NCBI RefSeq assembly: GCF_900188185.1
Contig: NZ_FZPA01000001.1
Coordinates: forward strand, 496,001 to 560,000
DNA: 64,000 nucleotides
Direction: 5' to 3'
Source: Sphingopyxis indica
GTDB taxonomy: Bacteria; Pseudomonadota; Alphaproteobacteria; Sphingomonadales; Sphingomonadaceae
Shown: piece after piece, positions 1 to 64,000 of the stretch
Layout: each line of letters starts with the position of its first letter
How positions within the stretch are numbered: the first letter of the stretch is position 1
Program-made: the position numbers and the translations under genes
The notes under the pieces: generated by a model
The model's database searches: none
Seen by the model: the letters and a program-made list of their open reading frames with translations, nothing else
Told to the model about the DNA's origin: nothing

Positions 1-716
1 TCCGCTACCGTGCCAAGGCCAATCCGGTTCCGTCGAAAACGACGCACAACACCTTCATCGAAATCATCTGGACCGCGATCCCGGTCTTGATCCTCGCGGT
101 GATCGCGGTGCCGTCGATCCGCCTGCTCGCGGCGCAATATGAACCGCCTAAGAAGGACGCGTTGACGATCAAGGTCACCGGTTATCAATGGTATTGGGGC
201 TATGCCTATCCCGACCAGGGCATCGGCGAATATGTCTCGAAAATGCTGACCGAGGAACAGGCGAAGGCGTCGGGCGAGCCCTATCACCTCGCCGTCGACA
301 ATCGCATGGTCGTCCCCGTCGGCCAGCAGGTGAAGCTGATCATCACCGGCGCCGACGTGATCCACAGCTTCGCGGTCCCCGCGCTGTGGACCAAGATGGA
401 CGCGGTTCCGGGGCGCGCCAACGAAACGACCTTCACGGTGAACAAGCCCGGCGTCTATTACGGCCAGTGCTCGGAGCTTTGCGGCGTCGATCACGGCTAT
501 ATGCCGATCGCGGTCGAGGCGCTGCCGATGGACAAGTGGAAGGCATGGGTCCGCTCGAAGGGCGGCAACCCCGATGGCGCCGAGGCTGCGGCTCCCGCTG
601 CGGCGCAACCCGTTCCCGAAGGCCCGATTGCGGCCGTCCGCACCACCGCGCCCGCCGAAACGCCCGATACGGCGGCTGGCGACGCGCCCGCCGCTTCGCC
701 GGCGACGACGAACTGA
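1..716 (+). CDS. ctaC: Cytochrome c oxidase subunit II (5' end outside window)
   Basis: Subunit II of aa3-type oxidase, which takes electrons from cytochrome c through the dinuclear CuA centre on the periplasmic side. The frame is open from base 3, so the start and first membrane helix lie upstream. A second hydrophobic helix (about nt 60-125) is followed by the cupredoxin domain. The CuA signature C-x3-C-x3-H-x2-M is intact at nt 468-503, and the upstream His ligand is in the VIHSFAVP segment. The C-terminal tail is Ala/Pro-rich and low complexity. It is first in a run of oxidase structural and assembly genes, 19 bp before ctaD. Confidence 0.96.
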
Positions 717-735
717 TAAGCCGAGGGCCAGAATA

Positions 736-2400
736 ATGACCGATATCGCAGCGACTGCACCGATCCATGCCGACCACGCGCATGACGATCACGATCACAA
801 GCCGGGCTTTTTCGTCCGCTGGTTCATGTCGACGAACCACAAGGACATCGGCACCCTCTATCTGATCTTCGCGATCATCGCCGGCATCGTCGGCGGCGTG
901 CTTTCGGGCATGATGCGCCTCGAGCTCGCCGAACCCGGCATCCAGTATCTCCAGGGCTGGGCGCAGTTCATGGGCGGCGCGGGCGACGAGGTCGCGGGCA
1001 AGCATTTCTGGAACGTGATGATCACGGCGCACGGCCTGATCATGGTCTTCTTCATGGTCATGCCGGCGATGATCGGCGGTTTCGGCAACTGGTTCGTGCC
1101 GCTGATGATCGGCGCGCCCGACATGGCGTTCCCGCGCATGAACAACGTCAGCTTCTGGCTGACCGCGGTCGCCTTCGTCATGCTCGTCGGCTCGATGTTC
1201 GTGCCCGGCGGCAGCGGCAACGGCGCCGGCACCGGCTGGACCGTCTATGCGCCGCTGTCGACCAGCGGCTCGGCAGGTCCGGCGGTCGACATGGCGATCT
1301 TCTCGCTCCACCTCGCGGGTGCGGCGTCGATCCTTGGCGCGATCAACTTCATCACCACCATCTTCAACATGCGCGCGCCGGGCATGACCCTGCACAAGAT
1401 GCCGCTGTTCGTCTGGTCGGTGCTCGTCACCGCCTTCCTGCTGCTGCTCGCGCTGCCGGTGCTCGCCGCGGCGATCACGATGCTGATCACCGACCGCAAC
1501 TTCGGCACCACCTTCTATGATGCGACGGGCGGCGGCGATCCGGTGCTCTACCAGCACCTCTTCTGGTTCTTCGGCCATCCCGAAGTCTATATCATGATCC
1601 TGCCCGGTTTCGGCATCGTCAGCCAGATCATCTCGACCTTCAGCCGCAAGCCGGTGTTCGGCTATCTCGGCATGGCCTATGCCATGGTCGCGATCGGCGT
1701 CGTCGGCTTCATCGTGTGGGCGCACCACATGTTCACCGTCGGCATGAGCGTGAACCTCAAAATGTATTTCACCGCCGCGACGATGGTCATCGCGGTCCCG
1801 ACAGGGATCAAGATCTTCAGCTGGATCGCGACGATGTGGGGCGGCTCGATCAGCTTCAAGACGCCGATGGTCTGGGCGATCGGCTTCATCTTCATGTTCA
1901 CCGTCGGCGGCGTCACCGGCGTCGTGCTCGCCAACGGCGGCGTCGATACCGCGCTTCACGACACCTATTATGTCGTGGCGCACTTCCACTATGTGCTCTC
2001 GCTCGGCGCGGTCTTCTCGCTGTTCGCGGGCTTCTATTACTGGTTCCCGAAGATGTCGGGCCGGATGTACAGCGAGGTCCTGGGCCAGCTGCACTTCTGG
2101 ATCTTCTTCATCGGCGTGAACGTCCTGTTCTTCCCCCAGCACTTCCTGGGCCAGCAGGGCATGCCGCGCCGCTATCCCGACTATGCGGAAGCCTATGCCT
2201 ATTGGCACCTGATCTCGTCCTATGGTTATGCGATCATGGCGGTCGGGATGGTCTTCTTCTTCGTGAACGTGATCTATTCGCTGGTCGCGGGCAAGAAGGC
2301 GGTCGACAATCCGTGGGGCGAAGGCGCGACGACGCTCGAATGGACGCTGTCGAGCCCGCCGCCGTTCCACCAGTTCAACGAACTGCCGCGGATCGCGTGA
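736..2400 (+). CDS. ctaD: Cytochrome c oxidase subunit I
   Basis: Catalytic haem-copper subunit (554 aa) that reduces O2 and pumps protons. It starts at an ATG preceded by GAGGG at 723-727. The frame is open further upstream, but that stretch overlaps ctaC and is not typical of the family. CuB ligands H281, H330 and H331 are present, with the H281/Y285 pair of the GHPEVY motif and E283 of the proton path. Haem ligands H416 and H418 lie in VAHFHYVLS. The DMAFPRMN segment of the D-channel is also there. A His/Asp-rich N-terminal tail ([11 protein letters not shown]) precedes helix 1. Confidence 0.97.
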
Positions 2401-2492
2401 TGATTTTCGCCTGTCAGGCCGTGCCCTCTGCCGACAAGTGGCAAGGGGGCACTGCCTCTCAAGCGGGTCAAGCATGGCAAACTCACCAAATT

Positions 2493-2569
2493 CGTCATTG
2501 CGAGCGAAGCGAAGCAATCCAGAGTGTGCGTAAACCGCTCTGGATCGCTTCGCTTCGCTCGCAATGACG
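2493..2569. repeat. REP-like palindrome, family A copy 1
   Basis: An imperfect inverted repeat of about 77 bp whose ends read CGTCATTGCGAGCG and its reverse complement, with an inner AAGCAATCCAGAG / CTCTGGAT pair. It lies between ctaD and ctaB. The same element recurs at 23091, 50412, 51184 and 59762. It could fold into a long RNA hairpin that attenuates or stabilises the ctaD transcript. That role is inference. Confidence 0.85.
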
Positions 2570-2594
2570 CTCCAAAGGCTATAAGATCACCATC

Positions 2595-3506
2595 ATGGCG
2601 CAGAGCCTGACACATGGCGCAATGACGCTTCCGGCCGACTGGCGCGACCTGTTCGCGCTCACCAAGCCGCGCGTAATGTCGCTCGTCGTCTTCACGGCGC
2701 TGTGCGGGCTGCTCGCGGCGCCGGGGCCTATGCATCCGGTGCTTGCCTTTTCCTCGATCCTCGCGATTGCCTTGGGTGCTGGGGCATCGGGCGCGCTCAA
2801 CCAATGGTATGAGGCGGGTCTCGACGCAAAGATGAAGCGGACCGCGAACCGGCCGCTTCCCGCGGGCCGTCTCGACCCGCAGACCGCGCTCCATTTCGGG
2901 GTCGGGCTCGCTGCCTTTTCGGTCTTTCTGATGCTGTTCGCTGCCAATTGGCAGGCGGCGGCGCTGCTCGCCGTCTCGATCCTCTTCTACGTCCTCGTCT
3001 ATACGATGTGGCTCAAACCGCGCACCCCGCAGAACATCGTGATCGGCGGCGCGGCGGGGGCGTTTCCGCCGCTGATCGGTTGGGTCGCCGCGACGGGCAC
3101 GATCGCGCCGCTGCCGGTGCTGCTCTTCCTGTTGATCTTCTTGTGGACGCCGCCGCATTTCTGGGCGCTCGCGCTGTTCGTGCGCTCGGACTATGCCGCT
3201 GCGGGGATTCCGATGATGCCGGTCGTCGCGGGCGAGCGCGCGACGCGGCGCCAGATCCTCTTCTACGCAATCATCATGGCGGCCGCCGCGATCGCGCCCT
3301 GGGTGCTTGGGCTTGCCGGCGCGCTCTATGGCTGGACCGCAATTTTGCTGTCCGCGGCTTTCGTGCTGCTGTCGGTGCCGGTGGGGCTGCGCACGGCGGG
3401 CGAGGGCGACCGGATGCAGCCCGAAAAGCGGCTCTTTGCCTTTTCGATCGCCTATCTCTTCATCCTGTTCGGCGCCGTGGTGGCCGACCATCTGTGGCCG
3501 CTATGA
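2595..3506 (+). CDS. ctaB: Protohaem IX farnesyltransferase (haem O synthase)
   Basis: Inner-membrane UbiA-family prenyltransferase (303 aa) that adds farnesyl to haem b to give haem O, the precursor of haem A for oxidase. The allylic-diphosphate binding region is visible as [15 protein letters not shown] with the following NRPLPAG, and about eight to nine hydrophobic helices follow. The N-terminal [11 protein letters not shown] is typical of the family. It is part of the oxidase operon and overlaps the next small gene by ATGA. Confidence 0.95.
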
Positions 3507-3652
3507 CCGACGAACCGACGCCCGAACCCTTCGACGAAGCCGAATATCGCCGGCGCCAGCGGAGCCGCGCTAATTTGATGGGCTGGCTTCTCGCCGGTCT
3601 GGCTTTCCTCTTCTTCTTCATTACGGTGGCGCGCATGGTGGTGCCAAAATGA
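3503..3652 (+). CDS. Small CoxF-like oxidase-associated membrane peptide
   Basis: A 49-residue protein: a charged, Arg-rich N-terminal half followed by a single hydrophobic helix ([19 protein letters not shown]) and a short tail. It overlaps ctaB and ctaG by ATGA on both sides, so the three genes are translationally coupled. The size and place between ctaB and ctaG match the CoxF-type small proteins of alphaproteobacterial oxidase operons. Assignment rests on position and topology, not on a catalytic motif. Confidence 0.8.
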
Positions 3653-4215
3653 CCAGCGACGCGATCCGCAGGAAGAACAAGCGCCTTGCGCTCGTCGCCG
3701 CTACGATCGCGGTGGCGATGGTCGGCCTGGGTTTCGCGGCGGTTCCGCTCTACAATCTCTTTTGCCGCGTCACCGGCTATGGCGGGACGACGCAGCGCTA
3801 TGATCCGGTCGCTGCCGCCGAAGAGCCGAAGGTCCTCAGCGATACGGTGTCGGTGCGCTTCGACGCCAATGTGTCGCCGAAGCTGCCGTGGAAATTCTAT
3901 CCCGAACATCCGCGCGACACGGTGACGATCGGCGCGCGCGACATGACGATCTTTATCGCCAGGAATGAATCGTCGCGGCCGATCACGGGCACCGCGACCT
4001 TCAACGTCACTCCCGACCAGGCTGGGAAATATTTCACGAAGATCCAGTGCTTCTGCTTCACCCAGCAGACGCTGCAACCGGGCGAGCAGGTGCGGATGCC
4101 GGTGCTTTTCTTCGTCGACCCCAAGATCAAGGAGGATGTCGACGCGCGCGACATTCAGGAAATCACGCTTAGCTATACCTTCTACCCTGTGGACGACGGG
4201 AAAAAGGCGAGCTAA
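3649..4215 (+). CDS. ctaG: Cytochrome c oxidase assembly protein CtaG/Cox11
   Basis: Copper chaperone (188 aa) that delivers copper to the CuB site of subunit I. One N-terminal membrane anchor (LALVAATIAVAMVGLGFAAVPLYNLFC) leads into a periplasmic domain. The copper-binding CFCF motif is present in QCFCFTQQTLQPGE, and the family signature FCRVTGYGGTT follows the helix. It overlaps the upstream small gene by 4 bp. A 77-bp gap to ctaE shows no obvious element. Confidence 0.96.
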   Translation: MTSDAIRRKNKRLALVAATIAVAMVGLGFAAVPLYNLFCRVTGYGGTTQRYDPVAAAEEPKVLSDTVSVRFDANVSPKLPWKFYPEHPRDTVTIGARDMTIFIARNESSRPITGTATFNVTPDQAGKYFTKIQCFCFTQQTLQPGEQVRMPVLFFVDPKIKEDVDARDIQEITLSYTFYPVDDGKKAS

Positions 4216-4292
4216 GGCCGCGAGCAACAGAGTCTAACAGGCCGGCTGGCGATGGGGAATCGCCGAGCTGGGGCAAATACGGGAACTGCGAA

Positions 4293-5168
4293 ATGGCCGG
4301 TGCCAAACATCATGACTATCACCTGGTAAACCCCAGCGTCTGGCCGCTCATCGGCTCGGTCGCGGCGCTCGTCATGTTCTTCGGGCTGGTGATGGCGATG
4401 CACGCCGACCATTTCGGCGGCGTCGGCAAATGGGTGCTCGGCCTCGGCTTCGCGGGCGTGATCCTGACCTTCTTCCAATGGTGGGGCGATGTGATCAAGG
4501 AAGCGCATGCCGGCGATCATACGCCGGTGGTGCAGCTCCATATGCGCTATGGCATGATCCTGTTCATCGCATCCGAAGTGATGTTCTTCGTCGGCTGGTT
4601 CTGGGCGTGGTTCGATTTCTCGCTCTTTCCGGTGCCGGTCGAGATCGTCGACGGCGCGGTGACCTCGCTCTTCGGACAGGACGGCGCGGCCGCGATCACC
4701 CAGTGGCCGCCGGCCGGCATCCACGTCATCGACGCTTTCTCGCTGCCGCTGCTCAACACGCTGATCCTGCTCTGCTCGGGCACGACGATCACCTGGGCGC
4801 ACCACGCGCTGATCCACGGCGATCGCGAGGGGCTGAAGAAGGGCCTGTGGGCGACGATCATCCTCGGCGCGGTCTTCTCGGCGATCCAGGCCTATGAATA
4901 TGCGCACGCGCCCTTCCCGTTCGGCACGATCAACTATACCTCGGCCTTCTTCATGGCGACGGGCTTTCACGGCTTCCACGTCCTCGTCGGCACGATCTTC
5001 CTGATCGTCTGCCTCGTCCGCGCCTATAAGGGCCACTTCACGCCGCAGCAGCATTTCGGGTTCGAAGCCGCGGCCTGGTATTGGCATTTCGTCGACGTCG
5101 TGTGGCTGTTCCTCTTCATCATCGTCTATGTCTGGGGCGGCTGGGGCGCGCCGGTCGCCGCGCACTGA
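4293..5168 (+). CDS. ctaE: Cytochrome c oxidase subunit III
   Basis: Third core subunit (291 aa) with seven predicted membrane helices. It stabilises subunit I and helps proton uptake. Recognisable blocks are HDYHLVNPSVWP at the N-terminus, the conserved SEVMFFVGWFWAWF segment, and the C-terminal HFVDVVWLFLFIIVYVWG. Length is normal for alphaproteobacteria. It closes the structural part of the operon. Confidence 0.96.
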   Translation: MAGAKHHDYHLVNPSVWPLIGSVAALVMFFGLVMAMHADHFGGVGKWVLGLGFAGVILTFFQWWGDVIKEAHAGDHTPVVQLHMRYGMILFIASEVMFFVGWFWAWFDFSLFPVPVEIVDGAVTSLFGQDGAAAITQWPPAGIHVIDAFSLPLLNTLILLCSGTTITWAHHALIHGDREGLKKGLWATIILGAVFSAIQAYEYAHAPFPFGTINYTSAFFMATGFHGFHVLVGTIFLIVCLVRAYKGHFTPQQHFGFEAAAWYWHFVDVVWLFLFIIVYVWGGWGAPVAAH

Positions 5169-5169
5169 T

Positions 5170-5568
5170 TTGACGCACGATAACGACATTAAGAAGGGGC
5201 AGCCGCCGGTCGGGCGCGCTGCCCTTTTCGGTCTGTGCCCGCAGTGCGGCGCGCAGACGCTGTTTGCAGGGCTGGCGAAGTTTGCGCCGCGCTGCCGGGT
5301 GTGCGGACTCGATTTCGAAAGCTATAATGTCGGCGACGGACCCGCGGCCTTCCTGACGATGATCATCGGCGCGCTGATCGTCGTCGCCGCGATTCTCGTC
5401 GATTTCGCCTTCGAGCCGCCCTTCTGGGTGCATGTCATCCTGTGGGTGCCGATTACCGCCGCCGCGGTTGTCTATGGCCTGCGCATCGCCAAGGCCGCGC
5501 TGCTCGCGAGCGAGCATCAGCGGCAGGCGGCCGAAGGACGGCGCGCCGACGACGAGCCCCATGACTGA
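5170..5568 (+). CDS. DUF983 family membrane protein
   Basis: A protein of 132 aa, with a zinc-finger-like pair (LCPQCGAQ and RCRVCGLDF) followed by two hydrophobic helices. This is the layout of DUF983 proteins, which often sit beside cox genes in alphaproteobacteria; their biochemical role is not established. I chose the TTG at 5170, just after the ctaE stop, because the family begins close to the KGQPPVGRAALFGLCP block. An ATG at 5128 inside ctaE is in frame and would add 14 residues. Neither has a clear Shine-Dalgarno site. Confidence 0.82.
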   Translation: MTHDNDIKKGQPPVGRAALFGLCPQCGAQTLFAGLAKFAPRCRVCGLDFESYNVGDGPAAFLTMIIGALIVVAAILVDFAFEPPFWVHVILWVPITAAAVVYGLRIAKAALLASEHQRQAAEGRRADDEPHD

Positions 5569-6202
5569 GCCTGCCCTTCCGCCGCGCCGCTGGCCGCTGG
5601 TGCCGACGCTGCTCGTCGCGCTGGCGGTGCTGATCATGGTCGCGCTCGGCGTCTGGCAGCTTCAGCGCAAGGGCGAGAAGGAAGCGCTGATCGCGCTCTA
5701 CGAACGCAATCGCGCGATGTCGGCGACGGTCGCCTATCCCGCTCTTGCTCCGGTCCCCGACGCGATGCTGTTTCGCAAGAGCAGCGTGACCTGCCTCGAG
5801 CCGGTGCGCTGGCTCCCGCGCAGCGGTGCCGCGCGGGAAGGGGGGAGCGGCATCCGCATGATCGCCGACTGCCGGACCGGCGCCGAAGGGCCGGGCGCGC
5901 TCGTCGACATGGGCATCGCCGACGACTTTGCGCCGCCGGCGTGGAAGGGCGGGACGGTGCAGGGAACGATCGTCCCCGGTCCCGAGCAGCCGAGCCTGAT
6001 CGAGCGGCTGACGGGGCGCGCGGTGCCGGCGCGGCCGATGCTCGTCGCCGACACGCCCGCGCCGGGCCTGCGCGCGAGCGCGGTGCCGAGCGGTGCCGAC
6101 GTGCCGAACAATCATCTCGCCTATGCCGTGCAATGGTTCCTGTTCGCGGGGATCGCGGTGGTGATCTACATATTGGCGCTACGCCGCCGCTTGCAGCGCT
6201 GA
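5561..6202 (+). CDS. SURF1 family oxidase assembly protein
   Basis: SURF1/Shy1-type protein (213 aa), which helps insert haem a into subunit I. It shows the family topology: one N-terminal helix (LVPTLLVALAVLIMVALGVWQ, then QLQRKGEKEALI), a periplasmic domain and a C-terminal helix (NNHLAYAVQWFLFAGIAVVIYI). GVWQLQRK and NNHLAYAVQWF are the characteristic segments. It is slightly short for the family. It starts 8 bp inside DUF983. Confidence 0.92.
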   Translation: MTEPALPPRRWPLVPTLLVALAVLIMVALGVWQLQRKGEKEALIALYERNRAMSATVAYPALAPVPDAMLFRKSSVTCLEPVRWLPRSGAAREGGSGIRMIADCRTGAEGPGALVDMGIADDFAPPAWKGGTVQGTIVPGPEQPSLIERLTGRAVPARPMLVADTPAPGLRASAVPSGADVPNNHLAYAVQWFLFAGIAVVIYILALRRRLQR

Positions 6203-6228
6203 CGCCGCGCCGCTAGGCGCATTGCGTC

Positions 6229-7626
6229 ATGGACTATATCAGCACGCGCGGCTCTGCGCCGACCCTCGATTTTCGTGCCGCCACCCTCGCCGGACTGGCG
6301 AGCGACGGCGGGCTCTATGTCCCGGCCGCTTGGCCGCGGCTCGGCACCGACGACATCCGGGCGCTCGCCGGGCTCGATTATGTCGAAACCGCGGTGCGGA
6401 TCATGGCGCCTTTCGTCGCCGGCGTATTGTCCGAGGACGAACTGCGTGCGCTGTGCAGGGCCGCCTATGGCCGCTTCAGCCACGATGCGGTGACGCCGCT
6501 TGTCCAGCTCGATCATCGTCACTGGCTGCTCGAGCTGTTCCACGGTCCGACGCTGGCGTTCAAGGATGTCGCGCTGCAACTGCTCGGCCAGCTGTTCGAA
6601 ACCTTCCTCGCCGGCGGCGACCGCGATATCACGATCGTCGGCGCGACCTCCGGCGACACCGGGTCGGCGGCGATCGAGGCGGTCGCGGGGCGCGAGCATA
6701 TCCGCATCTTCATGCTGCATCCCGAAGGCCGCGTCAGCGACGTCCAGCGGCGCCAGATGACGACGGTGCTCGCGCCGAACGTCCATAATATCGCGATCGA
6801 CGGCAGCTTCGACGATGCACAGGCGATGGTGAAGCGCCTGTTCGGCGACGAGGAGGCGCGGAACCGGGTCACGCTGTCGGCGGTGAACAGCATCAACTGG
6901 GCGCGGCTGATGGCGCAGATCGTCTATTATTTCTATGCCGGCGTCCGCCTCGGCGCGCCCGACCGCGAAATCGCCTTCAGCGTGCCGACGGGCAATTTCG
7001 GCGACGTCTTTGCAGGCTATGTCGCGGCGCAGATGGGGCTGCCCGTGGCAAAGCTCGTCGTCGCGACCAACGTCAACGACATCCTCCACCGCGCGCTGAC
7101 CCGCGGCGATTATAGCGCGGGCCATGTGACGCCGACCGCGACGCCGAGCATGGACATTCAGGTCAGCAGCAATTTCGAGCGGCTGCTCTTTGACCTGTCG
7201 GGGCGCGACGGCGGCGCGATCAGGCGGATGATGGCCGAGTTCGACGCCAGCCGCGCCATGTCGATCCCCGAGGACATGCTCGCGGGCGCCCGGCGCCTGT
7301 TTTCGAGCGCGCGGATCGACGGCGACGAAATGGCGCTCGCGCTGCGCTGGGCGCAGGAGCGCGGGGGCCAGCTCATCGACCCGCACAGCGCGGTCGGGCT
7401 CGCCGCTGCGCGCGCGCTCGAGATCGACGCCGACGTGCCCGTCGTCACGCTCGCGACCGCGCATCCGGCGAAATTCCCCGATGCGGTCGAGCGCGCGAGC
7501 GGCGTGCGTCCGCCGCTGCCCGCGCGGCTCGGCAATCTTTTCGACCGCGAAGAGCGCTATGAAAAGCTGCCCGGCGACTATGATGCGGTGAAGGCCTATA
7601 TCCTCGCCGAAGCGGCCCGTGGCTGA
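6229..7626 (+). CDS. thrC: Threonine synthase
   Basis: PLP-dependent enzyme (465 aa) converting O-phosphohomoserine to threonine. It begins with the typical MDYISTRG block. The PLP lysine lies in GPTLAFKDVALQLLG, and the phosphate-binding loop GATSGDTGSAA follows. It is 26 bp after the SURF1 gene and overlaps the following methyltransferase gene by 8 bp, so it may be read through from the cox operon. Confidence 0.96.
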   Translation: MDYISTRGSAPTLDFRAATLAGLASDGGLYVPAAWPRLGTDDIRALAGLDYVETAVRIMAPFVAGVLSEDELRALCRAAYGRFSHDAVTPLVQLDHRHWLLELFHGPTLAFKDVALQLLGQLFETFLAGGDRDITIVGATSGDTGSAAIEAVAGREHIRIFMLHPEGRVSDVQRRQMTTVLAPNVHNIAIDGSFDDAQAMVKRLFGDEEARNRVTLSAVNSINWARLMAQIVYYFYAGVRLGAPDREIAFSVPTGNFGDVFAGYVAAQMGLPVAKLVVATNVNDILHRALTRGDYSAGHVTPTATPSMDIQVSSNFERLLFDLSGRDGGAIRRMMAEFDASRAMSIPEDMLAGARRLFSSARIDGDEMALALRWAQERGGQLIDPHSAVGLAAARALEIDADVPVVTLATAHPAKFPDAVERASGVRPPLPARLGNLFDREERYEKLPGDYDAVKAYILAEAARG

Positions 7627-8509
7627 TCTGCCGCCCCTAAGGACGCTCGTCGGTGAGGGGTGGGACGATTACGGGCTGATCGACAGCGGCGGCGGGCGCA
7701 AGCTCGAACGCTATGGCGCCTATCGCTTCATCCGGCCCGAACCGCAGGCGATGTGGGAGCCCGCGCTCTCCGCGAGCGAATGGGAGGCGGCCGACGGCGA
7801 GTTCGTTCCCGCGTCGGACGAGGATGGCGGCGGGCGCTGGTATTTCCATAAGCCCGTGCCCGCCGAAGGCTGGCCGCTCGGCTGGCGCGAGACGCGCTTT
7901 ACGGCAAGTTGCACGCCGTTCCGGCATTTGGGCTTTTTTCCCGATATGGCGCCGGTATGGGACTGGCTGCGCGAAAGGGTTGCGGACACGCCCGATCCCG
8001 CCTTTCTGAACCTGTTCGGCTATACCGGCGTTGGAAGCCAGGCGCTCGCGGCGGCGGGCGCTGCGGTCACGCATGTCGATGCGTCGAAGAAGTCGGTGGC
8101 GCAGGCGCGCGAGAATGCCGAGCTTGCAGGGCTCGCCGACAGGCCGGTCCGCTGGATCGTCGACGACGCCGGCAAGTTCACCGCACGCGAGGTGCGGCGC
8201 GGACGGCGTTACGACGCGATCCTGCTCGACCCGCCGAAATTCGGACGCGGGCCGAATAATGAACGCTGGCAGATCGAGGAGGGGCTCGCGCCGCTGCTCG
8301 CCGATTGCGGGCAATTGCTCGACGCCGACAGCCGCGCGCTGTTCCTGACCGTCTATGCGGTGCGCATGTCGGCGCTGGCGATCGGCGAATTGCTGTCGCA
8401 GACGCTGGCGCATCTGCCCGGCACGGTCGAATGCGGCGAGCTCGCGGTGCGCGAAGAGGCGCGCGGATTGCTGCTCCCCACCGCCATCTTCGCGCGCTGG
8501 AGCTGTTAG
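7619..8509 (+). CDS. Class I SAM-dependent methyltransferase (RlmI/RlmK-like)
   Basis: A 296-aa protein starting with GTG inside the 3' end of thrC. The SAM-binding Rossmann fold is visible (NLFGYTGVGSQALAAAGA, then THVDASKKSVAQARENA), with the catalytic-type DPPKFGRG motif. This matches 23S rRNA cytosine methyltransferase-like proteins, often placed after thrC in sphingomonads. The target base cannot be told from sequence. Its last 4 bp overlap the convergent sulfatase gene. Confidence 0.88.
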   Translation: MADLPPLRTLVGEGWDDYGLIDSGGGRKLERYGAYRFIRPEPQAMWEPALSASEWEAADGEFVPASDEDGGGRWYFHKPVPAEGWPLGWRETRFTASCTPFRHLGFFPDMAPVWDWLRERVADTPDPAFLNLFGYTGVGSQALAAAGAAVTHVDASKKSVAQARENAELAGLADRPVRWIVDDAGKFTAREVRRGRRYDAILLDPPKFGRGPNNERWQIEEGLAPLLADCGQLLDADSRALFLTVYAVRMSALAIGELLSQTLAHLPGTVECGELAVREEARGLLLPTAIFARWSC

Positions 8510-10206
8510 GCCGGCTGGTTATACATCTCGGTCGGCCCCGGATATTCGCGGCCGTCGTCGATCCCGATCTCGCGCGCGATCAGCGCGTTCGTCTGCTCGT
8601 TGAGCTTCATCACCGTCGCCTTGTGCTTCGGATCGAGCGCGAGATTGACGATTTCGCCGGGGTCGGCGTGGGTGTCGTAGAGTTCCAGGTCGTTCATCGC
8701 GATCAGCGTCTGCCAGTCGGTCGGCGTATGGTGGTGCGCCGGCGCAAAATAGCGCGCAAACTTGTAACGCCCGTCGTGGATACCACGGTGAAGGCGCCGC
8801 TTGCTGAGGTCGAAACGCTTCGAATAATCGGGTTCGCCCGAAGCGAGGGTCGCTGAACGATCCTTCGTCGGTTCCCAATAATGGACGACGGCATAGTCGA
8901 AGAGATGCCCCCGACGGTCGCGCTCGGTCTTTGCGGTCGGCGAGGACAACAGGCCCGACACGTCGATGCCGGGAAGGCCGGGGAAGCGGCTCGCCTGTTC
9001 GTCCGCCGACAGGCCCGCGAGGCTCATCAGCGTCGGAGCGATGTCGATCGCGCCCATCAGCCCCTTGGTCGTGCGCCCGCCCGCGAAATCGGGGTGGGCG
9101 ACGATCATCGGAATGTTGGTTTCCTCGCGATACATCGTCGCGCCCTTCTGACGCATCCCGTGCGCGCCGGCGCGCTCGCCATGGTCGCTGGTATAGATGA
9201 TGATCGTATTGTCGATCTGGCCGCTCTCCTTGAGCGCCCAGAGCAATTGCCCGAGCCGCCGGTCGACGTCGCGCAGGCAATTGTAATAATAGTTGATGAA
9301 GCGGTGCCAGCTTTCCTCGTCGTCGTGGCGCATGATGCCGTAGAAGAGATCGTTGAGTCGCACGATCGCGCGATGCGCCTCGGGCTTGGTCGAAAGGTCG
9401 TCCTTGTAGAAGCTCGCCGGCAGGTCGAACTTGTTGTCGACCTCGTAGAGCGGATCGCCGGGCTCGCGGCGGAGCGGTCCCAATATGTTCGGATCGGGAC
9501 GGCTTTCGGCCTGCTTGCCCGTCGCGTCATAGAACATGATGTCGTGCGGATTGACGAGGCCGACGACCTGGAACCACGGCTTGCCGCCCGCCTTGTCGCG
9601 CCGCGCATAGTCGAAGATCGCGCGCGCCGCGTCGCCCGCGACGAACATGTCGGCCTTGTAGCCGTCCCACGTCAGCCCGACTTCCTCGCCGTCGAAGCCG
9701 TAATCGTGGAAGCCGTATTTCTCCATCGCATTTTCGGTGGTCGGATAGATGCCGCCGGGAATGCGCGTCCAGTTGCGTTCGAAATTGATGCGGCTCAAAT
9801 GCCACTTGCCCTTGTAGCTCGTATAATAGCCCGCGGCCTGCATCATGTGGCCGAGCGTCGGCATATCCTCGGCGGCGACGGGGTAGGGGGCATTGTCGCT
9901 GTTGAGGAACAGCCCCGTCTGCTGGGTGTGATGCCCCTGAAAGATCGTCGAGCGCGACGGCGTGCAGGGGGTGGTATGGACGTGGTAATTTTCGACCAGC
10001 AGCCCGCGTTCGAGCAGTTCGCGATGCGCCGGCAGCTTTTCGAGCAGGCCGGCGGGATAGCTCGCCATGCTCTGTTCCTGATCGGTGACGATCATCAGCA
10101 CATTATAGGGCTTGCCGTTCTTCGCGAGCGCCGGCCCCCCGATCCCCGCGGCGGCGAGCGCCCCCATGCCCCCGACGAATGTCCGGCGATCGACGTCCCA
10201 ACCCAT
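8506..10206 (-). CDS. Tat-exported sulfatase (type I, formylglycine)
   Basis: Alkaline-phosphatase-superfamily sulfatase of 566 aa. The N-terminus DRRTFVGGMGALAAAGIGG is a twin-arginine signal, so the folded enzyme is probably exported. The formylglycine motif C81-T-P-S-R85 is intact, as are the metal-site Asp in IVTDQEQ and the later YTSDHGERAGAHG block. It would hydrolyse a sulfate ester of unknown type. It lies 73 bp downstream of a TonB receptor on the same strand, suggesting one transcription unit. The stop overlaps the end of the converging methyltransferase by 4 bp. A phosphatase-like activity cannot be excluded. Confidence 0.92.
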   Translation of the reverse strand: MGWDVDRRTFVGGMGALAAAGIGGPALAKNGKPYNVLMIVTDQEQSMASYPAGLLEKLPAHRELLERGLLVENYHVHTTPCTPSRSTIFQGHHTQQTGLFLNSDNAPYPVAAEDMPTLGHMMQAAGYYTSYKGKWHLSRINFERNWTRIPGGIYPTTENAMEKYGFHDYGFDGEEVGLTWDGYKADMFVAGDAARAIFDYARRDKAGGKPWFQVVGLVNPHDIMFYDATGKQAESRPDPNILGPLRREPGDPLYEVDNKFDLPASFYKDDLSTKPEAHRAIVRLNDLFYGIMRHDDEESWHRFINYYYNCLRDVDRRLGQLLWALKESGQIDNTIIIYTSDHGERAGAHGMRQKGATMYREETNIPMIVAHPDFAGGRTTKGLMGAIDIAPTLMSLAGLSADEQASRFPGLPGIDVSGLLSSPTAKTERDRRGHLFDYAVVHYWEPTKDRSATLASGEPDYSKRFDLSKRRLHRGIHDGRYKFARYFAPAHHHTPTDWQTLIAMNDLELYDTHADPGEIVNLALDPKHKATVMKLNEQTNALIAREIGIDDGREYPGPTEMYNQPA

Positions 10207-10279
10207 TTCACTCTCCCGGTTGACGGCTGTTTCAATGGAAAGCCCGCGGCGCAGCGTAGCGCGCCGCGGGCGGATCGCG

Positions 10280-12550
10280 TCAGAATTTGAACGCGACGTC
10301 CACCCCGAATTCGCGCGGCGGCTGATAATATTGCTGGATCGGCGTCGCGCCGGCGGAGATCGCACCCGAGATCACGTCCTGATCGGTCAGGTTCGATCCA
10401 TAGAGGGTGACCTTCCACCGGTCGTCGACCCCCGCGACCGCGATGCTCGCGTTCACCAGCATCACCTCGTTGCGATAATAGCCGGGATCGTTGCTGCGGC
10501 CCCAGGTGTTGAAGCGCGCCGAATAGCGGCCGTCGGCGTGGAGCCTCACCTCGCCGAAGCCGGTCGGGATCGCATAGTCGGCCGACAGGCTGCCGCTCCA
10601 TTTCGGCGCATTGGCGAGCTCGAGATAGGTCGAATCGGTCGGCACCGCGAAGGTGCCGTTGGGCGTGCCGTTGATCAGGATCGGCATCGCCGGGGCGCAC
10701 TGGCCGGGCTCGGGCGAGCCGTCGGTGAACACCCCGTCGGTATCGGCGCAGAAATCGGTGTAGCGGGCGTGGAGATAGGCGAGGTTGGCGCCGAAGGTCA
10801 GGCCCGGCGCCGGGCGCAGCAGCGTCTCGACCTCGAACCCGTAAATCTTTGCGGCGGCGACGTTGGTGGTGATATTTTCCGGCCGCACCGCACCCATCCT
10901 GGTCACGGCGCTTTGCAGGTCGCGGTAATTGTTGACGAAACCCGCGACGTTGAGGCGAAGCAGGCGGTCGAACAGATCGGTCTTCGCGCCGACCTCGAAC
11001 GCATTCACATGTTCGGGGTTATAGGGGCCGATATTCTCCGGGATCGTGCCGCGCGAATTATAGCCGCCCGCCTTATAGCCCTGCGAATAATTGGCGTAGA
11101 GCATCGCGTCGCGCGACAGCTTATATTCCACCGTCAGGCGCGGGGTGAATTCGGACCAGCTGTTCTCGAGGCTGCTCTCGAATGACGAGCGCTGGATACC
11201 GCCGATCAGCACCTGCGTTGCGATGTCGTATTTCTTGCGGTCGTGGCTGTAGCGGCCGCCGATCGACAGCGTCAGCCGCTCGGTCGGGTGCGCGTTGACG
11301 AGCGCGAAGAGCGCGTAGCTTTCGGTGTCCTGGTGAAGCTGCGCGAGCGTCGTCGTGGTCGGGTTCGCCAGCACCGTGTTGAACTGGCGCCATTTATCGG
11401 CCTGATAATAGGCGCCGACCACGAAATCGACCGGCTCGTCCTCGGGTGAGACATAGCGCAGCTCGGCGCTCTTCGATTCACCCGAAAAGTCGCGGGTGAC
11501 GTCGAGGCCCGGGACTGGCGTGATCAACCCGTCGAAATCGCCGCGCGTGATATAGGTCAGGTGACGATAGCCGAGCACTGCCGCGATGCTGCCATAGCCG
11601 ACGTCGAGGTTCGAATTCCACGACCCGCCATAGGTTTCGGTGTTGGCATAGGGATCGAAGGGCACGGCCGACTTGCGAATGTCGGTCTTCACCTCGTCGG
11701 GCAGGAGGTCCCAATTGGGGTCGCCATTGTCGAGGACGTGCGGGGCGGGGCCCGTGGTCTTCTGCTTCAGCCAGTCGACGACGACGGTCGAGGTGAACGG
11801 CCCGCCCTTGTCATAATCGAGCGCGCCGCGCACCGATTTGACGTTCGCGGTGTTGAGCCTGTTTCCGGTGACGACGTTGCGGCTGTAGCCGTTATAGTCG
11901 CGGAAATTGACCGCGATCTTGGCGGCGAGCGCGTCGTCGGCGAAGCGGCCGCTGTTGATCTTGCCGCGGAACTGCTTGAGCCCGTTCGAGCCGGCGGTCA
12001 GCCGCACCTCGCCGCCGAAATCGTCGGCCGGGCGCGACGTGACGACGTTGATCGTGCCGGCGAGGTTGTTCTTGCCGAACAGCACGCCCTGCGGACCTTT
12101 GAGCACCTCGATGCGCTCGACGTCGAACAGGTCGAGCATCGTGCTCGACACGAAGGGAATATAGACGCCGTCGATGATCGTGCTGACCTTGGGGTCGGCG
12201 TTGGGATCGGGGTCGGACGTGCTCATGCCGCGGATCGCGATCATCGGCACATTGGCGACGAGGCCCTGCGTCTGGAGCACGACATTGGGCGCAATGCCGT
12301 TGAGGCTGGTGATGTTGGTGCTGCCGCTCGCCTCGACCATCTCGCTGTTGAACGCGGCGATCGCGATCGGGACGTCCTGCACGCTTTCGCTGCGGCGCTG
12401 CGCGGTGACCACGATGTCGCCGCCATGGGGCGAGGCTTCGGCCGCCGCCGGGACGTCCCCGGCGGGGGCCGCGTCGGTCGTCTGGGCCTGTGCGGGGCTC
12501 GCGGTCAGGGCGATCGCGCCCGCCGAAGCCAAGAGAAATCCGGTCTTCAT
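10280..12550 (-). CDS. TonB-dependent outer-membrane receptor 1
   Basis: A 756-aa receptor. I start at the ATG preceded by GGGAGGACAGG, giving the signal peptide MKTGFLLASAGAIALTASPA with cleavage near AQAQ. A TonB-box-like region (GGDIVVTAQRRSES) and the plug domain follow, with SVQDVPIAIAAF and the VERIEVLKGPQGVLFGKN block. The beta-barrel ends in the expected aromatic residue (AFKF). Such receptors import scarce or bulky ligands, and in sphingomonads many serve catabolism. Pairing with the sulfatase suggests a sulfated ligand. The ligand itself is unknown. Confidence 0.95.
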   Translation of the reverse strand: MKTGFLLASAGAIALTASPAQAQTTDAAPAGDVPAAAEASPHGGDIVVTAQRRSESVQDVPIAIAAFNSEMVEASGSTNITSLNGIAPNVVLQTQGLVANVPMIAIRGMSTSDPDPNADPKVSTIIDGVYIPFVSSTMLDLFDVERIEVLKGPQGVLFGKNNLAGTINVVTSRPADDFGGEVRLTAGSNGLKQFRGKINSGRFADDALAAKIAVNFRDYNGYSRNVVTGNRLNTANVKSVRGALDYDKGGPFTSTVVVDWLKQKTTGPAPHVLDNGDPNWDLLPDEVKTDIRKSAVPFDPYANTETYGGSWNSNLDVGYGSIAAVLGYRHLTYITRGDFDGLITPVPGLDVTRDFSGESKSAELRYVSPEDEPVDFVVGAYYQADKWRQFNTVLANPTTTTLAQLHQDTESYALFALVNAHPTERLTLSIGGRYSHDRKKYDIATQVLIGGIQRSSFESSLENSWSEFTPRLTVEYKLSRDAMLYANYSQGYKAGGYNSRGTIPENIGPYNPEHVNAFEVGAKTDLFDRLLRLNVAGFVNNYRDLQSAVTRMGAVRPENITTNVAAAKIYGFEVETLLRPAPGLTFGANLAYLHARYTDFCADTDGVFTDGSPEPGQCAPAMPILINGTPNGTFAVPTDSTYLELANAPKWSGSLSADYAIPTGFGEVRLHADGRYSARFNTWGRSNDPGYYRNEVMLVNASIAVAGVDDRWKVTLYGSNLTDQDVISGAISAGATPIQQYYQPPREFGVDVAFKF

Positions 12551-12770
12551 CCTGTCCTCCCAAACCGGCCGCACGCCATCGGCTTCCCGCGCGCGCGTCG
12601 TCGCGGCGGAAATGCGCTTAGCCATCCGGCCCTATTTTCTTTCGGGAGTGAGCCGCCTGGCGGCCTGTGCCTTTCGCGTCCGGCGCGTGCGGGATTGTCC
12701 CTTGTCGTGCGCATCCGGCGGACTGAGTCGTCTCGCTCCCGGGGCATTTCGTAGCACAGCGAAAAAATAC

Positions 12771-12782
12771 TTCAACTACTAA
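12771..12782. promoter_or_regulatory. Degenerate TTAG-N4-CTAA operator copy
   Basis: Reads TTCA-ACTA-CTAA followed by GTAT. The right half matches the cluster operator and the left half has two mismatches. It lies 220 bp upstream of TonB receptor 1 and 137 bp upstream of the leuC-like gene. This is the weakest member of the set. Confidence 0.35.
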
Positions 12783-12842
12783 GTATATTTCGCCGGCGGT
12801 GCTCATTCGCGCTTGCGCGCCGAACGGCTCTCTCGATATAAG

Positions 12843-12854
12843 TTAGAACTCTAA
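12843..12854. promoter_or_regulatory. TTAG-N4-CTAA operator (leuC-like gene)
   Basis: An exact TTAG-AACT-CTAA inverted repeat followed by GTAT, about 70 bp upstream of the leuC-like start. It is the same element as at 15131, 15841, 17013, 25078, 30568 and 34468. A regulator-binding role is inferred from its repeated promoter-proximal placement. Confidence 0.65.
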
Positions 12855-12918
12855 GTATTTTGAAAAGGTCCGAATCGGCTCGTTGGGCGCGCTTCGGAAC
12901 GCGACGGGGGAGCGCCCG

Positions 12919-14346
12919 ATGACGGCGGCGGCACGCACTTTATACGACAAGATCTGGGACGCGCATGTGGTGGCGGAGGACGAGGGCGAGACCCTGCTCT
13001 ATGTCGACCTGCACCTGCTGCACGAGGTGACGTCGCCGCAGGCCTTCGCCGCGCTTGCTGCGGCGGGGCGCGCGGTGCGCCGGCCCGAGCGCGCGCTGGC
13101 ATTGTCCGATCATAATGTCCCGACCGAAGGGCAGGCGGCTGGCCCCGAAGCGGTGGCCGACGATCAGGCGCGTGCGCAGCTCGAGGCGCTGGCGATGAAT
13201 GCCGACCGCTTCGGCATCGAGCGTTTCGCCATGGGCGATCGGCGCAACGGCATCGTCCATGTCGTCGGCCCCGAACAGGGGCGCTCGCAGCCCGGGATGA
13301 CGATCGTGTGCGGTGATAGCCACACTTCGACGCATGGCGCTTTCGGTGCGCTCGCCTTCGGGATCGGCACCAGCGAGGTCGAGCATGTGCTCGCGACCCA
13401 GACGATCCGCCAGCGCCGGTCGCGCAATATGCGCATCGTCGTTGACGGCGCGCTGGCGGCGGATGTTTCGGCAAAGGATCTGGCACTTCACATCCTCGCC
13501 ACGCTGGGCGTCGACGGGGCGACGGGGCATGTCGTCGAATATGCGGGCGAGGCGATCCGCGCGCTGTCGATGGAAGGGCGCATGACGCTCTGCAACCTCA
13601 GCATCGAAATGGGGGCGCGGGCCGGGCTGATCGCGCCCGACGAAACGACCCTTGCCTATCTTGAAGGGCGGCCCGCGTCGCCCGCCGGCGCGGACTGGGA
13701 CGCGGCGGTGCGGCGCTGGGGGCAGCTTGCGAGCGACGAGGGGGCGTCTTTCGACCATGAACTCTGGCTCGACGCGGCGGCGGTGCGGCCGATGGTGAGC
13801 TGGGGCACCGATCCGTCGCAGGTCGTCGCGATCGACGGGACGATTCCCGACCCGGCCGCGCTCGCGGGCTCCGAGGCGTGCACCGCGGCCGAGCGGGCGC
13901 TCGCCTATATGGACCTGACTCCGGGCGCGCCGATTGCCGGGACGCGGCTCGACCGGGTGTTCATCGGCAGCTGCACCAACAGCCGGATCGAGGATCTGCG
14001 GACCGCGGCTGCGGTGGCGAGCGGACGAAAGGTTGCGGGTCACGTCCGCGCGATGGTCGTTCCCGGGTCGGGGCTCGTCAGGCGGCAGGCCGAGGAGGAG
14101 GGGCTCGACCGGATTTTCCGCGACGCCGGCTTCGACTGGCGCGAGCCGGGATGTTCGCTGTGCGTCGGGATGAATCCCGACCGGCTGAACCCGGGCGAGC
14201 GCTGCGCCTCGACCTCGAACCGCAATTTCGAGAACCGCCAGGGGCGCGGCGGGCGCACCCATTTGATGAGCCCGGCGCTGGCGGCGGCGAGCGCGATTGC
14301 GGGGTGTATCGCCGATCCGTCGGAGCTTGATGCGAATGGGACGTAG
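12919..14346 (+). CDS. LeuC-like hydro-lyase large subunit (aconitase family)
   Basis: A 475-aa homologue of the large subunit of 3-isopropylmalate dehydratase. The three 4Fe-4S ligands are present: C352 (GSCTNSR) and C412/C415 ([10 protein letters not shown]). [20 protein letters not shown] is the usual substrate/cluster block. The start ATG has GGGGGAG upstream. No leuB or leuA is nearby, and the matching small subunit lies downstream on the opposite strand. An operator repeat sits 70 bp upstream. I infer a paralog acting on a catabolic 2- or 3-hydroxy acid, but housekeeping leucine synthesis cannot be excluded from this window. Confidence 0.85.
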
Positions 14347-14375
14347 GAGGCGTCTGGAATCGAGCCGTTTCCCGC

Positions 14376-14466
14376 CGTCGCCCCGGCGAAAGCTGGGGCC
14401 GCCATCCTCTTGTCACAGCAGCAAAAGGCCAGGCCGGCAGCGGCCCCAGCTTTCGCTGGGGCGACG
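14376..14466. repeat. Palindromic repeat, family C copy 1
   Basis: An inverted repeat of about 91 bp with arms CGTCGCCCCGGCGAAAGCTG and its near complement ending at 14466. It sits between the converging leuC-like and leuD-like genes and could serve as a bidirectional stop hairpin. Related copies are at 54946 and 55359. Confidence 0.85.
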
Positions 14467-14505
14467 GTTCATGGTTGGGAAGTCAGTCCGCTCCCCACCC
14501 CAAAA

Positions 14506-15108
14506 TCACGCCGAATCCGAACCCCTACCCCCCTCTTCGAACCGCGCGATCGCGTCGTTGTGGCGCAGCGTGCGGCCGATGTCGTCGAGGCCTTCGAGCA
14601 GGACGCGCCGGTCGTCGGGGTCGATCGCGAATGCCAGCGTCTCGCCCGAAGCGAGGCGGATCGTTTGCATCTCGAGGTCGACCTCGATCGGCGCATATTG
14701 CGACCGCTCGACGTCGCGACGAAGCCCCTCGCATATGGCGTCGGGCAGGCGGATCAGCAGCAGCCCGTTCTTGCGCGCATTGCCCGCGAAAATATCGCCG
14801 AAGCTCGGTGCGATGATGCAGCGGATGCCGAAATCGGTCAGCGCCCAGGCGGCGTGCTCGCGCGACGATCCGCAGGCGAAATTGCGGTCGGCGATCAGGA
14901 TTTGCGCCGCCCGGCATATGGGGTGGTTGAGGATGAAGTCGGGCCGTTCGCGGCCGTCTTCGGCATAGCGCAGCTCCTGGAACAGATGCCTGCCGAGCCC
15001 GTCTTTCGTCAGCGCCTTCATGTAGCGCGCGGGAATGATCATGTCGGTATCGACATTGGCGAGCGGCAAGGGGGCGGCCGGCGCGCGGACGCGGGTGAAT
15101 TTCTGCAC
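14506..15108 (-). CDS. LeuD-like hydro-lyase small subunit
   Basis: A 200-aa swivel-domain subunit of the isopropylmalate dehydratase type. The typical blocks NVDTDMIIPARYM, NFACGSSREHAAWAL and IIAPSFGDIFAGNARKNG are all present. It should pair with the LeuC-like protein encoded on the other strand. The two genes converge, each with its own promoter and operator, instead of forming the usual leuCD operon. The operator at 15131-15146 is 23 bp upstream of the ATG. Confidence 0.87.
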   Translation of the reverse strand: MQKFTRVRAPAAPLPLANVDTDMIIPARYMKALTKDGLGRHLFQELRYAEDGRERPDFILNHPICRAAQILIADRNFACGSSREHAAWALTDFGIRCIIAPSFGDIFAGNARKNGLLLIRLPDAICEGLRRDVERSQYAPIEVDLEMQTIRLASGETLAFAIDPDDRRVLLEGLDDIGRTLRHNDAIARFEEGGRGSDSA

Positions 15109-15130
15109 TGGCGGGGCATTCCTGCAATTA

Positions 15131-15146
15131 ACTTAGTATCCTAAGT
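15131..15146. promoter_or_regulatory. Best-conserved cluster operator (leuD-like / marR1)
   Basis: ACTTAG-TATC-CTAAGT: a 6+6 bp perfect inverted repeat with a 4-bp spacer, in the divergent gap between the leuD-like gene and the first marR gene. It contains the core TTAG-N4-CTAA. Its position next to a marR gene suggests autoregulation. Confidence 0.7.
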
Positions 15147-15170
15147 ATGTGATCGACGCGCATTTGTCCA

Positions 15171-15201
15171 ATGCAAACGCCGCGTTACGCGGCGTTTGCA
15201 T
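15171..15201. promoter_or_regulatory. 31-bp perfect inverted repeat upstream of marR1
   Basis: Arms ATGCAAACGCCGCG and CGCGGCGTTTGCAT (14 bp, no mismatch) flank a TTA centre. It lies 95 bp upstream of marR1 and 63 bp upstream of the leuD-like start. No T-run follows on either strand, so it is not a standard terminator. It may be a second operator or a leader-RNA hairpin. Confidence 0.6.
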
Positions 15202-15295
15202 ACGAAAGGAGGTTGCCGCCTGATTCTTCGGGCTCTAAGATTTACAGGGCGGAGGTCAAAGAGGCTGCCGCCGAGCGTGTGGCAGGGGAACGAGT

Positions 15296-15802
15296 TTGGC
15301 CAAGGCAAAACAAAGCTATCGGCATCCGGCCGAATATTACACCAATCCGGACAACAGCATCGGCTATCTGGCGCGCATCGTCTTTCGGTCCTTTTCGCGG
15401 CTGCTCGAGCGCAAGACGCTCGAATATGACGTGTCGGCCGGACAATGGCGCTTTCTGCGCCAGCTCTGGCGCGAAGACGGCATCACCCAGCGCGAGCTTT
15501 CGGAGCGCGTCGGGATGCGCGAGCCGACCACCGTCGTCGCGCTGAAAGGGCTGGAGAAGGCCGGGCTGATCACGCGCAAGAAGACGGCGGAGGATCGCCG
15601 CAAGACCTTCATCTATCTGACCCCGCATGCCAAAAAGCTCGAACTGGTGCTCGCGCCGATGAACGCGGAGATCCACGAGGTCGCGACGCGCGGCATGACC
15701 GACGCCGAGGTCGAGACGCTGCAGGCGCTGATGCGCCGGGTCATCGACAATCTGGCCGAAGAGACGCGCGAACTCGCAGTGCTGTCCGAAATCAAGGCTT
15801 GA
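15296..15802 (+). CDS. MarR-family transcriptional regulator 1
   Basis: A 168-aa winged-helix protein starting at TTG with GGGGA upstream (GCAGGGGAACGAG). The recognition region is visible as ITQRELSERVGMREPTTVVALKGLEKAGLITRKK, with the wing DRRKTFIYLT. MarR proteins bind short palindromes as dimers and usually release DNA on binding an aromatic or CoA ligand. It sits downstream of the strongest copy of the cluster repeat and upstream of another (15841), so it is a main candidate for reading that repeat. Confidence 0.92.
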   Translation: MAKAKQSYRHPAEYYTNPDNSIGYLARIVFRSFSRLLERKTLEYDVSAGQWRFLRQLWREDGITQRELSERVGMREPTTVVALKGLEKAGLITRKKTAEDRRKTFIYLTPHAKKLELVLAPMNAEIHEVATRGMTDAEVETLQALMRRVIDNLAEETRELAVLSEIKA

Positions 15803-15840
15803 TCGCGGCGGCGCGGCGTTGCAGGAGCATCCCGAACAGG

Positions 15841-15852
15841 TTAGCATTCTAA
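15841..15852. promoter_or_regulatory. TTAG-N4-CTAA operator (FMN reductase)
   Basis: An exact TTAG-CATT-CTAA repeat, 21 bp upstream of the reductase ATG. It is close enough to overlap the promoter or transcript start, which would fit repression. Confidence 0.65.
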
Positions 15853-15873
15853 TCATTGGTTCGGAGAGACTCT

Positions 15874-16449
15874 ATGACCAGCATTGCCGTGATCGCCGGC
15901 AGCACGCGCGAGGGAAGCTATAACCGGGCGCTCGCCCGCCTCGCGGCGGCGCGGCTCGAAGCGCATGGCGCGGCGGTGACCATGGTCGATCTCGACGCAT
16001 TCGATCTGCCGATCTATTCGGATCATCTCGAAAAGACCGCCTTTCCCGCCGATGCGCTGGCGCTCAAGGAACTGCTCGCGGCGCAGGACGGGCTGCTGAT
16101 CGTCTCGCCCGAATATAATGGATCGGTGCCGGCGCTGCTCAAAAATGCGATCGACTGGGCCTCGCGTCCCACGGGCGATGAAGGACTCGTCGCGCTGACC
16201 GCCTTTCGCGGCAAGGCGGCGGCGATCATGTCGGCGTCGATCAGCCCCTTCGGCGGGCTGCGCGGGCTGATGCATCTGCGGCAGATATTGACGACGATCC
16301 AGATGCTCGTGATCCCCGAGCAGGTGCTCGTGCCGCTCGCACATGCGGGGTTCGAAGAGGACGGCAGCTTGAAAGAGGCGCTGCCCGCCTCGCTCGTCGA
16401 TATGACGGCGGCGCGGCTGGTCAAGGTCGCGGGGGTGCTCGCCGCCTAA
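15874..16449 (+). CDS. NADPH-dependent FMN reductase family protein
   Basis: A 191-aa flavodoxin-fold protein. The phosphate-binding loop GSTREGSYNRALA is N-terminal, and the SPEYNGSVPALLKNAIDWASRP block is diagnostic of the family. It could reduce a quinone-like or azo intermediate or supply reduced FMN. No partner monooxygenase is seen nearby. The start ATG is preceded by GGAGAG. It follows marR1 with an operator in the gap and converges with marR2, overlapping it by 4 bp. Confidence 0.9.
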   Translation: MTSIAVIAGSTREGSYNRALARLAAARLEAHGAAVTMVDLDAFDLPIYSDHLEKTAFPADALALKELLAAQDGLLIVSPEYNGSVPALLKNAIDWASRPTGDEGLVALTAFRGKAAAIMSASISPFGGLRGLMHLRQILTTIQMLVIPEQVLVPLAHAGFEEDGSLKEALPASLVDMTAARLVKVAGVLAA

Positions 16450-16904
16450 CCGCCGCGCGCTTTGGCGGGTTCCGCCTTTCGCGCGATATTCTCGCCCCAA
16501 TCGGCCTCGAGCGTTTCGAGCAGCGCGGCGAAGCGGTCGTGGCCGAGCTTGTCGGCAAGCTGCTCGGCAAGCTCGTCCATCGCCTGCTGCGCATCGCGGC
16601 GCATCCGGGCGCCGAGGTCGGTCAGCGAGGCGATCATGTGGCGCCGGTCGGTCGGATCGACGTCGAGCTGAAGGATGCCGAGCTCGACGAGCTGGCCGAT
16701 CGTGCTGTGGATCGCCTGGCGCGACACGCCGAGGTTGCGCGCAATGTCCGACGGGCGCACGATGCCGCTGACGATATTGGTCATCACCATCGATTGCGGC
16801 CGGCTGACGTCGGGCCACCCGCGGTCGTGAAGCCGCGCCTGCAGCCCTTCGTCGAGCCAGCAGAAGCGTTGGAAAAGCGCGATAATGAGTTGATTGGTCC
16901 GCAT
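16446..16904 (-). CDS. MarR-family transcriptional regulator 2
   Basis: A winged-helix protein of 152 aa from the ATG at 16904; an in-frame TTG at 16955 would add 17 residues, and neither has a clear ribosome site. The helix-turn-helix is VRPSDIARNLGVSRQAIHSTIGQLVELGIL, with the wing DPTDRRHMIASL. It is divergent from acyl-CoA ligase 1 with an operator repeat in the gap. Together with marR1 it is a candidate regulator of the cluster. Confidence 0.88.
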   Translation of the reverse strand: MRTNQLIIALFQRFCWLDEGLQARLHDRGWPDVSRPQSMVMTNIVSGIVRPSDIARNLGVSRQAIHSTIGQLVELGILQLDVDPTDRRHMIASLTDLGARMRRDAQQAMDELAEQLADKLGHDRFAALLETLEADWGENIARKAEPAKARGG

Positions 16905-16995
16905 GACGCTGTCGCGATAAGCCCCTGACGTCGGGCCGGGTGCCGACCTGCGCAACGCTAGAAGAAGGGGGGAAGCGAGGCAAGGCGCGGCGCTC

Positions 16996-17024
16996 TTGCA
17001 AAGTCAAAATGCTTAGCATACTAT
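16996..17024 (+). promoter_or_regulatory. Putative sigma70-type promoter of acyl-CoA ligase 1
   Basis: TTGCAA at 16996-17001 and TACTAT at 17019-17024 are separated by 17 bp. The -10 hexamer is embedded in the right half of the operator at 17013-17024. This arrangement would allow a bound regulator to block RNA polymerase. Motif match only. Confidence 0.4.
17013..17024. promoter_or_regulatory. TTAG-N4-CTAA operator (marR2 / ligase 1)
   Basis: TTAG-CATA-CTAT, with one mismatch to the exact repeat, in the divergent gap between marR2 and ligase 1 and about 64 bp upstream of the ligase start. The wider context TGCTTAG...CTATCT is shared with the site before ligase 2. Confidence 0.6.
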
Positions 17025-17081
17025 CTTTCTGACGGGAGAGCCGCTATCGGCCGCAGGCAAGCAAGGGAGAGGCGCGTCGTC

Positions 17082-18716
17082 ATGGACGGATTGATGCAGA
17101 ATGTGCCGCTGACGGTCGACCGCATCCTCGACCATGCCGCGGCATGGCACGGAGCCCGCGAAATCGTGTCGCGCGATGCCGAAGGACGGGTGGTCCGCTC
17201 GACCTATGCGGAGGTTCATGCCGATGCGAAACGCGTGTCGAATGCGCTCGCGGCCGAGGGCATCAAGCCCGGCGACCGCGTCGCGACGATGGCGTGGAAC
17301 GGCGCCCGGCACCTTGCCGCCTGGTATGGCGCCGCCGGCATGGGCGCGGTGCTGCACACCCTCAACCCGCGGCTGTTCCTCGAACAGATCGCCTATATCG
17401 CGAACCATGCCGAGGACCGATTGCTGATCGCCGACCCGGCGGTCGCCGACCTGGTCGAAGCGCTGTTGCCGCAGGTGCCGTCGATCGAGAAGGTGATCTT
17501 TTTCTGCGACCGCGCTTCGCTGCCGAAGACCAGCTTCGATGCGGTTGCGTTCGACGACTGGATCGCCGGGCATTCGGCCGAATATGCTTGGGGCGGCTTC
17601 GACGAAAATGCTGCATGCGGGCTGTGCTACACCAGCGGCACGACGGGCAATCCGAAGGGCGTGCTCTATTCGCACCGCTCGAACTATATCCATGCGCTGA
17701 TGACGTTGCAGCGCGACGCGCTCGCGCTGTCGGCGCGCGACACGGTGCTGCTCGTCGTGCCGATGTATCACGCCAATGCGTGGGGCGTCGTCTATTCGGC
17801 GCCGGCGGTCGGCGCGAAGCTCGTGCTGCCGGGGCAGCGAATGGACGGCGAATCCATCTATAATCTGATCGAGGCGGAGGGCGTCACTTACTCGGCGGCG
17901 GTTCCGACGGTGTGGCAGATGCTGCTGCAATATATGCAGGAGAATGGCAAGCGCTTCACGACGCTCGAGCGCGTGACGATCGGCGGTTCGGCCTGCCCCG
18001 AATCGCTGATCCGCACCTTCCGCGACGATTATGGCGTCGATGTCATCCAGGGCTGGGGGATGACCGAAACCTCGCCGCTCGGTACCGTATCGGTGCCGCA
18101 CGCCTCGGTCGCCGCGAAGTCGGATGCCGAACAGATGGCCTATAAGCTCAAGCAGGGGCGGCTGCTCTGCGGGCTGGAAATGAAGCTGGTCGATGATGCC
18201 GGCAACCGCCTCCCGCACGATGGCAAGACTCCGGGCCGGCTGATGATCAAGGGGCCGACGATCGCGCGCGGCTATTTCGGCGGCGAGGGCGGCGACGTGC
18301 TCGACGCCGAGGGCTTTTTCGACACCGGCGACGTCAGCACGATCGACGGCGAAGGCTATATGCAGATCACCGACCGCGCGAAGGATGTCGTCAAATCGGG
18401 CGGCGAATGGATCAGCTCGATCGAGATCGAAAATATCGCGACGGGTCACGAGGCGGTCGCGATTGCAGCGGTGGTGGGCGTGTCGCATCCGAAATGGGAC
18501 GAGCGGCCGATCCTGCTGTGCCAGCTCAAGGACGGCGCGAGCGCCTGCGCCGACGATCTCAGGGCATATCTCGACGGCAAGATCGCCAAATGGTGGATGC
18601 CCGACGACATCATCTTCGTCGAAGAAATCCCGCTCGGCCCGACCGGCAAGATCGACAAGAAGGCGATCCGCGTCGGGCTGGAGGGCTATGAGCTGCCGTT
18701 CGAGGCGAGCCGCTGA
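17082..18716 (+). CDS. Acyl-CoA ligase 1 (fatty-acid-CoA ligase type)
   Basis: AMP-forming ligase of 544 aa that activates a carboxylic acid to its CoA thioester. The phosphate loop YTSGTTGNPKG is at residues 183-193, the GWGMTETSPLG motif follows, and the C-terminal domain carries the catalytic-type lysine in GPTGKIDKK. The sequence resembles medium/long-chain acid ligases, but substrate cannot be assigned. It heads an operon with the hydrolase, kinase, enolase-like and dehydrogenase genes. Confidence 0.92.
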   Translation: MDGLMQNVPLTVDRILDHAAAWHGAREIVSRDAEGRVVRSTYAEVHADAKRVSNALAAEGIKPGDRVATMAWNGARHLAAWYGAAGMGAVLHTLNPRLFLEQIAYIANHAEDRLLIADPAVADLVEALLPQVPSIEKVIFFCDRASLPKTSFDAVAFDDWIAGHSAEYAWGGFDENAACGLCYTSGTTGNPKGVLYSHRSNYIHALMTLQRDALALSARDTVLLVVPMYHANAWGVVYSAPAVGAKLVLPGQRMDGESIYNLIEAEGVTYSAAVPTVWQMLLQYMQENGKRFTTLERVTIGGSACPESLIRTFRDDYGVDVIQGWGMTETSPLGTVSVPHASVAAKSDAEQMAYKLKQGRLLCGLEMKLVDDAGNRLPHDGKTPGRLMIKGPTIARGYFGGEGGDVLDAEGFFDTGDVSTIDGEGYMQITDRAKDVVKSGGEWISSIEIENIATGHEAVAIAAVVGVSHPKWDERPILLCQLKDGASACADDLRAYLDGKIAKWWMPDDIIFVEEIPLGPTGKIDKKAIRVGLEGYELPFEASR

Positions 18717-18759
18717 CATGGTCCCCGATGATGAAATACTGCAAGCAGGAGAGAGACTG

Positions 18760-19887
18760 ATGGACCCGAACGGGATCGAAGGGCTGGACGCGCAATTCAT
18801 CGGCCGCGTGTCGCCGACCGCACCGCGGATTCAGGCGGGCGGACACCCGTGCCAAGGCATCTATTGGACCGAAAGCGGCAAGCGCCCGAAGGTCGCGATC
18901 ATCGCGACGCACTATAATGTCGATTTCTCCGAACATTATATCGCGCCCTGGTTCGCGCGGCAGGGGTTTGGCTTTCTCGGCTGGAACACGCGCTATCGCG
19001 GCATGGAGGACCAGTTCCTGCTCGAACATGCGATTCTCGACATCGGCGTCGGCATGAAGTGGCTGAAGGAAGAAGCCGGCGTCGAGGCGATCGTCATCCT
19101 CGGCAATTCGGGCGGCGGCTCGCTGATGGGCGCCTATCAGGCCGAAGCGATCGCGCCGACCCTGACCGACCGCCTTCCGCCCGCGGGGCAGGACGCGCTG
19201 GCTGAGCTCGTCAAGGGCGACCTCTATATCAGCTTCAACGCGCACCAGGGACGGCCCGAGGTGCTGACCGACTGGATGGACGCGTCGGTGATCGACGAGA
19301 ATGATCCGACGCTGACCGACCCCCAACTCGACCCCTTCAACCCCGACAATGGTCCGCCCTATTCGGACGCGTTCATCACGAAATATCGCGCCGCACAGCG
19401 CGCGCGCAACCAGCGGATCACCGACTGGGCGAAGGCAGAACTCAAGCGCCTTAACGCGGCGGGCATTCCCGACCGCATCTTTCCGATGTTCCGCTGCTGG
19501 GGCGACATCCGCTGCGTCGATCCGGCGATCGACCCGTCGGACCGCAAGCCCAACTGGTGCTATCGCGGCGACCCCGCGGTCGCCAACCGCACCCCGAGCA
19601 TCGGGCGCGCGAACACGATTAAGACGTGGCTCAACATGTGGAGCCTCGAAACCTCGCCGTGCCAGGGGCAGCCGCACCTTGCGAAGCACGACACGCCGGC
19701 GCTCGTCGTCCAGGGAACGGCCGACACCGGCGTCTTCCCGAGCGATGCCCGCAAGATCTTCGATTTCCTCGGTTCGGCCGACAAGCAACTCGAACTGATC
19801 AAGGGCGCGCATTATTTCGAGGATTCGATCGAAGAGCGCCGGAACGCCGCCGATCTGGTCGGCGCGTGGATCAGGGAGAAGCTGTAA
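18760..19887 (+). CDS. Alpha/beta hydrolase (large, catabolic operon)
   Basis: A 375-aa alpha/beta hydrolase with the nucleophile elbow G-N-S-G-G-G (ILGNSGGGSLMG) and a late LIKGAHYFED histidine. The start at 18760 has AGGAG 8 bp upstream. An in-frame ATG at 18718 lacks a good site. An inserted domain of roughly 120 residues between nucleophile and acid probably forms a lid. It could hydrolyse an ester, lactone or C-C bond. The kinase gene begins on the base after its stop codon. Confidence 0.88.
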   Translation: MDPNGIEGLDAQFIGRVSPTAPRIQAGGHPCQGIYWTESGKRPKVAIIATHYNVDFSEHYIAPWFARQGFGFLGWNTRYRGMEDQFLLEHAILDIGVGMKWLKEEAGVEAIVILGNSGGGSLMGAYQAEAIAPTLTDRLPPAGQDALAELVKGDLYISFNAHQGRPEVLTDWMDASVIDENDPTLTDPQLDPFNPDNGPPYSDAFITKYRAAQRARNQRITDWAKAELKRLNAAGIPDRIFPMFRCWGDIRCVDPAIDPSDRKPNWCYRGDPAVANRTPSIGRANTIKTWLNMWSLETSPCQGQPHLAKHDTPALVVQGTADTGVFPSDARKIFDFLGSADKQLELIKGAHYFEDSIEERRNAADLVGAWIREKL

Positions 19888-20868
19888 GTGGAAACGGCGG
19901 GTGCCGCCATCATCGACGATCTGCGCGGCGCCGGGCTGTCCGTCGCGAAGGGCGCGGTGCCCGAGCCGCTGACCGGTGGCGTGTCGTGCGACGTGTGGAA
20001 GGTCGCGACGGTGGACGGCCCGGTCGTGGTCAAGCGCCCGCTCGAACAGCTTCGCGTCGCCGCCGACTGGCACGCGCCGGTCGAGCGCGGCGCGAGCGAG
20101 GTGCGCTGGCTGCGCCGCGCGCGCGCCGTCGATCCGCGCATGGTGCCCGAAGTGCTCGCCGAACTGCCCGGCTATGGCTTTGCGATGCGCTTCATCCCCG
20201 GCGCGCCGGTATGGAAGGACGAACTGATCGCGGGGCGCGTCGATGCCGGTTTTGCCGCGGCGGTCGGCGCGCGGATCGCCGCGGTGCATGCTGCGACCGC
20301 GGGCGATGCCGCCGAGCGCGACGCGTTCCCGACCGATGCGATGTTTCGGGCGCTGCGCGTCGACCCTTTCCTGCTCTATGTCGCCGAGCATGACGCCGAA
20401 CTCGCACCGGCGCTCCGCGCGCTCGCGGCGGATCTGTCGGAGCGCAAGATTGCGCTCGTCCATGGCGACGTCAGCCCCAAGAATATCCTGGTGGGCGCCG
20501 ACGGCCCGGTGTTCCTCGACGCCGAATGCGCCGTCTATGGCGACCCGGCCTTCGATCTGGCTTTCTGTACGACGCATCTGTTGTTGAAGGCGGTGTGGCT
20601 CGGCGATGCGCGGCTGCGCGAAGCGGCAACGGCGATGGTTGCCGCCTATCGCGAAGGCATCGGCTGGGAAGAGGCCGCAGGCTTGCTGCTTCGCGCCGGA
20701 AAGCTCACCGCCGCGCTGCTGCTCGCGCGTGTCGAGGGCAAATCGCCCGCACCCTATCTGACCGATCCCGAGCATCGGCGCATCGTCCGCGACCAGGCGC
20801 GCGCGCTGCTTTTGACGCCCGCAGCGCTCGATGCGCTCGTCGCCAACTGGAAAAGGACTTTGAAATGA
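19888..20868 (+). CDS. APH/choline-kinase-type small-molecule phosphotransferase
   Basis: A 326-aa kinase of the aminoglycoside-phosphotransferase fold. The ATP lysine is K49 (VVVKR), the catalytic loop is VHGDVSPKN with D194 and N199, and the metal Asp is D211 (FLDAE). It starts with GTG directly after the upstream stop and overlaps the enolase-like gene by ATGA. Such kinases phosphorylate hydroxyl groups of small molecules. Its place in a catabolic operon argues against drug resistance. I infer that it phosphorylates a pathway hydroxy acid for the next enzyme. Confidence 0.87.
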   Translation: METAGAAIIDDLRGAGLSVAKGAVPEPLTGGVSCDVWKVATVDGPVVVKRPLEQLRVAADWHAPVERGASEVRWLRRARAVDPRMVPEVLAELPGYGFAMRFIPGAPVWKDELIAGRVDAGFAAAVGARIAAVHAATAGDAAERDAFPTDAMFRALRVDPFLLYVAEHDAELAPALRALAADLSERKIALVHGDVSPKNILVGADGPVFLDAECAVYGDPAFDLAFCTTHLLLKAVWLGDARLREAATAMVAAYREGIGWEEAAGLLLRAGKLTAALLLARVEGKSPAPYLTDPEHRRIVRDQARALLLTPAALDALVANWKRTLK

Positions 20869-22163
20869 CTTCGCGTATCGCCTCCGTCACCGGCCGCCAA
20901 CTTTGGGATTCGCGCGGGCGGCCCACGGTCGAGGCCGAGGTGACGCTCGAATCGGGCGCAGTCGGTCGCGCGATCGCGCCGGCGGGTGCGTCGCGCGGCG
21001 CGCATGAAGCGATCGACCTGCGTGACGGTGGCACGGCGTTCGGCGGCTTCGGCGTCAATGGCGCGGTCGCGGGGATCGGCGCCGAGATTGCCGGCGCTAT
21101 CGCGGGCATGGACGCGCGCGACCAGGCGGCGGTCGACAAGGCACTGTGCGACCTCGACGGGACGCTGAACAAGGCGCGGCTCGGCGCCAATGCCGTCGTC
21201 GCGGTGTCGATGGCGGTGCTTCATGCCGCTGCATCGGACGCACGCGAGCCCTTGTGGCGCTATCTGGCGGGCGGAAAGGCGGTGCGCATCCCGCTCCCCG
21301 AAATCCAGATTTTCGGCGGTGGCGCGCACGCCGGTCGGCGCACCGACGTGCAGGATTTCATGGTGATGTGCCCCAATGCCGGCAGTTTCCGCCGCGCGCT
21401 CGAGATCACGGGTGACGTTTATCGCGCGGCGGGCCGGTTGATGGAGGCGAAGGGGCCGCTGTCGGGGGTCGCCGACGAGGGGGGCTGGTGGCCCAATTTC
21501 GCGTCGAACGAGGACGCGCTCGATACGCTGACGCAGGCGATCGAGGCGAGCGGACATCGCGCCGGTGAGGATGTCTTCATCTCGCTCGACATCGCGGCGA
21601 ACGAGTTCGGCGACGCGTCGGGTTACCGCCTCGCGCTCGACGACCGGCGCCTGTCGGGCGAGGACATGGCGGCGCGGATCGTCGAATGGGCGGGGCGCTA
21701 TCCGATCCTGTCGATCGAGGACCCGGCGGGACAGGACGACTGGGCGACGATGGCGGCGGTGACCGCAGCGATCGGCGAGCGGGTGCAGATCATCGGCGAC
21801 GATGTGCTCGTCACCGACGCGGCGCGGGTCGCGCGCGCGGGCGAAGCGGCGGTGTGCAATGCGGCGCTGATCAAGGTCAATCAGGTCGGCACGGTGACCG
21901 AGGCGAAGGCGGCGCTCGATGCGGCGGCGCAGCGCGGCTGGGGCACGATCGTCTCGGCGCGCTCGGGCGAGAGCGAGGACGTCACCATCGCGCACCTCGC
22001 GACCGGCTGGAACGCAGGGCAGTTGAAGGTCGGCAGCTTCACGCGTTCGGAGCGTATGGCCAAGTGGAACGAAATGCTGCGGATCGAGGAAGCGATGGGC
22101 GTCGGCGCTGAATATGCAGGATTTTCCGCTTTCGCCGCAACGATCGGGCGCGTCGCGGCATGA
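20865..22163 (+). CDS. Enolase-like paralog with altered active site
   Basis: A 432-aa member of the true enolase family, with full-length N- and C-terminal domains. By comparison with yeast/E. coli enolase it keeps loop-1 Ser S43, H155, E205, Mg ligands D242, E285 and D312, and catalytic K337 and K388. The SHRSGE loop reads S364-A-R-S-G-E, so the conserved His is Ala365, and the PSGASTG loop reads PAGASRG. A substrate other than 2-phosphoglycerate is likely. AAGGA precedes the ATG. It overlaps both neighbours by ATGA, between a kinase and a 2-hydroxyacid dehydrogenase. Confidence 0.9.
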   Translation: MTSRIASVTGRQLWDSRGRPTVEAEVTLESGAVGRAIAPAGASRGAHEAIDLRDGGTAFGGFGVNGAVAGIGAEIAGAIAGMDARDQAAVDKALCDLDGTLNKARLGANAVVAVSMAVLHAAASDAREPLWRYLAGGKAVRIPLPEIQIFGGGAHAGRRTDVQDFMVMCPNAGSFRRALEITGDVYRAAGRLMEAKGPLSGVADEGGWWPNFASNEDALDTLTQAIEASGHRAGEDVFISLDIAANEFGDASGYRLALDDRRLSGEDMAARIVEWAGRYPILSIEDPAGQDDWATMAAVTAAIGERVQIIGDDVLVTDAARVARAGEAAVCNAALIKVNQVGTVTEAKAALDAAAQRGWGTIVSARSGESEDVTIAHLATGWNAGQLKVGSFTRSERMAKWNEMLRIEEAMGVGAEYAGFSAFAATIGRVAA

Positions 22164-23080
22164 TCGTTCTCCACGCCCGCCCGAGCCCCGGTTTTCGCGC
22201 TGCCGTCGATGCGATTTTCGGTCCCGGCACGGTCGTTCATGTCGACGAGGCCGCGCCGCTCGACGCGGTGGCTTCCGAAATTACCGCACTATTGCATGTG
22301 CTGACGCCGGTGACGGCGGAGTTCATCGCGTCGGCGCCCGAGCTCAGGTTGATCCAGAAGCTCGGTGTCGGAGTGAATACGATCGCGCTCGACGCGGCGC
22401 GCGAGGCGGGGGTCGCGGTATGCAACATGCCCGGCACCAACAGCCAGGCGGTCGCCGAAATGGCGCTGTCGCTGATGATGGCGGTGTTGCGCCGCACCTG
22501 CTTCTTCGACGCGCGCACCCGCGCGGGCGAGGGATGGACCGCCGATCCGTCCGAGCTCGATGCGGTCGGCGAAGTCGCCGGGCGCACCGTCGGGCTGGTC
22601 GGCTTCGGCCATTCGGCGCAGCGGCTCGCGCCGGTGCTCGCGGCGCTGGGGGCGAAAATCGTCTATACGACGCGCAGCGAAAAGGCGTTGCCCTATCAGT
22701 ATTTGCCGCTCGATCGCTTGCTTGTGCAGAGCGACATCGTGTCGCTCCACATGCCGCTCACCGACGAGACGCGCGGGGCGATCGACCCGTTCGCGATGAA
22801 GAAGGGGGCGGTGCTGGTGAACACCGCGCGCGGCGAGCTGGTCGACGAGGCCGCACTCGTGCGCGCTCTCTCCACGGGGCATTTGCGCGGCGCGGGGCTC
22901 GACGTGTTCGGCGAGGAGCCGCTGCCGCGCGGCAATCCGCTGCTCGGCCTGCCGAATGTCGTGCTGGCGCCGCATATCGCGTGGCTGACGCCCGAAACGC
23001 TCGTCCGCAGCCTGACGGTCGCGTACGAAAATATCCGCCGGCTCGAGGCGGGCGAACCCTTGCTGCATCGGGTGGTATAA
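22160..23080 (+). CDS. D-isomer-specific 2-hydroxyacid dehydrogenase
   Basis: A 306-aa NAD(P)-dependent dehydrogenase. The catalytic triad is R224 (NTARGELVD), E253 (GLDVFGEEP) and H272 (LAPHIAW). The dinucleotide loop reads G-F-G-H-S-A instead of GxGxxG, a small change also found in some relatives. It would interconvert a 2-keto and a 2-hydroxy acid. It overlaps the enolase-like gene by ATGA and ends the four-gene coupled block. A REP-like palindrome follows. Confidence 0.92.
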   Translation: MIVLHARPSPGFRAAVDAIFGPGTVVHVDEAAPLDAVASEITALLHVLTPVTAEFIASAPELRLIQKLGVGVNTIALDAAREAGVAVCNMPGTNSQAVAEMALSLMMAVLRRTCFFDARTRAGEGWTADPSELDAVGEVAGRTVGLVGFGHSAQRLAPVLAALGAKIVYTTRSEKALPYQYLPLDRLLVQSDIVSLHMPLTDETRGAIDPFAMKKGAVLVNTARGELVDEAALVRALSTGHLRGAGLDVFGEEPLPRGNPLLGLPNVVLAPHIAWLTPETLVRSLTVAYENIRRLEAGEPLLHRVV

Positions 23081-23090
23081 AATGATGTTC

Positions 23091-23167
23091 CGTCATTGCG
23101 AGCGAAGCGAAGCAATCCAGCCTGCGCGTAAACCGCTCTGGATTGCTTCGCTTCGCTCGCAATGACG
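23091..23167. repeat. REP-like palindrome, family A copy 2
   Basis: About 77 bp with the same ends and core as the copy at 2493. It separates the coupled operon from the next hydrolase gene and may mark a 3' end or stabilise the upstream message. Confidence 0.85.
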
Positions 23168-23189
23168 AGCAAGCTAGGAATTTCTGATC

Positions 23190-23882
23190 ATGACTCTTCC
23201 CATCGTCCTCGTCACCGGCCAGCTTCTTACCGAAGCCGTGTGGCAACCGCTGCTCGATGCGTGGGGCGACCGCGAGGTGATCGTCGCCGATAATCGCAGC
23301 GACGACAGGATCGAGGGTTTCGCGCGGCGCCTGCTCGACAATGCCCCGCCCGAATTCATCCTTGTCGCGCACGCGATGGGGGGCTTCGTCGCCTTCGAGG
23401 TGATGCGCCGCGCGCCCGAGCGCGTCGCGAAGCTCGCGCTGATTTCGACGCTCGCCTCGGCCGACGGCCCCGCGCAGACCGCGCGGCGGCAGGGCTATAT
23501 CGACCTCGTGGAAAATGGTCGTTTCGATCAGGTGGTCGAGGAGCGCATCCCGATCCTGTTCCCCGAGGAAAAGCGCGGCGACGCGGCGCTGCTCGGCCTG
23601 GCACGGCGAATGGCGGCAGAGACCGGCGCCGAAGCCTTCCTCGCGCAGCAGCGCGCAATCATGGCCCGCATCGACAGCCGCCCGCGGCTCGGCGAAATTG
23701 CCGTGCCGACCTTGCTGATCTGGGGCGAGAAGGACGGCATCACGAGCCGCGCGCACCATGAGGAGATTTTGGAAGCGATCACGGGAGCGCGGTTGGAGGT
23801 GATCGCGGGGGCAGGGCATCTGCCGACCGTCGAGGCGCCCGAGGCCGTGGTGCCGCTGCTGACGGAATTCGTCGATCAATAA
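23190..23882 (+). CDS. Alpha/beta hydrolase-fold protein lacking the nucleophile Ser
   Basis: A 230-aa compact alpha/beta hydrolase fold. The expected G-x-S-x-G elbow reads A60-H-A62-M-G-G, so Ala replaces the catalytic Ser, while the acid D182 (WGEKDG) and H210 (GAGHLPTVE) remain. The codon is plainly gcg. It may be inactive, binding-only, or use a cofactor-free chemistry that does not need the Ser. It lies after a palindrome but on the same strand as the upstream operon, so cotranscription is possible. Confidence 0.85.
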   Translation: MTLPIVLVTGQLLTEAVWQPLLDAWGDREVIVADNRSDDRIEGFARRLLDNAPPEFILVAHAMGGFVAFEVMRRAPERVAKLALISTLASADGPAQTARRQGYIDLVENGRFDQVVEERIPILFPEEKRGDAALLGLARRMAAETGAEAFLAQQRAIMARIDSRPRLGEIAVPTLLIWGEKDGITSRAHHEEILEAITGARLEVIAGAGHLPTVEAPEAVVPLLTEFVDQ

Positions 23883-23888
23883 TTTCCT

Positions 23889-23965
23889 GTCATTCCCGCG
23901 AAAGCGGGAATCCAGAGCGTACGCCGGTTGACCCGGCCCTGGATCCCCGCTTTCGCGGGGATGAC
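23889..23965. repeat. Palindromic repeat, family B
   Basis: About 77 bp with arms GTCATTCCCGCGAAAGCGGG and its near complement ending at 23965. It sits in the convergent gap between the hydrolase and the MetE-like gene. It is the only full copy of this type seen here, and it may end transcription from both sides. Confidence 0.85.
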
Positions 23966-23984
23966 AAATTTATTGAAGCTTCGA

Positions 23985-25037
23985 TTATTTCAATTCCGCG
24001 CGCACCAGCGCCGCTCCGTCGACCATCGCCTTCAGCTTCGCCAGGCTATGCGCGCGGCTGTGATATTTCATGCCGCAGTCGGGAGCGATCCACAGCCGCT
24101 CGGCATCGACATGGCGCAGCGCCTCGCGGATGCGGCCGGCGACGACCTCGGGGGTTTCGACTTCGGGGATCGACAGGTCGAGAACACCGTACATGATCGT
24201 TTTGGTCGGCAATTCGGCGAGGATCGCGGGGTCGAGCCCGGGTTGCGCCGCCTCGATCGAGATCACGTCGATGTCCGACGCTTCGAGTTCGGCGAGGAAA
24301 TCATAAGCCTTGGGCTTGGGCCCCGTCGCGCCCGCGCCATGATGGACCATCGCATAGCCGAAGCAGATGTGGAGCGCGGTCGTGCCCTCGACGCCGTCGA
24401 GTGCGCGGTTGATCGCCTCGATCGCATAGGCCTGCGCTGCATCGGCACGCGCCTGGAGATAGGGTTCGTCGAGCTGGACGACATCGACTCCCGCCGCGAA
24501 CAGGTCCTTGACCTCGGCATTGACCGCGTCGGCATAGTCCATCGCGAGCGCCCGTGCGTCGGGATAATAGCCGTTTTCGGCTTGCTGCGTCATCGTGAAG
24601 GGGCCGGGCAGAGTGAGCTTGACCGGCTTCGTCGAATGGCGGCGGAGGAAGGTCGCATCCTGCGCCTCGATCGGAGCGAAGCGGCGGATTGGGCCGGAGA
24701 CGAGCGGCACCGGATTCGCATTGCCGGTGCGGTCGATCGCGGTGCCGTGCTTTTCGGTGTCGATCCCCGCCAAGGCGGTCGCGAGGCGGTTCGAATAGCT
24801 TTCGCGGCGCATCTCGCCGTCGCCGACGATGTCGATGCCGACCTCTTCCTGATCGCGTATCGCCATCAGCGTCGCAGCTTCCTGCGCCTCGGCGAGCCAC
24901 GGCGCAGGGATGCGCCACAGCGTTTCGGCGCGCACGCGCGGCGGCAGGCTGGCCTTCAGCCGCTCGCGGTCGATCAGCCAGTCGGGTTGGGGATAGCTTC
25001 CGACGATCGTCGTGGGCAATATGGGATGGTCGAACAC
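23985..25037 (-). CDS. Single-domain MetE-like zinc thiol alkyltransferase
   Basis: A 350-aa protein equal to the C-terminal catalytic domain of cobalamin-independent methionine synthase, without the N-terminal domain. The four zinc ligands are retained: H223 and C225 (ALHICFG), E262 (VISIEA) and C321 (APDCGMK). I chose GTG at 25037 because AGAGGA lies 6 bp upstream. An ATG at 25073 would abut the operator. Related proteins include short methionine synthases and epoxyalkane:thiol transferases. In this cluster an alkyl transfer or demethylation step is plausible but unproven. Confidence 0.85.
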   Translation of the reverse strand: MFDHPILPTTIVGSYPQPDWLIDRERLKASLPPRVRAETLWRIPAPWLAEAQEAATLMAIRDQEEVGIDIVGDGEMRRESYSNRLATALAGIDTEKHGTAIDRTGNANPVPLVSGPIRRFAPIEAQDATFLRRHSTKPVKLTLPGPFTMTQQAENGYYPDARALAMDYADAVNAEVKDLFAAGVDVVQLDEPYLQARADAAQAYAIEAINRALDGVEGTTALHICFGYAMVHHGAGATGPKPKAYDFLAELEASDIDVISIEAAQPGLDPAILAELPTKTIMYGVLDLSIPEVETPEVVAGRIREALRHVDAERLWIAPDCGMKYHSRAHSLAKLKAMVDGAALVRAELK

Positions 25038-25077
25038 GGCTGATCCTCTTGCATTTTGGGGCTGGTCAAACATTTGC

Positions 25078-25089
25078 TTAGTATTCTAT
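25078..25089. promoter_or_regulatory. TTAG-N4-CTAA operator (MetE-like / ligase 2)
   Basis: TTAG-TATT-CTAT, one mismatch, in the divergent gap: 41 bp from the MetE-like GTG and 36 bp from the ligase 2 ATG. The context TTGCTTAG...CTATCT matches that of the ligase 1 site. Confidence 0.6.
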
Positions 25090-25124
25090 CTAATTCAAGA
25101 TCAAACTGAGGTTGGGAGAGCGAA

Positions 25125-26690
25125 ATGATCGATCTGGACGCCATAAGGACGCTGGCCGACATCCCGGCGGCGCAGGCGAAAAAGCGGGGAAATGCCGTCG
25201 CGGTGAAGTTCGGCGTGCGCGAAACGAGCTTTGCCGAACTCGATGCGCGCTCGAACCGCGTCGCCAACGCGCTGATCGCGTCGGGCGTCGCGTCGGGCGA
25301 CCGGGTGTCGGTGCTCACCAAGAACCACGACGCCTGGTATCCGCTCTTCTTCGGCACCGCGCGGGCGCGCGCCTGTCTCGCGCCGATCAACTGCCGCCTC
25401 GCGCCGGGCGAGGTCGCCTTCATCCTCGGCGATGCGGCGCCGAAGCTGCTCTTCGTCGGCGAGGATTTCTTCGAAACCGCGCTCGCGGCGGTGGCCGGTC
25501 TCGACAACAAGCCGCGCCTGATCGCGCTCTATGGGGCGCATCCCGCTTTCGAGCCGTTCGACGCATGGCTGGCCGATGCCCCGGCGACGCCGCCCGCCGA
25601 CGCGCCGCGGCTCGCCGACGACGTGCTCCAGCTCTATACGAGCGGCACGACCGGGCGGCCGAAGGGCGTCGTGCTCGCCAACAAAAATTACCGCCGTTTC
25701 CTCGAAATGGCGACCGAGGTCGACGGCTTCGCCTATGGCGAGGACGAGACGGTGATGATCGTGATGCCGCTGTTCCACGTCGCGGGGACGAACGTCAGTT
25801 TCTCGGGGCTGGCGCAGGGCGGGCGGCTGGTGCTCGTCAAGGATTTTTCGGCCGCCGATGCGATCCGCATGATGAGCGAAGAACGGGTGGCGCACGCCTT
25901 CCTTGCCCCCGCGATGATCCAGATGATGCTCCAGCAGCCCGAGGCGGAGGCGGGCGACTATTCCGCGCTCCGCTCGATCGCCTATGGCGCCTCGCCGATC
26001 GCCCAGGATGTGCTGCGCCGCGCGCGCGCGACCTTCGGCTGCGATTTCGTGCAATTTTACGGCATGACCGAAAGCTCGGGCGGCGGCTCCTATCTGTCGC
26101 CCGCAGCGCACGATCTGCCGGGCAAGCTCACCTCATGCGGCAAGCCGTGGCCGCAGACCGAAATGGCGATCCTCGACGGCGAGGGGCGGCCGCTTGCGGA
26201 TGGCGAGATCGGCGAAATCGCGATCCGCGGCGACATCGTGATGAAGGAATATTGGAACCGTGCGGAGGCGACCGCCGATACGGTGGTCGAGGGCTGGCTG
26301 CGCACCGGCGACGTCGGCTATCGCGACGCCGACGGCTTCTATTTCGTCCACGACCGGATCAAGGACATGATCGTGTCGGGCGGCGAGAATGTCTACCCGG
26401 CCGAGGTCGAAAGCGCGATCATGGGCTGTCCCGGCGTCGCCGACGTCGCGGTGATCGGGGTTCCCGACGACAAATGGGGCGAGGCGGTGAAGGCGCTGAT
26501 CGTTCCGGCGGCGGGAGCGAGCGTCGAGCCCGCCGCGGTGATCGCCTGGGCTCGCGAACGCATCGCGGCCTACAAGGCGCCGAAAAGCGTCGAAATCATC
26601 GACGCCCTGCCGCGCAATCCGTCGGGCAAGGTTCTGCGCCGCGAACTGCGCGCGCCCTATTGGGAAGGACGCGAGCGGGCCGTGGGGTAG
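25125..26690 (+). CDS. Acyl-CoA ligase 2
   Basis: AMP-forming ligase of 521 aa. The phosphate loop YTSGTTGRPKG is at residues 171-181, YGMTESSGG follows, and the hinge and C-terminal lysine motifs are DRIKDMIVSGGENVYPAE and NPSGKVLRREL. GGGAGAG precedes the ATG. It is more like the short-chain/aromatic ligase group than ligase 1, hence probably a different acid of the same pathway. It is monocistronic and faces the VOC operon end. Confidence 0.92.
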   Translation: MIDLDAIRTLADIPAAQAKKRGNAVAVKFGVRETSFAELDARSNRVANALIASGVASGDRVSVLTKNHDAWYPLFFGTARARACLAPINCRLAPGEVAFILGDAAPKLLFVGEDFFETALAAVAGLDNKPRLIALYGAHPAFEPFDAWLADAPATPPADAPRLADDVLQLYTSGTTGRPKGVVLANKNYRRFLEMATEVDGFAYGEDETVMIVMPLFHVAGTNVSFSGLAQGGRLVLVKDFSAADAIRMMSEERVAHAFLAPAMIQMMLQQPEAEAGDYSALRSIAYGASPIAQDVLRRARATFGCDFVQFYGMTESSGGGSYLSPAAHDLPGKLTSCGKPWPQTEMAILDGEGRPLADGEIGEIAIRGDIVMKEYWNRAEATADTVVEGWLRTGDVGYRDADGFYFVHDRIKDMIVSGGENVYPAEVESAIMGCPGVADVAVIGVPDDKWGEAVKALIVPAAGASVEPAAVIAWARERIAAYKAPKSVEIIDALPRNPSGKVLRRELRAPYWEGRERAVG

Positions 26691-26792
26691 GGGGGCTCTG
26701 GGCGAACGACTGGTTGGGGGTGGTTAGCGGATGTTCCTCCCCGTGCCGGGGAGGACCCTTATGTCCGCTGCCGCCCGCAACCGGCCACCCTC

Positions 26793-26820
26793 AAAAAAAA
26801 GCCCGGCGCGAAGGCCGGGC
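26793..26820 (-). terminator. Rho-independent terminator of the MFS-to-VOC operon
   Basis: On the minus strand a GCCCGGC / GCCGGGC hairpin with a 6-nt loop is followed by eight T. It lies 23 bp after the VOC stop codon and clearly ends the minus-strand operon. Confidence 0.88.
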
Positions 26821-26843
26821 CAGAGGAGTGCATCTGAACAGAA

Positions 26844-27437
26844 TCATTCGGCCGGCACCGGCGTGCGGCCGGTGATCATGCCTTCGGCCTTGGTGCCGTC
26901 GGCGCGGACGGGGTCGTGCGCGACGTCGCTTTCGTCGAACACCTTGGTCCACGCCGCGAATTCGAGGCACACGCCATCGGGGTCGAAGAAATAGACCGAG
27001 CGCACGAAGACGTCGTCGTTGACTTCGTCCGAGGATTGCGTCGGCGAATTGTCGTGGTTCAGGATCTTGGTGACCTTGACGCCCTTTTCGACGAGCCGGT
27101 TATAATATTCATCGAAGCGTTCGGCGGGAACGTTTATCGCGATATGGTTCATCGACCCGTGCGCCGACATGAAATTGCCTTGCGTCGGCAGCGCTTCGGG
27201 CGCCGAAATACCGGGGACGGCCTCGGGCGCGCCCTTGAACCAGAAGAAGGCGAGGCTGTCGCCGTTGCCGATGTCGAAGAAGAAATGCTGGCCGCGGCCG
27301 CCGGGAAGGTCGATCGTCTTGGTCAGCGGCATGCCGAGCAGGTCGCGGTAGAATTCGACCGTCCTCGCCATGTCCTTGCACACCAGCGCGAGGTGGTTGA
27401 CCCCGCAAAATTCGAATTCCTTGTTCGCTTCTGCCAT
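26844..27437 (-). CDS. VOC superfamily protein (glyoxalase / extradiol dioxygenase type)
   Basis: A 197-aa protein with two beta-alpha-beta-beta-beta modules. A metal triad can be read as H15 (VNHLALV), H98 (MNHIAIN) and E159 (VCLEFAA). AAAGGAGA precedes the ATG. The fold serves dioxygenases, lyases and isomerases, so a ring cleavage role is possible but not shown. It is last in the operon of MFS, SnoaL, CMD and GST genes and directly upstream of a terminator. Confidence 0.87.
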   Translation of the reverse strand: MAEANKEFEFCGVNHLALVCKDMARTVEFYRDLLGMPLTKTIDLPGGRGQHFFFDIGNGDSLAFFWFKGAPEAVPGISAPEALPTQGNFMSAHGSMNHIAINVPAERFDEYYNRLVEKGVKVTKILNHDNSPTQSSDEVNDDVFVRSVYFFDPDGVCLEFAAWTKVFDESDVAHDPVRADGTKAEGMITGRTPVPAE

Positions 27438-27456
27438 CGTCCGTCTCCTTTGCGTC

Positions 27457-28074
27457 TTAGCCGGGATTGGCGCTCGGCCGGACCTTCATGCCTTCGAACC
27501 AGCGCAGTATATTCCTGTTCGCGGGGTCGAGCGGCTGACCGACGCCCGCGCCGAAATCGAGGAAGGCGAAGAGCATGATGTCGGCAAGCGTCAGCCGGTC
27601 GCCTGCGATATAGTCGCGGCCGGCGATCAGCGGGTCGAGCCATTTGAGCCCGTCCTGCGCGACCGCCTTCAGCCCCGCCGCGGCTTCGGGAAGGCAGCGC
27701 ATCCGCGGTTCGAACAGCGGCAAGCCCTCGGCGAAGCGGAAGCCGTTGGTCAGCGGCTCGCAGATCTTGAGGTCGACGCGGCGCGTCCACATGCGGGTCT
27801 TGGCGCGCTCCTCCGCCGTCGTGCCTATCAGCGCCGGATCGGGGAAGCGTTCCTCGAGATATTCGCAGATCGCGGTGATTTCGGTGAGCACCGAGCCGTC
27901 GTCGAGTTCGAGCGCCGGCGTCTGCCCCGCGGGATTGACCTCGCTGTTATAGGGTGCGCGCCGGTTCTCGCCGCCGCGCAGATCGACCTCGACCTGCGGC
28001 AGTTCGATTCCCTTTTCCGCCATGAACAAGGTCACGACGCGGGGATTGGGGCCGACCGAATTATAGAATTTCAT
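27457..28074 (-). CDS. Glutathione S-transferase 1
   Basis: A 205-aa GST. It has the N-terminal thioredoxin-like domain (MKFYNSVGPNPRVVTLF, cis-Pro block NPAGQTPALEL, and LTEITAICEYLEE for glutathione binding) and an all-helical C-terminal domain with DRLTLADIMLF. The second ATG at 28074 has GAGAGG at proper distance and is preferred over 28080. A GTCAAT-type palindrome lies 44 bp upstream. It is 19 bp ahead of the VOC gene. It may open a ring or epoxide or isomerise a cleaved intermediate. Confidence 0.9.
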   Translation of the reverse strand: MKFYNSVGPNPRVVTLFMAEKGIELPQVEVDLRGGENRRAPYNSEVNPAGQTPALELDDGSVLTEITAICEYLEERFPDPALIGTTAEERAKTRMWTRRVDLKICEPLTNGFRFAEGLPLFEPRMRCLPEAAAGLKAVAQDGLKWLDPLIAGRDYIAGDRLTLADIMLFAFLDFGAGVGQPLDPANRNILRWFEGMKVRPSANPG

Positions 28075-28117
28075 GGCCATCCTCTCGGTGATCCTTCTAT
28101 CGGATCGCGCGCAAACT

Positions 28118-28132
28118 GTCAATTAGATTGAC
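28118..28132. promoter_or_regulatory. GTCAAT-N3-ATTGAC palindrome upstream of GST 1
   Basis: GTCAATTAGATTGAC: 6-bp arms with a 3-bp centre, in the 73-bp gap before GST 1. It matches 13 of 15 bases of the site at 34451. It may allow separate control of the GST-VOC pair within the longer operon. Confidence 0.55.
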
Positions 28133-28147
28133 GGTTTGAGTCTGTCC

Positions 28148-28795
28148 TCATTCAGACTTCGATCGCGGCGCGCTCAGGAAGTCGGCGGCATCGAAGCCTT
28201 CGGGCGCCGCGACCTCGACGATCGGGTCTTCGCGTGCGTCATATTCCATGCGCAAGGCGCGGGTGATCACCGCATGCATGTCGTAGAGGCAGGTGATGTA
28301 AGTGAATTCGAAAATCTGCTCGTCGGTCCAGAAGCTCTTGAGCTTGTCGAACACTTCGGTCGGAACGCGCCCGCCCGCCTGGCTCAGGCAGTCGGCATAG
28401 GCGAGTACCGCGCGCTCCTGATCGTTATAGCATTCGGCGACCGTCCAATAAGGAACCGCCGCGATTTTCTCCTCGCTGACGCCGAGGCCGCGCAGCGACT
28501 TGCAATGCTGCGAAAAGACGAACTGGCTGCCCTTCACCCAGCCGGCGCGCGTCTGGCCGAGCTCGCGCAGCACCGGGTCGATCGAGCGCGCGGGGTTGCG
28601 ATAGACGGCGAAGCCGTCGACCGCATGTTTGAAGATGTCGGGCGACAGCGCGTAGACTGTCCACCAGTCGCCGGGCGTGCCGGTCGCGGTGCCGGGCTCG
28701 GCCACCGGATCGCGGTCGCCGAACAGGCGCTGGTAATAGGCGAGGACGGTTTCGTCGGTGACGTCGGCGCGGGGCACCTGGCGCAACACGGGCAT
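28148..28795 (-). CDS. Carboxymuconolactone decarboxylase family protein
   Basis: A 215-aa AhpD/CMD-fold protein. The conserved helix is recognisable (WVKGSQFVFSQHCKSLRGLGVSEEK), but the AhpD C-x-x-C pair is absent. A peroxidase role is therefore unlikely, and a decarboxylase or lactone enzyme is more probable. It follows the SnoaL-like gene by 10 bp. Family function is diverse, so the exact reaction is open. Confidence 0.85.
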   Translation of the reverse strand: MPVLRQVPRADVTDETVLAYYQRLFGDRDPVAEPGTATGTPGDWWTVYALSPDIFKHAVDGFAVYRNPARSIDPVLRELGQTRAGWVKGSQFVFSQHCKSLRGLGVSEEKIAAVPYWTVAECYNDQERAVLAYADCLSQAGGRVPTEVFDKLKSFWTDEQIFEFTYITCLYDMHAVITRALRMEYDAREDPIVEVAAPEGFDAADFLSAPRSKSE

Positions 28796-28805
28796 ATCTT
28801 ACTCC

Positions 28806-29201
28806 TCAGGCGTCGGCATATTTGCGAAAGGCGGCGACGTGGGCGCTATCGAAATATTCGTCGAGGCGGGCGATCTTGCCGTCCTTGACCGCACAGACGA
28901 TCGCGCAGGGCAGGCGCACCTCGACCTCGTCCTGCACGCGCTTTCCCTTCAGCACATGCTGCTGGACGAAGCCGCCGGGAAAGGTGATCAGCCGGCGGTC
29001 GGCATATTCGCGATCCTTGATCCGCGCGACCATGCCGGTCAGCGTCTGTGCGGTCTGCGCGGGGGTGACGATCTTTTCGTCGGTGTTGTGCCAGATCGCG
29101 GCGTCGGGGGCGAAGCTGCTTTGCATGGTTTCGATGTCGCCCGCCTCGATCGCGTCGAAAAAGCGCGTCGCCATCGCGCGGATGTCGTCCTGTTCGGTCA
29201 T
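28806..29201 (-). CDS. SnoaL/NTF2-like fold protein
   Basis: A 131-aa cone-shaped NTF2-like protein: RFFDAIEAGDIETMQSSFAPDAAIWHN at the N-terminus and GKIARLDEYFDSAHVAAF at the C-terminus are typical. Family members act as isomerases, cyclases or hydratases on small ligands. It lies 28 bp after the transporter and 10 bp before the CMD gene. Confidence 0.85.
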   Translation of the reverse strand: MTEQDDIRAMATRFFDAIEAGDIETMQSSFAPDAAIWHNTDEKIVTPAQTAQTLTGMVARIKDREYADRRLITFPGGFVQQHVLKGKRVQDEVEVRLPCAIVCAVKDGKIARLDEYFDSAHVAAFRKYADA

Positions 29202-29229
29202 ATGCCTTTCTCCCTTGGCCTGCTGCCGG

Positions 29230-30525
29230 TCATTCGGCGAAATCCTTTTCGAGATGGCGCGTCATCGCATATTGCGCGAGGCCAGCGGCGAGCGCGAAGG
29301 GCAGGATGGCCATCAGCGCCCAGCGCAGGCTGTCGTCGCCATGCACAGGCTTGAGCGCGTCGCTGACCATGCCGATGAAGAGCGGGCCGAGGCCGAGGCC
29401 GACGATGTTGAACATCAGCATCAGCACCGCGGCCGCGGTCGCGCGGCTGCGCGGCGGGGTCAGATTCTGGACCAGCGCGAGCGCCGGCGCGACATAGGCG
29501 GTGCAGGCGGCCATCGGGGCGAGCATCAACGCCAGCGAAACCTGCCAGCTGCCCGCGAGCAGCGCAGCGGCGAAGGTCGGGATCAGGATCGCGGTCGCCA
29601 GCGCCGGAATCGTCCCATAGGCGCGCGGCGATCGCTTCGCGGCACGGCTGACGAGCCAGCCGCCGCCCAAAATACCAATGCCGAACGTGATGCCCGCGGC
29701 GGGTGCGAACCAGGTTGCCATCGCGTCGAGGGGCATCCCCTGCGTCCGCATCAGGAAAGCGGGAATCCAGTTGAGCATGCCATAGCTGACGAAGGCGGCA
29801 AGCCCGCTGCCGATCATCACCATGCGCAGCGAGCGGCGGCGCACGAACATCGCGAGGCTCTGGCCGAAGGGCAGCGCTTCGTCGGCGGGCCTGCCCGTGT
29901 CCATCGCGCCGCGCGCGGGCTCGCGCACCAGCCAGATGAGTAGCGGCGCGACGACGATGCCGACGATGCCGATGACCAGAAAGGCATGGCGCCAGCCGAT
30001 GTGCGCCGCCGCCCACGCGCCGAAGGCGGCGCCGACGAAGACGCCGAACGGGCCGTTCAGCGTGAACAGGCCGATCGCGAGCGGGCGCCGGTCGGGGGGA
30101 TAGAGATCGGCGATCACCGAAAGCGAGGGCGCGGTGCCGCCCGCCTCGCCCGCGCCGACGCCGAAGCGCATCAGTGCGAGCTGCCAGAAATTCGACACCA
30201 GCCCGCAAGCGGCGGTGAAGCCGCTCCACACGATGCAGGCGATGCCGATCAGTTTCACGCGGTTCCAGCGGTCGGCGATCATCGCGACCGGCACCCCCAT
30301 CGCGGCATAGAAGAGTGCGAAGGCAAGGCCGGTGAGCAGGCCGAATTGCGTGTCGCTGAACCGCATGTCGGCGCGGATCGGTTCGACGAGCACCGACAGG
30401 AGCTGGCGGTCGACGAAGTTGATCGTGCCGACGAGGAACAGCATCGCCAGCGCGACGCCGCGCCGCGCGGTCATGGCGCGGCCGGACGGCGCGGCGCCCG
30501 CTTCGATCGCGGTGGCTTGCGTCAT
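29230..30525 (-). CDS. MFS transporter (Spinster-like / organic acid uptake type)
   Basis: A 431-aa transporter with twelve predicted helices. The TINFVDRQLLSVLVEPI start of helix 1 and the loop-2 motif ADRWNRVKLIG are characteristic. GGGGAGAG precedes the ATG at 30525. As first gene of the minus operon, with an operator 43 bp upstream, it probably imports the pathway substrate across the inner membrane. Export cannot be excluded. Confidence 0.92.
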   Translation of the reverse strand: MTQATAIEAGAAPSGRAMTARRGVALAMLFLVGTINFVDRQLLSVLVEPIRADMRFSDTQFGLLTGLAFALFYAAMGVPVAMIADRWNRVKLIGIACIVWSGFTAACGLVSNFWQLALMRFGVGAGEAGGTAPSLSVIADLYPPDRRPLAIGLFTLNGPFGVFVGAAFGAWAAAHIGWRHAFLVIGIVGIVVAPLLIWLVREPARGAMDTGRPADEALPFGQSLAMFVRRRSLRMVMIGSGLAAFVSYGMLNWIPAFLMRTQGMPLDAMATWFAPAAGITFGIGILGGGWLVSRAAKRSPRAYGTIPALATAILIPTFAAALLAGSWQVSLALMLAPMAACTAYVAPALALVQNLTPPRSRATAAAVLMLMFNIVGLGLGPLFIGMVSDALKPVHGDDSLRWALMAILPFALAAGLAQYAMTRHLEKDFAE

Positions 30526-30567
30526 GGCTCTCCCCAAATTGGTGCGATTCTCGTTTCTCGGAAATGC

Positions 30568-30579
30568 TTAGGTATTTAA
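30568..30579. promoter_or_regulatory. TTAG-N4-CTAA operator (MFS / SDR)
   Basis: TTAG-GTAT-TTAA, one mismatch, in the divergent gap between the transporter and the SDR. The wider sequence CTTAG-GTAT-TTAAG shows 5-bp arms with one G-T type mismatch. It lies 43 and 55 bp from the two starts. Confidence 0.58.
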
Positions 30580-30633
30580 GTTTATCTGTCAATGTGCTTT
30601 ACGATGGGACGCAAACCAAGATGGGAGAGTGTG

Positions 30634-31401
30634 ATGGAGATCAAGGGAAAGCGCGCGATCGTGACCGGGGCAGCAGGCGGCATCGGCCGCGCGACCGCGG
30701 TGCTGCTCGCGGCGCGCGGCGTGGCCGAGATCGCGCTGGTCGATGTCAAGGAAGAGGCGCTTGCCGAAACCGCGCACCTCGTCGAAGCGGAGGGTGCCCG
30801 CGCGATGGCGCACGCGCTCGACCTCTCCGACATCCCGGCGACCGAAGCCTGGTTCAAGGTGCATGGCGATGTCGACATATTGCACAATAATGCGGGCGTC
30901 GTATCGGGCTTGCCGCAATTCCCCGATGTCGATGCGGCGCGGATCAGGTGGATCGTCGATGTCAATCTGACCTCGCTGGTCGCGGCGACGCAGATCGCGG
31001 TGCAGGCGATGAAGGCGCGCGGGGGCGGGGTGATCGTCAACACCGTATCGACGGTCGCGCTCGGCACCGGATTCTACGACGCGATGTATGCGACGACCAA
31101 GGCGGCGGTGATGATGTTCACGCGCTGCTGCGCGCCCCTGAAGGACGAATGCAATGTCCGTGTCGCGGGGATGCTCCCGGGGCTCGTCGCAACGCCGATC
31201 CTCGACACCACGGGCGCGGGCGGCAAGTCCGAGTGGATGAAGCAGGTGCTCGCGAACAACGAGGCGTGCGAACCCGAGGATATTGCCGCCGGCGTGATCC
31301 GGCTGATCGAGGACGACGGGCTGGCGGGCGGCGACTGGGTTGCCGTCCGGCGGCTCGGGGGCAGGATCGACTATCAGTGGGGCCACGCCGGCACCGTTTG
31401 A
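30634..31401 (+). CDS. Short-chain dehydrogenase/reductase
   Basis: A 255-aa classical SDR. The cofactor loop is TGAAGGIG (11-18), the structural motif NNAG is at 85-88, and the catalytic residues are S139, Y152 and K156 (YATTK). The acidic residue after strand 2 (ALVDVKE) favours NAD. The ATG at 30634 has GGGAGAG upstream. It would oxidise or reduce a secondary alcohol or ketone of the pathway. It is monocistronic and converges with GST 2. Confidence 0.92.
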   Translation: MEIKGKRAIVTGAAGGIGRATAVLLAARGVAEIALVDVKEEALAETAHLVEAEGARAMAHALDLSDIPATEAWFKVHGDVDILHNNAGVVSGLPQFPDVDAARIRWIVDVNLTSLVAATQIAVQAMKARGGGVIVNTVSTVALGTGFYDAMYATTKAAVMMFTRCCAPLKDECNVRVAGMLPGLVATPILDTTGAGGKSEWMKQVLANNEACEPEDIAAGVIRLIEDDGLAGGDWVAVRRLGGRIDYQWGHAGTV

Positions 31402-31422
31402 GCCGCCGCCCCCGCCAGGCGG

Positions 31423-32154
31423 TCAGCGCGTCGGCGCGGCGAGCATATTCTGGCCGAACAGGTTCGACCATTGCTCCTCGGTCAGCACCGGGCGCGCGCT
31501 CGACAGGTTGGCGGCATTTTTGATGCCGGTTCCGGCGATGACCGCGGGACGCTCGGCGATCCGTTCGAACCACGCCGCGACGGCGGGGAAATCTTCGAGC
31601 GAAAGGCCGATCGCGCCAGTCGCGCGCGCCCATGGCCACGTCGCAATGTCGGCGACGCTATACTCCTCGGCCAGATAGTCGGCTTCGCGCAGGCGGCCAT
31701 CGAGAACGTGGAGCAGCCGGATCGTCTCGTTGCGATAGCGTTCGACGGGATAGTCCTGCCCCTCGGGCGCGTAGCGGATGAAATGATGCGCCTGTCCCTG
31801 CATCGGGCCGAAACTGGCCATCTGCCACATCAGCCATTGCTGCGCCTGACTGCGGCGGCGTGGATTTTCGGGAAGCAATTGTCGCGATTTCTCCGCCAGA
31901 TAGAGCAGGATCGCGCCGCTCTCGAACACCGGCAGCGGCGCGCCGCCGCCGATGGGATCGTGATCGACGATCGCGGGCAGCCGCCCGTTCGGGTTGATGC
32001 GGCGATATTCGGGCGTCAGATGGTCGCCCGCGAGCACGTCCATCTTGAGCAACCGGTGGGGCAGTCCGGTCTCCTCGAGCATGATCGAGACTTTGTGGCC
32101 GTTGGGGGTCGGGGTGAAATAGACGTCGATCATCGCGGCCGCACCAGTGGGCAT
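31423..32154 (-). CDS. Glutathione S-transferase 2 (YfcG-like)
   Basis: A 243-aa GST with a nucleotide-disulfide-type N-terminus (YFTPTPNGHKVSIMLEE, NPNGRLPAIVD, FESGAILLYLAEK) and helical domain (LAEEYSVADIATWPW). The ATG at 32154 lies 2 nt after the TonB receptor 2 stop, so the genes are translationally coupled. An internal ATG at 32133 is also possible. The family includes thiol-disulfide and etherase-like enzymes. The coupling to a receptor is unusual. Confidence 0.88.
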   Translation of the reverse strand: MPTGAAAMIDVYFTPTPNGHKVSIMLEETGLPHRLLKMDVLAGDHLTPEYRRINPNGRLPAIVDHDPIGGGAPLPVFESGAILLYLAEKSRQLLPENPRRRSQAQQWLMWQMASFGPMQGQAHHFIRYAPEGQDYPVERYRNETIRLLHVLDGRLREADYLAEEYSVADIATWPWARATGAIGLSLEDFPAVAAWFERIAERPAVIAGTGIKNAANLSSARPVLTEEQWSNLFGQNMLAAPTR

Positions 32155-32156
32155 CG

Positions 32157-34394
32157 TCAGAATTTGAACCCGGCCTCGACCGAGATGTTGCGCGCCGGTT
32201 CCAGGTAGAGGATCGCGCGCGACACCGAGGTAATCGGGAAGGGCAGGCGGAAGGCGCTTCCCGTTGTGAGTTCGTTGGTCAGATTCTTGCCGACGAGCGC
32301 GAGATGCCAGCGTTCGTCCCGATCCGAGAGCTGAACGCGCAGGTCGAGCTTCACATAGCCCTTCTGCAAGCCGTAGATCGGGCTCTGGTCGTCGGAGTCG
32401 AAATATTTCGACCGGCCCGCGGCGACGCCGGTGATGTCGAGTTTCAGGTCGTTCGCAAATTCGATGCGGCCGTGCGCGGTGACGCTGCCGGTCCATTTCG
32501 ACGTATAGGCAGGGCTGTAACCGGCGAGGTTGTTGGTCGCCGGGGTGCAGGTCGCGGGCTGCGACGCAAGGCAGGCCGCGCCCGGATAATCGTCATATTT
32601 GATATCCTGATAGGCACCCGAGGCGGTGATGTCGAAATTGCGGAAGGGGAAAAGGCTGAGCGATCCCTCAATGCCCTTCGACGTCGCGCTTGCTGCATTG
32701 CCGGTCAGATAGCTCGACGAGGCGGGCTGATAGACCGACACCTGCAGATCCTTGAACTGCGTCTTGTAGACCGACAGGTTCGCGACGACCGCGCCGCCCG
32801 CCAGCGTCGACTTGATACCCGCTTCATAGTTGGTCGAGCGTTCGGGCTCGAAGGTGAAGGTGGCGTCGGTGGTGCCGAGCGTGTTCGATACGAAGCCGCC
32901 CGACTTCGACCCGCGGCCATAGGTCGCATAGAGCATCACCTGCCGCGCGATGTCATATTGCAGTGTGATCGAGGGATCGACATTGCCTTCGCTGATCGAA
33001 CCCTCGGCGCTCGAAATCGGACGGATCGCGAACGGACCATAGACGAGGTGCGAGGCGAAGCTGCCGTCCTTGCTCGTGTGCGTATAACGCAGGCTGCCGA
33101 TCGCCCGGAAGGCGTCGGTGATGTTCAGCGTGCCCTGGCCGAACACCGACCAGCTTTCGGCCTTTTGTTTGAACCGGCTGTCGATGCGGCCGAAATAGGG
33201 GCTGCCGAACAGATCCTCGATGTCGAAGCCCTGGAGCTGATCGAGCCTGTAGTTCGAATGGTCGTAATAGACGCCGGCGATGAACTCGAAGGTGCGGCCC
33301 GTCGGCGACAGGATGCGCAGTTCCTGCGAGAATTGGTCGAAGCGTTCGGGGAAGCTGTTGTAAACCGAATTGTTGGTTACCGCACCGCCGCTGTTCGGGA
33401 TCGTCTGGTCGAAACCGTTGACGATGTTGGCGTTGAACCAGCTGTAGCCGGTCACCGAGGTCAGCGTATAGTCGCCGAGCGCGATATTGCCGGTGCCCGA
33501 CAGCATGACCGACTCGGTCTGCGTTCCCTCGTCGCCGAGCGCCGAGCGTTCGAGGTAGCGGTTGGTGTGCGGGTCCTGCGGGCTGTCGAGCGGACTCGAC
33601 ACGGTGATGCCGCCGATCACGTCCTTATTCGCATATTCGGCCTTCACCATATAGTCGAAGTCGGTCGAAGGTTCCCATTTGAGCGTCAGGCGCGCGAGCT
33701 GCTGGCGGATTTCGGGATCGTCGTGATCGGTCGCGCGATTATAGATATAGCCGTCCTGTTGGACGATCTTGTACGCGAGACGCGCGCTCAGCGTCTCGCT
33801 GATCGGTCCCGAAACATAGCCCGAGACGTCGACGCCTTTCTGGTCGAAATTATAGAGCGCGGTGAACTCGCCTTCGGGCGTGCTCGTCGGGCCGGCCGAT
33901 ACGACGCTGACGGCGCCCGCGGCGGTGTTCTTGCCGAACAAGGCGCCCTGCGGGCCGCGCAGTACCTCGACGCGCTGAAGGTCGAAGAAGGGCGCCTGCG
34001 CCTGGCGCGAGCGGCCGGCATAGACGCCGTCGACATAGAGCGAGACCGACTGGTCGAAGGCGAAATTGGCCGGTGGCGAGCCGAAGCCGCGAATATAGAT
34101 GACGTCGTTGCCCGCGGTCGACTGAACGAAGACGTTCGGGGTGTAGTTCATCACCGATTTGATGTCGTTCGAGTTGAAGTCGGCGAGCTTTTGCCCGCTG
34201 ACCACTTCCATCGAGATCGGCACGTCCTGCAGGCTCTGCTCGCGCTTTTGCGCGGTGACGATGATCTCGTTGGCATTGTCTTGCTGCGCGAGCGGTGCGT
34301 CCGCCGCGGCGTCCTGCGCCATCGCCGGGGCGGCCGCCATCAGCATCGCGCCCGTCGCGGCGCCCGACAGCAGAATCCTGTTCAGAGCCTTCAT
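32157..34394 (-). CDS. TonB-dependent outer-membrane receptor 2
   Basis: A 745-aa receptor with signal peptide (MKALNRILLSGAATGAMLMA, cleavage after AMA-Q), TonB-box-like NEIIVTAQKREQS, plug (LQDVPISMEVVSG, VEVLRGPQGALFGKNTAAGA) and a barrel ending in F (AGFKF). It belongs to the same general class as receptor 1 but is clearly distinct in the barrel. Both cluster palindromes lie within 85 bp upstream of its start. It likely serves uptake of the pathway substrate. Confidence 0.95.
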   Translation of the reverse strand: MKALNRILLSGAATGAMLMAAAPAMAQDAAADAPLAQQDNANEIIVTAQKREQSLQDVPISMEVVSGQKLADFNSNDIKSVMNYTPNVFVQSTAGNDVIYIRGFGSPPANFAFDQSVSLYVDGVYAGRSRQAQAPFFDLQRVEVLRGPQGALFGKNTAAGAVSVVSAGPTSTPEGEFTALYNFDQKGVDVSGYVSGPISETLSARLAYKIVQQDGYIYNRATDHDDPEIRQQLARLTLKWEPSTDFDYMVKAEYANKDVIGGITVSSPLDSPQDPHTNRYLERSALGDEGTQTESVMLSGTGNIALGDYTLTSVTGYSWFNANIVNGFDQTIPNSGGAVTNNSVYNSFPERFDQFSQELRILSPTGRTFEFIAGVYYDHSNYRLDQLQGFDIEDLFGSPYFGRIDSRFKQKAESWSVFGQGTLNITDAFRAIGSLRYTHTSKDGSFASHLVYGPFAIRPISSAEGSISEGNVDPSITLQYDIARQVMLYATYGRGSKSGGFVSNTLGTTDATFTFEPERSTNYEAGIKSTLAGGAVVANLSVYKTQFKDLQVSVYQPASSSYLTGNAASATSKGIEGSLSLFPFRNFDITASGAYQDIKYDDYPGAACLASQPATCTPATNNLAGYSPAYTSKWTGSVTAHGRIEFANDLKLDITGVAAGRSKYFDSDDQSPIYGLQKGYVKLDLRVQLSDRDERWHLALVGKNLTNELTTGSAFRLPFPITSVSRAILYLEPARNISVEAGFKF

Positions 34395-34450
34395 CTGGAA
34401 CCCTCCCTATCCTTATGGTGTCGGCGTTACCGGGATGCGGGTCCCGATCC

Positions 34451-34465
34451 GTCAATCTGATTGAC
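34451..34465. promoter_or_regulatory. GTCAAT-N3-ATTGAC palindrome upstream of TonB receptor 2
   Basis: GTCAATCTGATTGAC: 7-bp arms around one central base, 57 bp upstream of the receptor start and 2 bp from the TTAG operator. It matches the site at 28118 at 13 of 15 positions. Confidence 0.55.
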
Positions 34466-34467
34466 CC

Positions 34468-34479
34468 TTAGTATACTAA
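34468..34479. promoter_or_regulatory. TTAG-N4-CTAA operator (TonB receptor 2 / DUF3237)
   Basis: An exact TTAG-TATA-CTAA repeat in the divergent gap, 74 bp from the receptor start and 42 bp from the DUF3237 ATG. It is the last copy of the operator set. Confidence 0.65.
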
Positions 34480-34520
34480 TGGTTTTATGCTGTCCATAGC
34501 ATTGGAAGGGGATTCGCAAG

Positions 34521-35027
34521 ATGGACGATGAAAAATTTGGTGGCCCGGCCGCTGCGCTCGCGAGCCGCCATCTTTGCACGGTCGAGTTCGAAGTCGGCGG
34601 TGGAATCGTGGCGCTCGGCACATCGCCCTTCGGCGATCACCGGCTCGGCTATATCAGCGGCGGGCGGTTTTTCGGGCCGCGAATCAATGGTGTGGTCCTG
34701 CCGGGCGGCGGCAATTGGTCACGCGGCGGACGGCTCGGCGACGCGGCTTCGGTCGGCACCTTCGATGCGCGCGCGGTGTGGCAGACCGACGATGGCGAGC
34801 TCATCTATCTCTCCTACACGGGGCGCAGCGTGATCCCCGACGACGTCCGGGCGACTTTCGCCGATCCGGGCCGGCCCGACGCGGACCCGTCGCGCTATTA
34901 TCTGCGAATCGCCCCCGTTTTCGAAACCGCGAGCGCCGAATATGGCTGGCTCAACGGTCTCCTGGCGGTCGGCGTCGGCGAACGCACCGATTTCGGGGTG
35001 CGCCACGTCCTCCACGAAATTCTTTGA
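34521..35027 (+). CDS. DUF3237 family protein
   Basis: A 168-aa protein with the DUF3237 barrel pattern: LGTSPFGDHRLGYISGGRFFGPRINGVVLPGGGNW near the N-terminus and RYYLRIAPVFETASAEYGWLN near the C-terminus. Its reaction is not established, though such genes often lie in aromatic or terpenoid catabolic clusters. GGAAGGGG is near the ATG. The operator at 34468 places it in the regulon. The next gene, secG, is housekeeping, so this marks the cluster edge. Confidence 0.85.
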   Translation: MDDEKFGGPAAALASRHLCTVEFEVGGGIVALGTSPFGDHRLGYISGGRFFGPRINGVVLPGGGNWSRGGRLGDAASVGTFDARAVWQTDDGELIYLSYTGRSVIPDDVRATFADPGRPDADPSRYYLRIAPVFETASAEYGWLNGLLAVGVGERTDFGVRHVLHEIL

Positions 35028-35138
35028 TGTCCGCGCCGGCGACGTCCGAAGCGCTTCGCGCTTGAAGCCGCGCGCCTTCGTCTCTATGTGCCCCGCGAGC
35101 GCGGTCCGTTTTAGGGGCCGCACAGCTTTTCGGGAAAT

Positions 35139-35561
35139 ATGATGTCCAGCCTCTTTACCTTCCTGCTCGTCGTCCAGGCCGTGATCGCGGCGGCGATGAT
35201 CGGCGTCATCCTGATGCAGAAGTCGGAAGGCGGCGGCCTGGGCGTCGGCGGCAGCCCGGCGGGCCTGCTTTCGGCGCGCGGTGCGGCGGACTTCATGACC
35301 CGCGCGACGACTGTCCTCGCGACGCTGTTCGTCGGCCTCTCGATCGTGCTCGCGGCGATGGCCTCGGTCGGGCGCAGCGGTTCGACGATCGACACGTCGC
35401 TGTCGAAGACCGCGCAGCAGCAGTCGGGCAGCGCGAGCGGCTCGCTCACCGGCGCGGCACCGGCGCAGGCACCGGCAAGCGACGATCCGCTCGCCGCCGC
35501 AGCAGCGGCGGCGAACCAGCCCGCTGAGGCGCCGGCAGAGAGCGCTCCCGCAAAGCAATAG
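35139..35561 (+). CDS. secG: Protein translocase subunit SecG
   Basis: A 140-aa SecYEG accessory subunit. Two helices (FTFLLVVQAVIAAAMIGVILM and ATTVLATLFVGLSIVLAAMA) flank the conserved LMQKSEGGGLGVGGSPAGLLSARG loop. The C-terminal tail is an Ala/Pro/Gln-rich extension common in alphaproteobacteria. Two adjacent ATGs (35139, 35142) could start it. It is followed by pyrG, a frequent order in this group. Confidence 0.94.
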   Translation: MMSSLFTFLLVVQAVIAAAMIGVILMQKSEGGGLGVGGSPAGLLSARGAADFMTRATTVLATLFVGLSIVLAAMASVGRSGSTIDTSLSKTAQQQSGSASGSLTGAAPAQAPASDDPLAAAAAAANQPAEAPAESAPAKQ

Positions 35562-35669
35562 GCCGGCGGCTCGCACCTTCGGCTCCACCCCGCGCGGCGG
35601 AAAATATTTCGCCGCATGTGATTCGACGGCTTGCGCCGTCACCCTCCTATTGAGTAAGTCTTTCCTCCC

Positions 35670-37304
35670 ATGGCGCGGTTCATTTTCATCACCGGCGGCG
35701 TGGTCTCCTCCCTTGGCAAAGGTCTGATGGCGGCAAGCCTCGCGGCCCTGTTGCAGGCGCGGGGATTTCGCGTGCGCATTCGCAAGTTCGATCCCTATCT
35801 GAACGTCGATCCGGGGACGATGTCGCCCTATCAGCACGGCGAGGTCTATGTGACCGACGATGGCGCCGAAACCGACCTCGACCTGGGCCATTACGAGCGC
35901 TTCACCGGTGTCGCGGCGCGGCAGAGCGACAACGTCACGTCGGGCCGCATCTATCAGCAGATCATCACCAAGGAACGCCGCGGCGACTATCTGGGCGCGA
36001 CGGTGCAGGTGATCCCGCACGTCACCGACGCGATCAAGGAATTTGCGCAGGCCGACACCGACGACCTCGATTTCGTGCTGTGCGAGATCGGCGGGACGGT
36101 CGGCGACATCGAATCCTTGCCCTTCATCGAGGCGATCCGCCAGTTGAGGAACGAGATCGGGCGCGAAAATTCGGTCTCGGTCCACGTCACTTTGGTCCCC
36201 TATATCGCCGCCGCGGGCGAGCTGAAGACCAAGCCGACGCAGCACAGCGTGCGCGAACTCGCCTCGCTGGGCGTCCAGCCCGACATCCTGCTCTGCCGCT
36301 GCGAAAAGCCGCTGCCCGACAGCGAGCGCGCGAAAATCGCGCAATTCTGCAATGTGCGCAAGGAAGCGGTGATCCCGGCGCTCGACGCCGATTCGATCTA
36401 TTCGGTGCCGGTGCAATATCATGGCGAGGGGCTGGACAGCGAGGTGCTGCGCGCCTTCGGCATTCACGATGCGCCCGATCCCGACCTGACGCGCTGGTAC
36501 GACATCATGGACCGCAAGCGGCATCCCGAGGGCGAGGTGACGATCGGAGTCGTCGGCAAATATGTCTCGCTGCCCGACGCCTACAAGAGCCTCAACGAAG
36601 CGCTCGTTCACGGCGGCATGGCGAACCGGGTCAAGGTCAACATCCGCTGGCTCGACGCCGAGATGTTCGAAAAGGGCGAGGAGGATCTTGTCGCCAAGCT
36701 CGAACCGATGCACGGCATCCTGGTCCCCGGCGGCTTCGGCGAGCGCGGGTCCGAAGGCAAGATCGCGAGCGTCAAATTCGCGCGCGAACGCGGTGTGCCC
36801 TTCCTCGGCATCTGCCTCGGCATGCAGATGGCGTGCATCGAGGCGGCGCGCAACACGAGCGGCATCGCCGACGCGTCGAGCACCGAATTCGGCCCGACCG
36901 ACGAGCCGGTCGTCGGCCTGATCACCGAATGGATGAGCGACGAGGGACTGCAAAAGCGCGGCGCCGATACCGATCTCGGCGGTACGATGCGCCTCGGCGC
37001 CTATGAAGCGAAGCTGTCGCCGAACAGCCATGTCGCGAGCATCTATGGGGCGAACGACATCAGCGAGCGTCACCGGCACCGCTACGAGGTCAACGGCGCC
37101 TATCGCGACCGGCTGGAAAAAGGCGGCCTGGCCTTTTCAGGCCTGTCGCCCGATGGCATGTTGCCCGAAATCGTCGAGCGGCCCGACCATCCCTGGTTCA
37201 TCGGGGTGCAGTTCCATCCCGAACTGAAGTCGAAGCCGTTCGATCCGCATCCGCTGTTCAAGGGGTTCGTCGAGGCGGCGGTGAAGCAGAGCCGGCTGGT
37301 ATAG
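35670..37304 (+). CDS. pyrG: CTP synthase
   Basis: A 544-aa enzyme converting UTP to CTP with glutamine. The synthetase domain starts with [16 protein letters not shown] and the P-loop. The glutaminase domain has nucleophile C382 (LGICLGMQ) and the His/Glu pair in [10 protein letters not shown]. Length is standard. Confidence 0.97.
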
Positions 37305-37328
37305 CCGGAAAAAAGGGGCTGTGGGGAC

Positions 37329-38012
37329 ATGGATTTCGCGAAACTCGCCGCGCTTCAGGACCCCGACAGCATCTTTTCCGGGCTCGGCCCCGCCGATTGG
37401 GACGACATCGCCGCCCGCGCGGTGCAGATCAGCTTCAAGCGCGGCAAGGAATTGCTCGTCCAGGGCGAACCCGGCGACAGCCTGCTCATCCTGACCGAAG
37501 GCAGCGCGCGCGTGTCGATGCTGACCGCGAACGGGCGCGAAATCGTGCTCGCCTATGCCGAGCCGGGCGCGGTGCTCGGCGAGATCGCGCTGCTCGACGG
37601 CGGCGAGCGCACCGCGTCGGTGATCGCGACGAGCGCGGGGAGCGCGCTCCAGCTCGGGCGCAACGCGATGCGCGATTTCGCGGCGAGCCATCCCGAATTC
37701 GCCTGGTCGCTGATGGGCCAGCTCGCGCGGCGGCTGCGCACCGCCGACCAGACGATCGAAAGCGACCGTGCCTATGCCTCGGGCCCGCGGCTCGCGCGCT
37801 ATCTGAAGCGCCTGCTGCGCAAGGACGTCGAAACCGCGCAGCGCGTCGAGCTCAGCCAGACCGAACTCGGCAATTTTGCAGGCATGAGCCGCGAACATAT
37901 CAACCGCCAGCTGCGGGCGTGGGAGGAATCGGGGGTGATCGCGCTCGAACAGGGCCGCGTGCGTGTGCTGGACCCCGACATGCTCGAGGATATCAGCGAA
38001 AGCGAGGGGTGA
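37329..38012 (+). CDS. Crp/Fnr-family transcriptional regulator
   Basis: A 227-aa regulator with an N-terminal cyclic-nucleotide-binding-like barrel (VQGEPGDSLLILTEGSARVSM, GAVLGEIALLDGGERTASV) and a C-terminal winged helix (LSQTELGNFAGMSREHINRQLRAWEESGVI). There is no N-terminal Cys cluster, so it is not an oxygen-sensing Fnr. The effector is unknown. It lies 24 bp after pyrG and may be cotranscribed. Confidence 0.92.
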   Translation: MDFAKLAALQDPDSIFSGLGPADWDDIAARAVQISFKRGKELLVQGEPGDSLLILTEGSARVSMLTANGREIVLAYAEPGAVLGEIALLDGGERTASVIATSAGSALQLGRNAMRDFAASHPEFAWSLMGQLARRLRTADQTIESDRAYASGPRLARYLKRLLRKDVETAQRVELSQTELGNFAGMSREHINRQLRAWEESGVIALEQGRVRVLDPDMLEDISESEG

Positions 38013-38061
38013 GGGGGCAGACCCTTCCCACGTCGTCCGGCAGCTGCTAGGCGCCCGCGCC

Positions 38062-39660
38062 ATGTCCAGCACGCACCCAGACCGCCGCACCTTCGCCATC
38101 ATCTCTCACCCCGACGCGGGCAAGACGACCTTGACCGAGAAGCTGCTCGTCGCGGGCGGCGCGATCCACATGGCGGGCGAGGTGAAGGCGCGCGGGGCCG
38201 CGCGGCGCGCGCGCTCCGACTGGATGAAGATCGAGCAGCAGCGCGGCATCTCGGTCACATCCTCCGTGATGACCTTCGAGCACGCCGGGCTGGTCTTCAA
38301 CCTGCTCGACACGCCGGGGCACGAGGATTTCAGCGAGGATACCTATCGCACGCTCACCGCGGTCGACAGCGCGGTGATGGTGATCGACGCCGCGAAGGGT
38401 ATCGAGCCGCAGACGCTGAAGCTGTTCGAGGTGTGCCGCCTGCGCTCGGTGCCGATCCTCACCTTCGTCAACAAGGTCGACCGCGAAGGCCTGCCGCCGT
38501 TCGAACTGCTCGACGAGGTTGCCGACCGGCTTGCGCTCGACGTCTGTCCGATGAACTGGCCGGCAGGCATGGGTGGGACGTTCGAGGGGATTTACGATCT
38601 CGTCGATCCGGCGCTGATGCTGCCCGACAAGGCCGATGCGTCGCGCATGTATGCGGGCGAGCGGCTGCCGGTGGCGGGGCTCGACGATCCGGCGCTCGCC
38701 GCGAAGCTGTCGCCCGGCGCGCTCGCGCATCTCAAGGAGGAAACCGAACTCGCGTCGGCCTGCTATGCGCCCTTCGACGTCGCGGCCTATCGGAACGGCG
38801 ACCTGACGCCCGTCTATTTCGGCTCGGCGCTCAAGGAATTCGGGGTCGAGGATCTGCTGAACGCGCTCGCGGCGCACGCGCCGGGTCCGCAGCCGCAGCC
38901 GGCCGAGCCGGCGCCGGTCGACCCGGACGACGCCGCCGTGACCGGCTTCGTTTTCAAGGTGCAGGCGAACATGAACCCCGCGCACCGCGACCGCATCGCC
39001 TTCATGCGGCTGTGCTCGGGCAAGTTCGAGCGCGGGATGCGGCTGACGCAGGGCGGGACGGGGAAGGCGATCGCGATCAGCCGCCCGATGCTCTTCCTCG
39101 CGCAGGACCGCGACATGGCCGAGGAAGCATGGCCCGGCGACATCATCGGCATTCCGAACCACGGCACCTTGCGCGTCGGCGACACGCTGTCCGAGCGCAG
39201 CGACGTCACGATCACCGGCCTGCCGAACTTCGCGCCCGAAATCCTGCGCCGCGTCGCGCTCGTCGATCCGACCAAGACCAAGCAACTGAGGAAGGCGCTC
39301 GACGACATGGCCGAGGAGGGGATCATCCAGGTCTTCTATCCCGAAATAGGCGCCAATATGATCGTGGGTGTCGTCGGCCAGCTCCAGCTGGACGTGCTCA
39401 TCAGTCGGCTCGAGGCCGAATATAAGGTAGAGGCCAAGCTCGAGGCGAGCCCGTGGGATACCGCGCGCTGGATCGCGAGCGACGATCCGGTGGCGCTGAA
39501 GGCGTTTCAGGCCGACCACCGCGGTGCGGCCGCGACCGACCGCGATGGCGCGCCGGTGTTCATGGCGAAGGATGCGTGGGAAGTCGGCTATGTGACCCAG
39601 CGCCACCCCGCCATTCGCTTCACCGCGACCAAGGAGCGGCGGTTCGCGGCGGTTGATTGA
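38062..39660 (+). CDS. prfC: Peptide chain release factor 3
   Basis: A 532-aa translational GTPase that recycles RF1/RF2. G1 is SHPDAGKTTLTE, G2 lies in RGISVTSSV, G3 is DTPGHEDF and G4 is NKVDRE. The ATG at 38062 gives the family start (MSSTHPDRRTFAIISHPDAG). An upstream in-frame start inside the Crp gene is not needed. It is followed by repeat DNA. Confidence 0.96.
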   Translation: MSSTHPDRRTFAIISHPDAGKTTLTEKLLVAGGAIHMAGEVKARGAARRARSDWMKIEQQRGISVTSSVMTFEHAGLVFNLLDTPGHEDFSEDTYRTLTAVDSAVMVIDAAKGIEPQTLKLFEVCRLRSVPILTFVNKVDREGLPPFELLDEVADRLALDVCPMNWPAGMGGTFEGIYDLVDPALMLPDKADASRMYAGERLPVAGLDDPALAAKLSPGALAHLKEETELASACYAPFDVAAYRNGDLTPVYFGSALKEFGVEDLLNALAAHAPGPQPQPAEPAPVDPDDAAVTGFVFKVQANMNPAHRDRIAFMRLCSGKFERGMRLTQGGTGKAIAISRPMLFLAQDRDMAEEAWPGDIIGIPNHGTLRVGDTLSERSDVTITGLPNFAPEILRRVALVDPTKTKQLRKALDDMAEEGIIQVFYPEIGANMIVGVVGQLQLDVLISRLEAEYKVEAKLEASPWDTARWIASDDPVALKAFQADHRGAAATDRDGAPVFMAKDAWEVGYVTQRHPAIRFTATKERRFAAVD

Positions 39661-39702
39661 TCGCCATCCCGGCTTTCGCCAAGATGGCCGGTTGATCGGA
39701 AC

Positions 39703-39900
39703 TCGCACAAAGCCACGAAGCCACAAAGATTCCCTCTTTGTCGTTCGTGTTGAGCTTGTCGAAGCACCGTCCTTCTTGTGGCGTCAGAGAAAGAGCGGCC
39801 CCCTTCGACTGCCTGCCAAGGCAGGCGCTCAGGACAGGCTTCGACAAGCTCAGGGCGAACGGATTTTTGCGAGTCTTTGTGGCTTCGTGGCTTTGTGCGA
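39703..39900. repeat. Nested inverted repeat between prfC and dinB
   Basis: The outer arms (39703-39730 and 39871-39900) are near-perfect inverted copies of TCGCACAAAGCCACGAAGCC plus ACAAAG. The inner arms (39743-39764 and 39839-39860) are inverted copies containing TGAGCTTGTCGAAG. A further small CTGCCTGCCAAGGCAGGCG hairpin sits in the centre. The outer type recurs at 51353 and the inner type at 56241 and 58438. There is no open gene inside. Confidence 0.85.
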
Positions 39901-39901
39901 A

Positions 39902-41023
39902 TCAAATCAAACTCAACAGATCGGCCCGCTCCGCCGCTTCTCCCTCATCCTCTTCGCCCTCGAACCTGCTCAGCGTCACCCCCAGCAGCCTGATACCCTG
40001 TTCGACGGGGAGCAGCGGCGCGAGGATCGCTTCGCCGGCCGCAAGCAGGCCCGCGCCGTCCTTGATCGCGAACGGCACCGATTTCGCGCGCGTGATCGTC
40101 TTGAAATCGGCGTAGCGCAGCTTGAGCGTCACCGTCCTCCCGCGCGCGTGCCTTTTCGCGGCGCGGTCCCAAACGACGGTGCAGACATGCGCGAGCGCCT
40201 CGCGGATTTCGGTATCGGTGACGAGGTCGTTGAAGAAGGTCCGTTCGCCGCCGAGCGATTTGAGCGGCCGGTTCGACCTGACCCGTCGATGGTCGATCCC
40301 GCGCGCAAGATTGTGGAGCCATTCGGCGCTGTTTCCGAAATGCGCCGTGAGCCAGCCCATGTCCTTCGCGGCGAGATCGGCACCCGAATAGATGCCGAGC
40401 CCCTCCATCTTCGCCGCGGTTACCGGGCCGATGCCGTGGAAGCGGCGGATCGACAGCGTCTGGACAAAGGCGGCGCCCTTGCCCGGCGGGATGATTGTCA
40501 GCCCGTCGGGCTTGTTCTGGTCCGACGCGAGCTTGGCAATGAACTTGTTGTAGGACACGCCCGCCGAGGCGGTGAGGCCGGTTTCGGCGAGAATGCGGCG
40601 GCGGATCGCCTTCGCCGCCGCGGTCGCGCTGCCGAGCGCCGCCTTGTCGCGCGTGACGTCGAGATAGGCCTCGTCGAGCGACAGCGGTTCGACCTCGTCG
40701 GCATAATCGCGGAAGATCGCGCGGATCTGATGCGAGATGTCGCGATAGACCTCGAAACGTGGCGGCACGAAAATAAGCTCGGGGCACTGGCGCTTCGCGG
40801 TAATGCTCGGCATCGCCGACCGCACGCCGAACTTGCGCGCCTCATAGGAGGCCGCGGCAACGACGCCGCGCCGCGACGAGCCCCCGACCGCGACCGGACG
40901 ACCGCGCAAGCTGCGGTCGTCGCGCTGCTCGACCGATGCGTAAAAGGCGTCCATATCGACATGGATGATCTTGCGGACCGGTGCGTCCGCCGCGACTCCA
41001 TCGCCTGATCCATCGTCCGTCAC
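39902..41023 (-). CDS. dinB: DNA polymerase IV
   Basis: Y-family translesion polymerase. I start at GTG 41023, giving 373 aa with MTDDGSGDGV before the conserved IIHVDMDAFYASVEQRD. The frame stays open to a TTG at 41095. The catalytic SLDEAYLDVT and the little-finger domain are complete. The C-terminus (ADLLSLI) is set by a stop just outside the repeat at 39703-39900. No LexA box of the GTTC-N7-GTTC type was seen upstream. Confidence 0.93.
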   Translation of the reverse strand: MTDDGSGDGVAADAPVRKIIHVDMDAFYASVEQRDDRSLRGRPVAVGGSSRRGVVAAASYEARKFGVRSAMPSITAKRQCPELIFVPPRFEVYRDISHQIRAIFRDYADEVEPLSLDEAYLDVTRDKAALGSATAAAKAIRRRILAETGLTASAGVSYNKFIAKLASDQNKPDGLTIIPPGKGAAFVQTLSIRRFHGIGPVTAAKMEGLGIYSGADLAAKDMGWLTAHFGNSAEWLHNLARGIDHRRVRSNRPLKSLGGERTFFNDLVTDTEIREALAHVCTVVWDRAAKRHARGRTVTLKLRYADFKTITRAKSVPFAIKDGAGLLAAGEAILAPLLPVEQGIRLLGVTLSRFEGEEDEGEAAERADLLSLI

Positions 41024-41123
41024 GCGCGCGAAATAGCATGTTGCCACGATGTTCTCAATCGCGCCCGCGCGTTCCGCTTGACGCTGGCGCGCCAAAATGG
41101 CAATCGCCGCCAGCCTTGGAAAC

Positions 41124-41197
41124 GCGGGTATAGCATAGTGGTAATGCTCTAGCCTTCCAAGCTAGCTAGGCGGGTTCGATTCCCGCTACCCGCTCCA
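41124..41197 (+). tRNA. tRNA-Gly (TCC)
   Basis: A 74-nt cloverleaf including encoded CCA: acceptor GCGGGTA pairs with TACCCGC, the anticodon stem CTAGC/GCTAG holds loop CTTCCAA with anticodon TCC, and the T arm is GCGGG-TTCGATT-CCCGC. It lies between dinB (opposite strand) and a HAD gene, with no integrase or duplicated 3' end nearby. Confidence 0.96.
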
Positions 41198-41323
41198 GGC
41201 TCTTTCTTCCAAATGCGCTTCGATGTCGGGGATTTCCCCGATGGGCGCCTCGCCGCGCGTTGCTATCCTCGTTGCAAGGGTGCCGGTGGCCGGTGCCTCG
41301 GCGCAGGGAAGAGGCATTTGTTC

Positions 41324-42244
41324 ATGGCAAAAGATCCGCTGCCGTCGTGGCGCGCCGGCAAGGTGAAATCGGCGATTCTCGACTTCGTGGCCCGCGTGAC
41401 CGATCCGGGCGGCGCGGACTTCGTTCCCGCTCCGCAGCGCATCGCGGCCTTCGACAATGACGGGACGCTGTGGTGCGAGCGGCCCTTTCTGCCGCAATTC
41501 TATTTCGCAAGCGAGCGGCTCGATGCGCTCGTAAAGCGCGAGCCCGAACTCGCCGGTCGGGTGCCCTTCAAACCTTATGTCGAGCGCGACCTGCCCGCGA
41601 TCAAGCAATTGGGAAAGCGCGGGCTGCTCGAAGTGGTCGCGGCTGTGCATGGCGGAACGACGGTCGACGAGTTTGCGGCCATTGCGCGCGAATGGCTGGG
41701 CCGCGCGACCAATCCCAAGCTCGGGCGCCGCTTCGTCGATCTGGTCTATGTGCCCCAGCTCGAACTGCTCGACTATCTGCGCGCGAACGGCTTCAAATGC
41801 TTTATCGTGTCGGGCGGCGGCATCGACCTGATCCGTGGCTTTGCCGAAAATGTTTACGGCATTCCGCCCGAGCAGGTGGTCGGGTCGAGCGAGCGGCTTC
41901 ATTTCGAAATGCGTGGCGACAAGGGCGTGATCGTCAAGGAAGCGGCACTCGCCAGCTTCGACGACCGTGAGGTCAAGCCCGTCAATATCGCGCTCCATAT
42001 CGGGCGGCGGCCCATCCTCGTCTTCGGCAATTCCGACGGCGACCTTGCGATGATGCGCTATGCGCTGTCGGGGGAAGGGGCGAGCCTTGCGCTGCTGCTC
42101 CACCACGACGATGCGACGCGCGAATTCGAATATGATCGCGATTATGTGATAAGCCCGCTGTCGGAAGCGCTGGAGAAGGCGGGCGACTATGGAATCACGC
42201 TCGTGAGCATGAAGGGCGACTGGGATCGCGTGTTTGCCGGGTAA
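41324..42244 (+). CDS. HAD-superfamily phosphatase-like hydrolase
   Basis: A 306-aa HAD hydrolase. Motif I is AAFDNDGTLW, motif II is CFIVSGGGID, and the late metal motif is VFGNSDGDLAM. The layout resembles phosphoserine-phosphatase-type HAD proteins, but the substrate is unknown. GAAGAGG precedes the ATG. The frame is open further upstream into the tRNA region, which I exclude. Confidence 0.88.
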   Translation: MAKDPLPSWRAGKVKSAILDFVARVTDPGGADFVPAPQRIAAFDNDGTLWCERPFLPQFYFASERLDALVKREPELAGRVPFKPYVERDLPAIKQLGKRGLLEVVAAVHGGTTVDEFAAIAREWLGRATNPKLGRRFVDLVYVPQLELLDYLRANGFKCFIVSGGGIDLIRGFAENVYGIPPEQVVGSSERLHFEMRGDKGVIVKEAALASFDDREVKPVNIALHIGRRPILVFGNSDGDLAMMRYALSGEGASLALLLHHDDATREFEYDRDYVISPLSEALEKAGDYGITLVSMKGDWDRVFAG

Positions 42245-42375
42245 GGCGCGTGCCGGTCGGTGGCGCGTTCCATCTGGCCTCGGCAATTTCCCGCCCGCGA
42301 TCATCGCCATCTGCGCAGGGCATCTCAGCATTAGGCCCGATTGCCGCTCGCCCGGCGGAGCGTAAGCCGGTGCTC

Positions 42376-43584
42376 ATGAGCGATACGCAGCCCGCCGGCA
42401 CGCCAGATCCCGACCGATGGTCGGCCTTGGCCGACTATCACGGGCTTTTCGCAGGCGGTCCGCCCCGGCGCCTGACGGCGCTCGTTGCTTTGCCGGTGCC
42501 GATATGCCGCACCGGCGGCAGCCGGCTATTGCTCGTGCTGATGCTGGGATGGGTCCCGCTCGCCCTGTTGACCATGCTTGCCCCGGGCGTGCGGACGGCT
42601 GCGGAGAGCTTCGCACATGATTTCGGGGCGCACGCCCGGCTGGCGATCGCCGCGCCGCTGCTGGTACTGGGCTATTCGGTCTGCGCGAGCCGGCTGGGAC
42701 TGATCGCGGTCCACTTCCTGCATTCGGGCCTGCTCGACGAGGAGGCGGAGACGCGGTTCGTCTCGGCACTCGCGGCGATCCGCGCGCGGATCGATTCGCT
42801 CTGGGCCGAAGGTGCGACGATCCTGATCGCCTATGCCGCCGTGGGCGCGCTCTATCTGGGCGACGCGTCGCTGTTCATGCAGTCGGCGTGGCAGCGCGGC
42901 GCGGGCGGCGCGGGGCTGTCGCTCGCCGGCTGGTGGAACCTGCTCGTCGCGATGCCGCTGCTCGTCGTGCTGTTCCTCGGCTGGATCTGGCGCATCGCGC
43001 TCTGGACGCACTTCCTGCGGATCGTTGCCGGGCTCGACCTGCGGCTGAACGCGGCACATCCCGATCAGGCGGCGGGGCTCGGCTTTCTGACCCAGTCGGT
43101 GCGGGCTTTTGCGGTGCTCGCCATGGCGCTCGGCGCGGTCTCGGCCGGACGTTTCGCGCAGGTCTATGCGGCGGGCGAAACGACGCAATATACGAACGGA
43201 CTGTTGATCGGCGGCACCGTGGCGCTGTCGCTGCTGCTGTTCATCGGCCCGCTAACTGTCTTTTCCGCGCCGCTGATGCGGTGCTGGCGCAATGGCACGA
43301 TGGCCTATGGGGCGCTCGCGTGCGAACTCGGACGCCAGTTCGAGAACCGATGGTTCGCGCCCGCCCGCAAGACCGGTGCCGACATCCTCGACGAACCCGA
43401 TTTCTCGGCCGCCGCCGACCTCTATGGCACCGTTTCGAACGTCTATGCGATGCGCTTCCTGCCCGTCGATTTGCGCAGCGTGCTGATGCTGCTCGGCGCG
43501 GCTTTGCTGCCCTTCGTCCCCGCGATGTTCCTGTCGCTGCCGCTCGGCGTCGTCCTCGGCGAACTCAAGGGGCTGCTCTTCTGA
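42376..43584 (+). CDS. Multi-pass membrane protein of unknown function
   Basis: A 402-aa protein not recognised as a known family. Six to seven hydrophobic helices can be seen, for example LLLVLMLGWVPLALLTMLA, LLVAMPLLVVLFLGWIW, and near the C-terminus SVLMLLGAALLPFVPAMFL. The soluble segment between the last helices (about residues 305-370) contains the Asp-rich ADILDEPDFSAAADLYG. Codon use matches the neighbours. No regulatory site was seen. Confidence 0.72.
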   Translation: MSDTQPAGTPDPDRWSALADYHGLFAGGPPRRLTALVALPVPICRTGGSRLLLVLMLGWVPLALLTMLAPGVRTAAESFAHDFGAHARLAIAAPLLVLGYSVCASRLGLIAVHFLHSGLLDEEAETRFVSALAAIRARIDSLWAEGATILIAYAAVGALYLGDASLFMQSAWQRGAGGAGLSLAGWWNLLVAMPLLVVLFLGWIWRIALWTHFLRIVAGLDLRLNAAHPDQAAGLGFLTQSVRAFAVLAMALGAVSAGRFAQVYAAGETTQYTNGLLIGGTVALSLLLFIGPLTVFSAPLMRCWRNGTMAYGALACELGRQFENRWFAPARKTGADILDEPDFSAAADLYGTVSNVYAMRFLPVDLRSVLMLLGAALLPFVPAMFLSLPLGVVLGELKGLLF

Positions 43585-43755
43585 CGCGGAACCTTCGCAA
43601 GACGCTTTCGCCGGCATGAACGGCGAGCTTCTTTTGCGACAATTTGCGACAAATTTTCGCCAGCGCGGCAAGGGCGTGGGACAAACACCCCCTAGAACGC
43701 CTTCATCGGAACCCCGATATGGATTTCGGGAGTCTCGCGACAAGGAGTTCGTGAC

Positions 43756-44367
43756 GTGAAAAAGAAGATCAGCTTTCTGACCCTGGGCGCCGCGTTGATC
43801 GCCGTGCCTGTGCTTGCCGCCCAGGGCGGCAAGATGGGCGATGCCGACGGCAACGGCGTGCTGACCCGCGCCGAGGCACAGGCGCATGCAACCGAGAAGT
43901 TCGCAAAGATGGACGCCAATGGCGACGGCAAGCTCGACCAGAGCGACCGCGAGGCCAAGCGTGCCGAAATGCATGCAAAGATGTTCGAGCGGCTCGACGC
44001 CGACAAGGACGGCAGCATCAGCAAGGCCGAATGGGACCAGCGGGCCGCCGACCGCGAGGCGAAGCGCGACGGCTGGCGCGGCAAGCGCATGGCGGCCGCC
44101 GACGGCGAACGCGGCATGCGCGGCCATCATGGCATGCGCGGCGGACATCACGGGATGAGCGGTGGCCGTGACATGATGATGAAGGCCGATACCGACGGCG
44201 ACAAGGCGATCAGTCAGGCCGAGTTCCAGACCGCGGCGCTCGCGCGGTTCGACGCCGCGGACACGAACAAGGATGGTCAGGTGACCGCCGAGGAACGCCG
44301 GGCGGCGCGCGACGCGATGCGCGCCCAGTGGAAGGCGAAGCGCGCCGCAGCGCCCGACGCCAACTGA
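43756..44367 (+). CDS. Exported EF-hand calcium-binding protein
   Basis: A 203-aa protein starting at GTG with AAGGAG upstream. Signal peptide MKKKISFLTLGAALIAVPVLA precedes five EF-hand-like loops (DADGNGVLTRAE, DANGDGKLDQSD, DADKDGSISKAE, DTDGDKAISQAE, DTNKDGQVTAEE). A His/Met/Gly-rich stretch (about residues 115-138) might bind metals. It lies just upstream of a two-component system and could act as a periplasmic ion buffer or sensor for it. Confidence 0.88.
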   Translation: MKKKISFLTLGAALIAVPVLAAQGGKMGDADGNGVLTRAEAQAHATEKFAKMDANGDGKLDQSDREAKRAEMHAKMFERLDADKDGSISKAEWDQRAADREAKRDGWRGKRMAAADGERGMRGHHGMRGGHHGMSGGRDMMMKADTDGDKAISQAEFQTAALARFDAADTNKDGQVTAEERRAARDAMRAQWKAKRAAAPDAN

Positions 44368-44506
44368 TCGGCAGGCAGGCGGCGGCACGGGCAGGCTTCT
44401 CCCCCTCCTCCCTGGCATTGCCTTTGCCGCCGCGGCCTGTCAGCACGGTCTCGCCCATCGGCCCCCGGCCGGTGGGCGAACCACCGTTTGAGGCAGACGA
44501 TCGACG

Positions 44507-45241
44507 ATGACCGACAGCGACACGCCCCGCATCCTGCTGATCGACGATGAACCGTCGATCCGCGAGCCGCTGTCCGAATATCTCGAAAGCCAGGGCTTTG
44601 CGGTGAGCGATGCCGCGAGCGCCGCCGAGGCGCGTTCGGTGCTGCGCGCGAAAAGCATCGACCTTGTCGTCAGCGACATCATGATGCCGGGCGAGGACGG
44701 GCTGTCGCTGACGCGCCATCTGCGCGAGACGAGCAATGTCCCCGTGATCCTGCTGACCGCGCGGGCCGAGGATACCGAGCGGATCATCGGGCTGGAGATC
44801 GGCGCCGACGATTATGTCGTCAAACCCTTCAATCCGCGCGAACTCGTCGCGCGCATCCGCACCGTGCTGCGCCGGACGCAGGCGAACGGGCGCGCGATCG
44901 ACAATGGCGGCACCAGCTATGCCTTCGGGCCGTGGGTGCTGCGCGAGGTCGAGCGCGTGCTCGTCGATGCAGAGGGCAACGAGGTTGCACTCTCATCGGG
45001 TGAATATCATCTGCTCCACGCGCTCGTGCGCCATCCGCGGCAGGTGATGAGCCGCGACCGGCTGCTCGACATGGTGCGCGGGCGCGAGGCCGACATCTTC
45101 GATCGCGCGATCGACAATCTGGTGAGCCGCCTGCGCAAGAAGATCGAGGACGATCCCGCGCATCCGCATTATGTGAAGACCGTGTGGGGCGGCGGCTACA
45201 CGCTGGCGTGCGAGGTCCGGCGGCTGGGACCGGCGTCATGA
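44507..45241 (+). CDS. OmpR-family response regulator
   Basis: A 244-aa regulator. The receiver domain has the acidic pair D13/D14, phosphoacceptor D57 (VVSDIMMPGEDG) and the conserved VKPFNP lysine. The C-terminal winged helix contains RDRLLDMVRGREADIFDRAIDNLVSRLRKKIE. It overlaps the histidine kinase by ATGA, marking a cognate pair. Confidence 0.95.
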   Translation: MTDSDTPRILLIDDEPSIREPLSEYLESQGFAVSDAASAAEARSVLRAKSIDLVVSDIMMPGEDGLSLTRHLRETSNVPVILLTARAEDTERIIGLEIGADDYVVKPFNPRELVARIRTVLRRTQANGRAIDNGGTSYAFGPWVLREVERVLVDAEGNEVALSSGEYHLLHALVRHPRQVMSRDRLLDMVRGREADIFDRAIDNLVSRLRKKIEDDPAHPHYVKTVWGGGYTLACEVRRLGPAS

Positions 45242-46581
45242 AGCTGCGCCTGTGGCCGCGCAGTCTGGTCGGCCAGTTGATCTTCGCCGTCGCGGTCACG
45301 CTGTTCGTCGCGCAAGCGATCAATTTCGCCCTGCTTGTGCGCGGACAGAATCAGCAGATACTCGCGCATGGCGGGGGCATGGCGGTCGCGCGCATCGTCG
45401 ATGCGATCGAGCGCGACCGGCGCGGCGAGCACGAGGCCGACGAACACGACCATCGCGGCCCGCGCGAGCGGATTCAGAAGCTGCGCATCTCGACGATGCC
45501 GCCGCGCCTGCCGCCCGCCGCGGTGCCGCGAGCCGACCTTGCCGACTATGTCGCCGGCTTGATGGCCGAAGCCGATGTCCATGCCGATGCGATCGAGGCG
45601 TGGGCCTTGCCCCCGCGCGGGCGGTTGCAACGGCCGGGCTTTCCCGGGCAGACGGTCGTCGTCGTCGCGAAGGTCGGTGGCCGTTATTATGCGGTGCGCA
45701 GCCGCCTGCCGGTGGGCGGCGACCGGCTGCCACGCTTCCTGATCTGGCAGACGCTGACGCTTTATCTGCTGCTGCTCGTCCCGATCCTGTTCATTGCCTG
45801 GCGCGCGGCGCGGCCCTTGCGCGATCTCGCGCGTGCCGCCCGCGCCAGCCCCGCGCTGCGCGACACGCCGCCGCTCGAGGAAGAGGGGCCGTCGGACGTG
45901 CGCGACCTGATCGCCGCGTTCAACGCCTATCGCGCGCGGATCGCGGCGATGCTCGCCGACAAGGACCGGATGCTCGGCGCGGTCGGTCACGACCTCCGGA
46001 CCCCGCTCGCGAGCCTGCGCGTTCGCGTCGAGCAGGTCGAGGACCACCGGCTGCGCGACAAGATGATCGCGTCGATCGAGGAAATGACCGCGATGCTGAC
46101 CGATATATTGGCGCTGGCGCGCGCGGGGTCGGGAACCGAAGCGGCCGAGCCGGTGGCGCTGCGCGCGCTCGTCGGCGATCTCGCCGCCGATTATCGGGAA
46201 CGCGGCAAGGACGTCGGCGTTGCCGAGGCTGCCGATGCCGTGGTGATGGCGCGTCCGATGCTGTTGCGGCGCGCGCTGCGCAATCTGATCGACAATGCCA
46301 TCGCCTATGGCGCGCGCGCGCGGCTCGCGGTCATGCGCGACGCCGATGCGGTGCGGATCGTCGTCTCCGATGACGGGCCGGGGCTCAGCGAGGCGCAGAT
46401 CGCGGCGCTGGTCGAACCCTTTGCGCGCGGCGAGGAATCGCGCAATCGCGCGACCGGCGGCGCCGGGCTGGGCCTGTCGATCGCGCGCGAAATTGCGGAG
46501 GGGGAGGGCGGCAGCCTCACGTTGTCCAACCGGCCCGGCGGCGGGCTAGATGCGGCGGTCGCGCTGCCGCGTCACGCGTAG
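45238..46581 (+). CDS. Sensor histidine kinase
   Basis: A 447-aa membrane kinase. Two helices (about residues 11-34 and 168-188) frame a periplasmic domain with a His/Asp/Glu-rich stretch (GEHEADEHDHRGP), which might sense metal. A HAMP linker follows, then phosphorylated H251 in GHDLRTPLASLR, N-box NLIDNAIAYG, SDDGPGL and GGAGLGLSIAREI. Its last 10 bp overlap the converging thioesterase gene. Confidence 0.95.
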   Translation: MKLRLWPRSLVGQLIFAVAVTLFVAQAINFALLVRGQNQQILAHGGGMAVARIVDAIERDRRGEHEADEHDHRGPRERIQKLRISTMPPRLPPAAVPRADLADYVAGLMAEADVHADAIEAWALPPRGRLQRPGFPGQTVVVVAKVGGRYYAVRSRLPVGGDRLPRFLIWQTLTLYLLLLVPILFIAWRAARPLRDLARAARASPALRDTPPLEEEGPSDVRDLIAAFNAYRARIAAMLADKDRMLGAVGHDLRTPLASLRVRVEQVEDHRLRDKMIASIEEMTAMLTDILALARAGSGTEAAEPVALRALVGDLAADYRERGKDVGVAEAADAVVMARPMLLRRALRNLIDNAIAYGARARLAVMRDADAVRIVVSDDGPGLSEAQIAALVEPFARGEESRNRATGGAGLGLSIAREIAEGEGGSLTLSNRPGGGLDAAVALPRHA

Positions 46582-47372
46582 ATCGCGATCCCCTGGCTGC
46601 CGCTCATCACCGGTTCGCCGGCGCGGTTCCAGATCATCATGTCCTGCACCGAAAAGCCGCCGCGCGCATAGCCGGTCTTCGCCGACAGCAGCCACCAGCC
46701 GTCGTCGGTGGTGGGCGTTCCCGTCAGCATGTTCACCGTCCAGTTCATCGAACTGATCGGCCCGAATTCGGTGAACAGCGCCATCGCAGCCGGGGGCAGC
46801 GCGTCACCCATCGCGAGCAGCGCGACCATCGGATGACAGGCGGGTTCTTCGACGAAGCGCACCCAGGTCAGATATTCGCCGACCTCGCTCTTCCAGTCGA
46901 AGCGCGGCCCGCTGGTCGGGCGCATGTCGAAATGGCGCGTGAAGCTCGGCCGCACCTTGTGCTCGGGCACCGGCTTCAGCGTGCCGGGATCGGGGGCATC
47001 GGGCATGGTCAGGCGATTGTGGTCGAGATGGCTCTGCCGGTCGGGCGAAAAGGCAAAGAGCGCCGCGGTGCCGAAGCCCATGTCGCTCGATACGCCCGCA
47101 TCGACGAACAGGCTCGATTTCGACTGGCGCAGCACGCGCGTGCCCACCGAGCAGTCGCCGCCCACCGGGCCGACGAAGCTGATCTGGGCATAGCGCAGCG
47201 GGGTTTCGGTCGGATGCAGCGCCATCGTCGCCGCGAGCGCGACCGCCGAGCTGATCCCGCCATAGGCGGTGCGGCCCTGCATCCAGCCTTCGTCGATATG
47301 GGCGCTCGCCTGGCCGTCTTCGGTGCGCAGCGTCGCGAGCAGCGCGTCGAGCGCGCTGGGAGAGGTGGTCAT
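46572..47372 (-). CDS. Acyl-CoA thioesterase-like protein (TesB-type double hotdog)
   Basis: A 266-aa protein with a TesB-like double-hotdog pattern: WMQGRTAYGGISSAVALAA in the first half and EFGPISSMNWTVNMLTG plus GYARGGFSVQDMMIWNRAG in the second. It would hydrolyse acyl-CoA esters. It lies 7 bp downstream of the dehydrogenase-like gene and should be cotranscribed with it. Confidence 0.87.
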   Translation of the reverse strand: MTTSPSALDALLATLRTEDGQASAHIDEGWMQGRTAYGGISSAVALAATMALHPTETPLRYAQISFVGPVGGDCSVGTRVLRQSKSSLFVDAGVSSDMGFGTAALFAFSPDRQSHLDHNRLTMPDAPDPGTLKPVPEHKVRPSFTRHFDMRPTSGPRFDWKSEVGEYLTWVRFVEEPACHPMVALLAMGDALPPAAMALFTEFGPISSMNWTVNMLTGTPTTDDGWWLLSAKTGYARGGFSVQDMMIWNRAGEPVMSGSQGIAIYA

Positions 47373-47379
47373 TCCGTTG

Positions 47380-48552
47380 TTAGTCCTCGATCTGGAAAGT
47401 CAGTCCGGCATGTTCGGTCAGCCGGTCGATGAGCGCCTGCCCGAGCAGCGCGCCCGGCGTCCAGATGCCGCCGACGCCCTCGTTGCCGAGCAGCGCCATC
47501 CCGGTCTCGGCGAGCATCTTCGACGTCGAGCCATAGCCGGGGTCGCGGTCGCCCTGCACACTGGCGCGGATCGTCGTTCCGTCGGGATATTCGCCGATGA
47601 AGAGGATGTCGTAGTAGCCGTTTTCGCGCTCTTCCTTGCTCGGGCCTTCGCCGGGCTTGAGCTTCGATTCGCCGAACGGGTTCGCCTTTGCCATCGCTTC
47701 GGCCATCGCCTTTCCGGCGTCGCCGATCGTCGTCATCACCATTTCGTCATAGACAAGGGTCTCACCCCACGGGTGGCCGAGCAGATAGTTGGTGCGGTGG
47801 ACATTCTTGGTGTTGATGGGCGCCATCACGAAGGGCGCGGTCCAGGTGCCCGTCGCATGGTCATATTCGGGGATCAGCCCGGTCGGCTGATGCGGGCCTT
47901 CGAAGCCGGGGGTCAGCGCGAAGGAGGATTTGAGCAGCAGCGCGAGCGACGGATTCTTGGCGACGGCCTTCAGCGTTTCGGTGAGGCTGGCGATCGTGCC
48001 GCCCGACGCACCGCCCTGCATCTTGCGGACGCGGCCCTTGACGCGCGGTGCAGGCTTGCCGTGGCGCTTGACCGCCTCGGCCTGCAGGAACAGCACACCG
48101 AGGTCGAAGGGAATCGAATCGAAGCCGCAGGAAAAGGTGATGCGTGCGCCCGACGCCTTCGCCTGGTCCTGATGCGCGTCGATCATTTCGCGCATCCAGC
48201 CGGGCTCGCCGCACAGATCGGCATAAGCGGTGCCGGCCTTCGCACAGGCCTCGACGAGCGCACCGCCGTAGAGCTGATAGGGGCCGACGGTGGTCAGCAC
48301 GACGCGGGTGCGGTGCGCCATCATGTCGAGGCTCGCCGGATCGCTCGCATCGGCGACGACGAGCGGCGTGTCGGCCGGCGCGCCGATCAGGTCGCGGACC
48401 TCGGCGAGCTTTTCTAGGCTGCGCCCCGCCATCGCCCATTTCGGCGCATCCTTCCGCCCCGCATAATGCTGCGCGAGATATTCGGCGACGAGCCGGCCCG
48501 TGAAGCCGGTCGCGCCATAGACGATGATGTCGAATTCGCGGGCCTGCGCCAT
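47380..48552 (-). CDS. Saccharopine dehydrogenase / trans-acting enoyl reductase family protein
   Basis: A 390-aa NAD(P)-binding protein. The Rossmann loop is VYGATGFTGRLVAEYL, followed by the VGPYQLYGGALVEAC block of this family. Homologues act as trans-acting enoyl reductases in lipid synthesis or as unassigned oxidoreductases. A TTTACGTAAA palindrome lies 14 bp upstream of the ATG, suggesting control by a TetR-type repressor linked to fatty-acid metabolism. It is first in a two-gene operon with the thioesterase. Confidence 0.87.
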   Translation of the reverse strand: MAQAREFDIIVYGATGFTGRLVAEYLAQHYAGRKDAPKWAMAGRSLEKLAEVRDLIGAPADTPLVVADASDPASLDMMAHRTRVVLTTVGPYQLYGGALVEACAKAGTAYADLCGEPGWMREMIDAHQDQAKASGARITFSCGFDSIPFDLGVLFLQAEAVKRHGKPAPRVKGRVRKMQGGASGGTIASLTETLKAVAKNPSLALLLKSSFALTPGFEGPHQPTGLIPEYDHATGTWTAPFVMAPINTKNVHRTNYLLGHPWGETLVYDEMVMTTIGDAGKAMAEAMAKANPFGESKLKPGEGPSKEERENGYYDILFIGEYPDGTTIRASVQGDRDPGYGSTSKMLAETGMALLGNEGVGGIWTPGALLGQALIDRLTEHAGLTFQIED

Positions 48553-48565
48553 GGCACCCCTCCCA

Positions 48566-48575
48566 TTTACGTAAA
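48566..48575. promoter_or_regulatory. TTTACGTAAA operator-like palindrome
   Basis: A perfect 10-bp palindrome 14 bp upstream of the saccharopine-dehydrogenase-like start, followed by CGTCAA. Such TTACGTAA-type sequences are bound by several TetR regulators of lipid metabolism. The regulator here is not identified. Confidence 0.5.
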
Positions 48576-48626
48576 CGTCAAGTGGAGGCTAGCCTAGTGC
48601 GGGTGGGTTGCCAAGCCGGTAGCGCG

Positions 48627-50348
48627 TCAGCGCGGGGCGAGGGTCAGCTTTTCGACCTCGCAATCGGCGCAATCGACCGCGCGCAGCACGAGCGCCGTCG
48701 AGCCGTCCGCCAGCGCGACGTCGGGGATGGTCAGCTCTTGCCACCTGTCGGCGGCGGGCAGGGCAACTTCCCGCTCGCCGAGCGCCAGCCTCCCGCCCGT
48801 CGCCGAGCGCGCGCGGATCGCGACGGCAACCCGTCCGCCCTTTCCCGCGTCGATGCTGTAGCGCATCCATTCGCCGGTCACGAAATCGGTGACATAGGGC
48901 ACGCCATCGGCGTCGCGCGCGATGTCGACGCCGTCGTTGCGATAGGTCGTGCCGTTGTTCCACAGCACCCGCTCGCCGCCGGTCGCGACATGATAATTGG
49001 CGTCGACCGTGTCGGCATAGGCGACGCCCGCGGGGCCGAGGTCGTAATCGGCGGCGCGGACGACGAGCGGGCTGTCGGTCAGCCGGTGCGGCGCAAAGGC
49101 GCGCGCGCTCGGGTCGTGCGGCTGGCGCATCATCGCGTCGATCACATCGGGGTGCGGGATATTTCTGTCGAAGCGGCTGTTTTCGGCGAGCTGCATCATC
49201 GCGGCAAAGGCGGCGTCGGCGCCGGGTTTCGGTCCCTTGCCGGTCATCCATGCGACGATGGCGGCCCAGCCCGCGCCGGGGTCGATTTCGAGCGGTTGGT
49301 TGAAGCCGATTTTCTTGAGCGGCCAGAAGGCCCAGCCGATGCCTTGGCCTTCGACGAGCGCGATCGCATCGCGGAACCAGACATTGCTGTTCTCGCCCGA
49401 TTCGCCGAGCCAGATCGGGCGGCCATAGCTTTCGCGCAGCGCGACGATGCCGGCGATGCTCGCGGCGTCGTTGCGGTTCCAATATTTGTGGAAGCTCAGC
49501 GCCATGTTGGCGTCCCACGCGGGCGGCAGCCCCTTGTAATTATTACCCCAGCAATTGCCCTCGACGATCAGCATATGGTTGGCGTCGACCGCGCGAATCG
49601 CCGCGGTGATGCGCCGCTGGAGCGCCCAGACCGGCTTGTTTTCGGTTTCGTCGCAGCCATTACCCTTGCCGGGGGTTGCGAAGCTCCAGTTCGGCTCGTT
49701 GATCAGGTCGTAACCGCCGATCCACGGCTCGTCCTTGTAGCGCGTGGCGAGCTTCGCCCACAGCGCGACGGTCTTGCGCTGGTTTTCCTCGCTCTCCCAC
49801 AGCGAGGGCTTTGCGGGATCGCGGTCGGAAATGGCAAGGTCGTTGCCCTGTCCGCCCGGCGCGGCATGGAGGTCGAGGATCAGATAGATATGGTGCGCTT
49901 TACTCCATGCGAGCAGGCGGTCGATGCGCTCGAAGCCCTCTTCGAGCCATGTATCCTCGCCCGCGCGCGGCTCGGCCTCGACGGGCAGGGTGAGCTGGTT
50001 GAAATGGACCGGCAGCCGCACCGAATTGAAACCCCACACCGCCATCGCCGCGATGTCCGCCTCGGTCGTGTGATTGTCGAGCCACGCGCGATAGAAGGTC
50101 GCGGTGCGCTCCTCGCCGACCAGCTCGACGAGCTTTGCGCGGATGCGGTGCTGCTGCCCGATCTCGCCGAGCCGCAGCATATAGCCTTCCTGCAGCATCC
50201 AGCCGCCGAGCCCCATGCCGCGCAGGATCACCGTCTCGCCGCTGTCGTCGACGATTTGCGTGCCCTCGGCGCGGAGGAAGCCATCGGCGTGGGCGGCAGT
50301 GGTGGAAAGCAGCGCCGTCAGCGCCAGCACGATCGCGCGAAGTTTCAC
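48627..50348 (-). CDS. Secreted glycoside hydrolase family 5 with C-terminal CBM-like domain
   Basis: A 573-aa enzyme. Signal peptide MKLRAIVLALTALLSTTAAHA is followed by a GH5 barrel with acid/base E218 (LINEPNW) and nucleophile E316 (WLGESGEN). From about residue 430 a beta-rich domain (YDLGPAGVAYADTV ... YRNDGVDIARDADG) resembles CBM6/CBM35-type modules. It would cleave a beta-glucan or mannan outside the cytoplasm. It is monocistronic. Confidence 0.9.
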   Translation of the reverse strand: MKLRAIVLALTALLSTTAAHADGFLRAEGTQIVDDSGETVILRGMGLGGWMLQEGYMLRLGEIGQQHRIRAKLVELVGEERTATFYRAWLDNHTTEADIAAMAVWGFNSVRLPVHFNQLTLPVEAEPRAGEDTWLEEGFERIDRLLAWSKAHHIYLILDLHAAPGGQGNDLAISDRDPAKPSLWESEENQRKTVALWAKLATRYKDEPWIGGYDLINEPNWSFATPGKGNGCDETENKPVWALQRRITAAIRAVDANHMLIVEGNCWGNNYKGLPPAWDANMALSFHKYWNRNDAASIAGIVALRESYGRPIWLGESGENSNVWFRDAIALVEGQGIGWAFWPLKKIGFNQPLEIDPGAGWAAIVAWMTGKGPKPGADAAFAAMMQLAENSRFDRNIPHPDVIDAMMRQPHDPSARAFAPHRLTDSPLVVRAADYDLGPAGVAYADTVDANYHVATGGERVLWNNGTTYRNDGVDIARDADGVPYVTDFVTGEWMRYSIDAGKGGRVAVAIRARSATGGRLALGEREVALPAADRWQELTIPDVALADGSTALVLRAVDCADCEVEKLTLAPR

Positions 50349-50411
50349 ATCCTCGTCCCCCGTTCTGATTTATGGGAACGTTATCAAACTTTCGTGCCAA
50401 GACAAGCAATC

Positions 50412-50495
50412 CGTCATTGCGAGGAGCCGGAGGCGACGCGGCAATCCAGCGCGGTTTACGCAACTCTGGATTGCTTCGCTTCGCTCGCAATGACG
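50412..50495. repeat. REP-like palindrome, family A copy 3
   Basis: About 84 bp. The left arm is diverged (GTCATTGCGAGGAGCCGG), but the right arm and core match the other copies. It lies between dcd (end) and the GH5 gene start. Confidence 0.82.
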
Positions 50496-50512
50496 ATGAT
50501 TTGACGGCGTCG

Positions 50513-51067
50513 CTACAGCTTCGGCAGCGTTACGCCCTTCTGCCCCATATATTTGCCCGCGCGGTCGGCGTAGCTCGTCTCGCACGGCTCGTTGCCCTGC
50601 AGGAAGAGGAACTGACACGCGCCTTCGTTCGCGTAGATTTTGGCGGGCAGGGGGGTGGTGTTCGAAAATTCGAGCGTCACATGGCCTTCCCAGCCGGGCT
50701 CGAGCGGGGTGACGTTCACAATGATGCCGCAGCGCGCATAGGTCGACTTGCCGAGGCAGATGACGAGGACGTCGCGCGGGATGCGGAAATATTCGACCGT
50801 GCGCGCCAGCGCGAAGCTGTTCGGCGGGATGATGCAGCAGTCGGTCTTGCGGTCGACGAAGCTGTTCGAAGCGAAATCCTTGGGATCGACGACCGCGCTG
50901 TCGACATTGGTGAAGATCTTGAACTCGTCGGCAACGCGCGCGTCATAGCCGTAGGAGGAGAGGCCGTAGCTGATGCAGCCGTCGCGGCGCTGCGCCTCGA
51001 CGAACGGTTCGATCATGCCCTGCGTCTGGGCGGCTTCGCGAATCCAGCGGTCGGAAAGAATGGCCAT
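50513..51067 (-). CDS. dcd: dCTP deaminase
   Basis: A 184-aa enzyme converting dCTP to dUTP for thymidylate synthesis. It begins [13 protein letters not shown] and shows the catalytic region [21 protein letters not shown] with its Glu, and the STYARCG block. The length equals the family norm. The frame extends far upstream through repeat DNA, which I exclude. Confidence 0.96.
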
Positions 51068-51183
51068 GCATGTCTCTTGTCGGCGTGCTGCGCATTGCGC
51101 AAGCGGTCTATGGAAGGGCGAGCCTTTCCATGGATCGTCACCCTGAAGTTGCTTGGCGATTGCCTCGCTCGCATCCCTGATCT

Positions 51184-51259
51184 CGTCATTGCAAGCGAAG
51201 CGAAGCAATCCAGAGCGGTTTACGCTACTCTGGATTGCTTCGCTTCGCTCGCAATGACG
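51184..51259. repeat. REP-like palindrome, family A copy 4
   Basis: About 76 bp with arms CGTCATTGCAAGCGAAGCG and its near complement. It lies upstream of dcd and is the closest in sequence to the copies at 2493 and 23091. Confidence 0.85.
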
Positions 51260-51352
51260 GAGTGAGGGGGGCCTACGAATGTCCAGGGAATAATCGCCAA
51301 GTTGCTTCGGGGACCAAGGCCTTGCCTGTCCTTCGGTGCCGCGCCTTTTTGT

Positions 51353-51499
51353 TTCGCGCAAAGACGCAAAGCCACGAAGACGTCGCGCCGGCCGCGAAAC
51401 GGCTCTCCCTTGCAATCCTGTGGCCGGCCGCACCGTTGACGGGGAAATGGACCTGTCGGCCCAAGCCTTCTTATTCGTGGCTTTGTGTCTTTGTGCGAA
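51353..51499. repeat. Inverted repeat with CAAAGCCACGAAG arms
   Basis: Arms at 51353-51380 and 51474-51499 are inverted copies of TTCGCGCAAAGACGCAAAGC plus CACGAA, flanking about 93 bp without a gene. The arms match the outer arms of the element at 39703-39900. Confidence 0.8.
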
Positions 51500-51541
51500 A
51501 AGCAACTGGTGCCATCCTGGCTGGATAGCGCCGGGCCATGG

Positions 51542-51562
51542 ATGCTGAAACAAGTTCAGCAT
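51542..51562. repeat. Small ATGCTGAA hairpin repeat
   Basis: ATGCTGAA-ACAAG-TTCAGCAT, an 8-bp stem with 5-nt loop, 24 bp beyond the cdd stop. It may aid transcript termination or stability. There is no T-run. Confidence 0.6.
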
Positions 51563-51586
51563 GACGAGGAGGGAAACAGGCTGGCG

Positions 51587-52042
51587 TTAGTCGATCAGAC
51601 CCAGATCCTTCGGGCCGAAGGCGGCGGGGAGGAGTTCGCTGAGGCGATAGCTCTTCACCGCGCTGCCGTCGCCCGAGGCGCAATGGACGAGGATGTCGGT
51701 CTTCGACCGCTCGGCGGCTTCGTTCAATATCTGGCGGCAGCGGCCGCACGGGTGGACGGGATCGCTGCCGAGCAGGGCGTCGCCCTCGGGGCGACCGCCG
51801 ACGATCGCCACCGCGGCGAGTTCGCCGATCCAGCCTTCGTTGGCGATCTTCGCCACCGCAGCGGTCTCGGCGCACAGCGTCAGGCCATAGCTCGCATTCT
51901 CGACATTGGCGCCGGTCACGACGTCGCCATTTTTCAGCAGCAGCGCCGCGCCGACGTGATAGCCCGAATAGGGCGCATAGGCGCGCTTCGACGCGTCGCG
52001 CGCGGCCTCGATCAGCGCGTCGCGCTCGTCATTCCTGTTCAT
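51587..52042 (-). CDS. cdd: Cytidine deaminase
   Basis: A 151-aa homotetrameric-type cytidine deaminase for pyrimidine salvage. Zinc ligands and catalytic Glu are present: C57-A-E59 and P-C99-G-R-C102. It overlaps the GH25 gene by 14 bp and is the last gene of the UPF0262-GH25-cdd unit. Confidence 0.95.
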   Translation of the reverse strand: MNRNDERDALIEAARDASKRAYAPYSGYHVGAALLLKNGDVVTGANVENASYGLTLCAETAAVAKIANEGWIGELAAVAIVGGRPEGDALLGSDPVHPCGRCRQILNEAAERSKTDILVHCASGDGSAVKSYRLSELLPAAFGPKDLGLID

Positions 52043-52790
52043 CGCTCATTCCTTCGGGGCGGACGACGTTCCAGCCGACGGTGCCTTCGGCGCCGGGCAA
52101 TCGCATATAGTCGTTCGCCTGCCACATCGCCCAGGGGTGGGCACCATAGTCGGGCGGGAAAAAGTCGCGGCGCAGCCAGGTCGTGCGCGCGATGCCGCGC
52201 GTCACCTTGTAATCGGCCTCGAAATTGGGGCCGGGCGCGATCAGGCTGCGCTTGCCCATATGCGCCTCGATCTGCGCGAGGAAGGTCGCCAGCTCGCTGA
52301 GCAGCAGCGCGCGCGTCGGGCGGTCGGGGCAGCGATCGTCATAGTCGAGCCAGACGACGGGGGGCAACGCGTCGGCGCGCCGCGGCACGTGGCGGATGAA
52401 ATTCGCCGCCTGGTCGGTCGCGAGCTGGCACAGGCTATAGCGGTGGATCGGCCCGATGCGCATCCCCGCCTCGCGCGCGGCGGCCATGTTGCGCGCATAG
52501 CCTGCATCGACGCCATCCGCGCCGTCGGTCGCGAAAATATAGGCGAAATCGGCGCCAGCGGCCTTGATCGACCCCCAATGCACCGCGCCATTGCCCGCGT
52601 CGATCGTCACCCCTTGCAGCGGAAATTTGGCGCGCGGCGGCGTCCAGCGCGCTGCCCACCAGAGCGCGAGGCCCACCGCGAGGAGGAGGAGCGCGGCCAG
52701 CGCGGCGAGGCGGCGGAGCCAGCGCGCGACCCTGCCGCGCCAATCCGCCCCCGCTCCCGTGCGCCTCGACAATGTCGCCCCCATCGCCAT
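52029..52790 (-). CDS. Membrane-anchored GH25 (lysozyme-like) protein
   Basis: A 253-aa protein. After an Arg-rich N-terminus comes one helix (LAALAALLLLAVGLALWWAA), then a GH25-like barrel: GVTIDAGNGAVHWGSIKAAGADFAYIFATDG and PPVVWLDYDDRCPDRPTRALL. The usual catalytic Asp-x-Glu of family 25 reads D-Y-D-D at the second site, so activity on peptidoglycan is uncertain. It starts 2 nt after the UPF0262 stop. Confidence 0.82.
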   Translation of the reverse strand: MAMGATLSRRTGAGADWRGRVARWLRRLAALAALLLLAVGLALWWAARWTPPRAKFPLQGVTIDAGNGAVHWGSIKAAGADFAYIFATDGADGVDAGYARNMAAAREAGMRIGPIHRYSLCQLATDQAANFIRHVPRRADALPPVVWLDYDDRCPDRPTRALLLSELATFLAQIEAHMGKRSLIAPGPNFEADYKVTRGIARTTWLRRDFFPPDYGAHPWAMWQANDYMRLPGAEGTVGWNVVRPEGMSDEQE

Positions 52791-52792
52791 CG

Positions 52793-53290
52793 TCAGCTCT
52801 TGATATGCAAAACGCAGATCAGCGTGAAGAGCCGCCGTGCGGTGTCGAAATCGACCGCGATCTTGCCGTCGAGCCGGTCCATCAGCATCTCCGCAGCCTC
52901 GTTGTGCAACCCGCGCCGCGCCATGTCGACCGTTTCGATCTGCTGCGCGGTCGAGGTTTTGATCGCCTGATAATAGCTGTCGCAGATCGCGAAATAGTCG
53001 CGGATCGGGCGGCGGAAACGCCCGAGGCCGAGGATGATCGCTTCGAGCGGCGAGCCATCTTCGCGAGCGATTTCAAAGATTAACCGGCCGTCCTCGACAC
53101 GCAGCTTGAGCCGGTAGGGTCCGGCATAACCGTCGTCGTGGCCGCGCTGGGGGACGAACTTGTTATCCTCGAGCAGGTCGAAGATCGCGACGCGGCGTTC
53201 CTGTTCGACGTCGGGATTGCGCCAGACGATCGAGCTTTCGTCGAGGTCGACCGAAATGATGCGCTGCTTCGAGGGATCGGCTTCGACCAT
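52793..53290 (-). CDS. UPF0262 family protein
   Basis: A 165-aa alphaproteobacterial protein of unknown function. Recognisable segments are RIISVDLDESSIVWRNPDVEQERRVAIFDLLEDN and FRRPIRDYFAICDSYYQAIK. I start at ATG 53290 (MVEADPSKQRI), since the added upstream 12 residues are not typical. It is first in the unit with GH25 and cdd. Confidence 0.88.
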   Translation of the reverse strand: MVEADPSKQRIISVDLDESSIVWRNPDVEQERRVAIFDLLEDNKFVPQRGHDDGYAGPYRLKLRVEDGRLIFEIAREDGSPLEAIILGLGRFRRPIRDYFAICDSYYQAIKTSTAQQIETVDMARRGLHNEAAEMLMDRLDGKIAVDFDTARRLFTLICVLHIKS

Positions 53291-53419
53291 GGTTCCGGCT
53301 TCTACCGGGCGCGTCGCGAAGGGCAAGGGGGCGAGTTATCCCCGATCTGTCCACAGGTGCGGCCCCCTCGGCGCGATCGCGGTTGCGCCGTCGCCGCGCT
53401 CGGCGCATGATGCGCGACC

Positions 53420-54931
53420 ATGTCTGAAATCGCTCGCCTGCCCACCCCGGCCAACCCCGGGGACGACCGCCAATTGCCCCGCAATATCGAGGCCGAGGCC
53501 GCCTTTCTGGGTGCGATTCTGATCGACAATCGAGTCGTCGAGGATCTGCCGGTGCAGCTGACGGCGGCGCATTTCTTCGAGCCGCTGCACGGGCGCATCT
53601 TTGCCCAGACGATGGCACTGATCGAACGCAACAGCATTGCGACCCCGGTGACGCTCAAACCCTATTTCGAGGCCGACGAGGCGATGAAGGCGGTCGGCGG
53701 GGTCGGCTATCTCGCGCAGCTGACCGGCAGCGGCGCGGGGCTGATCGGCGCGCGCGACTTCGCGCGGCAGATTTACGATCTCGCGCTGCTGCGCGAACTC
53801 GTCGATGTCGGCCGCACGATGGTCGAAGGCGCGCTCGACACGAGCGAGAGCGTCGATCCGCAGGCGCAGATCGAGGAGGCCGAAACGGCGCTCTACCGCG
53901 TCGCGGGGGGCGAGGCCGAAATGGGGTCGGTCAAGAGCTTCAACACCGCGAGCCTGACCGCGCTCCAGGCTGCCGAGCGAGCGCTCAATTCGGGCGGGCA
54001 CCTGTCGGGTATCACCACGGGCATCGGCAGCGTGAACGCCAAGATCGGCGGTATGCACAATTCGGACCTGATGATCCTCGCCGGCCGTCCCGGCATGGGC
54101 AAGACCTCGCTCGCGACCAACATCGCCTATAATGCCGCCGAACGCTTCCGCCGCGACGAGGAGGACGGGATTCCGCCCGAAAAGAATATGGGCGCGAAGG
54201 TCGCCTTCTTCAGCCTCGAAATGTCGGCCGACCAGCTGGCGACGCGCGTCCTCGCCGAACAGTCGGGGGTGTCGGGCGAGGCGCTGCGCATGGGCAAGAT
54301 CAGCAAGGAGCAGTTCCAGCAGCTGTCCCGCGCCGCGCAGCAGCTCCAGACCCTGCCGCTCTACATCGACGATACGCCCGGCCTGACGATCGCGAGCCTG
54401 CGCACCCGCGCACGTCGTTTGCAGCGCCGGCACGGCATCGGCTTCATCATCGTCGACTATCTCCAGCTGTTGCAGGGGTCGTCGCGCAGCGGCGACAATC
54501 GTGTGCAGGAAATCTCGGAAATCTCACGCGGCCTCAAGACCTTGGCGAAGGAACTTAATGTGCCGGTGATGGCGCTGTCACAGCTCAGCCGCCAGGTCGA
54601 AAGCCGCGAGGACAAGCGCCCCCAGCTCTCCGACCTGCGCGAATCGGGGTCGATCGAGCAGGACGCCGACATGGTGCTCTTCGTGTTCCGCGAGGATTAT
54701 TATGTCGCCGCGCGCGAGCCGAAACGGCCGATCGAGGGCGACGACGTCAAGATTCACGCCGCGCACGAGGAGTGGGCGGCCGAAATGGAGCGCGTCTTCG
54801 GCCTCGCCGAGCTGATCGTCGCCAAGTCACGTCACGGCTCGACGGGCAAGGTGCGCCTGCACTTCGACGCGAAGACGACGAAGTTCAGCGATCTGGCCGA
54901 CGAGAGCCAGGCCTATGCGGATTATGAGTGA
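53420..54931 (+). CDS. dnaB: Replicative DNA helicase
   Basis: A 503-aa hexameric helicase. The N-terminal domain starts with LPRNIEAEAAFLGAILID. The RecA-like domain has Walker A GRPGMGKTSLA near residue 222, Walker B IIVDYLQLL and the ALSQLSRQVE arginine-finger region. It is complete and without an intein. It is divergent from UPF0262. Confidence 0.97.
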   Translation: MSEIARLPTPANPGDDRQLPRNIEAEAAFLGAILIDNRVVEDLPVQLTAAHFFEPLHGRIFAQTMALIERNSIATPVTLKPYFEADEAMKAVGGVGYLAQLTGSGAGLIGARDFARQIYDLALLRELVDVGRTMVEGALDTSESVDPQAQIEEAETALYRVAGGEAEMGSVKSFNTASLTALQAAERALNSGGHLSGITTGIGSVNAKIGGMHNSDLMILAGRPGMGKTSLATNIAYNAAERFRRDEEDGIPPEKNMGAKVAFFSLEMSADQLATRVLAEQSGVSGEALRMGKISKEQFQQLSRAAQQLQTLPLYIDDTPGLTIASLRTRARRLQRRHGIGFIIVDYLQLLQGSSRSGDNRVQEISEISRGLKTLAKELNVPVMALSQLSRQVESREDKRPQLSDLRESGSIEQDADMVLFVFREDYYVAAREPKRPIEGDDVKIHAAHEEWAAEMERVFGLAELIVAKSRHGSTGKVRLHFDAKTTKFSDLADESQAYADYE

Positions 54932-54945
54932 GGTCCCTATTGCCC

Positions 54946-55020
54946 CGTCGCCCCAGCGAAAGCTGGGGCCGCTATCGGCCTGAATGAACGCCAGCGATCC
55001 CAGCTTTCGCTGGGATGACG
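54946..55020. repeat. Palindromic repeat, family C copy 2
   Basis: A 75-bp inverted repeat with arms CGTCGCCCCAGCGAAAGCTG and its near complement. It is 26 bp upstream of the GIY-YIG gene and just after the dnaB stop. Confidence 0.85.
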
Positions 55021-55045
55021 AAACAGAGTCTGCTACGCTATTCGG

Positions 55046-55336
55046 ATGCGGCGGGGCGGGTACGTCTATATCATGACCAACAAGCCGCGCGGCGTGCTCT
55101 ATATCGGCGTGACGGCGATTATTGAAGCGCGCACTTTCCAGCATCGGAGCGGAAGCGGCTCGGCTTTCTGCCGGAAATATGGATTGGACAAGCTTGTGCT
55201 CGTCGAAACCTATCCGACGATCGAGGAAGCCATTGCCCGCGAAAAGGCGATGAAAGCCTGGAAACGGCAGTGGAAGATCGAATTGATCGAAGCAAGCAAT
55301 CCCGGCTGGGATGATCTGATCCCGCATATTCTCTAA
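55046..55336 (+). CDS. GIY-YIG domain endonuclease-like protein
   Basis: A 96-aa single-domain protein: GGYVYIMTNKPRGVLYIGVT carries the GIY-YIG signature (here YVY ... YIG), and REKAMKAWKRQWKIELIE is the usual C-terminal helix. The conserved Arg and Glu positions of the nuclease core appear present. Such stand-alone proteins are common in bacteria with unproven function. It is flanked on both sides by family C palindromes within 30 bp. Confidence 0.88.
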   Translation: MRRGGYVYIMTNKPRGVLYIGVTAIIEARTFQHRSGSGSAFCRKYGLDKLVLVETYPTIEEAIAREKAMKAWKRQWKIELIEASNPGWDDLIPHIL

Positions 55337-55358
55337 TCATTATCCGAGCCGTCCCAAT

Positions 55359-55433
55359 CGTCATCCCAGCGCAAGCTGGGATCGCCCGCGTCCTGTCAGA
55401 ACGATAGCGGCCCCAGCTTTCGCTGGGGCGACG
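55359..55433. repeat. Palindromic repeat, family C copy 3
   Basis: A 75-bp inverted repeat, arms CGTCATCCCAGCGCAAGCTG and near complement, inverted relative to copy 2. It lies 23 bp after the GIY-YIG stop and beyond the cysH stop on the other strand. Confidence 0.85.
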
Positions 55434-55458
55434 TCTTCCTTTTCTATTCAGGCCTTGC

Positions 55459-56367
55459 CTAAAACGCCGGATCGTTCGCCGGGTCGTCGCCCAGCGGCGT
55501 CACCACCTCGTGGATACCGCATTCGGTCTTGTCCCAGCCGCGCCAGCGGCCCGCGCGCGGGTCTTCGCCGGGCTTGACCTTCGAGGTGCAGGGCGAGCAG
55601 CCGATCGACGGGTAACCCTCGGCTTCGAGCGGATGGCGCGGCAGGTCGTGCGCTTCGAAATAGGCGTCGAGCATCTCGCGCGTCCAGTTGGCGAGCGGGT
55701 TGAATTTCAGCCGGCCGGTGTTGCCGTCGAGCTCGAAGCGCGGCAGGCCTTGCCGGGTCGACGACTGGAATCCCTTGCGCCCCGTGATCGAGGTGTCGAA
55801 ATCGGTCAGCGCCTTTTCGAGCGGCTTCACCTTGCGGATTTCGCAGCAGCCGTCGGGGTCGTAGGACCAGCGAAGCCCCGTCTCGTCCTTTTTTGCAAGT
55901 TCCTCGGGGTCGGGCGTCACATTGACGAGGTTGAGGCCGAGCCGTTGCGTCAGCTCGTCGCGATACGCCAGCGTTTCGGGGAAATGCTTGCCGGTCTCAA
56001 GGAACAGTACCGGAATGTCGGGGGCGACCCGCGTGACGAGGTGGAGCAGCACCGCGCTTTCGGCGCCGAAACTCGACACGATCGCGGTTTCGCCGATCAG
56101 CCCCGCGCCGAGCACGCTCGCGACCGCCTCGGCCGCGTCCTGGCCGCGGAACAGATTGTTGAGGCGGATGACGTCGGCCTGCGTGAAGCGCGGCGCGACG
56201 TCGATCCGGTCGCGGGTCCGGTCCGCGCGCCCTTCTTGCCCTTCGCCCTGAGGAGCCGTTGAGCTTGTCGAAACGGCGTCTCGAAGGGCTTCGCGCGGTG
56301 CTTCGAGACGGGCCTTCGACCAGCTCAGTCCCTCCTCAGCACGAACGGATTTTCTGAAATCAGCCAT
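55459..56367 (-). CDS. cysH: Phosphoadenylyl/adenylyl-sulfate reductase
   Basis: A 302-aa enzyme of sulfate assimilation that reduces APS or PAPS to sulfite. The cysteine pairs C174-C175 and C257-x2-C260 indicate a 4Fe-4S APS-reductase type, and the redox cysteine is in ECGIH (C283). Residues 7-42 are encoded by a 108-bp palindromic repeat, leaving a non-conserved N-terminal insert before the domain begins near residue 62. It overlaps DUF934 by 8 bp in the cysI operon. Confidence 0.93.
   Translation of the reverse strand: MADFRKSVRAEEGLSWSKARLEAPREALRDAVSTSSTAPQGEGQEGRADRTRDRIDVAPRFTQADVIRLNNLFRGQDAAEAVASVLGAGLIGETAIVSSFGAESAVLLHLVTRVAPDIPVLFLETGKHFPETLAYRDELTQRLGLNLVNVTPDPEELAKKDETGLRWSYDPDGCCEIRKVKPLEKALTDFDTSITGRKGFQSSTRQGLPRFELDGNTGRLKFNPLANWTREMLDAYFEAHDLPRHPLEAEGYPSIGCSPCTSKVKPGEDPRAGRWRGWDKTECGIHEVVTPLGDDPANDPAF
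56241..56348. repeat. Palindromic repeat, family D, inside the cysH coding sequence
   Basis: About 108 bp containing CCTGAGGAGCCGTTGAGCTT and GTCTCGAAGG blocks with their inverted partners, closely related to the element at 58438. Its length is a multiple of three and it is read in frame as residues 7-42 of CysH. Confidence 0.85.
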
Positions 56368-56788
56368 GCCTCAGCTTCCAGATCGGCACCGCGCCGTCGG
56401 CTGCGTGCTGATAGACATAGTCGTAGCGGCTGAGCGCCGCGTCGACGTCGGCGCGACCCAGCGGCGCCTGCGGGGCGAAGCTGTCGAAGCCGCAGCGGCG
56501 CATGAAGAAGATGAGGTCAACGAGGATGTCGCCCTCGGCGCGGATTTCGCCGTCATAGCCCGCCTCGCGCAGCACGCGCGCGGTCGAGAAGCCGCGGCCG
56601 TCGCGAAAGCGCGGGAAGCCGACTTCGACCAGCTTGACGCGGCCGAGGTGCGGGATCAGACGGCGCGGATCGTCGCCCGCCTCGATCCGCACGGCACTTG
56701 CGCTCGTCTGCTCGATAAAAGCGTCGAGCGTGACCGCGGGCTCTTCGACCGGGTCGTCGTTGCGGAAACGCAGGGCTGCCTCAGCCAT
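56360..56788 (-). CDS. DUF934 family protein (CysX-like partner of sulfite reductase)
   Basis: A 142-aa protein with the DUF934 blocks PHLGRVKLVEVGFPRFRDGRGFSTARVLRE and RRCGFDSFAP. These small proteins always accompany ferredoxin-type sulfite reductases in proteobacteria; their role is unproven but may be in electron supply or assembly. AAGGAGG precedes the ATG. It overlaps cysI and cysH by 8 bp each. Confidence 0.92.
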   Translation of the reverse strand: MAEAALRFRNDDPVEEPAVTLDAFIEQTSASAVRIEAGDDPRRLIPHLGRVKLVEVGFPRFRDGRGFSTARVLREAGYDGEIRAEGDILVDLIFFMRRCGFDSFAPQAPLGRADVDAALSRYDYVYQHAADGAVPIWKLRHG

Positions 56789-58415
56789 AAATAGCCTCCT
56801 TGAAGGGGTCCATGCCGACGCGGCGATAGGTGTCGAGGAAGCGCTCGCCGTCGGTGCGCAGCTCGCGATAACGCTCGATCGTGCGCTCGACGGCATCGAC
56901 GATGCCTTCCTCGTCGAAGCCGGGGCCGGTGATCTTCGCCTGCGACGTGTCTTCGGCGCCCGAACCGCCGAGCAGCAGCTGGTAGTTTTCGGTGCCCTTG
57001 CGGTCGACGCCGAGGATGCCGATCTGGCCCGCGTGGTGGTGGCCGCAGGCGTTGATGCAGCCCGAAATCTTGATTTTCAGCTCGCCGATGTCGCGCTGGC
57101 GTTCCGCGTCGGCGAAACGCTGCGCGATCTTCTGCGCGATCGGGATCGAGCGTGCATTGGCGAGGCTGCAATAATCGAGGCCGGGACAGGCGATGATGTC
57201 GGTGACGAGATCGAGGTTCGCATCGGCGAGCCCCGCCGCGTCGAGCGCCTGCCATACGGCATAGAGGTCGGCCTTGCGGACGTGCGGCAGCACGAGATTC
57301 TGCGCGTGCGTCGCGCGGATCTCGTCGAAGCTGTAGCGTTCGGCGAGGTCGGCGACGCGCTCCATCTGCTCGGCCGAAATATCGCCGGGGATGCCGCCGA
57401 CGGGTTTCAGGCTGATGTTCGCGATGGCATAGCCCGGCGCCTTGTGCGCGATCACCTGCCGGTCGACCCACAGCGCGAAGTCGGGGTCCGAAAGGTCGAT
57501 GTCGTCGGACAGGCCGGTCTCGAACGGCGGCGGCGCGAAAAAGGCGGCGATGCGGTCGTATTCGGCCTGCGGAAAGTCGGTGCCGAGCGTCAGGAAATGT
57601 TCGAACTGCTCTTCGACCTGACGGCGGAATTCCTCTTCGCCAAGGTCGTGGACGAGGATCTTCATCCGCTGCTTGTGGATATTGTCGCGGCGCGCGTGCA
57701 TGTTCCACACGCGCAGGATCGCCTGCAGATAGGAGAAAATCTGGCCCGAAGGCAGGAAGTCGCGGATCTTGTATGCGATGAAGGGGGTGCGCCCCATGCC
57801 GCCGCCCGCATAGACTTCGAAGCCTTCCTCGCCCGCTTCGTTGCGGACGATGCGCAGCGCGCAGTCGTGCCAGCGCAGCGCCGCGCGATCTTCCTTCGAG
57901 GAAATCACCGCAATCTTGAACTTGCGCGGCAGATAGCTGAATTCGGGATGGAAGGTCGTCGCCTGCCGCAAAAGCTCGGCCCAGGGGCGCGGGTCGCAGA
58001 TTTCGTCGGCGGCGGCGCCGGCATATTGGTCGGCGGAGATGTTGCGGATGCTCTCGCCGCTCGTCTGGATCGCGTGCATCTCGACCGTCGCCAGCTCGGC
58101 GAGCAGGTCGGGCGCTTCCTCCAGCTTGATCCAGTTATACTGGATATTCTGGCGCGTCGTGAAATGGCCATAGCCGCGATCATATTTGCGCGCGATGTCG
58201 GCGAGCTTGCGCATCTGGCGCGAATTGAAGGTGCCATAGGGGATGGCGACGCGCAGCATATAGGCGTGGAGCTGAAGATAGAGGCCGTTCTTGAGCCTGA
58301 GCGGCTTGAACTGGTCCTCGGTCAGCTCGCCGGCGATGCGGCGGCGGGTCTGGTCGCGGAAATCCTCGACGCGGGCGTCGACCATCGCCTGATCGTAGCG
58401 GTCATATTCATACAT
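56781..58415 (-). CDS. cysI: Nitrite/sulfite reductase (sulfite reductase haemoprotein)
   Basis: A 544-aa sirohaem enzyme reducing sulfite to sulfide. The 4Fe-4S/sirohaem ligands C410-x5-C416 and C453-x3-C457 lie in ACPGLDYCSLANAR and SGCINACGHHHAG. The context with cysH, DUF934 and cobA makes sulfite the likely substrate over nitrite. The start ATG (MYEYDRYDQAM) is chosen over further upstream in-frame codons that lie in repeat DNA. Confidence 0.94.
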   Translation of the reverse strand: MYEYDRYDQAMVDARVEDFRDQTRRRIAGELTEDQFKPLRLKNGLYLQLHAYMLRVAIPYGTFNSRQMRKLADIARKYDRGYGHFTTRQNIQYNWIKLEEAPDLLAELATVEMHAIQTSGESIRNISADQYAGAAADEICDPRPWAELLRQATTFHPEFSYLPRKFKIAVISSKEDRAALRWHDCALRIVRNEAGEEGFEVYAGGGMGRTPFIAYKIRDFLPSGQIFSYLQAILRVWNMHARRDNIHKQRMKILVHDLGEEEFRRQVEEQFEHFLTLGTDFPQAEYDRIAAFFAPPPFETGLSDDIDLSDPDFALWVDRQVIAHKAPGYAIANISLKPVGGIPGDISAEQMERVADLAERYSFDEIRATHAQNLVLPHVRKADLYAVWQALDAAGLADANLDLVTDIIACPGLDYCSLANARSIPIAQKIAQRFADAERQRDIGELKIKISGCINACGHHHAGQIGILGVDRKGTENYQLLLGGSGAEDTSQAKITGPGFDEEGIVDAVERTIERYRELRTDGERFLDTYRRVGMDPFKEAIYG

Positions 58416-58437
58416 TGTGGGCCTCGCCAAAATAAAC

Positions 58438-58553
58438 CGTTGGTCCTGAGGAGGGGCTGAGCCTCGGCGAAGACCCGTCTCGAAGGACGGGGTGCGCACA
58501 CAGCCCTTCGAGACGCCATTTCGACAAGCTCAATGGCTCCTCAGGACGAACGG
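58438..58553. repeat. Palindromic repeat, family D, between DUF2849 and cysI
   Basis: A 116-bp inverted repeat whose ends read CCGTTGGTCCTGAGGAG and its near complement, with inner CCCGTCTCGAAGG / CCTTCGAGACG arms. It interrupts the cobA-DUF2849-cysI order and may lower readthrough or be the site of transcript processing. Confidence 0.85.
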
Positions 58554-58571
58554 ATGTTGGAATGATCGGCA

Positions 58572-58868
58572 TCAGATCACCCAGTCGCCGGCAGCGGGGT
58601 CGGCAGGTTTCAATGTCAGGTCGGGGCGCACGGTCGGGCCGAGCGCGCGGATGCGGTCCTTGATATGCGCGGGGCGCGGGCCGCCGGGGGTCGGCGTGCC
58701 GTCGATGATATAGGGGGTGTTGACGCGGCGCGCGCCTTCCTCCGCCTGCAATATCGCCTCGCCGGCCTCGCCGACGTCGGCGGCATCCTCGACGTGAAGC
58801 GACCAGTCGCGTCCCGTCCACCAGATGACCGCGCCGCTCTTCAGATCGTTGCCGGTCAGAAGTCGCAT
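58572..58868 (-). CDS. DUF2849 family protein
   Basis: A 98-aa protein: MRLLTGNDLKSGAVIWWTG and GWSLHVEDAADV-like blocks (here DWSLHVEDAADVGEAGEAIL) are typical of DUF2849, which sits between cobA and cysI in many alphaproteobacteria. Function is unknown. It overlaps cobA by 13 bp. Confidence 0.87.
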   Translation of the reverse strand: MRLLTGNDLKSGAVIWWTGRDWSLHVEDAADVGEAGEAILQAEEGARRVNTPYIIDGTPTPGGPRPAHIKDRIRALGPTVRPDLTLKPADPAAGDWVI

Positions 58869-59662
58869 GAAAAATCCCTTATCGAAGAAAAGGCGCCGGG
58901 AGCGCCGAGACAATCGAGCGCGTCGGCTCGCGCGGCGACCTTGCCGACGATGATCAGTGCGGGGCTCTGCACCTTTTCGCGCGCGACGAGGTCGCCGAGG
59001 TCGGCGAGCAAGGTGCGCAGCACGCGCGCGTCGGCGCTCGTGCCGCGCTCGACAACCGCAACGGGGAGGCCGGGGGACACGCCGTCGGCGATCAGCTTGT
59101 CGGCGATGGCGGGGGCGGTCGCGAGGCCCATGTAGATGACGAGCGTGCGGCCATGGCCCGCGAGCCCCGACCAGTCCTGATCGGTCAGATCCTTGCACTG
59201 GCCCGCGACGAAGCTGACCGCGCTCGCATCCTCGCGGTGCGTGAGCGGCAGGCCGGCCTGCGCCGCGCAGCCCGCGGCGGCGGTGATGCCGGGGACGACT
59301 TCGCACGCGATGCCCGCCTCGCGCGCCGCGTCGAGCTCTTCGCCGCCGCGGCCGAAAATGAAGGGATCGCCGCCCTTCAGCCGCACCACCTGCTTGCCGG
59401 CGCGCGTTTCGCGAATGAGCAGTTCGTTGATGCTCTCCTGCTTCATCGTGTGGCGGCTGCGCTGCTTGGCAACGCTGATCCGTTCGACACGCGCGGGGAT
59501 CAGCGCGAGCACGCCTTCGCCGACCAGGCCGTCGTGGACGATCAGGTCGGCGCTCTCGATCAGCCGCGCCGCGCGCAGCGTCAACAGATCGGGGTCGCCG
59601 GGGCCGGCGCCGACGAGCCACAGCTTGCCCGCGGACGGGAGAGGGGCAGGGGCTTTTGTCAT
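58856..59662 (-). CDS. cobA: Uroporphyrinogen-III C-methyltransferase
   Basis: A 268-aa SUMT that makes precorrin-2, the precursor of sirohaem for CysI. Family blocks are LVGAGPGDPDLLTLRAARLI, RLKGGDPFIFGRGGEE, and GITAAAGCAA. The ATG at 59662 (MTKAPAPLPSAGK) is preferred; the frame is open upstream through a palindromic repeat. It heads the sulfate assimilation operon. Confidence 0.94.
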   Translation of the reverse strand: MTKAPAPLPSAGKLWLVGAGPGDPDLLTLRAARLIESADLIVHDGLVGEGVLALIPARVERISVAKQRSRHTMKQESINELLIRETRAGKQVVRLKGGDPFIFGRGGEELDAAREAGIACEVVPGITAAAGCAAQAGLPLTHREDASAVSFVAGQCKDLTDQDWSGLAGHGRTLVIYMGLATAPAIADKLIADGVSPGLPVAVVERGTSADARVLRTLLADLGDLVAREKVQSPALIIVGKVAARADALDCLGAPGAFSSIRDFSCDF

Positions 59663-59761
59663 GCCGCCAAAATGGTTCGGCGGCGAAGGAAACGCAAAGC
59701 AGCCTTTTTTGCCCCCGGTGAAGGTAAATTTGGGGGGATAGGCGAACGACCCATCTCCTCT

Positions 59762-59844
59762 CGTCATTGCGAGCGGAGCGAAGCAATCCAGGGCGGCCTC
59801 GCGAAGCTCTGGATTGCCGCGCGGCTTCGCCGCTCGCAATGACG
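59762..59844. repeat. REP-like palindrome, family A copy 5
   Basis: About 83 bp, arms CGTCATTGCGAGCGGAGCG and near complement. It is just downstream of the astD stop and upstream of cobA, where it may separate the two same-strand transcripts. Confidence 0.85.
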
Positions 59845-59849
59845 GAGCG

Positions 59850-61301
59850 CTATAGAAAGCCCTTGCGCACGAGCTTCGGCGCGTCGTGGTCGCTCTCGCG
59901 CAGGCCGACCCCGATCGAGGCGCGCAGCGCGTCGCTTTCCGAACTCGCGACCGGATAGGCGCAATAGTCGGCGGCGTAGAAGGCGCTCGGCCGATGGTTG
60001 CCCGACAGGCCGATGCCGCCGAAGGGCGCCGCCGACGAGGCGCCGTTGGTCGGGCGGTTCCAGTTGATCACGCCGGCGCGGGCATTGGCCCAGAACTGGT
60101 CGTAGAGCTGGGGCGTGCCGCCGATCAGCGCCGCAGACAGGCCGAAAGCGGTGTTGTTCGCCTCGGCGATCGCAGCCTCGAAGCTGTCGACGCGGACGAG
60201 CTGGAGCAGCGGCCCGAACAGCTCGATGTCGGGACGCTCGGGCATCGCCGTCACGTCGATGATGCCGGGGGTCAGGAAGGGGCGGTCGGCGATCGGCCGC
60301 GTCATGTGGCGGATCACCTGGCCGCCGTTCGACATCAGAATCAGGAAACTTTCGGTGAGGCCGTCGGCCGCCTCATTGTCGATCACCGGCCCCATATAGG
60401 GTGCGGGGTCGGCGTGTGGATGGTCGACGATCAGGCGGTTCGTCAGGTTGCGCACCTCGTCGATCAGCGCTTCGGCCACCGTTTGCCGGACGATCAGGCG
60501 CCGCGCATTGGTGCAGCGTTGCCCCGCGCTCAGAAAGGCCGACTGGACGACGAGCATCGCGGCGGTGCGAATGTCGGGCGTGTCCCAGACGACGATGGGA
60601 TTGTTACCGCCCATTTCGAGCGCGAGGATCTTGCCCGGGCGGTCGGCGAACTGGCGGTTGAGCGCGACGCCGGTGCGCGCCGACCCGGTGAAGAGCAGGC
60701 CGTCGATGCCGTCATGCCCCGCGAGCGCCTTGCCCTGGTCGGGGCCGCCGATGACGAGCCGCAGCACCTCTTCGGGAACACCCGCACTATGGAATAGCTG
60801 GGCGAGCTTCGCGCCGACCGCGGGGGTCTTTTCCGATGGCTTGAAAATGACCGAATTGCCCGCGAGCAGTGCCGGGACGATGTGGCCGTTCGGCAGGTGC
60901 GCGGGGAAATTATACGGGCCGAGCACCGCGAGCGCGCCGTGCGGCTTGTGGCGCACCGCGTGGCGCAGGCCCATCGCGCCCTCGATGCGGCGGTTCGGCG
61001 TCCGCTCGGCATAGGCCTTTACCGAAATATCGACCTTGGCCGCTACCGATTCGACCTCGGTGCGCGCTTCCCACAGCGGCTTGCCCGTTTCGCGCGCGAT
61101 CAGGTCGGCGAAGCTTTCGGCATCCGCCTTCACGCGATCGGCAAAGCGCCGCAGCGTTTCGGCGCGATAGGCCAGCGGCTTCGCGGCCCAGCCGGGCCAC
61201 GCTTGCCGCGCGGCGGCGACTTCGGCGTCGACGTCGCTGATGCCGCCGCGCCACAATTCGGCACCGGTCGCCGGTTCGTGGGAGATCAATTCTTCGCTCA
61301 T
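59850..61301 (-). CDS. astD: Succinylglutamate-semialdehyde dehydrogenase (AstD-type)
   Basis: A 483-aa aldehyde dehydrogenase. The catalytic C263 lies in SAGQRCTNARR, E229 in LALEMGGNNPI, and N131 in LGPYNFPAHLPNGH. The TNARR and GNNPIVVWD blocks fit AstD of the arginine succinyltransferase pathway. No other ast genes are in the window, so a broader role cannot be excluded. It starts at MSEELISHEPATG. Confidence 0.9.
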   Translation of the reverse strand: MSEELISHEPATGAELWRGGISDVDAEVAAARQAWPGWAAKPLAYRAETLRRFADRVKADAESFADLIARETGKPLWEARTEVESVAAKVDISVKAYAERTPNRRIEGAMGLRHAVRHKPHGALAVLGPYNFPAHLPNGHIVPALLAGNSVIFKPSEKTPAVGAKLAQLFHSAGVPEEVLRLVIGGPDQGKALAGHDGIDGLLFTGSARTGVALNRQFADRPGKILALEMGGNNPIVVWDTPDIRTAAMLVVQSAFLSAGQRCTNARRLIVRQTVAEALIDEVRNLTNRLIVDHPHADPAPYMGPVIDNEAADGLTESFLILMSNGGQVIRHMTRPIADRPFLTPGIIDVTAMPERPDIELFGPLLQLVRVDSFEAAIAEANNTAFGLSAALIGGTPQLYDQFWANARAGVINWNRPTNGASSAAPFGGIGLSGNHRPSAFYAADYCAYPVASSESDALRASIGVGLRESDHDAPKLVRKGFL

Positions 61302-61463
61302 CGCCGCAACCGTCCGCCACACGGAAATGCGCCGATCGGCGGGACACGGGCATCTGTCGCTGGCTGGAGCATCCCCCGGCTCTTATCGACGAAAGGCGGG
61401 CGCGGCAACCGTCTGGCGGCGCTGCGAACGACCGCTTGCGCCGCGCGCCGGGGTTGGCGATAG

Positions 61464-62393
61464 ATGCGCGCGAGACAGGCGAAAAAAGGGGGATGGCCCA
61501 TTTCGGTCAAGGACGAGATCAGCCGCGACTGGAGCGACCATTATTGGTGGTCGGCCGACGGCGTCCGGCTGCACGCGCGCGTCTATGACGGGCCGGAGGA
61601 GGCCGCCGCGGCGCCGCCCATTCTCTGTATGCCCGGCCTCGCGCGCAATGTCCGCGATTTCGAGGATTTGGCGCCGCACGTCGCCCGGCATCGCAGGACG
61701 ATCGTGATCGAGTTTCGCGGGCGCGGCGAAAGCGCCTTTGCGAAGGACCCGATGACCTATGTGCCGCTCACCTATGTGCAGGACGTCGTGCCGCTCCTCG
61801 ACGAATTGGGGATCGACCGCTTCGCCACCATCGGCACCTCGCTCGGCGGTCTCGTCTCGATGCTGATGGCGGCGAGCATGGCGGGGCGGCTGGCCGGCGC
61901 GGTGCTCAACGACGTCGGACCCGAACTCGAAAAGGCCGGGCTCGAGCGCATCCGCGACTATATCGGTGCGGGCGGCAGCCAGCCGACCTGGGTGCACGCG
62001 GCGCGCGCCTTTGCCGAACTCAACGGCGCCATCTATCCGGGTTACGGTATCCACGACTGGCTGCGGCTGACCAAGCGCACACACCGGCTGACCCCAGAGG
62101 GGCGCATCGTCACCGACTACGACAAGCAGATCGCGGCGCCGCTGCGGCTCGCCGGCGACGAGCAGGGGATCGACCTCTGGCCCGCCTATCGCGCGCTCGG
62201 CGACGTGCCGGTGCTGATCCTGCGCGGCGCGCTCTCCGACATATTGGCGGCGGGCGCGGCGCGAAAAATGGCCGACGCGCTTCCGAACGCGCGGCTCGTC
62301 GAGGTGCCGGGGGTCGGCCATGCGCCGACGCTGGACGAGGCCGAGGCGCGCGCGGCGATCGACGCCTGGATGGCGGAGCTTCCGGCCGCGTGA
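61464..62393 (+). CDS. Alpha/beta hydrolase (catalytic triad intact)
   Basis: A 309-aa hydrolase with nucleophile elbow G-T-S-L-G-G (ATIGTSLGGLVSML), oxyanion region MPGLARNVRDF, acid in RGALSDIL and base in GVGHAPTLDE. It resembles general esterase/haloperoxidase-like members. The glycosyltransferase gene begins inside its stop codon, so they are coupled. Confidence 0.88.
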   Translation: MRARQAKKGGWPISVKDEISRDWSDHYWWSADGVRLHARVYDGPEEAAAAPPILCMPGLARNVRDFEDLAPHVARHRRTIVIEFRGRGESAFAKDPMTYVPLTYVQDVVPLLDELGIDRFATIGTSLGGLVSMLMAASMAGRLAGAVLNDVGPELEKAGLERIRDYIGAGGSQPTWVHAARAFAELNGAIYPGYGIHDWLRLTKRTHRLTPEGRIVTDYDKQIAAPLRLAGDEQGIDLWPAYRALGDVPVLILRGALSDILAAGAARKMADALPNARLVEVPGVGHAPTLDEAEARAAIDAWMAELPAA

Positions 62394-63571
62394 GCGCTCG
62401 CAACGAAGCCCGGTCTCGCTGGCCGATCCGGATACTCCATCTTCATTCGAGCTTTTCGCTCGGCGGCAAGGAGGCGCGCGCGGTTCGCCTGATGAACCTG
62501 ATGGGCGATCGGGCGCATCACACGATCCTGTCCGCCGTGCCCGGGGCGCTCGGCGCGCGCGCGGCGATTGATCCCGCGATCACCGTCGATTTTCCCTCCG
62601 ACGCACCGGAACTGCACGGCAAGCCCTCGCTCGCTCGCTATCGCGAACTGGCGCGCTATTTCTGCGACTTCGATCTGGTGCTGAGCTATAATTGGGGCGC
62701 GATGGACGGGGTGATGGCGCGCCGTGTCCATGGATCGCGTTGGCCGGGCGCCATGCCCGATCTGATCCACCATGAGGACGGCTTCAACGAGGATGAGAGT
62801 GTCCGGCGCGACTGGAAGCGGAGCCTGTTCCGCCGCGCCGCGCTGCCGACGGCTGCGGCGGTCGTGGTGCCATCGACGGTGCTTCAGCGCATCGCCGCCC
62901 GCGAATGGGGCGCCGGAAAGCGCACCCGCCTGATCCGCAACGGCATCGACGTTGCCGCCTATGCTGCCCCGCCGAGCATTGCGATCCCCGGCCTTCGGCG
63001 CCGTGAGGGCGAGGTCGTGATCGGAACCGTGGCCGGCTTGCGCAAGGTCAAGGATCTGCCGCGCCTCGTGCGCGCGGTCGCGGCGCTGCCCGCCAATGTC
63101 CGGCTGGTGATCGTCGGCGAGGGGCCGGAGCGCGATGCGATCCGCACCGAGGCCGCGGCGTGCGGCATCGCCGATCGCCTCGTTCTGCCCGGCTTCATGG
63201 CCGAGCCGGCGCGCTGGATCGGGCATTTCGACCTGCTCGCCCTGTCGTCGCGCAGCGAGCAGGCGCCGATCGCGGTGATCGAGGCGATGGCGGCGGGACT
63301 CCCCGTGGTCAGCCCGAATGTCGGCGACGTCGCGGCGATGGTGTCAAAGGCCAACCGGCCCTTCGTCGCGGCCGCCGAGGCCGGGTTTCGCGCCGCGCTG
63401 GCGCGAATGGCCGAAGACCGGGCGCTGCGGTGCGCCGTCGGCGCCGATAATCGGCGCGTTGCCGCCCAACGCTTCGACGAATCAATCATGGTCGCGGCCT
63501 ACGAAAATCTCTATAGTTTATCCTTGGAAGGTTACAGCCCGTTCAGCGGGCACCGGACAGGGATTGATTGA
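62390..63571 (+). CDS. Family 4 glycosyltransferase
   Basis: A 393-aa GT-B enzyme starting at GTG with a 4-bp overlap on the hydrolase. The N-terminal LHLHSSFSLGGKEARAVRLMN is the glycine-rich acceptor loop. The C-terminal donor domain has VIGTVAGLRKVKDLPRLVRA and the E-x7-E type motif SSRSEQAPIAVIEAMAAGLPVVS. It would add a sugar to a surface polysaccharide or lipid; the acceptor is unknown. Confidence 0.9.
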   Translation: MSARNEARSRWPIRILHLHSSFSLGGKEARAVRLMNLMGDRAHHTILSAVPGALGARAAIDPAITVDFPSDAPELHGKPSLARYRELARYFCDFDLVLSYNWGAMDGVMARRVHGSRWPGAMPDLIHHEDGFNEDESVRRDWKRSLFRRAALPTAAAVVVPSTVLQRIAAREWGAGKRTRLIRNGIDVAAYAAPPSIAIPGLRRREGEVVIGTVAGLRKVKDLPRLVRAVAALPANVRLVIVGEGPERDAIRTEAAACGIADRLVLPGFMAEPARWIGHFDLLALSSRSEQAPIAVIEAMAAGLPVVSPNVGDVAAMVSKANRPFVAAAEAGFRAALARMAEDRALRCAVGADNRRVAAQRFDESIMVAAYENLYSLSLEGYSPFSGHRTGID

Positions 63572-63655
63572 CAAGGGGCGCCGTCTTCCGCTTACGGAAA
63601 CGGAAATCGGGGACCGGCAGCGTGCTGCGCGCCGGCGGAGAGAAAGAGGTTTACA

Positions 63656-64000
63656 GTGTTCAAAGGTTTGAAGCCCATCGTTTACGGCGGCCGTGAAGTG
63701 TGGCCGCTCGTCGAGGGCGGGAAGGGCGTGTCGGCGACCAACCATGCGTCGAGCGGCGCATGGGCCGCTGCGGGCGGGATCGGTACCGTTTCGGCGGTCA
63801 ACGCCGACAGCTATGACGCCGAAGGCAAGATCATCCCGCAAATCTATCGCGCGCTCACGCGCAAGGAGCGGCATCAGGAACTGGTCGCCTATGCGATCGA
63901 CGGCGCGGTCGAGCAGGTCAGGCGTGCGCACGACATCGCCGGCGGCAAGGGTGCGATCAACATCAATGTCCTGTGGGAAATGGGCGGCGCGCAGCAGGTT
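63656..64000 (+). CDS. NAD(P)H-dependent flavin oxidoreductase / nitronate monooxygenase-like (3' end outside window)
   Basis: An open frame of 115 codons from GTG 63656 to the window end, with AAAGAGG upstream. MFKGLKPIVYGGREVWPLVEGGKGVSATNHASSG is followed by AWAAAGGIGTVSAVNADSY, where the glycine-rich GGIGTVS block is the usual FMN-site start of 2-nitropropane-dioxygenase-like TIM barrels. Only the first part is visible, so the subgroup is uncertain. Confidence 0.82.
   Translation, partial: MFKGLKPIVYGGREVWPLVEGGKGVSATNHASSGAWAAAGGIGTVSAVNADSYDAEGKIIPQIYRALTRKERHQELVAYAIDGAVEQVRRAHDIAGGKGAININVLWEMGGAQQV

Follow-up and report, generated by a model that had tools for sequence, protein, structure and literature searches.

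Gene content and palindromic sites of the cluster

The window (the whole 64,000-nt stretch of DNA analysed here) includes a cluster of genes for transport, acyl-CoA formation and other enzymatic functions, together with two regulators of the MarR family. The intergenic regions of this cluster contain repeated copies of the palindrome TTAG-N4-CTAA (hereafter O1) and of a second palindrome, GTCAATNNNATTGAC (hereafter O2), which was absent from the list of sites in the first-pass annotation. The relevant features are as follows.

12771..12782, degenerate O1, TTCAACTACTAA, with two mismatches; likely serves the TonB receptor side
12843..12854, exact O1, TTAGAACTCTAA; promoter of the LeuC-like gene
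12919..14346, plus strand, LeuC-like protein, 3-isopropylmalate dehydratase large subunit family
14506..15108, minus strand, LeuD-like small subunit
15133..15144, exact O1, TTAGTATCCTAA; between the divergent leuD-like and marR1 genes
15296..15802, plus strand, MarR1, the proposed O1-binding repressor (Pfam MarR, 1.1e-14)
15841..15852, exact O1, TTAGCATTCTAA; promoter of the FMN reductase gene
15874..16449, plus strand, NADPH-dependent FMN reductase family protein
16446..16904, minus strand, MarR2 (the ATG at 16904 was picked by eye)
17013..17024, one-mismatch O1, TTAGCATACTAT; acyl-CoA ligase 1 promoter
17082..18716, plus strand, acyl-CoA ligase 1, heading a gene run that extends to 23882
25078..25089, one-mismatch O1, TTAGTATTCTAT; between the MetE-like and acyl-CoA ligase 2 genes
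25125..26690, plus strand, acyl-CoA ligase 2
28118..28132, exact O2, GTCAATTAGATTGAC; promoter of the GST/glyoxalase genes
30568..30579, one-mismatch O1, TTAGGTATTTAA; between the MFS transporter and SDR genes
30588..30602, O2-like, two mismatches; before the SDR gene
32157..34394, minus strand, TonB-dependent receptor 2
34451..34479, composite O2-O1 element, GTCAATCTGATTGAC-CC-TTAGTATACTAA; between the TonB receptor and DUF3237 genes
34521..35027, plus strand, DUF3237 protein

The run behind acyl-CoA ligase 1 encodes two alpha/beta hydrolases, an APH-type kinase, an enolase paralogue and a D-2-hydroxyacid dehydrogenase, and the LeuC-like gene is one of three aconitase-family genes in the genome. 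No pathway emerged from the enzyme-family assignments of the cluster genes.

Exact O1 occurs four times in the window (12843, 15133, 15841 and 34468), compared with 0.05 expected copies, and none of 100 shuffled sequences reaches this number. With up to one mismatch allowed, eight copies are found against 2.44 expected, and seven of these are among the sites of the first-pass annotation; the remaining one, at 15227 (TTCGGGCTCTAA), was set aside as a chance occurrence by judgement alone, without a conservation test. The other sites in the cluster are three one-mismatch copies and the degenerate one, and every O1 site is intergenic according to the gene models of this analysis. The shared motif described in the first-pass annotation is thus real, but the site placed at 15131 starts at 15133; the sites fall in seven gaps that are not all successive, rather than in six successive promoter gaps, and the chance estimate of 0.2 exact copies per 64 kb is conservative. 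In an unguided search for over-represented 5-base palindromes, CTTAG-N4 ranked sixth, amid many GC-rich repeats.

A scan of the whole genome (4.15 Mb), which the same annotation had proposed, reveals local clustering but no genome-wide enrichment of O1: there are 12 exact copies versus 24 for the reversed control pattern, with four of the 12 packed into 21.7 kb and two more flanking the cluster of a MarR1 paralogue. Eight exact copies are located outside the window, six of these outside both clusters, as might be the case if the sites were a chance grouping of an A+T-rich palindrome. Given the minute number of exact copies expected in the window and the cross-species conservation of O1, this explanation is refuted, and we assign it a negligible probability.

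Conservation of O1 and its co-occurrence with MarR1

O1 and 47 further half-sites matched to it in A+T/G+C composition were counted in 60 loci around MarR1 relatives. O1 comes first among these 48 palindromes, with 122 copies in 48 of the loci, compared with 23 copies for the runner-up. Of its 95 exact copies, 94 fall in gaps between recognised genes, though genes account for 89% of the span. Exact O1 is absent from 12 of the 60 loci that have a MarR1 relative, and in L058, L080, L082, L083, L090 and L091 no O1 with up to one mismatch lies within -400..+900 of MarR1; L083 and L082 of this count are the MarR1 relatives also labelled L113 and L114 (68-69% to MarR1).

Imperfect copies are conserved as well, promoter by promoter, and both half-sites are retained in relatives while the spacer drifts. 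The site at 15133 is exact in 36 of 37 relatives and has a single mismatch in the remaining one; the site at 15841 is exact in 37 of 41, with one mismatch in one and three mismatches in three. A counterpart of the 12843 site, an exact O1 located 2.1-2.7 kb before MarR1, is found in 19 of the 60 loci. The 17013 site is exact in one of 38 relatives and carries one mismatch in 37, of which 32 read TTAGYATACTAT; the one-mismatch form at 25078 is present in 24 of 24 relatives, and the 30568 site reads TTAGRTATTTAA in 30 of 30 genomes, our own included. Even the degenerate site at 12771 has a recurrent form, ACTTCAA.T.CTAAG.A, which is present in all six loci where the receptor on this side adjoins acnL and in none of the 54 other loci.

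Of 80 genomes compared within the genus, 62 encode MarR1; these contain on average 6.0 strict O1 copies, with at least one in 60 of them (G112 and G160 have none, and G111 has one), versus a mean of 0.11 in the 18 genomes that lack MarR1, only two of which have any; these genomes are not independent, they overlap with the 60-locus set, and the association applies to MarR1 or to the whole cluster alike. O1 is therefore an operator present in several promoters, conserved across species and co-occurring with the regulator. The shared operator and regulon put forward in the first-pass annotation are strongly supported by this footprinting and co-occurrence.

The regulon also takes in a CoA-transferase/HMG-CoA-lyase-like gene pair that lies some 266 kb away. 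A parallel O1 regulon surrounds the MarR1 paralogue of the same genome (57% identity), which is flanked by two exact O1 copies about 3 and 5 kb away, with none within 1.5 kb; O1 copies recur at the paralogue cluster in three relatives. Because the paralogous cluster also encodes a MarR2-type protein (37% identity to MarR2), it cannot discriminate between the two regulators. The similarity between MarR1 and its paralogue and the identical operator in both clusters could mean that the two proteins belong to one cross-regulated network rather than to two separate regulons, an arrangement that is compatible with MarR1 being the O1 repressor. Given that the recognition helices differ (MREPTTVVALKGLE vs MQDATTAVALRGLE) and that 52 of the 62 genomes with a MarR1 match have a single match, we regard such a network as a possibility to be held with some doubt.

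The candidate repressor and promoter architecture

MarR1 contains the MarR winged-helix domain (54.5 bits against the Pfam MarR profile, cut-off 24.6). The best structural matches of its fold model (pLDDT 88) are proteins of the MarR family, and the SlyA-DNA complex 3q5f is among the matches. The region of the recognition helix, MREPTTV[VI]A, is retained in 20 of 21 orthologues compared, and the palindromic sites adjoining marR1 are conserved in relatives, with dimer binding predicted there.

The first-pass annotation had suggested that one or both MarR proteins bind O1. As judged from sequence comparisons, MarR1 is the likeliest binder, because O1 precedes marR1 in nearly every relative and because genome G003 (locus L084), with four exact O1 copies, yields no MarR2 match, although this is a metagenome bin and perhaps incomplete. 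Binding by MarR2, alone or together with MarR1, is improbable, and the case against it is the weaker part of the argument. MarR2 is encoded inside the cluster, facing an O1 site, and a MarR2-type gene recurs in the paralogous cluster; in L104 and L105, MarR2-like genes are found beside cluster-type genes with MarR1 not adjoining. Of the seven MarR2-like genes that lack MarR1 within 1.5 kb, one (L111) has an O1 copy with one mismatch in that range, whereas the other six, among them that of L106 at a distance of about 13 kb from MarR1, have no O1 with up to one mismatch. No MarR2 is encoded within the stretches examined in L079, L087 and L088, but these genomes hold MarR2-like genes elsewhere (50%, 34% and 35% identity, respectively), the one in L088 being separated from MarR1 by roughly 13 kb on a contig of matching length. 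MarR2 accordingly appears to be the less likely O1 binder; its position makes it a candidate for O2.

A sigma-70 consensus scan, which covered 16900-34600 only, detected no promoter at the O1 sites, and the statements on promoters therefore rest on conserved TTG positions. Among 36 acyl-CoA ligase 1 promoters, 34 have a TTG that begins 17 bp ahead of O1, a spacing that puts a -10 hexamer, which we read as TACTAT, over the right half of the palindrome; among 37 FMN reductase promoters, 30 have it at -23. The positions are weaker for the LeuC-like gene (-30 in 11 of 20) and MarR1 (-21 in 10 of 39), and the acyl-CoA ligase 2 class, with only four loci caught, was left out. O1 thus covers or abuts the -10 box in acyl-CoA ligase 1, FMN reductase and, less clearly, the LeuC-like gene. 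Such overlap with -10-like hexamers could also be taken to indicate that O1 is a conserved -10-region element of a shared sigma factor and no repressor site. This is very unlikely: both half-sites are kept while the spacer drifts, the position of O1 relative to TTG varies by promoter (-17, -23, -27 and -30), and strict O1 is nearly missing from the 18 genomes without MarR1.

Thus, O1 is quite probably the operator of a SlyA-like MarR1 that would repress core promoters of a catabolic regulon and be released by an acid or CoA ester of the pathway, with binding, repression and inducer type inferred within this model. A MarR1 dimer would sit on the palindrome at each promoter and, since O1 overlies or abuts the -10 box, would block RNA polymerase. 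The predicted inducer is a pathway carboxylic acid or its CoA thioester, the latter being an option because the regulon includes two acyl-CoA ligases. Release would switch on genes for uptake (TonB receptors, MFS transporter), activation (acyl-CoA ligases) and breakdown, including the distant CoA-transferase/HMG-CoA-lyase-like pair. Given that O1 precedes marR1, MarR1 is also expected to regulate its own gene.

Related regulators, O2 and the composite element

O1 is a SlyA-type operator. The SlyA consensus is TTAGCAAGCTAA (relaxed form TTAN6TAA), and the SlyA/RovA operator shares with O1 the TTAG half-site, the 4-bp spacer and the 12-bp palindrome (PMC5797941). O1 differs from this consensus in that TATN and CATN are frequent spacers and that the flanks commonly extend it to ACTTAG..CTAAGT. 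As proposed for MarR1, SlyA and RovA repress their own gene; they also repress divergent efflux genes, and aromatic carboxylates inhibit both regulators (PMC6401476). The targets are distinct, O1 marking a catabolic cluster. MarR1 resembles SlyA in its fold but is about 27% identical to it in a structural alignment and shows no close sequence relationship to it; of the 63 matches among solved structures, 3q5f (E 4.9e-8) is not the best.

In its proposed role, MarR1 also resembles catabolic MarR repressors of sphingomonads and other bacteria, such as DesR (vanillate/syringate), Saro_0803 (stilbenes) and CouR (p-coumaroyl-CoA), which are local repressors of catabolic genes. A CoA thioester triggers the release of CouR (PMC4737184) and could serve as a model for the MarR1 inducer; the inverted repeat targeted by Saro_0803 overlaps a predicted -10 box (PMC10046596). 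Their operators, GTTTGTGTCACATAC for DesR (PMC6888825) and GCAATA-N6-TATTGC for Saro_0803 (PMC10046596), differ from O1, and the portions covering these three regulators describe no cluster of comparable gene content. Among the matches listed in the open-licence PMC literature, there is no account of the O1 regulon. The motif type was already known from SlyA, and the regulon, its CoA-transferase/lyase outlier and the paralogue regulon are new.

The result unites loosely annotated neighbours in a single regulon for which an operator, a probable regulator and one distant member can be named, and which is conserved in Sphingopyxis, a genus known for pollutant degradation. Further members can be sought by means of O1, and the inducer of MarR1 could lead to the substrate.

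O2 shows a conservation pattern of its own. Upstream of the GST/glyoxalase genes (28118), 27 of 30 genomes, our own included, carry it between -54 and -61 with up to two mismatches; the three others (L162, L177 and L180) are loci that end at a contig end, where the offset is wrong, and were scored as misses. The O2-like site at 30588 is conserved in position, with two or three mismatches, in 29 of 30 genomes, again including our own. In the composite element, O2 lies 2 bp from the exact O1 at 34468, and the invariant form GTCAATCTGATTGACCCTTAG is present once each in 50 of the 80 genomes of the genus. One tentative reading, which we think somewhat doubtful, is that two dedicated repressors, MarR1 on O1 and perhaps MarR2 on O2, are joined in the composite as a two-input gate of an undescribed pathway, and that the paralogous module controls a second, sulfatase-containing pathway. 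The gated pathway would comprise the acyl-CoA ligases, a LeuCD-like isomerase, the kinase, the enolase paralogue, the 2-hydroxyacid dehydrogenase, the CoA-transferase and the HMG-CoA-lyase-like enzyme. The composite element offers a direct handle on such two-signal control. As a separate observation, the enolase paralogue of the cluster has altered active-site residues.

The predicted O1 operator in the window, the genome and relatives

The palindrome TTAG-N4-CTAA (O1), the proposed operator of the accessory catabolic cluster, is present in four exact copies (TTAGNNNNCTAA) in the window (positions 496001-560000 of contig C31; genome size 4.15 Mb), compared with 0.05 expected. Eight copies have at most one mismatch, and seven of these coincide with seven of the eight sites of the first-pass annotation; the eighth of those, at 12771, has two mismatches to O1. 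The site placed there at 15131 starts at 15133, and the sites, previously assigned to six promoter gaps, are distributed over seven intergenic gaps according to the gene models. Genome-wide, there are 12 exact copies, six of which sit in two clusters holding genes of the MarR1 subfamily. The cluster in the window encodes two MarR proteins:

15296-15802, plus strand: MarR1, proposed O1-binding repressor
16446-16904, minus strand: MarR2, second MarR protein of the cluster

In 60 loci fetched around MarR1 relatives (the named ones are mostly Sphingopyxis, with best-segment identity of 77-90% for these, which makes Sphingopyxis the probable genus of the host), TTAG-N4-CTAA occurs in 122 copies in 48 loci. 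The runner-up among the 48 palindromes compared (4-bp gap, half-site a permutation of TTAG, TTAC, TAAG or TAAC) reaches 23 copies. O1 is conserved promoter by promoter: it is exact in 36 of 37 relatives in the leuD-like/marR1 gap (one mismatch in the remaining one) and in 37 of 41 in the marR1/FMN reductase gap (one mismatch in one, three in three); in the marR2/acyl-CoA ligase 1 gap (n=38), one copy is exact and 37 have one mismatch; the MetE-like/acyl-CoA ligase 2 gap has a one-mismatch copy in 24/24; and, in oriented loci, TTAGRTATTTAA accompanies the SDR gene in 30/30 genomes, our own included. The degenerate form at 12771 is found in all six loci with the TonB receptor beside the LeuC-like gene and in 0/54 others. 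Within annotated spans, 89% of which are occupied by recognised genes, 94 of 95 exact copies lie between recognised genes. The half-sites are constant among relatives and the spacer bases vary, a pattern that fits the site expected for a protein dimer. In L070 (Sphingopyxis bauzanensis), MarR1 is retained with one exact O1 site, and the 20-kb stretch showed no further recognisable gene among those queried from the cluster; nearby are two lyase-like pieces and a MarR2-like match that is weak and interrupted.

Another operator copy, CTTAGAATGCTAT, was found at C31:242465; the distance to the closest O1 site of the cluster is about 266 kb. It separates two genes named from reading their sequences:

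L098:8226-10428 (C31:242 kb): CaiB-type CoA-transferase and HMG-CoA-lyase-like pair

The same pair with the identical operator is found inside the cluster in all five relatives read there (L182, L183, L185, L188, L191), so that here a member of the predicted regulon lies apart from the cluster with its operator retained. An exact O1-like site at L099:8721 (C31:92720) is located about 33 bp upstream of an amidohydrolase-like gene (named by eye), and no MarR1-type gene was recognised in this 13-kb stretch; the site may be a chance occurrence or an outlying regulon member.

MarR1 and MarR2 as candidate O1 binders

A MarR1 match is present in 62 of 80 genomes of the genus (our own included; this sample overlaps with the 60 loci) and absent in 18. 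The mean number of strict O1 copies (CTTAGNATNCTA) is 6.0 per genome with MarR1 and 0.11 without it, compared with 0.65 and 0.56, respectively, for a reversed control pattern; exceptions among the MarR1 genomes are G112 and G160, with zero strict copies, and G111, with one. This co-occurrence links O1 to MarR1 and to the rest of the cluster alike and does not separate the two. MarR1-type proteins are found in 4 of 99 sampled genomes of the family, including our own, where two of 24 MarR-domain hits belong to the MarR1 subfamily. The MarR1 recognition-helix region is near-identical across the 21 orthologues printed, reaching Phenylobacterium.

Of the two, MarR2 is less likely to bind O1. No MarR2 match was found in G003, a metagenome bin that is perhaps incomplete and whose locus L084 has four exact O1 copies, nor was MarR2 found in the fetched stretches of L079, L087 and L088; the genomes of these three encode MarR2-like proteins elsewhere (50%, 34% and 35% identity), in the case of L088 about 13 kb from MarR1. 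Among seven MarR2-like genes with no MarR1 within 1.5 kb (L102-L107, L111), six have no O1 with at most one mismatch within 1.5 kb, and only L111 has such a copy; those of L104 and L105 adjoin cluster-type genes.

Promoter layout and the second palindrome

With -10 hexamers read by eye from conserved TTG positions, the TTG of acyl-CoA ligase 1 begins 17 bp upstream of O1 in 34 of 36 relatives, and a 17-bp spacer places the -10 TACTAT on the right O1 half, which would explain why this half keeps CTAT. For the FMN reductase, TTG is at -23 in 30 of 37 relatives, with TAGNAT on the left O1 half; the spacer is then 18 bp long, or 17 bp for the copy in the window. These layouts fit repression in which a protein bound to O1 would mask the -10 box. 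The regulon includes two acyl-CoA ligases, and there are precedents in CouR, which responds to a CoA thioester (PMC4737184), and SlyA, which responds to aromatic carboxylates (PMC6401476); on these grounds, the inducer would probably be a pathway acid or its CoA ester. The consensus operator of SlyA, as given in a passage of PMC5797941, matches O1. No description of the regulon was found among the matches listed from open-licence PMC papers; the regulon appears to be new, and its kind of regulator and kind of operator are already known.

The second palindrome, O2 (GTCAATNNNATTGAC), has two exact copies in the whole genome, both in the cluster, and one-mismatch copies in two places elsewhere:

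28118-28132: O2
34451-34465: O2
30588-30602: O2-like palindrome

For the GST gene, 27 of 30 genomes (our own among them) have O2 with at most two mismatches 54-61 bp upstream; the other three loci are truncated at contig ends. A degenerate O2 is found 20 bp beyond O1 upstream of the SDR gene in 29/30. Upstream of the receptor/DUF3237 genes, 2 bp separate O2 and O1; the invariant 21-bp core GTCAATCTGATTGACCCTTAG of this composite element occurs as a single copy each in 50 of the 80 genomes, namely 50/62 with MarR1 versus 0/18 without. By its position, MarR2 is a candidate O2 binder.

The paralogous cluster and other features

A cluster at C25:249-259 kb of the same genome (L096/L097) contains paralogs of MarR1, the FMN reductase (46% identity), the DUF3237 protein and MarR2 (37%), together with TonB receptors and sulfatase-like and acyl-CoA dehydrogenase-like genes. 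It has two exact O1 sites, TTAGCAAACTAA and TTAGTATACTAA, and the O1 copies of this cluster type are seen again in three relatives (L186, L187, L192). An O2-like perfect palindrome, GTCAAGAAACTTGAC (L097:2488-2502), is located upstream of the acyl-CoA dehydrogenase-like gene and beside the MarR2-type gene, and is partly kept in relatives; MarR2-like genes elsewhere often adjoin the same type of acyl-CoA dehydrogenase.

In the window, an alignment of the enolase paralog (20865-22163) with the solved enolase 4yws reveals two differing residues (E to D and H to A) at positions that we take to be catalytic, which suggests that the substrate may be altered. Short dispersed inverted repeats were noted by eye in intergenic regions of the cluster at 14375-14475, 23080-23165 and 23885-23970.
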